The notes below the pieces were generated by a model. The model worked only from the letters and a program-made list of their open reading frames with translations. It was not told the DNA's origin and searched no databases. From assembly GCA_903813345.2 (NCBI GenBank), contig CAIIXF020000012.1:10834932-10898931 (forward strand): DNA of 64,000 nt, given 5' to 3'. Below are positions 1-64,000 of this stretch, in pieces (position 1 is the first letter of the stretch; the number at the start of each line of letters is the position of its first letter). A program made the translations under genes and the position numbers. The DNA comes from Owenia fusiformis (lineage: Eukaryota > Annelida > Polychaeta > Sabellida > Oweniidae).

Positions 1-271
1 CAATACTTTAAGGGTACTTCAACAAATATTTTATTCACTTTAAATTTAAGCCATACTAGGATCTGTCAGACTTGGTTTGATAAGCTTGCAGTAAAATTTC
101 ACTTTTTGCAATGAACTTGGAAAAGCAAGTTTCATGTCAGGTAAGGGACTGAATGCCAATAATGTGAAAATAATTGTGGAAATAATGTTCTCAAGTCTAT
201 TTGTTAACCCTGACTGGTGCGCTACTCCATGCTTTAATTTTAACCCTTAGATGGTGAGGCTATAGAGATCC

Positions 272-298
272 CCCACCCCCACCCCCACCCCCACCCCC
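272..298. repeat. C-rich simple repeat
   Basis: A run of CCCCCA units just upstream of the first TCHP exon in the window. Nothing else is visible in this intron stretch. Confidence 0.8.
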
Positions 299-344
299 TT
301 CTAACTGTTAAAGGGTTAATAAATTTGATTTTAAATACTCCAGT

Positions 345-3300
345 ATGGATGCATATAGAGACCAACATGACAGAGAAACCAAAGTGCTACTGTTAAAGAA
401 AAGAAGACTTAAACTTGGGAAGTTGTTGAAGAATGAATCAAATCAGTATGAGGTAGGAAACACCTTTTAAAATCTATGCTTTTTGTGTTTTTAAAGTTTG
501 CCATCAGTGAAAAACTGGTAGTGATTCTTAATATATTAGCAATGTGTAGTCTCATGTAGAGCTCCATTTTACTTTTAAATTCACTAATCAGGCCCGTAGT
601 CAGGATTTGCCAGGGGGTTCCCAAACCCTGCGAACCCCCCCCCCCCCCCTGGCTACAGGCCTGCTAATGGCTTATATTTCAATGTTCAGTGTTTAAACAA
701 TGAGTTGTCTCATGTTAACTTCATTTTGATTCAGGCTGAGTTGACTTTTACATTCATGAATGGCTTATATTTCAATGTACAGTGTATAAACAATGAGTTG
801 TCTCATGTTAACTCCATTTTGATTCAGGCTGAGTTGAAAGGTGTCTCCAGAGGGAACTTTGACCTCATGGAAGATATGAAGGAAAGAACTGATGAACTGA
901 AAAGTGCCAGAGAAGAAAAAAGAAAAAAGGTAAGCATTAAAGAAGTGTTATCAGGTTTTTTGTTACCCCTTGATATTTGATAGATGTGGTAAATGTTTAT
1001 CTCTGTACAAACTGACAGATTTAATGTCATATAACAAATCAATCAATAAGATAGAAGATGTATAAATGAATTCATTTTTTATGACTAATAATTGTAATGG
1101 TTTTTATTTGACAGATTGCAGAAGAAAAACTGTATGACCATTTCAGAAAAAATAATCCAGATCTTCGAGAGGTAGGTATTTCTTATTTCTCATAAAGCCA
1201 ACGCATGCATTGCTCTGTTGCTCGATAAATGTATCACATATTTCAACCCATAGTTTGTAGTTAAGCTGTTAGTTAAATGTCAGGAATACAGTGTAATAGA
1301 TAATATTATATAATATATTATATATAATTATAGTAACACAAAGTTTTAGCTGAATATTGAAGAATATTCAAGAAAGTTAGAGCAAAAAATTCAAGACTTT
1401 TTGGACATTCCTCATATTCAGTTAATTTTTGACTGATTAAACGGTTACAGACACCTCCATTTGGTTGGCAAATCCAGCAGTTTGGTTAAGGATATGATTT
1501 TGAGAATCCAACTTATTGAAAGCTGAATTTACCCTTTGCATTTGGAAGAAGGAAGTACTTAAAGGAGTCACCTCCCCAGTATTGAAGCATGGAAGTGGTG
1601 AATCTATTAATGGTGTTGAAAATACACCTGAAGTAACCCTCTTGCAAATCTATTGAATATTTACAGTGCCCTATTGGAAATGCAAAAATTAATGTTTGTG
1701 GCATATTTTGACCAAATTAGGATTACAGAGGCACTGTCTGATAATAGCAGAATTAGAGTACCCCCATAAGAGACAATGCATCCTAACTGCAAAATGAGAA
1801 ATGTGCATCTACATTATATGAGAAATTTAAATGATTTCAGTTGGAGACTGAGCAACACAAGAGACATGTCATAGGAGCATGGGGTGAACAGGCATCAGAA
1901 AAACAACAGGTCAGTTCATGTTTGTCAAAATAATCTCAAATTCAAGAAAATTAGTGAAAACTCATGTGATTATAGCTTCCCTGCAATGAATGGAGAATCA
2001 TATTTCCAGAGTTACAGTGATACATATAAATTCTATACTTGATCTTGTATGTTCTTTAATATCTGCGAACCCAAAGCCTCCGTAAGTGAAACACCTCCTT
2101 AGTGGAACGCTTTTTGGCAGAACACAGGTTCTACTAAATTTTGAAATTAAATTACTGGATATATATTGCTTTAAAGTTCAACAGATATCTTTGGAGTTTT
2201 CCTGGAATTTAGGCGACAAGATTTATGAGGTGACCACCTGCAAAGAGACTCATGCCAATCAGCACAAGACAATGATAAAGCACTTTTTTAAAGTGCGATG
2301 AAAATATAAATTTTGGAGTGCAGTTTTCAAAAAATAAATTGGATAGCAGTATTCACCCTATGCAGACAGAGCCTGTGGGAAATATTGGGTGCGGCGCAAA
2401 TGAGCGGAGAGTGCGGAGCTAACGGTCATTTTTGAATTTAAAATTGGGATATTTCTGAAACTAAGCCGTTTTGGGACTTCAAATATACCAAGATATGTGT
2501 ATTTGACACCAAATATCAATAAAATTGTGAAAATAGTAGTGCAATTCATTTTATAGCGACGCAGTATGCCTTAAACATTTCCCAGACCTATATATTTTGA
2601 GACTATCCTTTTAATACTGCGTCCCCAGCATTCATAAAAAATGGTGTTCAAGATACACTACCCATGCAAATTATTTTTGCATCTTGGAAGCCAGGCAGTA
2701 TCTGTGTGATTTTATAAAAATTCGGAAATGTACTTCAGATATGAGCCCCTCTAAATATTGGGTGCGGAGCTACGTTTATGGAGCTGCTCCGCACCCAATA
2801 TTTAGAGGGGGCTCATATCTGAAAAAATTTCCGAATTTTTATAAAATCACACAGATACTGCCTGGCTTCCAAGATGCAAAAATAATTTGTATGGATAGTG
2901 CACCTTGAACACCATTTTTTATGAATGCTGGGGACTCAGTATCAAAAGGATAATTTCAAAATATATAGGTCTGGGAAAGGTTTAAGGCACACTGCGTCGC
3001 TATAGAATGAATTGCGCTACTATTTTCACAATTGTATAGATATTTGGTGTCAAATACACATATCTTGGTATATTTGAAGTCCCAAAACGGCTTAGTTTCA
3101 GAAATATCCCAAATTTAAATTCAAAAATAACCGTTAGCTCCGCACCCTCCGCTCATTTGCTCCGCACCCAATATTTCCCACAGGCTCTGTCTGCATAGGG
3201 TGGTATTGATGGTCTCAGGTGAAACATACTTTCATGTGTTTCAGGAACTGGAAAATGCACGAAGAGAGAAGGAGAGATACGAGGAGGAGTTAGAGAGAAG

Positions 3301-6300
3301 GAGACGGGCTGCAATAGAACATGAGAGGAGTCTAGAAGAGCAGAAATACAACAAAGAAAAAGAAATCAAACAAGTATTAATGACACAAGTCCAGGAACTC
3401 AAAGCTAGAGAGAAAGAGGTCGGTCAATATATTAATTTTCAATTTTAATTTCTGTATTTTTGAATAATTTGATTTACTAATATATTTATTTGTTTTTATG
3501 ATACAAAAATGTAGTTTTCTTTTAAATAAACCTACAAGTGTTGCTAATATTCAGCTGGTGTTAACCACCCTGGGAAAATTATTTCTCATGACATTTCTTT
3601 CACCATTTTCTGTCTGATATATCTTCTATCACATTTTCTAAACTTTTTAGAGTGTGTACATGACAATTGTAAACTGTTCATGTGCATATAGTTAAGTTAC
3701 TTCTGACTTTTAGAATAGTTTTCCAATTCAACAATTTCACTTTAATTCAAAACATAAGCATAATGATAGTCTCATATTTTATATCTTGTGTGTGTATTCA
3801 GGCTGATATTCTGAAGAGGGAGCAAGACCTTCTCCTAAAAGAGCAGTGGGAGCTGGAACAACTAGAGGTTGAGAGAAGACAAATGGAAGATCAGAGAAGA
3901 CAGAAAGAGTTTGGGTAAATATTTCAATTAAGGATTTAAATAGATTGAAATTATGTGAATATTCAGGGAGAGATTTTCTTTTTCTGTATGGCACTTGCAC
4001 TTCCATTCAATGAGTATTGGCCTAATTATATAATATTCTTGAGCTTTTCTTTTTTCTTTCTGTGTTCTGTATGGCACTTGCACTCCCATTCAATGAGTAT
4101 TGGCCTCAAATATTCTTGAAATATTTGTAACATGTCTATTTTCTGTTAAGACGTATACTGCTACGGCAACATACAGCGGCTCTAAGACGCAAGAGTAAGC
4201 AGATACTGGAGGAGCTAGAGGCAGACAGAAAGTTCTTGGAGTCAATGATGGAGAAGGAGAGAGAAGACCAGACAGTTAAAACTGCAAGGAGAGAGAAAGC
4301 AAAGGCAGATGCAGAATGGATGAAAAAGGTAAGGTACAATGAAAAGGGTTCTCCACTAAGGTTGAAAATGTAGTTCATTTCACTGTATTCAGGCATTCAG
4401 TCAATTGCCCAAGGAGGATGGGATCCCAGAGTGAAATTCAAATATTCTGCCATGATATCAGTGTCATGACGTCATCATTGCCGTGTAAAAAATTCAAAAT
4501 TCAAACAGTCCCCATTTCCCAATATTTCTCACTTCAGAATTTGATTCACGAGTTTTGGTCTATTACCTAACAAAAAAAATTCAAAGGCACAAGAAATAAA
4601 AATATTCGCCATTCGGCATCTGTAACAAATGGCAAGGGATGACATTTTGCATGTTAATGCCTTGTTTAATAATGACTTTGTCTGTTACTGACAAGTTTGA
4701 TACGGATAAAGGCAATGTGAAATCCTCAGGAGCACATTGACATGTGGGGAGCAAACATGATTTCATAGTGCACAAAATATACATCTTCTACAAAATGAAA
4801 AAAACATTCAAATATAACAAAAAATTATTTTGGATTCCATAGATATGTTTGATTTTTAGCATAATTACTTTGCTAGTAAAAGTTGAACTACTTCGCCAAA
4901 TGCCAATATTTGTTAAAAGCTGGCCAACCCAAATGAAAGTACAGTGAAACCTGTAAATCTGAACACTTCTTTAATTCGAACACTATTAAAATGAATACTT
5001 TTTCTCAATCCCCTGTGGCATTCTGATTTGACAGATTTAAATGTACTTTTTTGAGGAACTTAACTAGAACTTGATTCTTGTTTTAGGTGATAGATGACCA
5101 GATCAGAGTAGAGAAAGTAAGGGAGGCTGAACTAGACATGTTATACCAGTAAGTTTACTTACTTTAGTAGTAAGCTACTTAAGTTTATTATTGTTTTTTC
5201 TCTGTGGAATTATAAATGCAATTTGAAATCTATCTTGTTATCATATAAATTAAAACCAATCTTAAAGATGTTGTTTGCCTTCATTTTTACTTATTGTAAG
5301 AATCTTAAAGGATGGTGAAAAATGGATCGTACTTAGAGGCTCATGCCCCATCTTCACACACTCGGTCTTCCCTGCTTTCGACCAATGGAAATCGAGTGAA
5401 TGAAGATGGTCATATTCAGGCCAGCTGTTTTAATTTACTTACTGGCAGACTCTAATTTTTTCTCACCCCCGTGTACATACTGTAACACCTTATAAATGTC
5501 ATAATCCTATGATATTGGACCATATATAAATGTATGTCCCAATCCCTGCATGAACACACCTCATACATGTATTGATAATCCTACACACCTAATCCGCACC
5601 TTGAAATTACAGCACTGTACAGTACCATATTTCACGGTACTGTACGGTACATTTGGTGATTGGCTGTGTATGGTATTATACAACTCTTTCAGGGATGAGG
5701 CTGCAAGGGTTTGGCAGAAGAGAGAAGCTGAATGGGCCCAGGAGAGGAATGCAAGGGAAAGACTTATGAAAGAGGTACTGAACTCTGCTTATGATTATTG
5801 CTCTTCAAAGTGTGATATGTATCACTGTGTGTAAAATCCATTGGAAATGTTGCTTTGAAATTTCATGAGTTTTTCAAGACATGTTTATGGTTTCTCATTC
5901 TGTAAATATGAGTAATGCACTGGCGCTTTGTACCACATCATTCTTCTATGCTGATTAGTGATGAATCTTGAAAAAGTGATTTTTAATGAAATCTCTGCAT
6001 CTGAACTTGATTAATGAGAATTGCTTTAATCTATTTTAGAAACTGTAATTTTTGCTATGTACACTATTGTTTAAACCAGTGGTGTTAGTTATATAAAATA
6101 GTGGTATACAAAACATGATCCACTTTTTCAATGTATAGATTATGGCTGGTAGACAAGAACAGATCGCACAAAAAATGGAGGAAGTGAAACAACAGCAACA
6201 GGAGTCACTTGAAAGACGTGAGCAACTTGTGCGTGACATGGAGTTAGCGCAGCAGATGACTCATAGAGAGGCTCAGCAGACAGAGCGTGCTAAATCTGAG

Positions 6301-6835
6301 CGTAAAACTGAGCTACAATCACAGGTAATTTCATTGTTTTCCTACAAAACATCTGTTATGCACTAAAATTCGAATAGTAATTCAACTTTTTAGAGTGTGT
6401 GTGTTAAATGTGAAAATTTTACCCATTCTTCTCAAAAACTTTGAAACTGGTGTCTTTTTAATTAACATTAGGTGCACTGGATAGTCTAAGAATCCATAAG
6501 TTGGAGCAGTTTAAAAAGCTTCACTTCTATTTTTAGAATTTTTGTATAAACCAGGCATGATTTGAAAGTTCAAAGTGATGCAAAAATTTTCAGATGCGTG
6601 CCAGACTCCAACAAGAGGAGGAAGATAGATGGCGCCAGTTGCAGGAACTTGAGCAAGACAAACATGCGGAGGATGATTACGAGGAAATGCTCAGACAAGA
6701 AGCTGGCAGGATGAACCTACATGGCTTTCAGCCTAAGGTATTTAAACCACCTATTCATTGGTTAATCATTGGCTTATTTATACATTGCAGGAAGCCAGGA
6801 TCCCCACAAAAATAAAGGAGTTTTTTAAAAACTGA
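345..6835 (+). CDS. TCHP: Trichoplein (TCHP) orthologue, 3' twelve exons (5' end outside window)
   Basis: Exons: 344-452, 828-929, 1115-1171, 1841-1909, 3245-3418, 3802-3914, 4151-4328, 5087-5148, 5693-5774, 6139-6324, 6594-6737, 6791-6835 (stop TGA). All introns are GT-AG and the phases agree throughout. The joined product is about 439 residues, almost entirely charged coiled coil rich in Glu, Arg, Lys and Gln. It lines up with remembered vertebrate trichoplein (498 aa), for example KSAREEKRKKIAEEKLYDHF followed by RKNNPDLRE, and later EAELDMLYQ and KREAEWAQERNARERLM. About 60 N-terminal residues should lie upstream. The ATG at 345 is an internal Met, because the exon opens with the last base of a split codon. 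In vertebrates trichoplein binds keratin filaments and acts at centrioles, where it restrains primary cilium assembly; that role is carried over from the family. The C-terminal exon (EARIPTKIKEFF) is the least certain. Exon 2 has a duplicated acceptor. Confidence 0.9.
589..663. mobile_element. Short MITE, CAGGCCCGTAGCC family
   Basis: A 75-bp element with inverted ends (CAGGCCCGTAGTC and GGCTACAGGCCTG) and a 5-bp target duplication CTAAT at 584-588 and 664-668. It lies in TCHP intron 1. Longer relatives with the same ends are at 17437, 17766, 32386 and probably 41968. It has no coding capacity. Confidence 0.75.
666..840 (+). repeat. Tandem duplication spanning the acceptor of TCHP exon 2
   Basis: A unit starting around AATGGCTTATATTTCAATG and ending in GATTCAGGCTGAGTTGA occurs twice with a 93-bp period. 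Each copy carries a CAG acceptor followed by the first codons of the exon (GCT GAG TTG), at 735 and at 828. Because 93 is a multiple of three and the stretch between is open, use of the upstream acceptor would insert 31 residues in frame. Confidence 0.85.
2354..3202. mobile_element. 849-bp fold-back (long inverted repeat) element in TCHP intron 4
   Basis: The two halves are near-perfect reverse complements meeting around 2778, with arms of about 420 bp. The ends are CACCCTATGCAGACAGAGCC and its complement. A 5-bp target duplication GTATT flanks it exactly (2349-2353 and 3203-3207), which marks it as an insertion. No transposase-like frame is present. A transcript could form a hairpin of several hundred base pairs inside this intron. 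Confidence 0.9.
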
Positions 6836-8877
6836 AATGAAAACACCACCAATATACCGCATTCTTTTCTTATTTCACTCAGTAAACAATCCAGCATAAT
6901 CACTTTTCCTTGAAAAAATTCTCTGGTAGCAATTTTGTTGCTTACATATTCATGTACACTGTATGTACTTTCAGAAACATAATATAGGTGGCGGGTCCAC
7001 CAGAAGGCAGGCATGGAACTAGAGTAGACAACATCACATCACTAAGCAACCATGACTTCTGGTCACTATGGTAACTGAATCTATCCACAGCAACACAACA
7101 TACTCTGTATATCCATCCAAATACAACAGTGAGGCATGATCTGTGGGTAACATCATATAGGACATTGGTGTGACCATGCATACAATCCAATACAATATTA
7201 CTATACACAATAGACTATGTATATCAATTCATATTCGTCTATGTTGATACAGAGAATGCAACTACAGCGACACCTGTAAACTGGAACACCTTAAGAAGTG
7301 TAATACCACTTTTCAGAGTCCCAAGACCAACTGACTTAATGTTAAATGAACCTCTATAAGTGGAACACCTCCTAACTGGAACTTTTTTTTAAAGGTACAA
7401 AAGGTGTTTCGCTTAGACATGTTTTACTGTACATGTACGCATATGTGAATTGTAATGTATAAAACACCAGCAGTATTGGCTGCAGCATCATCATACAAAT
7501 CAAAACAATATTACAATACACAATAGGCTATGTACATCCATTCATATAAGCCTATGTTAATACAGGGAATGCACATGTACATGTACACATGTGTGAATTG
7601 TAATGCATTAAACACCAACAGTATTGGCTGCAGCATCATCATACAATTATAATGTGAAGTTGTGAACAGTGATAAACTTAAAGCTAGTCCGTCCATTATT
7701 AATAAAATGGAATAAATTTAGAACAATTGGAAATATGTTATTGGAAAGTTATGAAGACCAACAGAATAATTGCGGATAATCACAAATACTGTAATAGTAT
7801 GTATAATTATGTTAGACAGGGTTAGACATTGAATTTGGACACTTAATCACACAATGCTGTTACGTCCTTTGCATTCATTCGACTTTGCTTCTTAAAAGAG
7901 AGCTTCATCTTCAGTAGTTTATAACAAGACTTTGCATACAGGGTACCCTCTACTGGGATTCTTATGAGGGAGATAGCCATGCTATGTTGACACCATTGAA
8001 CACTCCAGAGTTGAAGGAATTATATGAGACACTCTATTAGATACTCCCACCTTTTTTTTTTATTTCCCAGAGTGTAGATAGGATTTGCCTGGGCTCACTG
8101 ATTTTCGGAAAAATTGAATTTTGATCAATTTTAGTTTATTTGCTAGGAGCTGGATTTGGAAGCACTTCTTCATCTGAATGCATTCAGTTGACTCGCACAA
8201 GTTTTTTTGTCATTTTTCATTATGTCACCACCATAAGTTGTGTCATATCGTTATTGTCTCTAACTTTTTTTGTGATGGCAGTTGGCATCCAGCGGTCAGT
8301 GTACGGCATATGTAACAAATAGCAGGTGAATTCCCTAGTTTCACATGCAAAATTCAGCGTTTTTCAACTTCAGTAAAACCTGGGTGAAGAGATTACACTT
8401 TAGCACCTGAATGTGGCTGTTAATATCTAGTGATCTTAAAATATGATTTGACTAATTGGCTTTCAAAGAAAGTTGCGTAAATGTAGATACACTTATTTTG
8501 ACGCTACTTAATTTCTGGAGTGGCGTCAAAATTTCTGGAGTGCATTGAACAAAAATTCCAAACTGAATTTTTTTTCAATCTGTCAAATTAAAGTGGGAGC
8601 CAAATTAAGTGTATCTACAGTATAGTCAAAAAGAAAAACTGAACTTGCTACATCAGTTTTTGAAATAGACTGCAGCAACAAAACTAGAGCAGAATAGACT
8701 CATTTCAGATTTAATTTATATAAAGAGAATATTCAAAAGTGTAATGTTGGACTGCTTTACTTATATACTTAGTTTGGATGTATTTTTGATTTAGCTTATT
8801 TGAGAAAATGAGCACTCCCTAAATTTTACATTCCAGATATCAATATTTACATTGTGGGTAGGTCTACTTGATATTGA
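6836..8877. other. Intergenic stretch, no gene found
   Basis: No convincing coding exon on either strand. The stretch holds a local duplication (7187-7500 and 7500-7660) interrupted by a small MITE at 7265-7429. It also has scattered copies of repeats seen elsewhere in the window, such as the motif around 8220-8330 that recurs near 38640, 28240 and 52580. Confidence 0.6.
7265..7429. mobile_element. 165-bp MITE of a 'CAGTGAAACCTGT' family
   Basis: The ends read inwards as CAGCGACACCTGTAAAC and as the complement of ACATGTTTTACTG, flanked by TA on both sides, like Tc1/mariner MITEs. It interrupts one copy of a local duplication whose other copy (7500-7660) lacks it, so the empty site is visible. 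Related sequences with the same 'aaaactgg-aacacc' body occur near 4942, 26450, 30010 and 52800. Confidence 0.65.
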
Positions 8878-9014
8878 ACAAATATTTCACTCTATTGAGG
8901 TGAATACCTGTACATCTTTCACAAGTGATATTCCACGAAGCCCGAAGGGCAAGTGGAATATCACCTTGTGAAAGTGCTACAGGTATTCACCGAAAATAGA
9001 GTGAAATATTTGTT
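8878..9014. repeat. 137-bp palindromic element
   Basis: ACAAATATTTCACTCTATT at the left pairs with AATAGAGTGAAATATTTGT at the right. The inner part (TGATATTCCACGAAGCCCG with its complement) folds into a long hairpin centred near 8945. More short inverted motifs (GATATCGCTAGATATC) follow to about 9300 and may belong to the same element. Confidence 0.7.
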
Positions 9015-9300
9015 TTATCATATCACTGTCCAGCTAAACATCCCTAATATTATTAAGTCATTAAGTCTTCAGATATTTTTACGAATCTACTCGGTTCGTC
9101 TGCCATTTTGACTTAACTGAACTAAATTATTTACACTGAACGAAAACAAATTCTTTGAAAATTCCCGGGAGCGTGGGATATCGCTAGATATCTCACTGTT
9201 GTCTTATCTGATTAGCATTGCCATTGAATATCGCCAGATATCCCACGACATGTGACCCGGTTTTGACCAATCATACTGTCGCTAGCTAGATAGTGATATA

Positions 9301-10160
9301 ATAATAGTAATTAATTATTAACTTTATTCAGATATTATACTTTATATTGTAACACGTTTCTCACTAAACGCCATTTTAATTTTGAAATTTTCTTTAACTA
9401 AAAATTAAGACTGAAAAACCTGAGCATCTGAAACATTTACAGATCTCGTAATATTTTGAGAGTATTTTTGAAAGTGCGTTTTTGAAAGTTTGTAAGGATT
9501 GCATATTTTCTTGAGTTGAGCAAATGTTAGTTGAATGTAATTGTAAATAATCAGTGATGTACATAATAATGTTTAAAGATATATACATATTTATTGTATC
9601 TTGTCATTTGCTGTGCATCAGACATACACATAGACATACATAAAATCTGTACAATTGTAGATGTAAATAAAATATTTGTTTGTACATAGTAAATACTGCA
9701 AAATCAGTTTGTGTTGAATGTGTGCCTTGGTGGTTAATTTCTGGAAACATCATACAATGACAGATCTGCAAGTCAATTGTCTACTTACTATGCTGACTAT
9801 GAATCAAACAAAGATAAAAATCATTTAATCTATTTACATTTCTTTATCTTGATGTGAAATAACAAGCTATGATATTAGTTAACATGCCAGATATTAACAT
9901 AAAATTATTCAAAGCATTTTTAAAAATTTTGAAACCACTATTGAGCTATTGAATGACGGCATTAGTCTGTTGATTTGACCAATGAGCAACGAATTCTTCT
10001 CAAAGCACATTTATATTATAGACATATGTCTTCTCTTAACACCGAGGTTTTCCCGATCCTCTTTGTGACATGAGAACTGATTAAAATCAATTCAGCCAAT
10101 TGCCAGTCCAAATAGGATTGGTCCTAACCAGTATGAAATTTTGAGCAACTGACTAAAGCG
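9301..10160. other. Intergenic, nothing recognised
   Basis: AT-rich sequence with no supported exon, RNA gene or clear repeat boundary. Confidence 0.5.
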
Positions 10161-10261
10161 AAGTTCACACCAACGGCCCTATGATGGCGCTTTAAAGCAT
10201 CGTGCAAAGCAGCTTAACACGTCACTTTAAAGCGCCATCAAAGTGCCGTTGGTGTGAACTT
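10161..10261. repeat. 101-bp hairpin MITE
   Basis: AAGTTCACACCAACGGC at the left is matched by GCCGTTGGTGTGAACTT at the right, with a further inner match around GGCGCTTTAAAGC. It is a compact non-coding inverted-repeat element. I could not define its target duplication. Confidence 0.7.
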
Positions 10262-10645
10262 ACTTTATAGAGTATACAATCATTTCAAATGGTTTGGATT
10301 TGGTGACCAAGGTTTTTATAAATATGATATAGCATACAATTTGGACCCTGGCTTTGATATAAGCACTTCTCCAGTTTGTTCAGCATGGTTAGGAAAAAAG
10401 TATGACATAAGTTGTCACTAAGTCAAGGTCCAAAATCCTTGGAGCTAACTCCATGCACAGGGGTTTCACTAGAATTTCTCACAACAGGCTAAATAAATGA
10501 AAACAACAGACAAAATTAATGGAAATCATGAATTTAACATGGAAAAGTTGAAAAGTTCCTAAAAACAACAAGTGCTTTTATGAAAACAACCGGTGAAAAT
10601 CGCCTGTTGCCTGCCGCTAATGAAACCCCTGATGCAGGATTTGTG

Positions 10646-10862
10646 TGTTCCATTTTCATCTTCCAGCTTTCACAGGCGATTGCTAATGTATGAGTTTATG
10701 AGTCACTGACTGTGAAGATATTTTAGTCTATTAAATACACCATAGATGTCTCCATTCAAATTTTATGATTATATGTTTGTTCCATTTTCGTCATCTAGCT
10801 TTCACAGGTGACTGCTTGTATGAGTTTATGAGTCTTTGACTGTGAAGATATTTTAGTCTATT
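10646..10862. repeat. Direct duplication, about 86-bp unit
   Basis: 10646-10732 and 10778-10862 share a unit running from TGTTCCATTTT through TATGAGTTTATGAGTC to TTTTAGTCTATT. There is no open frame across it. Confidence 0.7.
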
Positions 10863-11092
10863 CCACACACCTTTGCACATGTTGACTAGTTTAGGGTCAG
10901 TGGATTTCCGTTTTACTGCAACCTCATACTGTGATCTGGAAATAAACATGAAAAACATGAAAATTACTGTTCAGTAAAACTTGTCTGAAGGGAAAACATT
11001 AGGGAGTTGGGACCTGCTTTAAAGGGTGACGCATATCGTTTAGCAAATCGAACGCTCGTTTCTGGTGTTGCTCACCATTTAGTATAAAAGGC

Positions 11093-11101
11093 CCGATCCC
11101 G
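11093..11101 (+). promoter_or_regulatory. TATA-like box without an assigned gene
   Basis: TATAAAAGG in a locally GC-richer stretch. No downstream exon could be assigned. See also 11632-11673. Confidence 0.25.
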
Positions 11102-11631
11102 GAATAATACTCAAGGGTTCACAGGTTCGAGGTCGTTGTGTCAACACCTCTAACTGTTATATAGCATAAGTATATTATAGATCGTCACACATTTATAAAA
11201 GGGTGTTTTTTATTTTGACAAATCAATTCCACATTTATGGGTGAAGTTTCAGGATATTCTATTTGTGTATAATAAGGAAAAATTGGCATCTAAATTTCCC
11301 CATAACGTAATAGCACACAGCTTGGCATATGAAATATCCTACAAATGAAACAAAGCAAGACAAACCGGTTTTTAATACAAGGATTTATATTGGCTGTTGT
11401 ACATGTATTCTTTGAACGCAATCACTCTTTGGATAACGTTTTCAAAATCATTATAAACGGATTACTTTATCTCAAAGACAATTTCAATAAACTGGATTTT
11501 ACAGAACTCCCCTTATTTCTTAAAAATGGACTGATCCAGTTGATTCGCCTGGAGCCGCCATATTGTTTTTATACGGGATGCTAATCGGAACCCTTTAAAT
11601 GTTCACATTTAAAGATTCTCGCAATCTTTAT

Positions 11632-11673
11632 CCAATCAGCGTTTGCGATGTGTACCGGCTCACGTATAAAAGG
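11632..11673 (+). promoter_or_regulatory. Orphan CCAAT plus TATA core-promoter-like site
   Basis: CCAATCAG at 11632 is followed 33 bp later by TATAAAAGG at 11665, the usual order and near-usual spacing of a polymerase II core promoter. I find no coding exon that it would obviously serve. It could drive a non-coding RNA, belong to a decayed element, or be chance. Confidence 0.35.
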
Positions 11674-12187
11674 CGAATCCAACTCAAATCCATGCAGGGG
11701 TGTATGAGGTACTCGAATAGAAAAGAGCTCGTGAAATCTGAATTTATATGCACATGGTCGATGTTTACACATGTTTGGAGTTATTGAAGAAAATGTGATA
11801 TGGGTGTGGTTCCGAATTTGAAGTCATTGCTGGAAAATATGATTTTAATACGTGAAATTATATCGATAAATACAGCACTAAAAATAACAGTACACATTCA
11901 TGTATGATTGTGTCCAGAAATGTTTGAAACCCTTACGGAAATTCTGTCTGCATTTTTTCACCATTGCTCTTTCTTCCCGCATTCTAGTGCTGTTTGAATG
12001 AATATATTAATTTATGTATTTCTAACTAAAATATATCACATTTTTTTATAAACCAGAAACATTTAGATCATAAAAAAATCTTCAATACTTGAGTGAGCAC
12101 GATATGCAAGGGTTACTAAGTTGACACAGTAAATGACCACTGATATTGTGTTAGTCAATGCACACAGCGTATTCTGCTAAGGCCATG

Positions 12188-12618
12188 AGAAGTAGATTCT
12201 TTGTTTTGCGTCCTGGCATAATCCAAATCATGCAAGGGAACAAGGAAAACAAACACAAACTCAAGAAAAAACACAAACTTGTTTGCTGGGAAATGTATAC
12301 ATTTTATGGGCATAAAAAGGGATCATATACAAATTTGCAGTGATTACAAACACATATCTATACCTTTTATACAATATATGTAAAGATAGATATTATTCAT
12401 GGGGTAAAAATGAGAAAATACACAATGTATGCTAAAGTAATCAATATCACTGTCAATTTTGACGCACATCAAATCTTCAATTTCGTCTGATTCTGATTGA
12501 ATGAAATGCGATGGTACTTTCAGACCCTTGTGATTGCTAGCTATTTGGATGTGTTTGTTTTTTCTGATTTACTCAAAATCTTACAAGCAAGGGGACGCAA
12601 AACAAAGAATCTACTTCT
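12188..12618. mobile_element. Non-autonomous element with inverted ends
   Basis: AGAAGTAGATTCTTTGTTTT at the left is matched by AAAACAAAGAATCTACTTCT at the right, and the match extends a few bases further inward (GCGTCC and GGACGC). The 431-bp interior has no transposase frame. The target duplication is unclear. Confidence 0.65.
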
Positions 12619-13690
12619 TATGTATTAAATACACATTTGCTAACACCCCCAACTTTCATAGTGAAGTGACTAATTGGTTTATGTTTACGTTTTAATGTGT
12701 TTTGGGTTCCTTGTTACAGCAAGGGGAGCCAGTAAAGTAGACTAACATGTTTGCATGGCAAATTTTGATCGAATATGTGAGACACTTTAAGGTGTTCACA
12801 TTTGCAAGATTATGATAATATGCATTCGGTAAGCATTCTAGGTGAAAATTACATGGATTACATGGATTAATTGTTATTAAACTGTAAAGCTTTTCATACA
12901 TTTATATAAAAAACAAACTAGCTGCCTTAAAGTTTACCAAGCATGCCAAAAACGTATCAGAAATTATGTTATCACAGTTCAGAAGAAAAAACAAATGACC
13001 AATAGCCCAGTAATCCTAACAATGATCGTTAATCAAAGGTGCAATTTCAGCCTAAACGAATAATGGTGATAAATAGAATGATTAACTTTAATGTTTATTG
13101 AGTATATCCCGTATGAGTAATTAATAAGGAGATTAAAAATTAACTCTAATTACTGGATCATTTGAAATATGCCTCCCTTTGATAAAAAATACCATTAAAA
13201 TATTTTGAAAGGTCAGGGGCACCTCAGTAGAGCACTGTTTGTAAACAAGGAGTCCTTTCACTTTTACTAAATATGTTCCAATACTTCACTAATTAGTTCT
13301 TTTACTTTCGCATGACCTTGATCCTTTCAAACACAATATATGTTGATAAGTTAGTAAATATTTTGACAATAAACTGAACTTAAATAAAGTAAACCCCCTA
13401 AATTCAGTCCTAAATTCAATTGTTATCTACCATTGACTCACATATTCAAAATGCTGTGAAATGTGAATGCCTGCTAATCAAAACACTTTTGGCCATTCCA
13501 CAAGATATTTGGATTTACGTGTACCTTGTTTGCTCAACTATGAGGTTAAAGTGACATGAAGTGGTCGATGTTCTGCAATATTTTACAAACCCATTTAATA
13601 ACTCTAGAAATACAAGCTAATTTGATGAATATGGGAAATGGGAAATGAAAAAATATTCATAAACAAAACTGGCAATTTACGTCATTTTTA
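12619..13690. other. Intergenic upstream region of the ependymin-related gene
   Basis: No exon, RNA gene or bounded repeat was recognised here. It ends at the TATA box of the gene that follows. Confidence 0.5.
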
Positions 13691-13699
13691 TTTGTCAAC

Positions 13700-13707
13700 T
13701 ATAAATA
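13700..13707 (+). promoter_or_regulatory. TATA box of the ependymin-related gene
   Basis: TATAAATA lies about 30 bp upstream of a plausible 5' UTR exon (about 13728-13786). That exon ends in AAAAAG followed by a GTAATT donor. The next exon opens at 14515 after TTCAG and carries the start codon. Confidence 0.65.
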
Positions 13708-14521
13708 AGAGAGCCCAGACATTAACACAGACAGATCAAGAAAGAAGAGAAATCTGCTTGAAACACTTTGAAACTTCTTCAAAAAGGTAATTTTATTTAA
13801 AATGATACTGATGCTAACAGTTAAGAATGTCAATTACTTATATATAGTGTTCTATTCATTACTGATTTTATTGTTTTTAAATCAACTTGCATTCAGGGAA
13901 ATAAATACATATATGATCAACATAATGGGCATAACCATGTACCAGTAAACGGTAGGTTAGGCGACGGCCTTGTGAATATTCTAAGGAAAAATATCCAAAA
14001 CATGGGCGTAACTTTCAGTCAGGGGGGTGCGATTGCCAAAACTTTTTTTGGTTTTCAGTCAGGGGCGTGCTAGAAGCTGAGCTAGAAACTTCAAATAAAA
14101 AGGATTTTTTCTTCTATCTTATGGTTCTTTTTAATTTGGTTACAGGGGGGGGGGGGTGTTCGCACAGTGTAGACACTAAGGGGCTGAAACCTGCTGGTCA
14201 AAATGATATTACGGACCAGTTGCAATGTTATTTTCCTATACCTAGTGAAAAAATCAACTGGTCCGTATCAAAAGTAACCAGATAATGACCAGTGGACCGG
14301 CTGTTAATGACAACACTGTGTTCGCACCCATCAAACCCCGCACTACGCCAGTAATATTGACATTTTTTAACAAAAACTGTGGAAATGAAGCTCAAAGGAA
14401 GAAATAATACCTCTATTAGCCTAAACTTGCCTCAGCAAATCTTTGATCATGACTTAAATCAGCAAATATACTAGGAGTACAGTAATTTTGATGCTAATTT
14501 TAAGTTATATTCAGATTAAAC

Positions 14522-15911
14522 ATGATGTATACAACAAGTGTACTTGTCTTGCTTGTGGCCTGCACAGTTGTAGCACCCGATCCCTTGAATCCTCCAAAAT
14601 GCTGTGCAAAAGAGCTTTTTCAGGTTTGTTAATATACCTTTTTATTTGATACTAAACCCTAAATTCTACATATCATTGATTATTCATCTTATTTTGTATT
14701 AACATGTATTTCCATTATTCTATAGGCTGACATTCAATTGACTCAAGGTGTAATGATTGATGGGCAAGGCATGGCCCATTTTTTAGATGGCCGCTGGTCG
14801 TTTGATCCCCGCAATAAAACTAACGCATTTGTAGGGAAAATGACTATGTATGGGCAGGAGAAACAAGTGAAGTTCATCCAAACTGCGGCAAAAAAGCAAT
14901 ACAATATATTAGATGGAGCTTGTCAGGTTATACCAAAACTCTACCCTACTGTAGGTGATGGGTGCATCCCGGATAATGCAATTTTTAAGGGACAGGAAAT
15001 TCTGGGGAGAGATTTCGTGGTAGGTATTATGAAAAAAATATATATCCACCTGTTTCCTTGGCTAAAAATTAAAGTAAGAGTGCACCGTGCTCAACTTAAA
15101 ATCTGTGTATCAGCCTTGGGATTTCAACCCAAAATGTGGTAACTATTAAAAATCAGGATTCTGACACTTTTTTTACACAAAAACTGTGGAAGTGAAATTC
15201 AAATATTTAAATACCTCCTTTAGCGTAAACTTGGCACGCCTTTTTATATTTGCCCCACCGGATCAGGATTTTAACGAAGAATTTCTCCCGATTTAAATAA
15301 ATATTTATTCTTGTCGAGATATGCACAGAAGCTCTGCTGTATAAAGAATTCTAAAACAGCGGATTATATAAAAATGGACTGTAACAAATACCCGGATTTG
15401 TTGGTTTTAAAAAAAAAAATTTTTGATATCACTTTTTATTAATTCTTAATTCTATTAGGAATTCTTGACTAAAATAAGTTCAGGAATTTATGTCAGAAAG
15501 ATGGGTCTTAAATCTTTTTATGCTCAGCATAAAATGGGACATCACTTTTTATGCCAGCATAAAATGGGACATCACTTTTTATGCTGGGCATAAAAAGTGA
15601 TATCAAAAAAATATTTTTTTAAAAAACCAACAAATCCGGGTATTTGTTACAGTCCATTTTTATATAATCCGCTGTTCTAATATTTTAGTTTTTGGACTGC
15701 ACATTTGTTGGGTGACAGATACAACCTCGTTTTTGAGGTGACTGTAACGCCTGATTGTGTCCCTGTAACGATGACAATTACTGGTGAAATAAATAATCCT
15801 GTATTGGGCAAAATGGGTCTTGCAACAACGATGCGATTTTCCAGCTTTCAAGAAGGGGTTGAAGATTTGAGTGTATTTGATATTCCTGACTTTTGTCCAA
15901 AAGAACTTTGA
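14522..15911 (+). CDS. Ependymin-related secreted protein (EPDR family)
   Basis: Coding exons: 14522-14623, 14726-15019 and 15689-15911 (stop TGA), with a non-coding first exon near 13728-13786. The product is about 205 residues. It has an N-terminal signal peptide (VLVLLVACTVVA), then PPKCC, a SFDPRNKT segment with an N-glycosylation sequon at about residue 64, YNILDGAC, GDGCIP, PDCVPV and FDIPDFCP. This cysteine order is that of the ependymin family: secreted, calcium-binding or lipid-binding glycoproteins that are often multicopy in marine invertebrates. The Met pair at 14522/14525 leaves the exact start open. Odd point: exon 2 ends in phase 0 at its only good donor, but exon 3 needs phase 2. 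A microexon was missed, an unusual splice site is used, or the gene is damaged. A fold-back element ends 13 nt before exon 3. Confidence 0.8.
15356..15675. mobile_element. 320-bp fold-back element abutting an ependymin acceptor
   Basis: ACAGCGGATTATATAAAAAT at the left is matched by ATTTTTATATAATCCGCTGT at the right, with arms of about 80-100 bp around a core of short repeats (AAAATGGGACATCAC). Flanks TCTAAA (left) and TCTAAT (right) suggest a 5-bp target duplication. It ends 13 nt upstream of exon 3 of the ependymin-related gene, so the branch point of that intron must lie in or beyond it. Confidence 0.8.
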
Positions 15912-15927
15912 AGTACGTACATGCATA

Positions 15928-15933
15928 AATAAA
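15928..15933 (+). terminator. PolyA signal of the ependymin-related gene
   Basis: AATAAA lies 17 bp after the stop codon. Confidence 0.6.
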
Positions 15934-16369
15934 AACTACAATGTGATATATCAAAATGGTTTTCTAAACTAGTGTTACAGATAAAGGTTATTTTTATATT
16001 ATTATTTTTAGTAAATATTAACGAGATTATCCTATATGAGGTTCAGGATATTGGAATTATCCATAGGCTAATATAATATATCTGCGCAAAAACCGCAGGT
16101 CCAGAGGCTAGACATATTAAACTGGCCAAGGGATACTCCCAATATCCTGAACTGACTATAGGATGATCTGTTTTTCAATTGACTTCTGGTTCACATAGTT
16201 CAACTGGCCTGAGTTCAGAATAAACTCAACTGTATGTCCAGTTTTGCTTTTTTGGCCATAGTAGGATTTTTCTGTTCTTTCAGATATTCATCGACATTTA
16301 AATTCTGATTGGCTAGAACTGGACACACCTAAATTGCTAAGCTATTATGTGAATGCTATATAACTCATA

Positions 16370-18773
16370 TTACCTTAAGATATTTCTGGCTTGTTTAAGA
16401 CATCCTTGCTGCATGAGACTTTGAGCTAAATAGATTCTACATCTCGCTGTTAGTCCAGGATCCCCTAATTCTAGGGCAATCTTAAACTGATGGTTGGAGA
16501 TACGACCAGCTTCTTGAGCCTGGAAAAACGATGCATCAGAAAAATTGTCATTTGAATACTGAATGTACATGTATCATACAGGAATCATATAATGAGAATT
16601 CTAATATGATACGTGACGTCACTATCGCTAGAACAATTGATAAACTGGTTTATATTGGAGTATGTATGACCACTAAAATTCATAAATGCTATTAGAATGG
16701 TAACAAAGACCTCGATTTTATGATTTATGTCAAATATATGACCTAAAATTTTATTCTGGCCATTGCCAAAAACCTCAATTGCTACGCGATTTCAGTCTTT
16801 TAACAATGAACAGAATAAAATTGTAGGTCATATATTACGCCATAAATCATATAACCTCGGTCAGACAGTCGGTCTTTATTCCTTAAATAATATTGATTTG
16901 AAACACTGCTTTTTGGGTACCCGAGGGACCACAGCTATCAACCTACTTCTGGTAGAAAGGTCAACGTCTGAGTTACATAGTTAAATCCTAATTATAGATA
17001 ATACAACTTTGATTTTTTCTGAATTTTCTTTCATAATGACAAACCTGACTTTCTCTCGTGAATTTTGAAAGAAAAATCATATTAGGCATCTATTGATCTC
17101 AGTGAATGATAATTAAAACATTAAATAACCCGTAACAGTAGCAGTAAAAGACAGAGCTACCCATGCTCTATGAGTTGGACTATCAAAGTTTTCACATCTC
17201 ATGGTGTGATCCTAAAAAATGGCAAAAATAGAGCCAACAGTCCAGAAATTCCTGATCACCCCTCGTATAAGTGACTTACATGGTGCTGGAAATGATCACC
17301 AAGCGCAGAGTAGCCTCCCCCAAGTGTAGACAACCAAGCCATTGCATCTTGTATAAGTATAGAATTACAAACCAGCCTGCATACTCTGTAGGACCTAAAC
17401 ATCAAAATTAATACATGCTATAATAGACTAGATGCGCAGGCCCGGAGCCAGGATTTGCCAAGGGGGGGTTCAGTTTTCAAAATTTTCCAGAGGGGGTTCA
17501 CATTTGACAATTTTGGCCCAAATATTGCTAAAATCACTTGAGAAGTGCTCAAAATGGTGAAAAACTACATTATTTTGCCCTGCACCCCCCCTGGCTACGG
17601 GCCTGATGCGAATAGAAATAATCTTGATTAATACGTCATTAATCATTCAAAATTCAGTCAAAGTGATGTCATATTTGCAATATACATGTAAAAGTACATC
17701 TAGAATTATGGCCTCTAAAATGGTTTATCAACTTGGAAATTTTTTTTTTGAAAATAGACCCCATGCATGCCCGTAGCCAGGATTTGCCAAGGGGGTTCAT
17801 TTTTCAAAAACTTCCAGGGGGGTTCACATTTGACAATTTTGGCCCAAATATGGCTAAAATCACTTGAGAAGTGCTCAAAATGGTGAAAAACTGCATGATT
17901 TTGAAAGAATTTTTGGCTAGGGGGGGGGGGGGGGGTTCGTCCGAACCCTGCAAACCCCCCCTGGCTACGGGCCTGCCATGTTATAAAATCAGAAAAAGTG
18001 AAATATCTTTACTTGTATTGAACAGATAACATTTTCTTTTACTGGACATATTTGAATTTGCATAACTATAAGATAAATAGGTGTGATTTGAAAATTGAAC
18101 AACTAAAACAAACGAATATTTAAGTCAAACTTTCTACTATCTGACCAAAACGAGCAACCTGGTGGTGAAACTGGTAACTACCTACTTGCATCTGAGTAAT
18201 TACATTTAAAACCAAGTGTCTCATTCATTCGAAATCACTAATCTGCCACTAAATATGTTGCATGTTTAGACCTAATTTTAATGAACAAGAAATCACTGAA
18301 ATACCATGGACATTTGATACATGTAGTGATTGAAAGCCCATGGAAATACATAAGGTAACATGCTTCTGAATACACTACAGTGAGAATAAGAAAGATACAG
18401 CCTGGACTTAAACAGTTAATTGAAATACTCACCATTTGTAATCTAAAATGCATTGATTTGGCCATGATGATTGTATAACGACTATCACATCAGTCATTTG
18501 TTGATTTCCTGCCTTATTGTTCAATAGAGACCTATCGATCCAATGCTGTGTAAACATATGTCTGTATGTATCATTTTGAGTCAGCAGTGATGTGAAACAG
18601 CCAGCTACGTGAACATCTGCTTCAATTAGGTGAATCACTTGTGTGGGGTTTGTGTTATCAAGTACAATGGGTTTGTTTGAGGTAGAATGCTTTACAATGG
18701 TATTTGTGACAGTCTCACATTGTAAACGCTCCAATAATTGCCGTTTGAGTGTTATTAGAATTGTCACATCCAT
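16370..18773 (-). CDS. Unrecognised protein of about 200 residues with a helical, TPR-like C-terminus
   Basis: Minus-strand exons: 18433-18773, 17280-17394 and 16374-16519, joined in phase (2, then 0). The third either splices on at GTAATA or reads straight into TAA at 16370-16372. Joined pieces read DYKWSYRVCRL, then DAMAWLSTLGGGYSALGDHF, then EAGRISNHQFKIALELGDPG and RIYLAQSLMQQGCLKQARNI. The last part looks like one or two TPR-type helix pairs. The start at 18773 (MDVTILITLKRQLLERL) is a guess: an AACAG acceptor sits directly before it, so a 5' exon may exist. The sequence looks like a conserved gene, but I cannot put a family name on it. Confidence 0.6.
17437..17605. mobile_element. MITE, CAGGCCCGTAGCC family (169 bp)
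   Basis: Inverted ends CAGGCCCGGAGCC and GGCTACGGGCCTG, with a 5-bp target duplication ATGCG at 17432-17436 and 17606-17610. It lies in the first intron of the minus-strand gene. Confidence 0.85.
17766..17975. mobile_element. MITE, CAGGCCCGTAGCC family (210 bp)
   Basis: Ends CATGCCCGTAGCC and GGCTACGGGCCTG with target duplication CCATG at 17761-17765 and 17976-17980. The interior matches the copy at 17437, including the 'ggcccaaatat-ggctaaaatcacttgag' portion and G-runs. Confidence 0.85.
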
Positions 18774-18919
18774 TACTGTTAACGTAGACCTTCAAGTTGT
18801 AGTTCATATGATTTTACAAAGTTACATGTACTAGTGTACATATACCTTTCGATTTTTCTGAAAAAAGAAACTGTATCAATTACATTTGTACCAAGCTTAT
18901 GTAATGAGCTTTGATAGCA

Positions 18920-19029
18920 AGTCGCTACTACAGTCTCAACTGTAGTAGCTAGCCTTAATGGTTTAGGAGCGTCTGACTCGAGAGCGGTAGGTCCTGGGTT
19001 TGATTCCTGTACGGGCATTGGATTTAGCA
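18920..19029 (+). repeat. tRNA-derived SINE-like head
   Basis: A B-box-like GGGTTTGATTCC follows an A-box-like stretch (AATGGTTTAGGAGCG) at tRNA spacing. The cloverleaf is not convincing, so I call it a SINE remnant rather than a tRNA gene. Confidence 0.4.
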
Positions 19030-19464
19030 CACTCTCTTTAAGGACAGGGTGCATGTTGGGAAATTTTCTGCATTCCTCAATTGAGTCACATGTTATTTTT
19101 CAAACAAGAATAACCCCCTTTCCACATTGTCTACATCTTCCAGGTTTGCACAAAGAGTGCACTTATGTGCCTAGAAAAGCCTTGTGAGAAGATTTGTTTT
19201 GTAAATTGTATAAAAAATGAGAAAATACAGTGAAAAAAAATTCTGAAAATTTTCTGAATTTTTTCACTGAATTTTCTTGCTTTTTATACACTTTATCAAA
19301 ACATCCTTCTCACAAGTCTTTTCTAGGCACATAAGAGCACTCTTTGTGCAAAACTGGAAGATATAGACAATGTGGGGAAGGAGTGATTCTTGTTTGAAAA
19401 ATAACATGTGACTCAATTGAGGAGTGCAGAAAATTTCCCATCATGCATCCTGACCTTAAAGAGG
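19030..19464. mobile_element. 435-bp fold-back element
   Basis: The left arm (CTCTTTAAGG ... CAATTGAGTCACATG) is the reverse complement of the right arm (CATGTGACTCAATTG ... CCTTAAAGAG), with the centre near 19247. No coding frame. It adjoins the SINE-like head. Confidence 0.75.
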
Positions 19465-20757
19465 CAATAAGGACTGTAGAGAGAAAATTTGAAATTTTTT
19501 ATTTTTTCTGAGCTATCAGGTCAATATTTGGCTTAATACCTTCTTTAACATACCTATTTTCATAAAATGTATGTATAAACTATCAATTTCAGCATTAAGA
19601 AGTGTAAATTCAATTCAAAGCTTCTATAAAGGGAGTCCCACTCCTAGATTTTTAAGATCCACCATGTTTCAAGAGGAATATCAGCTGAAATAATGTTCAT
19701 CCAGAGGGTTTCTTTGTAGATAATGAAAATATATGTTAGTCTTGATGAAATATCCAAACCTAAATATATTTTGACATTTGTTGATGATCGTTGAATGGCC
19801 CCCCTGCACTATTTGTAGCACCTTTAAACTCTAGTATCTGGCTCACTGAGTTCATATTTTGCTTGACAATAATCAGAAAAAATGTGTATTTACGTGACAT
19901 TAGCTGCCATGCAAAAAATAACAGGTGTGACAATTTCTTCAGCAAATGTGTGACAAATACGCAAATTGCATGACAGTTGGGCGGCCGGTATTCAGGCACA
20001 ATAAGCATAATGAACGAAGTGCTCGGAGATTAGGATTGAGTTGGAGCCCTAGGAGCCAAAAACCCTTTGATCTCTGGCCTGGGTGTAAAACCTCAGAAGA
20101 AAATTTTATAAAAATTTATCTCTAAAATAACATTTCATATTTCAAAATGAACAGAACTTATCTGTACTTAAGATAAAATAGATGAAAGAATACCTTTTGT
20201 CGTATGATTCTAACTATGTCATTTCCTTCACGGTGAGCTGTTAGAGAAGAAATTCAAAATATTCAAGGAATTTTATGTTTTCTCATGGAGGCTGACACCT
20301 TGAAAATGCGGCATGGGTAAATCTTAAAAAATTGAATTTTATTCAAATATATACTTTGAATATACATTTTCTTAAATAGAAAATATATATCGCATTATAA
20401 AATTACAATAGAAAGTCAATTATATGTCGAATAAGGAGGAAAATGGATTAAAACCAAACTCTCGCAAGATCGCCAAGGTGCACGAGACTTGGAAAAGCGG
20501 TAAGATTTTGAAAGTATTTTGTAGGTAAATATTCTATTTGTCACAAATGTAGCCGTCCAAACTTATATATGTATTCAAACAATAATAGCACTTTAAGTTT
20601 CTACATTCCTAAAACAACGAATGAATGTCATTCAGAATGATGAGATGAGAACTTCTTCCATTTTTGTCAACTTTGCAAGTTTGAAGTTTTTTTGCATCCA
20701 TTCAATGATTCATTTCAATTCATTGCAAAAGTAAAGTAAGACTAGGCTAGCGACTAG
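19465..20757. other. Intergenic; possible CENPJ 5' UTR exon
   Basis: No coding exon is seen. A good donor (AAAAGCG followed by GTAAGA) at 20499/20500 could end a non-coding first exon of CENPJ, whose first coding exon starts after an acceptor at 23761-23762. This is unproven. Confidence 0.25.
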
Positions 20758-21635
20758 TAGTGTTGTCGCAATTAATCGAAACATCGCGATATACATCGCC
20801 AAAGCTGATTCTGGTGATGCATCGATGTCTGAAACAAAACATTTGCTAAAAATCATCCTTTCTTTATCTTATTTTGATGCAAATCGCTTACCTTTTCATG
20901 TCTTATTTCATTTTCCAATGTTTTCTGATATTCTTTCGCTTCTAAACTGTTTTAGCTAGTCGAAATGAACCATTAATCTAAAAAAATTACTTTACTTTAA
21001 TTTCACCGTTACTAGAAGTTCCTCTTATTAATTTGTTCTGTTCGGTATTTTAGTGCATTAGCGTTCGGTATTTCCGTGCACTTTTCTCGGACTTTTTCTC
21101 GATGTACATCGCGATGTGCATAAGTGGTGCAACTCGGATGCCAGTACTCGCCACTCACTCGTTGAACCTGTCCAAGATAGTTACTCGAGTACGTTTTTTC
21201 AAACTCGAGTAGGCATGTTTTATTATGAAGTGTTTTAAACCCCGGGAATGATGATTTTTAGATGCACTGAACGAAACAAAATATCGATTCCGGAAACAAA
21301 ATGAAAATATTTAAAAATAAACAAACACAATTATGGCATGAATAACTACATTTATTCTCACTAAATTGATACAAACTATATATAACATCAATAACATATA
21401 GAAGAAACGAAGAAATTGTATCTATTTGGTCTTCAAACAGTCGACTAGGTGAGTTTTTTATTTTTTTAAATTTTTCCCTCATTTTTGCGAGTGGTACTCG
21501 ATTACAGTGGCATTTTCACACTTTCTACTCGAGTAGCATTTTTCTTGCGAGTTGCACCACTAATGTGCATCAATGTTTACTACTGAAAATTGCCGATGCA
21601 TAGATGTACGATTATGACACATTGCGACAACACTA
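20758..21635. mobile_element. hAT-like non-autonomous element, interrupted by a second one
   Basis: Inverted ends TAGTGTTGTCGCAAT and ATTGCGACAACACTA. Eight-base flanks GCGACTAG (20750-20757) and GTGACTAG (21636-21643) differ at one position, as expected of an old 8-bp hAT target duplication. There is no transposase frame. About half its length is the inner element at 21122-21562. Confidence 0.8.
21122..21562. mobile_element. Inner hAT-like element nested in the one at 20758
   Basis: Ends AAGTGGTGCAACTCG and CGAGTTGCACCACTA, with a perfect 8-bp target duplication ATGTGCAT (21114-21121 and 21563-21570). It is 441 bp and non-coding. Confidence 0.85.
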
Positions 21636-21643
21636 GTGACTAG

Positions 21644-23762
21644 GCTAGCAGTTAGGATTGTTGAATGATGATTACCCCAAATGATGATTGGGCATGCATA
21701 GTATAGTTGAAATGTTTACTTGTATGCCGCTTGTCTGGTTATATCATCATGCAAGTTCAACTTTTGTTGCATATCGAAACCAACAACAGAACGAAAAACT
21801 GTTCATTTGAATTTTAGACCTATCAGATGTTTGTAAATCAAAAATTGTGCGTCAAAACTTGTTCTATAGAAGTCAAATGAAAATGCTGTGTCTACATTTT
21901 TCGGCATTAATTAACACATCAGTTTATAAAACACCTTCACACCTATTCAAATTCGATTGGCACGTCATGATCATTGCTATTGACCCGATATAGCCTATCA
22001 AAGGGCTACTTGGTGACATGATCAAATTTGAAAAGATACGAAGATGTTTTTAAACTGATGTGTTTAACTTCAAATCAATATAGAGGCGTTGCAATTAACG
22101 GTATTTCATCCTGTAGTTGGTTTTGATATGCGATGAAAATTGGGCTGGCATGATCATAGCGGAGCATTCGCCTATGCAAATCATCTCGGTTTGGAGAACG
22201 AAGTTCATCAATCTAAATGAGCATTATCCCTGCTTCGGACAAATTTGATTTTTTTACATAATATAGATTTGAATGTCTTCTTTTGAATAGTCATAATTTA
22301 ATTTGGGTAATATTTCTAGATTTTTCGCAAAAAAATATTAGTGCAGTACACTGACGAACTTCTTTCCCCAAATCGAGACTTGTATTTTATTGAATCGGTC
22401 TATTTGAGCATTATCCCTGCTTTAGACCAATTTGTTATTTTTACATCTTGTAGATTTAAATGTCCTCATTTGAATATTCATAGTTTAATTTGGGTAATAT
22501 TTCTATATTTTTCATGAAAATTTTTTTAGCCCAGGAGGCTGTTCTCCAAACTGAGAATCGTCCTTTCCAGGATAACTGCTTACCTGTTCAACTTGAAATT
22601 TTTACAGATGCAAGAGCAGACTAGTACCAAATTCTGATTAGGTTAAGGGCATGCTGGGTAAACTACTTGGCGGCCATTTTTAATTTTTCAACAAATCTTG
22701 TCATCAAAATTCCAGGAAAACCACTTATCCGTTCAACTTGAAATTTTTACAGATGCAAGAGCAGACTATTGCCAAGATCTGATTAGGTTTTGGGTATGCT
22801 GGCTGAATTACATGGTGGCCATTTTATTTTATTTTTCAATTTGGCGGCCATTTTTAATTTTTCAACTTGCTCCAAATTGACCAAATTTTTTTTTAAAAAC
22901 ATCTACAAGTTCTCAGAAGTTCAAATCTGACCTTAGATTTCAGATTTGACCTTTCATTCACCTTCAGTGACCTTGAAAAGGTCAAAAAAGTTGATTTTCT
23001 AAATTGATATTTTGGATTTAAATTTAGGTCAGCTTAATTACAAAAGACCTACTGAGGTCTGAAAAAGTGAAATTTTCAAGGTCGAAGGTCATCAAATTAG
23101 GTCACAACCAATGTTATCTAAATTTTCCCAAAGTTCAAGACTACAAATAAATTCTTGTCATCAAAATTGCAGGAAATCTGCTAACCTTGTCAACTTGAAA
23201 TGTTTACAGATGCAAGAGCAGACTAGTGCCAAGGTCTGATTAGGTTTTGGCCATGCTGGGTAAATTGCATGGTGGCCAGTTTGCTCTTCAAAGTGCAATA
23301 ATTATCACTGTGTGTCTTGTTGAGTTCTTTGGTGTTTTGTTTCCAAGAAACAGTAGGTTGTTTAGTTTTTAAAGTGACATGTTGCACCAAAATTTAAATT
23401 AAAATATGGTGAAAATCTAGTGTCGATTTTTGCTTTAAAATCATTGAACGTCAGGTCAGAGACAACATTTTCTGGGAGGTTGTTTGAGTCATCTACTATA
23501 TGCTGACTGAAGAACCCTTATCTTAGGGCAAGGTTACACTACAACTGTCTTCAAAGAATTTCTGGCTATGGCCTATTGTGTTAGGGTGACTTCACTTGGG
23601 GTAAAGAAAAAGAATGACAGACACAAGGAAAAATCCTCCCTACTCCTCCATACCAAAAATAAAACCAGGCTTTACTAAATAAATTAATCCCATAGTCAAA
23701 TTATACTGTCACTGAGTATACATTTGTTTAATTTATTGCATTTTTGATTTTAACTATTTCAG
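21644..23762. other. Upstream region of CENPJ coding start; dispersed repeats only
   Basis: Contains internal near-duplicates (the 'cttgaaatttttacagatgcaagagcagact' motif at 22598, 22738 and 23196) and a dispersed repeat at 22861-23150 shared with 44768-45060. No coding exon was found. Confidence 0.55.
22861..23150. repeat. Dispersed repeat, copy A (paired with 44768-45060)
   Basis: About 290 bp, clearly similar base for base to 44768-45060, including TTCAACTTGCT, 'catctacaagtt', 'ccttcagtg' and 'gaggtctgaa'. The copy at 44768 sits inside a longer element. No frame is conserved, so it is probably a transposon fragment. Confidence 0.7.
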
Positions 23763-23810
23763 GAATCACAAATGAACTAATTACCTGTACGAACAACTGA
23801 ATGCATTAAA

Positions 23811-26800
23811 ATGAATCCTGAACCTACCGACAGTTTTAAAGAAAATAACTTTAATTTTCAAACACACCAAATGCCAAATTGGGCAAAAAATTCTCGCGCT
23901 GGTGTTGTCATTGATTACAGCCCGACATCTCTGGAATTTACAAATAGTGGATCAACTGGAAGTGGACAAGACTATTTTGGAGGAAGTAGCGGGAATATTG
24001 AGACCCCTTCAGCTTTTTTACAAGCCCAGGTTATTTCTCCATTAAAGTTTAACAACAGTGAAGAAAGAAACAGAGTTCTACAGGATTTATCAGGAGATTA
24101 TAATAATAGTGACAATTATGATGGTGATTTTAGTAGCGATGGAGGTTACCATGGTTACAGTGGTAGTTTCCCTAGCAACCATGGAACTAATAATCGGAGT
24201 CTAAATGGAACAGATAATGATAGACAAAACCTTCAGCAAAATAATCACAACTCTATTGGATATGGAAATATATCACATGGTTACAGAAGTGCATCAAATG
24301 GATTAAAATCGAGTGATTCTAATGGCTCTTTGCAGTCAAGGCAACATAGCATGGATGGAGTTAATTCCCAGGAATTTGATTCAAACTCGAACTCACCTCA
24401 TACGAATGGATTCATTCAAAGTAACTTAAAACCAATGATGGGACTCAGTATTCCTAACCAAAATTTTATGCAAGCTGTTAATTTCGACAATCTATTGGGT
24501 AATTCAGAGGAGGATGGTGAAACAGCCAAGATAGGTGGCACTCATGGTGATAGCGAGGAAGAAAACTATGAAGAATCATTAGAGTATCAAAGTTTGAATG
24601 ATAGTGAAGGTGAGATTGCAAATGCCTTTAGGCTTGTAGCAAGGGGAGTAAGGGGGGGGGGTCAACCATTCGAACAGGGATTGAACCTACTAGATTTTGT
24701 TGAAAATGAGTATCCTTGGCAAAAGCCAAGCTGATGATATGATTCGATTAGGAAGGGATGACCAAGAAAGTTTTTCCAGATATTTTATTGGAATAATACA
24801 AATTTATCTTTGATAATCTTCTTCCATATTCAAATATGAACAAATTGAAAAATGACATTTATTTTATGACATGCATGAATGAATTGATTTAAGCACAAGA
24901 ATCTGTCCGACATACATAATATCAAACTATTGTCTGAATATGATAGTGTTCTACATTCATAATGAACATGAATTTACTAAATTTCAGAATGTCTTGATCC
25001 AAGTATAGAGCAACAACAAGCCAAGCAGCAGACAAAACTACTCCATCGTTTCAAGCAGCTTCGTGATTGGCAGAAGGAGCAGCAGGAGAGACTAATCAAG
25101 CAACAACAAGAACAGCTAGAGAAGTTACGAGGGGAACAGTCGAGGGTGCATGAAATGATCTCTCGTCAAAGGGAAGCTAAATGGGGTAATGGTCTTTTTA
25201 TCATACTTTGAAAAGTACATCATCTTGTGTTGCTAGGCATGCTGGGTGAATTACACAATAGCCATTTTGCTCTTTGATAAAGTGTGATATTTATCAGTGA
25301 GTGTTTAAAAACACAGTGAGAAATATTGAATCTAACTTACTTGTTATCCACTGATAACTACCTTTAAACCTCTTATAATCAAGATGCATTCATGTCTGTG
25401 CGACTTCACCATATTGCTTAATTCACAATTTTCTATTTAAATTTTCCTTATTTTATCTTGACATTTTCAGGGTCTCCAGATAAAAGCCCCAGGACGCAGA
25501 TGTCAACCCCACCCAAAGCTAAACAACTACAGAGTTCCATACCTCAAGCTTTAGCCCAGGGGGCTATGCTGAAGAGATACAGTACTGACCAAGATAACCT
25601 CACACAGGGGGCATTTATGAAGACGTATGGGGCCACTCAGTTGTCACAGATGCTCCCAGTGCTACCAGACCCTGTAAGTAAACATTCTGTAACATGGGTG
25701 GTCTTGGGTAAATGTATTTATCTGTGTGGTTGATTGGTTGATAAAACAAATAAATAAGCATAAATAATCAAAGGTCTGCACTTCAAGATATTCTCACGTC
25801 GAAAAGACATAAATGTCGTAATGGCACGAAGATGGGAAACGACATATATGTCGTAACGGCACCAAAGAGGTTATACCCCAGAATAAATAATTGCCCTCAA
25901 GTTATAACCCTTTTCCAAGTAAGTTAAAAAACCTTAGAATGTGAACACCTACAGTGGTGTTCAGATTAGACAGATTTTACTTTATTTCTATCTGGATGTA
26001 TTTAACCAGTTGCAAGAAGACAATTGAACTATTTAGTTGTATGAATTGTTGTGGTATTTGACATTTATTTTATTTTATAAATGACCCAGTTTGGAGGCTA
26101 AAATACCAAAATGTATGATATTGATGAAAGAAGATTATTTGTATGTAATTCAAGTTTATATCATATTTTATTTATAATACAAGGTTGCAGATGTTAATTA
26201 TCCTCCCTCTGATGATGACCAACATGAAGACCTCTACAGTGAAACAGATGACCAGAGTGTACAATTAGAAGAGGGAGTGTACCCACTGAATGACACAGCC
26301 TCAGATATAAGTGAGCCTACCGACCCAACAGTGCCATTATTTGAGAAACAACAAGAGAGATACCAGACAAAGGACCTCAGTGTTATCATTGAGGAAACAA
26401 GTTTGAATGTAAGTAAATGTAATGATACAGCTTATTGAGCTGCAGTAAATCTGTTAAAGCTGAACACCACTTGGACGAGCCAAAGTGCTTTGATTAGCAG
26501 GTGTTCACATTTCGGTGTTTCCTAATAATCAATAAGAGATGTACAGAAAATGTTTTCACATTGAGTGGTGTTAAAATTAACAAGGGATTTGGATATACAG
26601 GTTTTACTGTACATTGTTTTGCCATATCCCCTCTTAACATAGGACCATGCACAGTTTCAGATATATGCCAAATTCTGAAATTAAAGACACAGACTAAATA
26701 GCACCTCATTTATGTGTGCCATGCCTTGATAAAAAAATTGAGCTTTGTTTTAAATATTGTTCCATTATCCAAAGATATATTGTTGCTGTAGGAGTCAAAG

Positions 26801-29800
26801 ATGTCCACCCCAGGTGCCAAAAACCATCAGCATATTGAGGAAGGTTCAACTAGGGTCACTGCTCCAACCCTGGATGACAGACCCTCAGATGAACCCCACT
26901 CTGCAAAGAGAGACAGTCAAGATAGAGCTCTGAGAAGTGGTAATGTTGATGATATTGAGATTCATCCTAAATCATTTGGGGAATTGTTAGAGGAACAACT
27001 GAAGTTGGAGGAACAAAGGGTAAAACTTTTGATTAAGTTTTCTTGAAAAAAAAATATTTTGAATAATGGTAACAATATTTTAAAGCGATTAATAATCTCA
27101 TCCTTGGCCCAAGAGTAATTCATTGCATGAGCCACTATGAAAGCAATGTAGGACCAATCTTGAAGGATGCATATAAAATGGTATAATATAGTGTAAGTGT
27201 ATCTGTTATACTAAATCTATATTTCGCACAGTATCATTCAAACTCCATAAAAGTCTATGAAATATACATTTGGGATTGTAAAGATCTGATCAGCATCAAA
27301 AGTGTCAGATCATTCACAATAGTCAGAGTGAAGTAGGATGGCTAGTTGATTCAGTATTCAGGGTAGTCGTCTATTCTCATCTTCAGATGAAAGAGAACCT
27401 TGCAGCGGTTCCTCCCTCTCCCCAAACATCAGGGTCAGGTAGTCGCAAGATTCCATTTCTCAGGAAAGGAGAAGGCATAGCCAGGTTTGGCATGACACAC
27501 CCAATGAAGAAGACTTCACCTCAAGCAAGAAATTCTCCTGTGTCAAAGTCTCAGGTAAGATTTTTATGTAGTATGTTAATTATTTACTTATTTATTTATT
27601 TTCTTTGTACTCGAATTATGTAAAAATGTTGCTTCTTGATTTTAAAGGAACAAGCAGTGGAAAGAGGCATTTACTCTATTTTCATATGGCAATAATTGTG
27701 TTTTGTATTTAACTAGGGTGGTATATCTTTCAACTTTGAAACTGAAATGTGTGTAAGATTGTCATTTTTAGATACACAGCAGCTTGTTCTTGTTGAGTAT
27801 TATTTACACGATATAGTCTGATTAATCAAATGTGTATGGTTTTATTTCAGACTACAAACCTCACAAGGAAAGTTGCAGCACCAAATTCCCCATCTAGTCA
27901 CACATTTAACTCCCCTTCAAGTCACACATTTAACTCCCCAATCACTCAGATGTCAAAACTACAGAATTCACCGATAACTAAACTCAAACTGAAGCCATCT
28001 CCACAGAAAACTAACCCAGCATTGATCTTAGAAAAATCAGACCATATGAACAATGGACAGAAATTTAACCCTGCATTGAGGGCCCAGCAAGAAGCTTCTA
28101 CTGAACATCCTGAGAGGCAGGATGAGGAAATTGGAGAAGTGTCATTTGAGACATCATTTCAACAAAATATGAAGCGACGTGAGAAAGAAGAACATGTAAG
28201 TTAACTTATTAGGAGCTGGTTCAAAATAGATAATTATGTCATCACCAGAAGTAGTGACATAACATATAGTCTACACCTTTTTGGTTGACAGTGTTTGGTT
28301 GTTGATGTTTTTTCAGTCGGTCAGCATTCAGCATCTGTAACAAATGGCAGGTCGTGGCATATTGCATGTTAATGCCTTGTTTACTGTGTTGAAGGGAGAC
28401 ATTACTATAAATACATGTATATAGATATTTATCAAAAACTCGTCCAGACCGAAATTATGTATTACAAAATACATGAGTATGAATCTTTTTGAATCTTGAT
28501 TTTATTTATTTACTCTTGCGAAGCGACATTAAACATAACACAGAAGTACAGGTCATAGATTATCAAAAAATGTTGTTGTCTGTAACAAATGGCAGGTGGT
28601 GACATTTTGCATGTTCATGCCTTGTATCTGATCTGCCATGGTTCTCAATGTTAAAAAGCTTAAAATGTAAAAAACCTGCTAGTCTAAACACTGTTAGCTT
28701 GTCTCAATAGCATTAAGACAAGACATGTTTTTATTGTATATTGTCTACTTGAAATTATAGGTTGAGAAAAATGAACTGGAAGAATTTGAAATTCTTGAGA
28801 TATATGCTGAGAACACCTCGTTCTGTAGTACTTCATCAATAGTTCAGAATGCAATGAATAGACAGGTAGTCCCTCCTTCGCCCCTAACCAAGTCAACCAT
28901 CCTTGAAGAAAACAGGTAAAATCAGTCTCCTTATACAACTAAACTCATAAAGTACGAGGGCATATCATAAAGTTCTCATAATATGTCTCTAATTTTTTTA
29001 TTTTTCAATATACTCTGATGAATTTTTCACAGAATGTGTAGTATAGAATGCTGTATTAATCTGTAAATAAATATTTGGTATAACAGAAATATTATTTAAG
29101 AAATGGTTGCCATAGTAACCGGAAATCAAGGCACCCGGGGCAAAGAAAAAATCGTGCAAGAATAGCCCCAACTAACCATGTTTCAATGCATAATAAGTTA
29201 TCAAATAAGCTATGAAACACATTAAATTGTTAAATACCATGTGTTCTTGACTGTTTTGAACAATTATAATGGTCATGTGAATTGTGTGATCTCATAATGG
29301 ATGATTGTAATGCTTCATTAGAAGTGATGTTAGACACTACAACTGTTTTGTCAAATATTCTAAGGAAAGTCGATTTTCCCCCTTTAGTTCATCTTAAATA
29401 TGTTTAGACTACAAATAGGGCGGTAATTTTGTTGATATCTTTGCAACATATTTGTTTTAGATCATCTTTAGTATAAGCAAAAGGATTTTTCGAACTTATC
29501 TAGACTTTTTGTAGGTATGAATTTTATTTTTCTGATGATCTCTGCATCTATGCATGATCTTATTTAGTCATTTCTGATCATTAAGCTTTGATTCTCAGAG
29601 TCTGGTATCACATTTAATGAAGCATGTAAGCATCCCCTATGACATCACACAATTCACATTATCAATTTATTTTATAGTAAAAGTATTTTAACAACATATT
29701 CAAGATAACATTTTAATGTGTTTGATAATTTATGAGAGTTTATTATGTATATAAACATGGTTAATTAAGCTCATTTTCTCAACTATTTATATTTGCCCCG

Positions 29801-32800
29801 GGTGCCTTGATTTCCGGTTACTATGGCAACCATTACTTATCTAATATTTCTGTTATACCAATATTTTTTAATAGATTAATAGAGTGTTCTATACTGCAGA
29901 TTTCATGAAAATTTCATTAGAATTTATTGAAAAATAAAAAAGTTAGAGAGATATTATGAGAACTTTATGATATACCCTCGTAGCACACCTCTGTATCTGT
30001 AAAGTGGAGCATCTTTATAAGTGGAATACTTTCTAAAATCATGTTACTCATTGATTTGTAAAGAATGAACCTTTTGTAAGTGGAGCAGTTTCCCAAATTG
30101 AACATTTCACTTACGCATATTTAACTGTAGAACTACATGTATAACCTGGGGCATAAAAGCACATGATAATGAGTTTCTATTTAAAGATTTATTTTATTTT
30201 TGAAAAGATCAAAAATATTTGAAGCCACATGAAATATTTAAAGTGCCATTTTAAAATAATGGTGGCATTGCCGAATGATGACATTTTTCATTGGATTGTT
30301 ATTCTTTGAATTTGAATTTTAACGCAGATTTCAGAATTTCAGAGATATCAAAATAGATCTTAAGAAATGAATAATAACTTTATTATTTGGTCAAATGTAA
30401 AATTCGTTGTTATTAGATCATCAATACTTATGTGAACATAGCACTTATTATTGAAAAATATCATGTTCTAGGAAGGAACAAGAGTTACAGAATGACACAT
30501 TGGAGAACCTCAGTTTGGACTCTGATTCAGAGTCAGAATCAAGTGACAGTGATATCCTGGATCATGATGATACTATTGTTGAAGAAAATATCCCCAATGA
30601 AGTAAGACAACCGATGCAAAGAAAAATTGCAGCCAGTAATAAGCAACAGTTTCCTCATGAAAATAAGGAAGAAGACTATTTCCAAAGTGATCAAAATCAA
30701 CCAAATGTCAAAACATCATCGATGAATCCTCATAGAATATCAACTGATAACAATGTTGCTGGGTCAGAAACAGAGGATGACTTCACAAGTGGAGTGGAAG
30801 ATAATGAAGACTCTGATAACGGCAAATATACAGATTCCAGAAAAGCTGTTATCATGACAACTGAGCCTCATTATGATGATGAGGAATCCTGGGGTGATGA
30901 AAGTAAGATGGGATGAATCATTGTAAATCGCTGTTATTGAACTGAACCAATGTTTTATTTGTATATTAATTATCTGTTTCGTGAAAATCAATACTTTAAA
31001 ATTTACTCAATCTAATTGTTAAGCTTCTTTTGCCAATATTATTATCCCATCGAACAAAGTTCGGAGGGATATAGGGAACGCCTCCATCCGTCCGTCCGTC
31101 TGTCCGTCCATCCTTCCGTCCGTCCGGGCAATAACTCAAATACCGTTGGCCCGATTTTGTTCGTATTTTGTACACATATACCCTATGGGGGTAGAAGTTC
31201 TGCTTGAAAGCCGATTTTCAAAATGGCCACTCATTTCAAAATGGCGGCCATTTTAGTGCCGAATTTACAGTAATTTAGGTGCAATATGTAAAACTGTAAT
31301 AGCAATATGTTTTAGATGTAAAAAAATTATATAGGACAGTAATAAAGCTAGAAATGTAGATATTAAAGAAGCACATGGCAGCCATCTTGAAAAATGGCGG
31401 CCTGTACTTGTTATTTTACGATTTTTGCTGTAACTCGAAAAGTAGTGGAGCAATTTTGTTCATATTTGGTATGTGAATACTATAAACATTGCACACTGTC
31501 TAAAGACACTTTTGGTAGAAAGTGGCCATTTTAAAAAATGACCGCCATTTTGAAAAAATGGCCGCCATTTTAACCTATTTTACTATAACTCGAAAAGTAG
31601 TGAAGCGATTTTGTTCATATTTGGTATGTGAATACTATAAGGATGGCACACTGTCTAATGACACTTTTGGTAGAAGGTGGCCATTTTTCAAAATGGCCGC
31701 CATTTTAACATATTTTACTATAACTTGAAAAGTAGTGGAGCGATTTTGTTCATATTTGGTATGTGAATACTAAAAGCATGACACACTATCTTATGACACT
31801 TTTAGTAGAAAGTGGCCATTTTGAAAAGAAATTTGAAAAATGGCCGCCATTTTAATGTATTTTATAATAATTCGAAAAGTAGTGAAGCGATTTTGTTCAT
31901 ATTTGGTATGTGAATACTATAAGTATGGCAAATGGTCTAATGACACTTTTGGTAGAAGGCGGCCATTTTGAAAAATGCCTGCCATTTTTGCTATATACTT
32001 TGTTTGTAATAATGCCTTCCATGGCTGTTCGATGGGATTCGCTACGCTTTGGCGTTGCCGTTGTTCTGGTTCAACCTTGCCAAACTTTACCTTTTTTATT
32101 CATATAAATATGAAAATATCAGAAAAAGAAATGAAGTTTATACATATTAACTTATACACTTTGCTTTAGGGAATTATTACTATTTTGTGATCACTGTAAC
32201 AAATATACTCCTCAAAGTTTAAAATTACTCAATTTTATATGGTCTTGCATTTCTGTAGGTATCCATGATAAAGAGCCACCTGCTGCCAAAAAGGACACTG
32301 CTATTCCATCAACATCTAAGCTAATGATGAAGATATTCCCAAGTCTGAAGCCTCCTAAAGTGAAACCAGACCAGGTGAGAAAATGCAGTCCCATAGCCAG
32401 GGGGATTCAAAATTATTAAAAAATTAGCACTTTTCACCATTATTTGCTCTTTAAAAGTGATTTTGGGCCAAATATTTTGTCAAATTTGAACCCTTAGAAT
32501 ATTTAAAAGCTGAACCTCCCCCTTGGCAAAAGCTGGCTATGGGGCCTGAAATGTTTATGTGATATGGAAACTACAATGGGAAAAGACATATACTTAGAGA
32601 TAACAATTGACACATCGTTGTTGTTGTTGTTTTGTGTTAAAGAGAATGAATGTAACAGCCTCGTTAGTTACTGAACCAGTATAAATTTGAGTTCAAATTA
32701 ATCTCTTGAGAAAAGTACTTAATTTGGTCTATATTTTCAAACAGTTTATAAATTGTTACATTAGGGAGTTTAAGCTTGCAATGTTTTTCAAAACCTAAAC

Positions 32801-35800
32801 ATGAACGGAAAATGTTTAAGCGATGCATTTGTATGGGCGATTGGTCATACGTATAGGTTGGCATTTCGATTTTTTATGCAAGCTTAAACTCCCTAATACT
32901 GTGTTTGGAATTAACACAAGTTAAATACAGTTCATGCAATTTTACTAAGGTTCAATCCAACAAGCAAGATACTGGTCAAAAGGTGGCGCCAGCAGATGGT
33001 GTTCAATCAAAGGCATTAAGGGACAAATTACAAGAACTTGAGCATGAGATTGAGAGGTTTCGAGCAGAGAACAAGGCACTAGCAGAAATGAAGAAACGAC
33101 AAGAAGAGGTATGAAAAATTACCAATATGTGGTATCCCTAAATTGGATTTGGAATTTTATTTCGGATCTGAAATGTTAGAAAAGTAGTCAGGATGTATTC
33201 AAATTCTGAATTTATTGTGTTTTCTATGTCATTGAATATTTCATATTAATCTAAATCTGGATTTGTGTACTTCTATTTTAATTCCCCCCATTACACAGTA
33301 CCACAGGTTGTAAACTTACATCCACAGATCTTCAAAAATTTGGTCAAAATTTCCTAAATTTTTCTCAACTGGGATTATTTTTTGGGCCCGTCTAATTTTC
33401 AAAATCCTCAATTCTGGGGATATTACTGTCACATATTAATGTTTTGCTGAAGTATTGAAGTATAGATTATCTTTTGATTTCAGGGTCTAAGGGCATTAAA
33501 ACAAGAAAGCGAAGACTTTCAAAAAATGAAGGATGAAGAGCTGAAGAAATTGCAAGATTTCAAGGCTGAAGAAATGAAAAAGCTAAAGTAAGTTACACCC
33601 ATAGATGTTCGAGCTTTCATTGATTTAGTTAAATGAATCAAAATTTCATATTCAATTTAGTTGTTAAAATTTCTCATAAAGTGATTGGGCATTAGGCTAA
33701 TATACACAGGTTGTCCATAAAGTCTCTACAATTACATACAGCATCTGTGTAAAGTGAAGAGAAGGGTCGGTCACGGTTCGGTACGATTCTCGGTTCTTGT
33801 CTCTCGGTTCGGTCGGTTCTTCAATCATATACTTAATAAAGTGGGCCTCATAAATTGCAATTGGTTCCACAAATATGGCAACATAAAAAGGTGTTTCACT
33901 TTTATTTTGTATTATTAGGGGATATAATTTTATTTTAAATCTTATAAATGATCAATATGGAATGATGATAGCTGATAATCATTGAATTTTTATGGAATTA
34001 AATAACTAGAATTGAACTATTTGGAGATGGCTATCAACAAGTCGCTTGCCCCGTATTAGATGGGAGGGATTTCTTTTTAAACTGGGTCTGGTTGGGTAAG
34101 ACGTTTCAATATGTTTCCTCACGGCAGATGTGTTTCCTGAAAACTTAAATTATATGGATAGCACAGATGTCCTTCAGTTGGGAATAACAGTGCAGTGGGC
34201 TAGGGGGGTGTTTACCCAAAATCTCAACCTGACTTAGGACCTGGGGTAGGACACATGAAAAAGTGTATATATCAGTCATAAAAATGTTACTATGAATGGG
34301 TAATAGAAGGCAGTTACAAGATAGGGAATGAATTGAAGTCTAATAAAGATCGCAGTCTTAATTTTTAAAATGAAAAAAATTTACAAAAAGTTTCAATCAC
34401 AAAAATTGGAAACCTGCAGCGTATTTCAATGTCGTGTTGCACAACCGACATAGGGTAGACGTATTCTCATCGTAGAAACCGAATACTTCCAAGCATCAAA
34501 CTTCGGCATCGCGGGGAAAGGCTCTATTATGGTTTTACTAGCTCTTTGTCTAAGACTTCGAAAACTGTCCGCCATTTTTAAAACACAAGTGTTCCTGTGC
34601 GAAATTAATTCACGCTCGCAAATAGAATTATGTTCCCTCGAGACGTGGAAGCACAATGAAATATCCAAGGAGACGATTTTGTTACCGTATGGATCGTTTA
34701 AAGTTGTTCAATTGTCATTTTAATTGGTACTTTCATTCGATATTTAGATGAAATAGAGCTGTAATTATTTGCGCAAAAAATTGGTATTCATGTTACACTG
34801 TACGAAAATAAAGTATTTCCCCGGGAATGATGGAACCGTTCTGGACTCGGTTCTTGGTGAAAAACTGCGGTTAATCGAACTGAACCGTAACCGACCCTTC
34901 TCTAGTAAAGTGTAGAGACTAGAAAAATAGAATTTTCTATTGACTGTTGAAAATGATTTAAAAATGAGAATATTTGTACATGACAGTGATAAAGGGGAGA
35001 ATTATGGTAACAAGATAAACATAACAGTTTGAATATATTTGTTTATAAAATATTGGCATTTATTTACATTTTAAAATATTTCAAGCATACATGTGGCAAT
35101 TTTACAGCTTTTATTAAAAGGTCCATGCTAAGCAATCCTTACATAATATGATTCTCATAAGTCTGTTACATACACTGTTTAAATCCTACACATAAAGCAC
35201 CCATATATCCCTGGTTGGTGATATGGTTTTGTTTTTGAAGTCATCTCTTGGAGGTGACAGACTGTCTTTAATTACATCATTGTGTGCGTCAGCTGTCTCA
35301 ATGTCATCATACACAGTGTCTTTGTTATAATGCTCTTCATAGCCAATATACTCATATGATGAATGTAGTTGAGAGTTGGGGGTTTCATCATCATCAGAGT
35401 CATTATTGTTATCATTTGGAGCATCTGTTGAGTTGATATGGTTGCATTCAGTATCATCACCAGTTGTGTCATTTTTGTTTCGTTCATTGTCCTTTCCATT
35501 GATGCGCCATTCAACACTATCATTGTCACTTGATTCACCATCAAGGGACATATCAAATGAGATATAACCGTCTTCATCAACTGTGACATACTGCATGCTT
35601 TTGTTGACAAGGCTTTCTATTGAAGATGATTCCACGCTTGTTGCATCATCGTCAAATTCGATTATGATGTCATCAAGTGTACTGGAAAGAGGTCCATCGC
35701 TGCCATCGGAAGTTGTATCATCAGTTTCGAAGTGATCATCACTGTATATAGGATCTAGTTCAGATGTTATGATCTTATTTAAATTCTCATAGACATCATT

Positions 35801-38800
35801 GTTTTTGTTTACAGTTTTCTCTAAGGTGATTGCATTGGTATCAATGTTTGTACTGTCACCATCATAGGTGTTTGCTTTTACACTGGCAGAAATATTTGTT
35901 GAAATAATTCCATTTATTTGATGTGTATTGTTTGAACAGTCAACATATTGATTCTCAAATATGTCATCCTCCTTATCACTTTCAATAGTGTTTTCATGAG
36001 TTGAGAGAAACTTCTCTCTGGTGATTTTGATACGGTCGTGAATTTCTTCAGAATTGTTGAGAATATCATCGCAACTTTTTGAACGTTTGGTTTTTATCTC
36101 TGCTGCAGTTGGTCTGAAGTTTTCTGTGTCGCTGTCCCCACTATCTCCGCTGTCTCCACTGCTTTCACTGGCATCGTATTCTACAATCAGAGAAAACAAT
36201 GTTTTAATTCAATTATATTGGTCATACATGTTATTATATGTATTTGCCCATTTTAATGGATAGAATAGAGAAAACAATAAGGGCATTTTGCATGTTAAAA
36301 TGTTTGTGTTTCTATGGAAACTAATTTTGACCATTTATAACAATATAAAATCATTGTTTATTAAATATCTTACCAAATCTGAAAAAAATCTAAATTATTA
36401 TCTTATTATGAAACACCCTGTCATATATGGAATGGATATGAGAAAAAGATGAAAATATTTCTATAGTTACCTTCAATTTCCCAGTCTTCCCATAGTCCAT
36501 CCTGCAAGATGCTGTCACTACTCGCAACCGACCATTTACGCCATTTTTGCTGTTTGCGTAATGTCCTGAGTTTCAATTGACCAATCACCTTCCGGCATCT
36601 TGTAAACTGATTTGTCAGCATTTTGTCTTGGACTTTCATGAACGCCTGAAAGTAATAAATCAAGGCATGTAAAGATGATGTCATAAATAGTCTGGTGTCA
36701 TTAAGTATGGTGTCACAAATAGCATATGAGTATTGATTGAATGTTGTTATATTGCATTATTAAGTCAATATTAGCTTTCATAACTTTTTCAACTCAATTT
36801 TATATCAATGATTTCACAAATGTACATAGATATCAAAATAGTTAACTTACCACTTCAGATGTTATCCATGCGATTGCCTGATTCATTCGGTCTTTTCTCT
36901 GTTCCCATGGCAACTGTTCTGTTGTGTCGAAGTGAAACACTTGGTTATGTTTGGCTGTGGAGAAAATATGCAATCCACTTGCTTCTCCAGTTGTGTGAGA
37001 GCTTGTAGAATAAGGATCATAAGATTGTATCCTCTCTCTTGTCAATTTTTGATTAATTGAACCTGCCATTATATCCTATCTGCTTTTCTTTTACAATAAA
37101 ATGTATGTTGCTTTGAATCAAAACTTTCAACTTTAGTTAAAAATTTCTTGTATTGTATGTTTCTGTCTTGTAATAACACGTCTGTTTCTATGAGTGATCG
37201 AAATTTTCAATTCAATAAGTTGATGATTTCTTGGATTGTTTAGTTGTTGTGTGCAGTCTGAGATTCCCAGATTGTAATGGCTTCTGTCTCGCATACTCTG
37301 ACCTTTATACTATTAAGTGAAATGTTTATCCTGTAATTAGAGGCTTAATTAGGTTATTGTTTTACTAGCCAAACTGCCATTGGATTAACATGGGTTTGCT
37401 GATAACTGTCATTTAGCTACAATTGGCTTATTATGCAAACATGCTGGATTAATTTCTGTAATCCAAATGTATAATACATGTGTTTCATTTCCTTTGTTTT
37501 AATCTTCCATGTCAACTCTCCTTTCCTGGCTGTCAGTATTTACATGTGTTTTATATACTATACTGATCTCAATCATGTAGGACAGTTTGAGCTACCTTAC
37601 ACTACATAAATTGAAACCACATTCCTTTAAATTACTTTTACTAATTTCATATAATAATTGTATAAAAATTAATATGTAAATGTATTATTTTAGATTTTTA
37701 TAGGTTATTGTTATTTATTTCTATATAATTCAACATAATTATTTACATACTGTAGATTGTGAGGGGCCGAGGCTACATAGCATTATTGGCCCCCCTCTAG
37801 AAAGTTAAAAACATATAATAAATCACTGGAGTGTGTCACGGATTATTTTAGATGCAAATAAATGATACATACAGGTATATACATAAGGTGTATGATACAT
37901 GTATATTACCAGGTATTGAAAATGTCATATTATTGTCTAGACAATCTGATTTAGACAAAATAATTAATCTTAATTAGTCCATTCTGTGTTTTAGGTACAT
38001 TGTAATCTTGTATTATTTTAAGCCTCCAGACTGGTTTTATATAAGTTTGTAAATCAATATTTGATAGAAAATATAGTCTTAATGTCTAAATAGGTACCAA
38101 ACCATGAAAGAAATCAAAAATACTGTAGTTTGTTGCTTTCATACATTTAGGTAATTAATGCATCCTCCGATCAAAGGGCTTCAAAATCCAGAATATATTC
38201 TTTCTTTTTACCCCCTGCGATAAGCAGTTAGCATTTCCCCGATTAAGAACTCGCAATCTGATTGGCTGTCGCCACACTGCGACAGAAATCATGTATAAGT
38301 CATTGCGCATAATTAGATCACATGATTCAGTTTAATCGGGCGCTTCCAAAATGGTTATAGCAGGGGGAAGAAGGAGGTACAGATTCTGGATACCTGCTTA
38401 GGAGGATGGGTAATATGAGACAGATTAAGAGTCTCAACCCATAAATCTAAAATGGTTGGTAGCATTTTGAAATGAAAATAGCATGGATTGGTCTAAATTA
38501 TTATTTTTTGTATATATCTCCAGACATGAGAAGAAAGTGTTTGAGAAGTACCAGAAGTTATCAAAAGCAGTTCCCGATAAGAAAGAAAGAGAGGAAATAG
38601 AAATGCTCAAAAATCAGGTAAGATGTCTTCATTTTTTATGTCACCACCAGAAGTTGTGACATATTGTTTTAGTCTCCAACTGTTTTGTGGACAGTGTTTT
38701 GGTGTTTGGTGTTTGGCACCTGTAACAAATGGCAGGTGGTGACATTTTGCATGTTAATGCCTTGTTTGTAAACCGATAGAAGAAATAACACAAGGTGTAT

Positions 38801-41800
38801 CTTGAATTAAATGAGCACAACCTTAAATGTATTAACTATTGTACTCCTGGAAAACTTACTTGAAGTGACAAGCACTAATAATAGTTTCCTTTGTAACAAA
38901 CATATAACAAAACAAATAATGTAATTTTGTAACATTATTTATTTTCAATGTAAAATACAATATTATTTGGATTCATTAATATTTTTCTGAAAATGAATGC
39001 TAACAGTTGGTCAAATTCAACTCCCAAATTGTTGCCCAGCTGACCTCCTTAATAATCATCTACTGTCCTGGACAGTATGGTCGTTTTGAATCATTCATTT
39101 TAATGAATACTTTCCCTAAGGCTCTTCTGGGACTTGCATAGTAACCCATTTCATTACTGCGATTGTTCTTGCAGCTGAAAAGTAGAAACACAATGGGCAA
39201 CATTAGAAAAATAACACTACAAATCTCTACAAAACTCTTCAAAAGTATAGAATAGAAACCATTTTTTGCTTTGGTTTTTTTTGCAACGTAAGAAATCAGA
39301 ACTCCATTGATCATTATTAACCAATCATCTTGAGTGATTATATAAGTCTACATGTACATTGTACCTATTTGTAAGTACTGTTTTTGTTTTCATGAACTAG
39401 AATATATGTAGCATAACACAATTCGATAGAAAATTAAAACTTGTCCATGAGGGGATGGTAATGGAGGAGTTTTATTCCTTCATTAAATAACACTTTCAAA
39501 AAATACTGTTTTGACCAATTGAGCCCCTTATTGGTTATTCACTAACAAATGGTGCATATATCTTACAAATGGTGCATATCATATTACAAATGGTGCATTT
39601 CATCTTACAAATGGTGCATTTCATCTTACAAATGGTGCATTTCATCTTACAAATGGTGCATATTGTCTTACAAATGGTGCATATCATCTTACAAATGGTG
39701 CATATCACCTTACAAATGGTGTATATCATCTTACAAATGGTGCATACTAGTATCTACTTACTTTCCAGTAGCAAATGTCTTCCAGTTTCTGCATTGTACT
39801 GCTGTATTTTTACACCTATTGTTAATAGAGTCAGTGAAGTAGTAGACTGCCATCATGTGTCCAACGTCATTATCATTGGGGTAGAAGTCAACATGTCCTG
39901 AAAGGTTAACACAGTTTTTGGGGTAAATGTCAATTTGGCACTTTGAGACATCAAAAATCGAAATGTTGAAAATTAGCTTTATACCATCAAGAACTGGTGA
40001 CATAGTGTTGATATAAGCAATTATTCATTTATGGCTGGCATTTTTTTTTTTAATTATTAAAATCATATAAACATATATACATATCAGTGATAATGACACC
40101 CTAGTGGGTATATGTCTTATCACAAGCTAAAATATTTAAAAATGCCATATTTTTAGTTACATTTATTATTGATATTACAAAGTGTGTCAAAGTATAAATT
40201 ATGTAAGCCGAAATGGGAAACAAATAAAAATAATTTATAAAAGATATAATAAAACATTTTAATGATGTAGAATAGCTAAATGGAAAAAGTTCAGTGGTTA
40301 ACAGTCTTTGTTGGTGATTGTAACAAATTGTTACATTTTTAACTATTGCAGTCATTTCTAAGTTGTTACATTTTGTTTTGTCAATGCCTTGTTTAAGATT
40401 TCTGAGGACTTTTTATTAATTCTTAGATTTTCTGGAATACACTTTATATATAAATGTCCCCTTTCAGCCTGAATTATAGTTTGTAATAAAGAGTTTTCAC
40501 CTTTAGGTTTGATTGAGACCCAGCTTGTGTGTATGACATTGTAATAAAGAGTTTTCACCTTTAGGTTTGATTGAGACCCAGCTTGTATGTATGACATCCA
40601 CAAAGTCAGCATCAGTTCGGTCAATGGTGTCATCTTTATTGTTGAGGTTGAACAAGAATTCTGCAGGGTCAAGACCTGGAATATATACCATTACCATTAG
40701 TGCTTAACCTTTTTTTTTTATTTATTCAAGTTTTAGATTTACATTATAATGTAAGGTTACATGATAATACAGTTAATACAAATATAATTAGGGTCATTTT
40801 TTATAAGAATGTATATAAGGGGGTTACAGTGCTTAACCTGCCTGTTCAAGTTGAGTTATAAGTCATATTTAATTTGGGCATTTCAGTTTTATTTTGATAC
40901 GATTAATGATAACACGATCAATTGAACATCAATTGGATTCAAGATATGTAATAGATGGAGTATATGTTATTACTGATTGAGTTTGAGAATGGGCGTAGCG
41001 ACATGGGGTTTGTTGGGCTTATGCCAACCCCACCCTTTTCCTCGAACCTTCATAAAGCTAACACACAGCTGACCTAATAAAGGCCTTGATTCTTTAACTT
41101 ATGGCAATACATGTAGTATAACCTTCTGCACATGGCTCTCAATTATCATTTTATCACATTATTGTCTAATCTTACTTGATATTCTGCCTACTTTTGGGTT
41201 CTTCAGATGCATACCAGCATAACCTACAGTTTGCCCCCCAAGGCTGTGACCTAGAAATATAATATTACATGTATAGTCCGGCCAAGAGGAGCTTTGCCTT
41301 AACCCTGTGTATTCACCATACATTGCAGTGCTTGCATTAGGTTAAAAAATTTGTGAGTCCCTGAAGGAAGAATTTTTTTTAAAAAGTGTCGTTTCAAAAA
41401 AGTGTGTCCCCATACAAGCCTGTTTTTTAACCTGTGTGGGACGGCGATAATGCAAGCCCTGCATTTGAATTTGTTGATTAACAAAAATACTTACCCACTA
41501 AATGCACATTTTTCATGTTGAGTGATGTGTGTCTGGCCAAGAATTTCACATAGTCTGCAATTTCCTTGCCTACTGTCTTTGTTCTCTCCCTAGCAAGAGT
41601 ATAGTCCAAGTTGTTGCTTCCTCTCTGCCAGTCTACCACAAACACATTCATATTCCCCTGGGTGAAGAACAGGTAATTTAATACTTGATACTTGTAGTTT
41701 AAGATGTAATGGATGACACAGGGGAATGTTTGTGATTTTGCAAAATGATGATTACAAAATCATATTCAGGTAGACAAACTGAACATATGCTCCTCATACA

Positions 41801-44800
41801 TATGATCATATGAGACTGGATGTTTAGTATTGCCATTGTATAGCACCATAGTTTCATAACCATTATATAATATTGTTTAACAAGTTAATACCATGGCATA
41901 GGAGCATATGGGAGCATGACTGAATGTATTTGGGATCAATGTCAATGGAACTTCACCCTGGTATTACCAGGCCAGTAGTTCACTTTTCAAAAAATTTCAG
42001 GGGGGTTCACATTTAACTACTTTGGCCCCAAATTGAAAAGTTCTCAGAATGGTGAAAATTGCATGGTTTTGAAAGAATTGTTGACCAGCCCGAACCCCCA
42101 ATCGGCTTCAGGCCTTTATTGCTGATGTTAAGTTTCATAGTTACATAACCCGTGTAGCTCAGCGGTAGCGCATGTACCTCTCATGCAATAGGTCCCGGAT
42201 TCGATCCCCGGTTCAGGCAAGACTAAATTTGCTTGTTTGTGTGAAGTACTTCCGGGTGTTTGACTGAGTGGTCCGCAACTCGTACAAAAGGCTGTGGTGT
42301 GTATTTGTATGTCTATGTATAACTGCACATAAAAGAACACAGGGCTCCTTCAAGGAGGGGTTTCTGGGTCTATCTTCCAGGTTAATAACGTAAATTACGA
42401 CCGTATATATACGGGATATACCCAAGAGGTATTGCTCACCTTCATTGGTGGTAAACAAAATACAATACTACAATACAATACAATAACCCATCGCTTACCT
42501 TTTTGAGGAAAGCCTCTGTCATCTCTAAGATGTACCAGTTATCCTGTGAGCCCAACCATCCATGTACAAAGAATTTTGTTGGTAGACGAGGGTCAAAGTT
42601 TGATTTCCTCAATGTGCTAACATCATTCACTTTGATCTGTACACCCTTATAGTCCCCCAAGCTATCCTTGCCATTCCTCCTGTAAAATATCATGAAATTC
42701 ATTTACTTTGCTGTTTTTCCCAAATCTGCCTGTTTTGAGGAATTTTGCAACTGTTTTAGGCTGAAATCATTATAGTCATTTATATTTCCTATTTGTTTTC
42801 ATTCATTTTGCTTGTTGTTCTTATCATGAGTTTGATCACACAGTAGCATTGGCTCAATTGGGAGACATTTCTCTGATATAGGAAGTCTCTGCTCCAGAAT
42901 GAGTTTAAATATAGTCACTCAATTCAAAATGGCAACGGATTTTCATAAAAATGTAATTTTTGAAAAACTCAAATATGAAGGATTTGGTTCAAATTTTATA
43001 GATCTATGCCCACAAATGACTCTGCTCGAGAAGCAATTTTCAATATGGCCACTCAATTCAAAATGGCCAAAAATGTAATCTTTGATAACTCAAATACCAG
43101 TTGATTGATATGGTTCAAATTTTATATGATGATAAACATAATAAAGTTATCGCAATGTATTTCATTTTCATGGTGTGACAAGTGACTCACCTGTGGTGCA
43201 GCCTTATATCAGCAACCTTCTGCCCATCCTCTGGACTAAGGAGAAATCCTATAAATTAAGAGAAAAACTGTTGTAGCTATTGTAGTGCATTATTGTGTCT
43301 TTTCTTTAAAGGTTAATCCCTTTTCACTTTCTTATATGTTTTTTTCATGATATTTTGATGAAATGTTTGCCAAATAATTGTTGATTTTAGTGTCTGTTTG
43401 AAAATCTGAGTCTGTCTTAATTTGAGACCCTCCCTTTAAATACCGGTAACTAACAGAAGCCTCACTAGTTTTTACATGATAGTGTAAAAAATGACTTGCA
43501 TTGTAAATGCTTTTTAAATAAGACATTTGAGATATGTATTTTGCATATTTCGGACAATTTGAAGAAATAAACAACCATATTTTGACTTACCATTTGAAAG
43601 AGCGAAACACACCCCTAGGACCACCACAGACAACATGTTGATAGTTGACTGATGTTATCATCTGAGATATTGCTCTATATTTATATCCTCTATCTTATCT
43701 AATCATACTGTACATCCATTCTGGAGGCAGACAACCCCCCAATTGAAAAAGACAAGACAATAAAGCGGTAAAATTGTTGAGAATTACTTCAATCGGATTG
43801 AACCTTTTATACATGTTCAGAAAATAATATTATCACCAATCCTAAAACTGTATAACAGTAATATTTCGATACAACATACGCTTCACATTCTTTGTAATTA
43901 ATCTGGTTTTGCCTATTTGTTATGCAAAACAATTTGAATCGAATCAATAAGTATATGACCTTGTTGTTGGCAACTGTGGGAGTGGCAACTATCAGTCCAT
44001 CTAATCTTATCTGATACTTACATTTATCCATCAAGATCACCTCATAATCATTCATATAACAATTAACATGTACAACAGACTAGATGCAAGTAGAATATTA
44101 ATTTACACCATTAAATATTCAAAATCTAGTCAAAGTTAAATCATTTTTGGCTCACACAGTGAGCCTATGGGATTGACCAGGCGTCCGTCCGTCCGTTGGT
44201 CCGTCCGTCCGTCCGTCCGTCTGTCCGTCCGTTGGTCCGTCCGTCAACATTGGCCGCACAAATTATAACTGCTATTCGGATTGAGTCCTATCCACATTCA
44301 TTTTATGCATATCCATAATGCCTATTTGACCTATCATCGCCATTTCCCAAGTTCGCTCGGTTTCCGAGAAATTGCGGATTTTGACGTCAAAAAGTCAAAT
44401 TTTCTGTAAATACTAGACACTTTGTTGAAGTAGAACTTTCAAATACCTTTTAGTAGTTGGTGTATATGCAACTTATGTCCTCTGAAGATTTCAAAGCTCT
44501 TGGAATTACGGTTTTTGGTGTTTACCCTATAAAATTTGAAAAAAAGTAGGACTTTGTTATTTTCAGGAAACTTTCTCATGTGTAAAGTCAATGGCAGGTT
44601 TTGTGATTGACAAGATTCTTAAAGTTTGCCTTATACTTGATCATTTCCTGCAATAAATTACATCATTAATAGATTTAAGCATTCCCTACATATTTCTCAA
44701 TATATGTCAGCATCAAATTTTTACCGTTTTTGAGATATTTGACGTCAAAAAACAGTAAAAATAAGTTATTTTTCAACTTGCTTCAATTTGACCAAATTTT

Positions 44801-47800
44801 TTTGAAAATCATCTACAAGTTACCAGGAGTTCAAATCTGACATTAGTTTTAGGATTTGACCTTTACTTGACCTTCAGTGCCCTTCGAAAGGTCAAAAAAC
44901 TTGATTTTTCAAATTGATTTTTGGATGTAAATTTTGGTCAGCTTAATCACAAAAGACCTTACTGAGCTCTGAATAAGTAAAATTTTCAAGGTCAAAGGTC
45001 ATCAAATAGGTCACACAACTATGCTATCTAAGTTTGTCAAAGTTCGAGACTACAAATCCAAATCAATATTTTTGTTTGAAAGTCAGGATATAAATTCCTC
45101 TGAAGGTTCCAAACTGTGTGAGCATAGGACCGTGGGTCCTTCATTGAAATCTAAAATTGTTTATCACCTTTGAGAATTTAATTTTCTTTGAAAACGAGAA
45201 AGAAAGGAATTTTGCCATTTATTTTACCATTTATTACCATATTGAACTGCAGGCTTTGTGTATTAGCCTTACACCTAAGTAATACTCAAGATATTATTCT
45301 AACAATTATTATTCTCAAACACCATGTTTTTCACACTCAGTCTATATGGGACAATATGGTTTGTTATCAGCCACCTGGATATAGAGTTTCCCCTGAGCTG
45401 CATTTGGGCTGGCATAAAATCCCATAAGGTTTGTTCCATTGTCAGTGCACCTGGAAAATATGGTTCACTGTCAACACACATACTCATGACCATAGAGTGC
45501 TCCCAAAGTTACAATAAAAAGCTTGATATACAGGGTGGACCAAAAATGTTACTCTTAAAGATGTTGATTTAAGAGCAAAAAAGGCTCCAAAACTTAATGA
45601 AATATGTAGTTTGGATGTTCATTTATGTCTGTGGATTATATTTTATACCACAAACACTTTATAAATACCTGAAATTTGCAATAAAAGTGCCCAAAAATTG
45701 TTGTTTCGAAATTCCCCATTTTTCCTGTATCGCGCTAGTCACGTGACCATTACACGTAGCAGTCAATGTACAGATATTACAGTACATATAATATGTTCAA
45801 TATGGCAAACATCAGCGATTCTGATTCCCGGGTTCTGGGAAATGACTATATAAATCGGCGAGAGGGTGTAATTTGAATGAAGACAATTTAAGGATATGAC
45901 GGAGAATCAACTAAAAATGTGAGTTCTGGAATGAAGACCCGTTGCCATTGACTGAAGCGATACTATTATCATACTCAGTTTGAATCTAGACGCGGAAAAC
46001 AGATTATGAAAACAGGTTTTCTGCAAAGTTATCAAATTTAGAAGATATGGATCTTGTTTTTGAGTGGCTTAACAAGCATTTAGATACCAGACTTGGCGCT
46101 ATCTCTTGTCAAATACATGCACTGGACTTGCAGTAAATTGGCCATTGCAAATTGCAAAATCAGATCGTCAAATTAAACGCTTCGTTTTTAAACCTACGCT
46201 TCATATCTTCTTCCAAAACTTTAGGATTCGATAGAGATAAGTTATAACTTGTACAGGAAAAAATGGCAGATCCTACCTTAATTTAGAATCGCTGATTTCT
46301 CTGGACAAATTCCGAGAAGAAATTGTTCAACATCGCGATCACCCCAGACAACATGTCGCGTGCGTGTCACTCTGAACTCACGTGATAAAATACGGCATCT
46401 TGATTGGTTACTACTCGTGTTGTCATGACGTGAAAAGCAGTAGTAAACACTGAATATGTTAATGAACTGCCATATATGGAACAATTGTCTTTCTGATTGG
46501 TTAACTTTACACGCCTCCTAAATGAATATAGTAGTCGTAGTAAATGATTCATTGATAACTCTGAAAGTGGGCGTGACCAGCTTCATTTTGACACCAAATT
46601 CAAGATGTTTCAAATCAAAATGGCCTCGCAAGACGAGGTTGAAATATCAGTAATTTGATACTGATATGGTCTACGATAGATCAAAATTGACTGCCCGCGT
46701 CACATGTCACGTGAGCCTATATTTGTTGAAAAATGAAAGAGATAGTGACACTTTTTAATCTTAAGTTTATACCAATATTACAAACACATATCTATTTTTT
46801 TCATTATATATTTATTTCTTCATAATACATACATTTGTTTTATACTACATTGATTTATTTTTGCAAAACCTTTGCTATTAGATCTTTAAATTATGTTCTT
46901 GCCAGTTCAGAAGAGAAAATGCTTTTGGTCAACCCTGTATTTCCCAAGACTGATACCAAGTATATATTTTAATTAATAGTTAGTTATTTAAATTGCAATG
47001 TAGAATATTCCTTTTTAGGTCATTATGTAGTGGAGTAAAATGCTCTACGAGAAGTATCTGTCGACATGGTTATATACAAAAAACAAAGAAATAAACACAT
47101 TCATTAGCAAGCTATTTTTCTAAATGTGACCACTTTCAAGCCATGATTGACTGTTCATGACCCATAATACATCGATAAGATCATGTATGTTTTAATCCAA
47201 TATACATTTATTTAGCATTAAATCTTGTCATGTATACCATTTGTCTTATAAAAGTCAGGAATTGTCCTGTTGAACTTTTCTTACCTTTTATTAATGAAAG
47301 CATCCCAATCTGAGCACTTGTATGCAGTGTGTTTACACTTGGAGTTGATAGACTCATTAAAGTAGTAAATCGCCATCAAGTGACCAGTCTCCCCATTATT
47401 AGGGTAGAAATCAACATGTCCTGTTTATAAATAGATGTGATAAACTACTGTTAGGGTAGAAATCAACATGTCCTGTATATACAGTTAGATGTGATATTCT
47501 ACTTTTAGGGTAGAAATCAACATGTCCTGTATATACAATAGATGTGATAAACTACTGTTAGGGTGAAAATCAACATGTCCTGTATATGAAATAGATGTGA
47601 TAAACTACTGTTAGGGTAGAAATCAACATGTCCTGTATATGAAATAGATGTGATAAACTACTGTTAGGGTAGAAATCAACATGTCCTGTATATACAGTTA
47701 GATGTGATATTCTACTTTTAGGGTAGAAATCAACATGTCCTGTATATACAGTTAGATGTGATATTCTACTTTTAGGGTAGAAATCAACATGTCCTGTATA

Positions 47801-50800
47801 TACAATAGATGTGATAAACTACTGTTAGGGTAGAAATCAACATGTCCTGTATATACAGTTAGATGTGATATTCTACTTTTAGGGTAGAAATCAACATGTC
47901 CTGTATATACAATAGATGTGATAAACTACTGTTAGGGTGAAAATCAACATGTCCTGTATATGAAATAGATGTGATAAACTACTGTTAGGGTAGAAATCAA
48001 CATGTCCTGTATATGAAATAGATGTGATAAACTACTGTTAGGGTAGAAATCAACATGTCCTGTATATAAAATAGATGTGATAAACTACTGTTAGGGTAGA
48101 AATCAACATGTCCTGTATATAAAATAGATGTGATTAACTACTGTTAGGGTAGAAATCAACATGTCCTGTATATGAAATAGATGTGATAAACTACTGTTAG
48201 GGTAGAAATCAACATGTGCCCCTCAGTAAAAGATAGATGTGAGAAAATTGTTATCACATGTATTTTATCATAAAACCATTTTTCAGGGTAGAAGCTTGAC
48301 ACAGTAACTCCTGGATTTTCTTGAACATCCCTTAGTGGCAAGGAAGATGTATTCAAGCCTATTTCTCACCTTTCGGTTGCTCAGATATCCAGCTTGTGTG
48401 TATAACATCAACAAAATCTGCATCAGTTGGGTCTAATACATCATCTTTGTCCTCAAGGTCAAAACCCAACTCTGCAGGGTCAAGTCCTAAAAACTCACTA
48501 TTTTGGATTATAAGAATTAATGGATCAAAGTTCCTTGTTCAGCAAATATATTTATTAAATACCCTCGGGTGTTAATTTATTAGTAAAAGCCATTTATGTA
48601 GTCAATGTGTCATGTTAAAATTTGTCTACAAATTCATACTCAATACTTTTTGTACTATTATAAACGTTTTTCATTGTGCAATATTTTTGTAATGCTCTAT
48701 ACGTTATACAAACCCCAATATTTAACAAAACTTTCATTAAAATTTCTTCCATACCTGAGATGCGACCGATCTTTGGGTTCTGTAGCTGCATACCAATATA
48801 TCCTGCTGTTTGGCCCCCTAGACTGTGACCTAACAATTTTTGAGTTTCACAATTACTGCCTTAACTTTTAACTGGATGGTAATTTTAATTTTATTTCTAA
48901 CATAATCTCGCCATGTTAATAGATGAAGACATTGTTTCACTACTCTGCATTAGTAATAGTATTTTCACCCGGATTTAGTAGCTCCATATGTGGCACATAA
49001 ATTTAAAAGTTCCCTATGTGGCACATATGTTCCATTATTTGTTACATAATGACAACTCAGTGATCGCCCTAGTTATAAAATAAGTACATGTTCTTAGCAC
49101 TGCACCATCCACTTGAAATTTTGAAAAATAGGCTTGCACCAATCTGAAAATCCACTTGCACCCACTTGTCGAATGAGAAAATTATGAGAGAACTGTTGAC
49201 TGATTTTTCACAAAAAATCTTGCACAAACACTACTGAAGTCTGTAACTTGACGCGTGTGCTCCTTGCATTTATTCATTGATAAACATTTAAATATAATAC
49301 CTATGACATGAACTGTATTCATATCCAATCCAGTATTAGCTGCAAGAAACTTAATATAATCTGCAACCTCTCTTGCCACAACCTTTGTTAGCTCTCTAGA
49401 TTTTGTGTAGTCAATGTTGAATGAGCCACTGGACCAGTCCACTGTGAACACATTCATAGAGTCCTATAGTAGAAATACAAACCATGAATCTGCATTTATG
49501 ATGTTCGGGGACAATAAACCTGTTAATAATAATACCCTGATATGTGGAACATATCAAAAGTGAAACACTTTTTCGAGGTACCAGAGATATTTCGCATTTT
49601 GAAATTAAAATATTATTTGATCTTATTGTTACAAACATAACATTTATCTTTTGAGATCTGTTTTTTATAGTAACTTTTTTTTGTTATTAAATGTTGTAAT
49701 TCTAGAGAGCTCACCTTTATCAATAAAGCATTTGTGTTCTCAGCCATGTAGTCATCTTCTCTGCCAGCAAACCAGCCATGAATGAAGAACTTAGTGGGAA
49801 GGGCAGGGTTAAAGTTGGAGTCTCTCAAGGCCTGAGCATCATCGTAGGCTATTGTCACACCCAGATAGTTGCCAGATGAATCAACTCCATTTGCCCTAAT
49901 ATGGTAATATTGTCCTAATATGGTAATATTGTCCATATATGGCCAATTTGATATTTATTTGTAATATGAGGTTTCCAAATTGTGTAATTATTCAATGTAC
50001 AACTTTGGTAAATTCTCTAGGTCTTACTCAATTTTTTCATTCATAAACATTGTGAAAACAAAATGGCAGTTGTTTAAATTCAAATTTTGTAATTATGACA
50101 TCTCCATATATGGCAGATGCAGAATATCGAGATGGAAGCCTTGGATCTAATCCTCCTTGCTTATAAAACTAACTTAACTTCCCTAGAACTGTTTTTTGAT
50201 GTTTTTATATCACCCTTAAACCCTTACCTTGTATGGAGCTGAAGATTAGCTACTCTCTCATCACCACTTGGCTCAAACAAGAACCCTATAATGTCAGAAA
50301 CTACAATGTTAAATAGTGCTTTAAATAGCTACAATTCAACATTTAGTGACCTCCATACCACCATATTGAACATTAGAATATGATATGGCACCCTATTGAA
50401 AATATACATGGCACCCTATTGAAAATATACATGTCACCCTATTGAAAAGGTATATGCCACCCTATTATAATTATACATGCAACCCTATTGACAATGACAT
50501 TCCAACCTATTGAAAATCTGTTTGAGCCTGTCAGAAGAATTATAGACATATTTTGACTCAGGTGTTGAGAAAAGACTGAGAGATTTTAATTTTCTTATGC
50601 TGTGTTTGAGATTAACATACAATTAATCTTATATATATAATTCATTCATTTTAAGTTTTTTATTAGATATTTCATGGATTGTGAAGTGTTTTTTTTAGTA
50701 TAGCGACTATGACTAAAAAAAGTCTAAAAGTAAAAAGTTTCAATTAAATTGAAATTACCTTCTGAAATCCCAATAAGTATGAAAGCAAAAATGAGAAGTG

Positions 50801-53800
50801 ACGCCATGTTGGCTATCGTTACATGTAATGCTATGATTATGGGATGGGTGCTTCAGTCTTATCATATGATATATGATAATCAAGAGAGATGGTGATGGGT
50901 TGATACATTGAGATAACGTGTTGTTTACCATATGGATGTTTGTCATGTGAATTATGATTTTCATTAAGATATACTAATATGATCGAGAGCTTTGTACTCA
51001 ATTATTTAGAATTATGGAAATTGTCAATTCCCTTTTGTATTGCCTGATTGAGTAAGGTTGAACATAAATAGTTATGATTAGGTCCCTGGAAATACCAAGT
51101 TACCATGATGTATAAATGACACCTTCATTTATTTTTCAAGCATTAAAGTAGGTGCTGCACCCACTTGAGATTTTAATAATAGGCTTGCACCCACCTGAGA
51201 ATCAATTTGTACCCACATGATAATTCATCAAGTTGTCACTATTATTTAATTTAAGACATCTTTTGAAATAAAAATTTTAGATAATTTAGAAATAATTAAC
51301 AATGTTATATAACTTTTTATTTATATAAACATGCATTAATAAATTCATTAACATTTAGTAATTAATAGACTGAAAGCATATAGGCGTAGCCAGGTGTGGT
51401 GCGCACACACCCTCCCCCCAATTTTGAAGCACATGACTGAAAACCTGATTTTTTGGGCGATCGCATCCCTCCTGACTGAAAGCTGGCTATGCCCCTGGAA
51501 AGCAATGGTCATGTTCCAGTTTTCCAATTAATCACAAGTGTCAACCTCATAGGGATTACAACAAAACAAATGCATTAGCAAGATTAATAAAATGACCCAT
51601 ATTTTAATCCCATTAGTACCATGTTGACATTTTGGAGATAAACTCATTATTAACTATAATCTAAAAAGTCAGTGGTCTAAGAATGGAAATCACAAACTGA
51701 ATAATAAGAATTATTTTTATGTAATAAACGTTCTTATAAGTTTATCAATATATAGAAATATAGGTTGAGTTTTACTGGGGTTGAGTTTTACAGGGTTGAG
51801 TTGACTTGGGGTTGAGTTTTACTGGGGTTGACTTGACTTGGGGTTGACTTGACTTGGGGTTGAGTTTTACTGGGTTGACTTGACTTGGGGTTGAGATGAC
51901 CAGGAAGCGAAAAATATGCCTATCTGTATTGTGAAAATTATTAAGCTAACTTCTCTGGATGATAGCATCATTTGTATGTACATGGTCAGTAAGAAAGGTC
52001 TATTCACTGTTGAGTTTAGCTCTCTGATCTCCAAGATGAATTCAACCTGTAGAATAGTAAAGAAGTGTGAGAAAAATTGGAAAAATATTTGACTAAAATG
52101 TATTCACTATATACATATTACTCCTTCCAGCTCTCTGATCTCCAAGATGAATTCAACCTGTAGAATAGTAAAGAAGTGTGAGAAAAATTGGAAAAATATT
52201 TGACTAAAATGTATTCACTATATACATATTACTCCTTCCAGCTCTCTGATCTCCAAGATGAACTCAAACGCAAGGAAAGTAGATGGAACGCGAGTACTAC
52301 ACGCCTGAGGAACAGGGTGGAAACTGTCGAGAAAGAAAATACTGAGTATAAAGAGGAGCTAAAGTTGGTCGAGAAGAAAAGACTTGAACTTTGGCAGAAA
52401 GAGCAAACTTTAATCCAACAATCAAAGGTAACAGATTTTGATAGATTTGTTGCTTAATATTGAGAAAGCTCAAATAACAGTGAAGTATTTATATAGTTTT
52501 TTAAGATGATTTCAATTTGTTCAAGATTTGTGGAGTTGTTATATGATTTACTAAATATTTAAAATCTGAATTAGTTTTGATGTCACCACCACGAGTGGTG
52601 GTTATATATTGTTGTTATAGTCTACGACTTTTTTTGTGGACAGTGTTCAACAGTTGGTGTTTGCCATTCAGTGGTTGGTTTTTGGCATTCAGTGGCTCAT
52701 GCTTGGCAGTCAGTGTCTGTAACAAATGGCAGGTGGTTACATTTTGCATGTTAAAGCCTTGTTTGTCCATTATTTTTAAAATGTAGTTCAGACAAGTACA
52801 GTACAATCTGTCAAGTCCTAACATAGCTTGGATTGGCTAGAAGTATTCAGATAACACATTTGGGACTGAGAAAAGGTGTTCACATTAAGAGATGTTCATA
52901 TTAGAGAGGTGTTCAGATCTACAGGTTTTACTGTATTATCATGAGCTGACACTGGGAAAGGCCAATTTGTTATGATAAGAATTAAACTATTTCAGAGAAG
53001 GTCATCACTCGAATGGGATAAGCAGAAAAGATCCTCTCAAAAGACATCTTCATACATCACCATGGAAACACTATCACCATCATCAAATTCACCACCCAAC
53101 CCAACTAATGCTAATGTAAGAACAAGCCCAAGAACCATACATAGTGACTATAGTAATGAACCACTTGCCACAAGGCAGCAGAATCAAAATGGTGATATAA
53201 TGAAGACTCATAAGGAAAAAACATTAAAAAATACAAAACAAACTGATACAGTGATGTCAAACCCCAAAAGTGCCAATATAAAAGATTCGTCTCTAGTACA
53301 ATCAAATAAATCTGAAGTGACCAATAAACTGAAGCAGCAAGGTGGAGATTTGGGGCTAAATAAGGGGGGAAATAGGAATAATGGTCCAGTTCTTAAGCCA
53401 AGGTCACCGGGGCAGGAAGACACACCTAGGAAACAGATACAGATGGAAACAAATAATGAAAGGTAATGACAAAGAATTAATAAATGCTGTAGTCATTTCA
53501 CAAATTTGTCCAAAGCAGGGATAATGCTCATTTAGATTGATGAACTTCGTTCTCCAAACCGAGAATCGTCCTTTAAAGGCATTTATTACTAGGTACAACA
53601 TCATTCATCATAGCCTCACATATTTGTATTTTAGCAGTGTATCAGCTGATCAGATGAAAGCAATACCCAGAAAGCAAACTACAAAGTTCAGTGTTGCCAA
53701 CGAAGTAGAAAAAGGTGATAAGGAAAACTTTGAGGAACTACAACATGCGGATGGAAAGGTGAATAATGTGATCGTTATTGTGAATTATACTTAACTTTCC

Positions 53801-56800
53801 TTGCCCCCCCCCCCCATTCTAGTTCAGTTAAATTACTGGTTGAGCCAGGTCAAATCCAATTGGCCTCATTTATTAATGCCTATATTGTATTGTTAACATC
53901 CATGTTAACATCTATGCAAAAAACTGTTTAATGATTTATTCAAAGTTGAGAGACAGTATGGAGTCAATGAAAAAGAAGAAGTTAAAGTGGGCTAGATCTG
54001 ATAATGATTTAATTTTATGATAAATAATGTATTTAAAAAGTAATATTCAGTGATATATTTAAGGTTGAGAGACAGTATGCAAATGGAGCCAAAGAAATCT
54101 ATTTCCCCAATGGGACTAGGAAGCAGATCTCAAGAGATGGCAGTTACATTATTGTATCTTTCTTCAATGGGGATGTGAAACAGATATTTCCTGATCAGAG
54201 AGTGGTATGTATATGGGTTACATCATTGTATCGTTCTTCAATGGCGATGTGAAACAGATATTTCCTGATCAGAGAGTGGTATGTATATGGGTTACATCAT
54301 TGTATCGTTCTTCAATGGCGATGTGAAACAGATATTTCCTGATCAGAGAGTGGTATGTATATGGGTTACATCATTGTATCGTTCTTCAATGGCAATGTTA
54401 AACAGATATTTCCAGATCAGAGAGTGGTATGTATATGGGTTACATCAATGTATCGTTCTTCAATGGCAATGTTAAACAGATATTTCCAGATGAGAGAGTG
54501 GTATGTATATGGGTTACATCATTGTATCTTTCTTCAATGGCGATGTTAAACAGATATTTCCAGATCAGAGAGTGGTATGTATATGGGTTACATCAATGTA
54601 TCGTTCTTCAATGGCAATGTTAAACAGATATTTCCAGATGAGAGAGTGGTATGTATATGGGTTACATCATTGTATCTTTCTTCAATGGGGATATTAAACA
54701 GATATTTCCAGATCAGAGAGTGGTATATATGGGTTACATCAATGTATCTTTCTTCAGTGGGGATGTGAAACAGATATTTCCAGATCAGAGAGTGGTATGT
54801 ATATGGGCTACGTCAATGTATCGTTCTTCAATGGGGATGTTAAACAGAAATTTCCAGATCAGAGAGTGGTTTGTATATGGGTTACATCATTGTATCTTTC
54901 TTCAATGGGGATGTTAAACAGATATTTCCAGATCAGAGAGTGGTATGTATATGGGTTACATAAATGTTTCTTTCTTCAAAGGGGATGTTAAACCGAAATT
55001 TCCAGATCAGAGAGTGGTATGTATATGGGTTACATAAATGTATCTTTCTTCAAAGGGGATGTTAAACAGATATTTCCAGATCAGAGAGTGGTATGTATGT
55101 GGGTTACATCAATGTATCTTTCTTCAAAGGGGATGTTAAACAGATATTCCCAGATCAGAGAGTGGTATGTATGTGGGTTACATCAATGTATCTTTCTTCA
55201 AAGGGGATGTTAAACAGATATTTCCAGATCAGAGAGTGGTATGTATATGGGTTACGTCATTGTATCGTTATTCAATGGGGATGTGAAACAGATATTTCCT
55301 GATCAGAGAGTGGTATGTATATGGGTTACGTCATTGTATCTTTCTTCAATGGGGATGTGAAACAGATATTTCCAGATCAGAGAGTGGTATGTATATGGGT
55401 TAAATGTATCGTTCTTCAATGGGGATGTGAAACAGATATTTCCAGATCAGAGAGTGGTATGTATATGGGTTACATCAATGTATCTTTCTTCAATGGCGAT
55501 GTTAAACAGATATTTCCAGATCAGAGAGTGGTATGTATGAGGTGTCCTAAAAGGGGAATCCCAGGAAAATTAAGTTCATTAAGTATGTGGGGTACAATGA
55601 TTGATGTGAGCTTTATGGTTTCCAAAGGTTGCCTCTTAATATAAAGTGTTTAGGAAATCAAGAACTTTCAATAGTAAAGTTTCAAGTAAAATGAAAAAAT
55701 TTAAATAAAGTTTGACGTAATATGTTGCCTTTAATCCAAAAGGCCATTATTTGTCATCTTCAAATGTTGTTTGTTTCTACAAAGTCACAAATGTAACTAA
55801 TGCAAAAATGTCTATCTTTATACTAGTTTGTGTGTATAATCGTGCTGATTTCATGTATTGCAGGTGTACTACTATGCAGATGCTCAAACCACTCACACCA
55901 CCTATACTGATGGTCTTGAAGTTCTGCAGTTTGCAAAGTAAGACATATAATGTATATTATGCGAGGAGACATGCTTTATATTATTAACTATCTTTTAGAT
56001 TCTAAAGTACTTTGTTTCATTCAGGTCTACTGTTACCCCCATTTTTAGCGAATATTTCTCTATAGCCTAACCATTTAAGGGTTAAAGATGCATTGACATC
56101 TTGGATTGTTATATCATGACCCCCTGTGTCTTTCTTAGGGTCAATAAAAGTTTAGTGAGGACTGATAATTTATTTACATCTGCTATGAGAATGCTCAATA
56201 AGGTCATCAACAGGCCATGACACCCTATGCCATTCTTAGGTTTAATAAAGAGTGGAGACTGATAATTTCCATCTGCTATGAGAATGCTCAATAAGGTCAT
56301 CAACAGGCCATGCCACCCTGTCATTCTTAGGTTTAATAAAGAGTGGAGACTGATAAGTTACATCTGCTATGACAATGCTCAATAAGGTCATCAACAGGCC
56401 ATGCCACTATGCCATTCTTAGGTTTAATAAAGAGTGGAGACTGATAATTTCCATCTGCTATGAGAATGCTCAATAAGGTCATCAACAGGCCATGCCACCC
56501 TGTCATTCTTAGGTTTAATAAAGAGTGGAGACTGATAAGTTACATCTGCTATGACAATGCTCAATAAGGTCATCAACAGGCCATGCCACTATGCCATTCT
56601 TAGGTTTAATAAAGAGTGGAGACTGATAAGTTACATCTGCTATGAGAATGCTCAATAAGGTCATCTACAGGCCATGCCACCCTGTCATTCTTAGGTTTAA
56701 TAAAGAGTGGAGACTGATAAGTTACATCTGCTATGACAATGCTCAATAAGGTCATCAACAGGCCATGCCACTATGCCATTCTTAGGTTTAATAAAGAGTG

Positions 56801-59800
56801 GAGACTGATAAGTTACATCTGCTATGAGAATGCTCAATAAGGTCATCTACAGGCCATGACACCCTGTCATTCTTAGGTTTAATAAAGAGTGGAGACTGAA
56901 AATTTCCATCTGCTATGAGAATGCTCAATAAGGTCATCAACAGGCCATGACACCCTATGCCATTCTTAGGTTTAATAAAGAGTGGAGACTGATAATTTCC
57001 ATCTGCTATGAGAATGCTCAATAAGGTCATCAACAGGCCATGCCACTATGCCATTCTTAGGTTTAATAAAGAGTGGAGACTGATAAGTTACATCTGCTAT
57101 GAGAATGCTCAATAAGGTCATCAACAGGCCATGCCACCCTGTCATTCTTAGGTTTAATAAAGAGTGGAGACTGATAAGTTACATCTGCTATGAGAATGCT
57201 CAATAAGGTCATCAACAGGCCATGACACCCTATGCCATTCTTAGGTTTAATAAAGAGTGGAGACTGATAATTTCCATCTGCTATGAGAATGCTCAATAAG
57301 GTCATCAACAGGCCATGCCACTATGCCATTCTTAGGTTTAATAAAGAGTGGAGACTGATAAGTTACATCTGCTATGAGAATGCTCAATAAGGTCATCAAC
57401 AGGCCATGACACCCTATGCCATTCTTAGGTTTAATAAAGAGTGGAGACTGATAAGTTACATCTGCTATGAGAATGCTCAATAAGGTCATCTACAGGCCAT
57501 GACACCCTGTCATTCTTAGGTTTAATAAAGAGTGGAGACTGATAATTTCCATCTGCTATGAGAATGCTCAATAAGGTCATCAACAGGCCATGACACCCTA
57601 TGCCATTCTTAGGTTTAATAAAGAGTGGAGACTGATAATTTCCATCTGCTATGAGAATGCTCAATAAGGTCATCAACAGGCCATGCCACTATGCCATTCT
57701 TAGGTTTAATAAAGAGTGGAGACTGATAAGTTACATCTGCTATGAGAATGCTCAATAAGGTCATCTACAGGCCATGACACCCTGTCATTCTTCGGTTTTA
57801 ATAAAGAGTGGAGACTGATAATTAACATATGCTATGAGAATGCTCAATAAGGTCATCAACAGGCCATGACACCCTGTCATTCTTCGGTTTTAATAAAGAG
57901 TGGAGACTGATAATTAACATATGCTATGAGAATGCTCAATAAGGTCATCAACAGGCCATGACACCCTGTCATTCTTAGGTTTAATAAAGAGTGGAGACTG
58001 ATAAGTTACATCTGCTATGAGAATGCTCAATAAGGTCATCAACAGGCCATGCCACTATGCCATTCTTAGGTTTAATAAAGAGTGGAGACTGATAAGTTAC
58101 ATCTGCTATGAGAATGCTCAATAAGGTCATCTACAGGCCATGACACCCTGTCATTCTTAGGTTTAATAAAGAGTGGAGACTGATAATTTCCATCTGCTAT
58201 GAGAATGCTCAATAAGGTCATCAACAGGCCATGACACCCTATGCCATTCTTAGGTTTAATAAAGAGTGGAGACTGATAATTTCCATCTGCTATGAGAATG
58301 CTCAATAAGGTCATCAACAGGCCATGCCACTATGCCATTCTTAGGTTTAATAAAGAGTGGAGACTGATAAGTTACATCTGCTATGAGAATGCTCAATAAG
58401 GTCATCAACAGGCCATGACACCCTATGCCATTCTTAGGTTTAATAAAGAGTGGAGACTGATAATTTCCATCTGCTATGAGAATGCTCAATAAGGTCATCA
58501 ACAGGCCATGCCACTATGCCATTCTTAGGTTTAATAAAGAGTGGAGACTGATAAGTTACATCTGCTATGAGAATGCTCAATAAGGTCATCAACAGGCCAT
58601 GACACCCTGTCATTCTTAGGTTTAATAAAGAGTGGAGACTGATAATTAACATATGCTATGAGAATGCTCAATAAGGTCATCAACAGGCCATGACACCCTG
58701 TCATTCTTCGGTTTTAATAAAGAGTGGAGACTGATAATTAACATATGCTATGAGAATGCTCAATAAGGTCATCAACAGGCCATGACACCCTGTCATTCTT
58801 AGGTTTAATAAAGAGTGGAGATAGATAATTTCCATCTGCTATGAGAATGCTCAATAAGGTCATCAACAGGCCATGCCACTATGCCATTCTTAGGTTTAAT
58901 AAAGAGTGGAGACTGATAAGTTACATCTGCTATGAGAATGCTCAATAAGGTCATCAACAGGCCATGACACCCTGTCATTCTTCGGTTTTAATAAAGAGTG
59001 GAGATAAATAATTAACATATGCTATGAGAATGCTCAATAAGGTCATCAACAGGCCATGACACCCTGTCATTCTTCGGTTTTAATAAAGAGTGGAGACTGA
59101 TAATTAACATATGCTATGAGAATGCTCAATAAGGTCATCAACAGGCCATGACACCCTGTCATTCTTCGGTTTTAATAAAGAGTGGAGACTGATAATTAAC
59201 ATATGCTATGAGAATGCTCAATAAGGTCATCAACAGGCCATGACACCCTGTCATTCTTAGGTTTAATAAAGAGTGGAGACTGATAATTTCCATCTGCTAT
59301 GAGAATGCTCAATAAGGTCATCAACAGGCCATGACACCCTGTCATTCTTAGGTTTAATAAAGAGTGGAGACTGATAATTTCCATCTGCTATGAGAATGCT
59401 CAATAAGGTCATCAACAGGCCATGACACCCTATGCCATTCTTAGGTTTAATAAAGAGTGGAGACTGATAATTTCCATCTGCTATGAGAATGCTCAATAAG
59501 GTCATCAACAGGCCATGACACCCTATGCCATTCTTAGGTTTAATAAAGAGTGGAGATAGATAATTAACATCTGCTAATGAGAATCTACATTTAATACAGG
59601 AATACATGACCATTTAAGTCATTCTTAGGATCTAGAGATAATTTGCATATTTTGTATCTGCCATGATATGATCAATGAACTACATTTATGGTATCAAAAA
59701 TAGAATATTACATTTAATTTGCTTTTCAATGTACTACTACAAAGTAGCCTATAAAATACCATGATTTTCTCTTTTATAGCTATCATGTTCAGTAAACTGA

Positions 59801-60527
59801 GTTCATTATATTGAGTGGTACTGTGTATTTTTCAGTGACCAAATGGAAAAGACTTACCCCGATGGAACTAAAGAGATAACTTTTCCAGACCAAGCTATAA
59901 AGTATCTTTATCCCAGTGGTCTTGAGGAGAGCATATTTCCCGATGGTATGTTTTCTAGCTTTGTTCAAAGATTAATTTCAATATTAATATATCAAGAATT
60001 TTTGATTAGATTTTTGCAAACTTTTAAATTGGCAACCACTTTGGTTGTTGAAAATCAGTAAGCCAAAAGTGTGTCACTGATTTGCTTCAGGTTGTTAGGT
60101 CAGGTACACTTGTTTTTTGTTTGACTAACAAATACCTTTATCAGGAAGTAGAAATATTGGAATCTTACCTTTTACCTGTAGAATCCTCAATATCAGTCAT
60201 CCTCTTCAGCTCAGCTCAAGTTGTGCAAATAATGTTTGAGGTGAAAGAGAACAGAAATGAATATGTAGAGGCACATAAATCCCAGTATAAGGTCTTTATA
60301 TCACCACCACAAGTCAGCGTTTTGTCAACTTTTTTGTGGACAGTGTTTGGTGGTTGGTGTTTGGTGTCTGTTACAAATTGCACGTAGAGACATTTTACCT
60401 TGCAATTAAAATAAAATACAATTTTAATCATATTTTTTTAGGTACTGTCATACGTGTAGATACACAGGGAGTAAAGACACTGGAGTTCTCTAATGGACAG
60501 AGGGAAATTCATACAGCACAATACAAG
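23811..60527 (+). CDS. CENPJ: CPAP / CENPJ (SAS-4) centriole assembly protein; last exon not in window
   Basis: Twenty in-phase exons: 23811-24609, 24988-25185, 25471-25673, 26184-26408, 26792-27019, 27387-27554, 27851-28195, 28761-28915, 30472-30902, 32259-32374, 32950-33108, 33484-33587, 38524-38617, 52242-52427, 52996-53462, 53635-53758, 54064-54204, 55864-55937, 59836-59945, 60442-60527. They give 1471 codons (human about 1338 aa). Landmarks matching remembered [18 protein letters not shown] and [14 protein letters not shown] (tubulin-binding region), [18 protein letters not shown], a central coiled coil, then the C-terminal TCP10/G-box with [15 protein letters not shown] and [18 protein letters not shown] controls centriole length by delivering tubulin, and its G-box binds STIL; those roles come from the family. 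The final 40 or so residues of the G-box are missing and probably lie beyond 64000. The first coding exon opens after an acceptor at 23762, so a 5' UTR exon exists upstream. Confidence 0.93.
24637..24987. other. CENPJ intron 1, nothing recognised
   Basis: The coding frame of exon 1 stays open past its donor at 24610 until a stop at 24732-24734. That run includes a G-rich tract, so an unspliced short form could exist. No repeat boundaries were seen. Confidence 0.4.
28955..29980. mobile_element. 1026-bp mariner-like fold-back element in CENPJ intron 8
   Basis: CGAGGGCATATCATAAAGTT at the left is matched by AACTTTATGATATACCCTCG at the right. The inverted arms run about 200 bp inward, through GGTTGCCATAGTAACCGG and its complement. 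TA lies on both sides (28953-28954, 29981-29982), as for Tc1/mariner insertions. There is no transposase frame. Confidence 0.85.
31043..32040. repeat. Repeat-rich element with TCCGTCCG run and about 130-bp tandem units
   Basis: Starts at ATCCCATCGAACA and ends at TGTTCGATGGGAT, an inverted pair. Inside are a run of CCGT units and then four degenerate units of about 130 bp. The units are built around 'aactcgaaaagtagtg', 'catatttggtatgtgaatac' and 'aaaatggccgccatttt'. It lies in CENPJ intron 9. A related unit structure is seen at 62160-62960. Confidence 0.65.
32386..32548. mobile_element. MITE, CAGGCCCGTAGCC family, 11 bp after a CENPJ donor
   Basis: Ends CAGTCCCATAGCC and GGCTATGGGGCCTG with target duplication AAATG (32381-32385, 32549-32553). 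It sits just inside intron 10. Confidence 0.8.
32761..32896. mobile_element. 136-bp MITE near a CENPJ acceptor
   Basis: TTAGGGAGTTTAAGCTTGCA at the left and its exact complement at the right. It ends 53 bp upstream of the exon that begins at 32950. Confidence 0.8.
33757..34904. mobile_element. 1148-bp hAT-like non-autonomous element
   Basis: Ends AAGAGAAGGGTCGGT and ACCGACCCTTCTCTA, flanked by a perfect 8-bp target duplication GTAAAGTG (33749-33756, 34905-34912). The inner ends contain several GGTTCGGT motifs. No transposase frame. It lies in CENPJ intron 12. Confidence 0.9.
35186..37069 (-). CDS. Unrecognised acidic protein, nested in CENPJ intron 12
   Basis: Minus-strand exons 36851-37069, 36471-36645 and 35186-36180 join in phase into 462 residues. 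The first 130 are basic and helical: [18 protein letters not shown], then [19 protein letters not shown] and [10 protein letters not shown]. From about residue 130 on the protein is strongly acidic and disordered, rich in Ser, Asp and Asn ([18 protein letters not shown], later DDDETPNSQ). The helical motif faintly resembles the short AARD/FAM167-type domain (xDQAxxWIxSE-xxMKxQDxxL), but that is a memory match only. The start at 37069 is the first Met of an open frame (MAGSINQKL). It reads opposite to its host gene. Confidence 0.65.
37070..38523. other. Intronic/intergenic, nothing recognised
   Basis: Upstream flank of the minus-strand acidic-protein gene and remainder of CENPJ intron 12. AT-rich, no exon. 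38165-38410 has an inverted pairing (CATCCTCCGATC with a right-hand TAGGAGGATGGG) that may bound a small element. Confidence 0.4.
39060..43636 (-). CDS. Secreted lipase 1 (pancreatic-lipase family, no PLAT domain), nested in CENPJ intron 13
   Basis: Eight minus-strand exons: 43591-43636, 43191-43248, 42499-42679, 41495-41657, 41176-41250, 40559-40675, 39762-39897 and 39060-39174 (stop). They are all in phase and give 296 residues. It has a signal peptide ([14 protein letters not shown]), the oxyanion-region motif FFVHGW and nucleophile Ser152 in GHSLGG. The likely catalytic Asp177 lies in SLDPAEF and the likely catalytic His227 in [10 protein letters not shown], followed by MGYYASP and PYCPGQ at the end. 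The full alpha/beta-hydrolase triad is therefore present. The C-terminal PLAT domain of vertebrate pancreatic lipase is absent, as in arthropod-type lipases and phospholipases A1. Substrate is not inferable. The next gene upstream is its paralogue with matching exons. Exon 40559-40675 has a duplicated donor. Confidence 0.9.
39541..39748. repeat. 21-bp minisatellite
   Basis: About ten copies of TCTTACAAATGGTGCATATCA in the last intron of lipase 1. Because 21 is a multiple of three, it is open on both strands in several frames; I do not regard those as genes. Confidence 0.9.
40489..40617 (-). repeat. 58-bp tandem duplication spanning a lipase 1 donor
   Basis: The last part of exon 40559-40675 and its donor (CCTAAAG followed by GTGAAAAC on the minus strand) are repeated once at 58-bp spacing, with the second copy ending at 40501. 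Use of the extra donor would add 58 nt and shift the frame. Confidence 0.85.
41968..42115. mobile_element. MITE, CAGGCCCGTAGCC family (degenerate)
   Basis: Ends CAGGCCAGTAG and GGCTTCAGGCCT with the family's 'ttggcccc-aaat' interior. The target duplication is not clear. Confidence 0.55.
42148..42484 (+). mobile_element. tRNA-derived SINE with ACAAT tail
   Basis: A head with A box (GTAGCTCAGCGGTAGCGC) and B box (GGATTCGATCC) at tRNA spacing is followed by an unrelated body. The tail is simple (ACAAT units, 42460-42484). A full cloverleaf does not form well, so I call it a SINE rather than a tRNA gene. It lies in lipase 1 intron 3. Confidence 0.75.
43678..43685 (-). promoter_or_regulatory. TATA box of lipase 1
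   Basis: TATAAATA on the minus strand lies about 42 bp upstream of the start codon, implying a very short 5' UTR. Confidence 0.6.
44150..45135. repeat. Dispersed element with CCGT run and copy B of the 22861 repeat
   Basis: Bounded by GGCTCACACAGTGAGCCTATG on the left and CTGTGTGAGCATAGG on the right, an imperfect inverted pair. It contains a run of CCGT units (44180-44245) and, at 44768-45060, the sequence shared with 22861-23150. It lies between the two lipase genes. Confidence 0.65.
45342..50807 (-). CDS. Secreted lipase 2, paralogue of lipase 1, nested in CENPJ intron 13
   Basis: Eight minus-strand exons: 50759-50807, 50228-50285, 49715-49895, 49301-49463, 48755-48829, 48370-48486, 47285-47420 and 45342-45450 (stop). 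They give 295 residues. Exons 2 to 7 have exactly the same lengths as in lipase 1 (58, 181, 163, 75, 117 and 136 nt), so the two arose by tandem duplication. It has a signal peptide ([12 protein letters not shown]), FFIHGW, nucleophile Ser153 in GHSLGG, Asp178 in GLDPAEL, His228 in [10 protein letters not shown], and LMGFYASP near the end. The triad is complete and there is no PLAT domain. Intron 6 holds a 53-bp array built from the acceptor of exon 47285-47420. The last intron holds a mariner-like element. Confidence 0.9.
45531..46937. mobile_element. 1407-bp Tc1/mariner-like remnant in lipase 2 intron 7
   Basis: Left end CAGGGTGGACCAAAA and right end TTTTGGTCAACCCTG are inverted, with TA on both sides (45529-45530, 46938-46939). 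The interior shows no intact transposase frame, so it is either non-autonomous or decayed. Confidence 0.75.
47402..48222 (-). repeat. 53-bp array made of a lipase 2 acceptor and exon start
   Basis: About 15 tandem copies. On the minus strand each reads intron end TATACAG, then the exon start GACATGTTGATTTCTACCC (codons GHVDFYP), then TAACAGTAGTTTATCACATC. Only the copy at 47402-47420 is joined to the full exon; the others carry a decoy acceptor and a few exon bases. Fifty-three is not a multiple of three, so using a decoy would break the frame. Confidence 0.9.
50376..50515. repeat. Degenerate tandem repeat of about 22 bp
   Basis: Six or seven copies of 'caccctattgaaaatatacatg' in lipase 2 intron 1. 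Confidence 0.75.
50808..52017. other. Upstream flank of lipase 2 within CENPJ intron 13
   Basis: No exon was found. It holds a short element at about 51383-51498 with inverted ends (TAGGCGTAGCCAGG and its partner GGCTATGCCCCTG). It also has a GGGGTTGAGTTTTACT / GGTTGACTTGACTTG simple tandem array at 51764-51900. Confidence 0.5.
52018..52260 (+). repeat. 111-bp tandem triplication of a CENPJ acceptor and exon start
   Basis: The sequence CTCTCTGATCTCCAAGATGA begins at 52020, 52131 and 52242. Only the third is followed by the real exon (CTCAAACGCAAGG). The first two continue into TTCAACCTGTAG, an in-frame stop. The copy at 52131 keeps the same acceptor (CTTCCAG) as the real exon. Confidence 0.9.
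53930..53962 (+). repeat. Diverged copy of a CENPJ acceptor
   Basis: TTCAAAGTTGAGAGACAGTATG lies 119 bp before TTTAAGGTTGAGAGACAGTATG, the acceptor and start of the exon at 54064. It looks like an older duplication of the same junction. Confidence 0.6.
54145..55540 (+). repeat. 74-bp array made of a CENPJ exon end and its donor
   Basis: About 19 tandem copies starting inside exon 54064-54204. Each copy contains about 60 bp of the exon end (codons for [17 protein letters not shown]), then GTG and the donor GTATGTATATGG, then GTTACATC. Only the first is the true exon end. The units stay highly similar through the whole 1.4 kb. Seventy-four is not a multiple of three. Confidence 0.95.
56150..59575. 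repeat. About 91-bp minisatellite, roughly 37 copies, in CENPJ intron 18
   Basis: The unit starts GTTTAATAAAGAGTGGAGAC and ends in GGCCATGCCACTATGCCATT. Period is 89-93 bp with a few alternating variants (CACCCTATGCC, CCACTATGCC, CACCCTGTC; AATTTCC, AGTTAC, AATTAAC). The pattern of variants suggests higher-order blocks were themselves duplicated. Open frames on the minus strand within it are a by-product. Every unit carries AATAAA on the plus strand. Confidence 0.95.
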
Positions 60528-62159
60528 GTACACATTTACACGAGTTGTTAACAATAAAGGGACCACCTCTTTTGAGGGAACACTTGCCTACAGAAGATGT
60601 TTTGTTTGGCAAAAAAAACGTTTCCCCTTTGACTTCTACGTTAAATAACTTTTCTATAGTGAAAACTCTACACATTGATATATATCTTTCGAAGAACACT
60701 GTTTCATTATAATGGAATATAACAGGGAATTTTGGTAAAAATTATGACCATTTCCATAGGAAGTGTAATGGAGACTGTTACTGAAATCAATTTTAGAGGG
60801 TGGTATATAGTCATGGGCATGCATGCTCAAGGGAATTGATTGTACTCTCTATAGACAACAAATATTTATCTGTAAATAGAACAAGTTAAAAGCCTTAGAA
60901 TATTGAAGAATAATGTAAAAGTTTTAACTTGTTGAAACTGTAATCATTTGAACCATATCCCCTTATCAGTGACAGTAAAATATGGAATTGAATAAGACCA
61001 TGTACCAGAATAATACATAACATCATTGGCTAAAATCACTGTGGTAATCATATTGGTTGCTGTGATAACAATATTAATCTTTAAAAAATATCAGTCAGAG
61101 TGAAGATTTATCTTGAATCCCGGATAACAGACATTGTATTGTAATATAAATGATATATAATATTAACAATATTTTCAATTGAGCTATTTCTCTAGGCACC
61201 TAGTTTATTACCCTTATCCCTCAAAAACTTATTTGATTTTTATTCCATCTGCCAGCAAGCCAAATTGTATAAGAAGTATGCTTATTTTCAATTTAGTTTC
61301 TCCATTAATCACTGCTTCAATAAGTTGTCACAAACAAACCGCCTTTTTGTTGCTTAAGTTACTATAGCAACAAACACTCTGGCCAATCAAATGGGAAAAG
61401 CTTGATATTTACAGAATAAAAAGGTTTGTGCTACAACCCCTCTTAATTTCATCTAGATTGGTGCAACATTAAAAAAGTTACAGTATCTTTCACCTCATTT
61501 ATTGGACACCCTGTAAGTCATATTGATCCTTCAATGCTTCAATATAAGTCATTGACATAATATTTAGTGTTGTTGTATGTCATTATACAAGGGTTGTTCA
61601 AAATCAAAAAGTTTTACACAAAGTATCTAATTATAAAAATAATGAACCAATCTTGTTCATATTTGTTAAGTTTGTGCCCCTATCTTATTCCCTTACACTG
61701 TCAAGTTTTCATGTATGTATAATTATTACTTTTCATTTTATGGTTGCTATGGTAACCAAGGTGATGACGGCACGGTCCATATCACTTTTAAAGAGAAAAC
61801 AAGTAATACCACAAAACATGCCCAAATGTGTATAGGGAAAGTCTCAGTTTCCCTATACAAAATAAGAAACTAGAATTGATTGTTAAAACATATGTGTTTC
61901 ATAATTTAACCCACATACCTCTCTCGTAGCTATATAACTAAACTCGAATTAAATAGTGCACTAGATAAAAGAGCTCTGAAACTTGTGCATTTGTATGATG
62001 TATGTTGAAATATACCCTGATTACTGAGAACAACTCATCTGCTCATCTTCAGATTATACAGGCTTATGCCTAATGGGTGTAGAATATCTGCCCAAGAAGG
62101 ACTTTACATTGTGGTTCACATTGTGTATGCTAATGCCAATTGACAAGAGAGTTTTGCTA
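60528..62159. other. After the last CENPJ exon seen; no exon recognised
   Basis: I looked for the last G-box exon here and did not find it. 61590-61620 has a mariner-like end (ACAAGGGTTGTTCAAAATC); no partner end was located. Confidence 0.45.
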
Positions 62160-62965
62160 TTTGAAACTACAGGTATTTTCAAGATGGAAACTGAATTTCA
62201 AAGTGGCCGCTATATTTCATAAAGATATTTTTGATAATTCAAATATCAGTTGATGGATTGATTTAAGTTTTATATGCTGATGCATAAGGGACACAGGAGC
62301 TCTGTTCAAGAAAGAATTTTCAAGATGGCAGCTGTATGTCAAAATGGCTGCCATTTTTTTGTAAAAGAATGAAATCTTGATAGCTCAAATACCAAATGAC
62401 TGCCATTATTTGTAAAAATAGTAATCTTAAATAATTCAAATTCCAGTGGATGGATTTGGTTCAAATTCTGTATGCTGATGCCTTGGTCATGGCCTTCGTA
62501 AATAAAGTAATCTTTGAAAACACAAATACCAGTTAACGGATTTGGTTCAAATTTTATATGCTGATGCCTCGATATAACAAGGCACGGGGTGAACAATACT
62601 GTACCTAAAACATAGCAGTGTGGGCTAGTTGACCCAGAAAGCAAGATCGCCACTGAAAAGTAAATCAGATAAGTTAAATCATACTTTTTTTTCGGTACGA
62701 TAAAAAGAAATTCTAAAGATGAATTTCATAATGGCCCCAATTTTTATAAAATGTAATCTTTCATAACCAGTTGATGGATTTGATTCAAATTCTTTATGGT
62801 GATGCCTTAGCGGCAAAGGAGCTCTTCTCAGAAAGAAATTCTCAAAATGGCAGCTGAATTTCAACATGGCCACAATTTTTTGTAAAAACATTATCTTTGA
62901 TAGCTCAAATATCAGTGGATGGATTGGGTTCATATTTCATATGCTGACACCTTGGAACAAAGGTC
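62160..62965. repeat. Degenerate tandem repeat of about 130-150 bp
   Basis: Four to five copies of a unit with 'aaaatggctgccatttttt', 'aactcaaataccagttgatgga' and 'tggttcaaattttatatgctgatgcc'. Related single units occur at 42895-43125 and in 31400-31990. Confidence 0.7.
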
Positions 62966-63095
62966 AGCTCTGTTTAAGAAGAAATTATTTATCAAATCAT
63001 GTATTGTTCGGTATGATTTGCTACTCCATGCAGTTGCTGTTATCTACAGTTCAAAATTAAAATTTATTTTCTTAGTTTGCTTAATTAATTGAAGG

Positions 63096-63998
63096 CTATA
63101 GTAGGTTCATGTAAAATGCTCGTTCTTTTTCATAAGCTTCATTGGTTTTGGGAATGCTTGGATCAAGAATTGTAACCTCAGTTGCCAGTTTCATTTCAGT
63201 AAAGAACCGAACAAACTGTTCCCCCAATGCATCACATACAATCTTATCTTCTCTTAGAGCTTTAATCCCCTCTTCTATGTCACATGGAAGATTTGGAGCA
63301 TTTGGGTCATTTTCAGCTGGAAGTTGAAGTTTCCGCTGGATACCATCAATACCAGCAGCCACTGTCGCAGCAGCAATGAGATATGGGTTGCCTAGACCTC
63401 CTGCCATTCGGTTCTCCATATATGTACCTCTATCGCCATTGTTTTTTACCCTAATCAGAGCATTTCTGTCGTCAATCCCCCAGTTTGCTTTACATGGGTC
63501 TAATGACTGACCAACTCGTCTGAAACAGTTGACAGTTGGTGAATGAAGCACATAGATTGCTCTGGCATGGGACAATACACCTGCAAGCCAATGTTCAGCT
63601 AGACTTGATAAGTTGTTCAACTTTTCTGGGTTGTAAAACATGTTCTTTCCTAGCTTGTCCAAAATAGAAAGGTTCAAGTTGAGTCCGCATGTCGACCCCA
63701 TTTTATGGGCTGTCATAAATGATGCAAGATAACCAGCTTTCTTTACAATTTCTTTGATTGCATATTTTGCTACATAGGCACCATCTACAGAGGCAAGACC
63801 AATTTTTGGTGATGTCGATATTTCAAAAAGTCCATCGACGTCTTCAGTATGCAACGCTTCAATATCAAGACCAACTTTCCTTAGATTTTCCTCTATTGGA
63901 AACATGACATTACCAAATTCTGTAACGAGAGACTGGTTGTATAAACCAGTTTTACCTTTGTAAATTGGTGTCTCATTATCCTTATGAAAGATATGGAA
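63096..63998 (-). CDS. Lengsin / glutamine-synthetase-like protein, C-terminal part (5' end beyond window)
   Basis: A single open minus-strand stretch of 301 codons including the stop, continuing off the right edge. It has the glutamine synthetase C-terminal fold: IYKGKTGLYNQSLVTEFG, YVLHSPTVNCFRRV, then ENRMAGGLGNPYLIAAATVA and AGIDGIQRKL. The N-rich loop where active enzymes read G-x-H-x-H-x-S is GLNLNLS here, so the conserved histidines are Asn/Leu. This fits lengsin (LGSN), a glutamine-synthetase relative without enzyme activity that is a structural protein in vertebrate lens. In invertebrates the role is unknown. No intron is seen in this part. It lies opposite to, and probably within, the end of CENPJ. 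Confidence 0.8.
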   Translation of the reverse strand, partial: FHIFHKDNETPIYKGKTGLYNQSLVTEFGNVMFPIEENLRKVGLDIEALHTEDVDGLFEISTSPKIGLASVDGAYVAKYAIKEIVKKAGYLASFMTAHKMGSTCGLNLNLSILDKLGKNMFYNPEKLNNLSSLAEHWLAGVLSHARAIYVLHSPTVNCFRRVGQSLDPCKANWGIDDRNALIRVKNNGDRGTYMENRMAGGLGNPYLIAAATVAAGIDGIQRKLQLPAENDPNAPNLPCDIEEGIKALREDKIVCDALGEQFVRFFTEMKLATEVTILDPSIPKTNEAYEKERAFYMNLL

Positions 63999-64000
63999 CT

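Follow-up and report, generated by a model that had tools for sequence, protein, structure and literature searches.

Tandem repeat arrays spanning exon edges are a recurrent feature of the Owenia fusiformis genome

Exon-edge arrays in the analysed window

The window (the whole stretch of DNA that was analysed, 64,000 nucleotides) carries exons of CENPJ, of two lipases and of a gene named TCHP in the initial annotation. The assignment of the exon at 54064-54204 to CENPJ/CPAP is supported by a match to CPAP in PDB (6e-19) and to the Pfam family Tcp10_C (1.4e-11), and both lipases are supported by Pfam PF00151 (1.9e-8 and 5.9e-8). No Pfam family was above the cut-off for the exon at 52242-52427, whose assignment to CENPJ is that of the initial annotation, nor for two exons of the TCHP-named gene, an unconfirmed name from the same source.

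Six tandem repeats of this window had been described as built from a splice junction. By TRF and inspection of the sequence, five of them are arrays with the junction inside the repeat unit, whereas the sixth is one diverged extra copy. The TCHP-named gene has an acceptor array at 666-837 on the + strand (93 bp, 1.8 copies; unit TTGATTCAG/GCTGAGTTG, the slash standing for the junction here and below), with one decoy acceptor AG at 733-734, the authentic AG at 826-827 and the exon start at 828. In the gene read as CENPJ, also on the + strand, an acceptor array at 52018-52267 (111 bp, 2.3 copies; unit CTTCCAG/CTCTCTGATC) adds decoy exon starts at 52020 and 52131 to the authentic one at 52242, and a donor array at 54143-55538 (74 bp, 19 copies; unit GAGAGTG/GTATGTATA) holds the authentic donor GT at 54205 together with 18 intronic decoy donors. 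Both lipase arrays lie on the - strand. That of lipase 1, a donor array at 40481-40597 (58 bp, 2 copies; unit CCTAAAG/GTGAAAAC), has the authentic exon end at 40559 and one decoy donor 58 bp deeper in the intron; that of lipase 2, an acceptor array at 47399-48217 (53 bp, 15 copies; unit ATAAACAG/GACATGTTG), has the authentic exon start at 47420 and intronic copies upstream that carry AG/GACATGTTGATTTC. The single diverged copy of an acceptor and exon start, at 53930-53962 (+ strand), precedes the authentic CENPJ exon start at 54064 by 119 bp; 16 of its bases, GTTGAGAGACAGTATG, are identical to the authentic edge and its intron end is partly similar.

Two further edge arrays, absent from the initial annotation, are borderline and lie on the - strand at other exons of the lipases. 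In lipase 1, units similar to GTAAGATGATATGCACC stand directly behind the authentic donor GTAAGTAG at 39545-39760 (21 bp, 9.7 copies; 39545-39746 by TRF) and carry a donor-like GTAAG without clear exon bases. The acceptor array in lipase 2, at 49891-49942 (19 bp, 2.7 copies; unit CCATATTAG/GRCAA), includes only about 5 exon bases.

When the TRF arrays with a period of at least 30 bp were merged, 5 of the 12 in the window held a junction; those without one were located at 3973-4146, 15514-15595, 31423-31988, 51763-51895, 56172-59584, 62342-62445 and 62412-62569. The array at 56172-59584 (91 bp, 37 copies that are 94% alike) sits between CENPJ exons, and no exon edge was recognised in its unit. 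AT-rich stretches with words similar to ATGGCCGCCATTTT and internal repeats recur at 31041-31988 and 62342-62569 of the window and in two loci sampled outside it (L020, 4243-4907; L053, 4603-5524), with a match of 83% over 671 bp between a stretch of the window and that of L020. A 24 bp in-frame repeat at 27887-27940 encodes NSPSSHTF repeats in a coding-looking open frame; duplications of this type inside an exon are compatible with selection for the reading frame.

Frequency of junction arrays in sampled gene families

All P values for array placement rest on samples taken outside the window, the window itself being left out. Sample 1 comprised 213 exon matches (myosin head, kinesin and dynein AAA_6) in 51 loci and 190,601 bases; these loci were hand-picked clusters of at least two exon matches, not all of those present, and were chosen before their sequence was seen, with the exceptions of L013 (kinesin), chosen after a train of matches spaced by 159 bp was visible, and of the single-exon locus L030, which was added. 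The replicate comprised 93 exon matches (49 of the nAChR ligand-binding domain and 44 of the CCT chaperonin) in 38 hand-picked loci and 58,048 bases, and its test was fixed in writing before its sequences were retrieved. A USP-like locus, L014, was retrieved for its match train and stands outside sample 1.

An array across a known exon end was found at 17 of the 306 exon matches, and in all five gene families taken together these arrays are about 2-3 times more common than random placement would give at the sampled loci, which bears out the recurrence beyond the window that had been anticipated. The arrays of sample 1 at exon ends known from HMM matches are acceptor arrays in L013 (kinesin; 159 bp, 18 copies), L020 (37 bp, 10 copies), L044 (61 bp, 4.5 copies), L045 (42 bp, 3.5 copies) and L058 (87 bp, 3 copies), donor arrays in L026 (30 bp, 7 copies), L032 (34 bp, 4 copies) and L050 (91 bp, 5 copies), and three arrays in L053 (a donor array of 57 bp in 17 copies and acceptor arrays of 154 bp in 3.3 and 76 bp in 4.2 copies). 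Those of the replicate are in L083, L088, L095 (two), L098 and L099. Junctions were also recognised by eye in the units of L017, L034, L049 and a 93 bp array of L045, at other exon edges; as these are away from the ends of HMM matches, they were scored as misses in the tests. Inspection thus shows the splice site in the units of 12 arrays of sample 1 (11 automatic and L049) and of the 6 of the replicate, as well as in those of L014, L017, L034 and the L045 array of 93 bp. The retrieved stretch of L017 does not reach its authentic exon, but four other loci have dynein exons that match the unit.

The strongest cases are the kinesin exon start present 18 times in L013 (C2:23.27 Mb) and, outside the sample, the USP-like exon start present 11 times in L014 (G000:C9:8170300-8174300). 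The unit of the latter, 150 bp or 50 codons, includes the acceptor and the exon start, and one frame at this place stays open over 666 codons, a putative coding frame. The kinesin locus L053 (G000:C6:40703900-40710700) holds one more array besides its three junction arrays; this 39 bp array (1-358) starts exactly at a donor GTAAG without exon bases and was left uncounted. Arrays appear to be concentrated in particular genes, this kinesin and CENPJ being two examples. The 18 bp donor array of L094 fell under the pre-set minimum of 20 bp. Among the sampled families, a muscle-type myosin gene at G000:C9:37986009-37994334 has about 11 irregularly spaced tandem copies of one exon (Myosin_head about 27-83), which are probably a large set of mutually exclusive exons.

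The initial annotation had also held that the repeats arose as separate events rather than from one spreading family, and our searches agree with it. In a genome search that ignores highly frequent words, all 9 matches of the CENPJ unit lie at its own array; when 27 array stretches were compared with every sampled locus, the only matches elsewhere were in exons of the same family (kinesin, dynein).

In the placement test, the collapsed unit of each array was moved to random positions of its own locus, other than those that fall entirely within an exon match. For periods of at least 30 bp, a known junction was covered by 11 of 26 arrays in sample 1 against 4.4 expected (P=0.001), by 6 of 7 in the replicate against 1.9 (P=0.0008) and by 17 of 33 in the pooled data against 6.25 (P=6e-6); for periods of at least 20 bp, the figures were 11 of 44 against 5.0 (P=0.0045) and 6 of 9 against 2.1 (P=0.003), respectively. 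The pooled result held without L053 (14 of 28 against 5.2, P=5e-5), without L013 (16 of 32 against 5.9, P=1e-5) and without both (13 of 27 against 4.9, P=1e-4). Since the arrays within one gene are not independent, the fairest figure comes from drawing a single array at random from each of the 23 loci, which gave a median of 13 against 4.6 expected and a largest P of 0.003 in 500 draws. In an earlier test based on intron gaps, overlap with an exon match was seen for 8 of 19 arrays, where 2.4 were expected; the 8 include L051 (39 bp), where the exon match extended into intron sequence and no splice site is present in the unit, and which was set by hand to non-junction.

The excess over exon boundaries that the initial annotation had suspected is therefore upheld by placement, whereas a count of 40-mers made independently of TRF is less favourable to it. 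In the raw count, a local copy was present for 17 of 569 junction 40-mers and for 435 of 6211 elsewhere, which is the opposite direction, because expanded arrays score once per copy. Once the arrays were collapsed, the rate was 3.0% (1.5-4.8) at junctions and 1.0% (0.3-2.0) elsewhere, or 1.6% (0.8-2.9) elsewhere when the junction arrays' own intronic copies stay in, with overlapping intervals in both forms; the excess by this route is thus about 2-3 fold. The sample was a non-random one; provided that its families are representative, an array would be expected at about 3% of splice junctions.

One could suppose that these are ordinary minisatellites, that stretches of 20-160 bp are duplicated anywhere and that some of them fall on exon edges by chance. 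The position of the junction within the units, which by inspection is varied as random breakpoints would yield, is in agreement with this, as are the lower raw rate of copies at junctions and the overlapping collapsed intervals. Random placement nevertheless has to face the excess found in both samples, which persists with a single array per locus, and the fact that junction arrays differ from the others, with a median identity of 96 against 86% and with 4.2 against 2.35 copies. We consider it unlikely.

The same difference, alike and many-copy arrays at exon edges, would also be expected if the exonic DNA of expressed genes were a mutational hotspot, duplicated more often than other DNA, the wholly exonic duplications being purged and those at the edges surviving in introns. 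The 24 bp in-frame repeat of the window points in this direction. So does the CpG content of the exons, the observed/expected ratio being low (0.29-0.44) in the four array-rich families and 0.73 in nAChR, where only one array was found for 49 exon matches; within loci L065-L102, the values of 0.73 for nAChR and 0.29 for CCT are suggestive, not significant. The difference in arrays between families is not significant either, with 5 of 44 in CCT against 1 of 49 in nAChR (P=0.10) and 16 of 257 in the four families against 1 of 49 (P=0.33), and the idea of a role of exon methylation was weakened. A hotspot is, in our view, about as improbable as chance placement. As for the mutational habit of seeding repeats at exon edges that had been proposed from the window, the data are explained at least equally well if arrays survive better when they are anchored in an exon under selection.

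Variation among copies and a proposed master-copy mechanism

The splice sites of the extra copies are conserved. GT or AG is kept in 114 of the 115 copies found by motif in 13 arrays, a figure that is partly built in, since the copy-finding motif includes the splice site (in L020 it caught only 4 of about 10 copies). In alignments of the copies from 17 arrays, of which 16 had usable splice columns, deviations numbered 1 in 224 cells at the splice dinucleotide, 169 in 5123 in the exon part and 198 in 2830 in the intron part; gaps were scored as variation, lipase 2 had no splice columns owing to an alignment gap, and the motif favours intact sites. Distinct substitutions per site numbered 51 for 397 in the exon part against 44 for 159 in the intron part of the seven arrays with at least 6 copies; by cell counts, the exon part is not less varied in CENPJ and in L026.

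The codon test covered 12 arrays and 103 of 106 extra copies, three being dropped because they differed by more than 20% from the authentic edge or were cut short. Variants present in a single copy were synonymous in 6 of 26 cases, near the neutral expectation of about 0.28, whereas of the 43 variants shared by at least two copies 27 were synonymous (P=2e-6) and 16 nonsynonymous; the two synonymous shares differ from each other (P=0.0025). Without the most extreme array, 19 of 34 shared variants were synonymous (P=5e-4), and P remained at or below 5e-4 whichever array was left out. These counts omit five donor variants of L053, boundary effects located beyond the repeat unit; with them, 34 of 73 variants overall and 28 of 46 shared ones are synonymous. 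In the per-variant list of seven arrays, which includes these five, 15 of 27 variants at intermediate frequency and 7 of 9 fixed differences are synonymous; some of the shared synonymous variants are fixed differences, which may be no more than changes that the exon itself underwent later. By their variant pattern, the extra copies look untranslated. Since the shared variants are mostly synonymous, their spread seems to have gone by way of the authentic exon, which is translated and under selection, and the authentic exon edge thus seems to join in the turnover of the array.

The conserved dinucleotides, with 1 deviating cell in 224 against 367 of 7953 elsewhere in the units, exon and intron parts together, could also indicate a selected function, the decoys being used for instance for the tuning of splicing or as alternative exon edges. 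This is very improbable, given the absence of synonymous bias among single-copy variants, the bias that the search motif brings into the splice-site figure, and the many periods that are not multiples of 3 (74, 58, 53, 91, 61, 154, 76, 41, 34, 37); preservation of the frame by unit length was likewise rejected, periods being only sometimes multiples of 3. An assembly artefact is hardly credible: assemblers do fail at repeats and one amphioxus mirage (see below) was apparently misassembled in a draft, according to the accessible part of that report (PMC3087553), but the copies here carry distinct variants, the arrays lie on many chromosomes, and in the window both strands and four genes are affected.

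The best explanation, to which we give a probability of roughly two in three, is that the arrays are mirage-type minisatellites in which the authentic exon edge is a protected master copy. A short stretch overlapping one end of an exon would first be duplicated in tandem, and the array would then expand and be homogenised by unequal exchange or slippage. Splicing would proceed normally on the authentic edge (at acceptors the copy nearest the 3' end, at donors that nearest the 5' end), because this is the sole copy joined to the rest of the exon; the extra copies would in consequence be intronic and tolerated. The authentic edge would remain in the array, with variants passing through it, and, as it is under protein selection, would act as a protected master copy. 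Such a master copy can account for the higher identity of junction arrays, for their larger number of copies and for their being more common than random placement predicts, and renewal driven by the exon would then be the cause of the excess.

A broader proposal, which we regard as possible and advance tentatively, is that of a genome-wide class of self-renewing minisatellites, in which exon-edge arrays persist and expand through re-seeding by the selection-protected exon, at about 3% of junctions and in thousands of genes. If true, it would mean a continuous supply of competing splice sites and of intron length in a phylum far from amphioxus. In these genes a true site can have as many as 18 natural decoys next to it, a sharp test of exon definition and splice-site fidelity; the arrays are also a ready source of intron growth, of shifts of exon edges and possibly of new introns, as proposed for amphioxus. 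That they are present so far from the lancelets, in another phylum and at about 3% of the tested junctions, would turn a lancelet curiosity into a wider force in the evolution of gene structure.

Comparison with known systems

New introns arising by tandem duplication across an intron-exon boundary were reportedly treated by Rogers in 1989 and by Gao and Lynch in 2009. Our arrays likewise involve a tandem duplication over such a boundary; there, two copies yield a new intron, whereas here the extra copies sit within an existing one. In the accessible sections of a potato study, a boundary-crossing duplication that created a new intron is described (PMC4974935). Among annelids, the metallothionein genes of earthworms contain minisatellites in intron 1 and duplications of the fourth exon, as set out in the available part of the corresponding paper (PMC12783039). 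They resemble the present case by their intronic minisatellites and by exon duplications that are missing from the transcript, whereas exon-edge units do not belong to the description given in that part.

The initial annotation knew of no named system of this kind, a statement that has to be corrected, since tandem repeats spanning exon and intron have been named 'mirages' in amphioxus, where the available portions of two reports place them in Adh3, the globins BflGb6 and BflGb9, troponin C and PGBD5 (PMC3087553, PMC3902484). In what could be consulted of the first of these (PMC3087553), mirages have units of 10-160 bp, occur at both exon boundaries, evolve in concert and show somatic and haplotype instability; Adh3 data and RT-PCR of globins suggest that regular splicing is undisturbed by them, and a role in intron gain is proposed. 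The open-licence papers searched gave no description of mirages outside lancelets, which does not prove their absence.

Like mirages, the arrays of O. fusiformis have a repeat unit that spans the exon-intron boundary, occur at donors and acceptors with units of 18-159 bp, and keep the splice signals in many copies (114 of 115 in the 13 arrays, a result that the motif search favours); concerted evolution is here indicated by shared variants (27 of 43 synonymous). Haplotype and somatic instability and RT-PCR belong to the amphioxus reports as far as their available text goes, while the present arrays are known from the sequence of one assembly. Sequence evidence from the genome agrees with an annelid and argues against a lancelet. 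A muscle-type myosin exon has its highest score with scallop myosin entries of PDB (about 230 bits, compared with 206 for human cardiac myosin, 205 for squid (3i5f), 200 for 3jbh and 169-170 for Drosophila entries), and the erythrocruorin linker domain PF16915, typical of annelids, exceeds its cut-off at three places of a single cluster; a search with COX1 gave no match. The arrays differ from mirages by their annelid host, by copy numbers of up to 19, by a frequency that was measured (17 of 306 exon matches; 17 of 569 junctions by k-mer) and by the synonymous filter on shared variants. Taken together, exon-edge arrays are a real and recurrent feature of the O. fusiformis genome; the mirage type was already known, and what is new is the annelid host, the measured frequency and the evidence for the exon as master.
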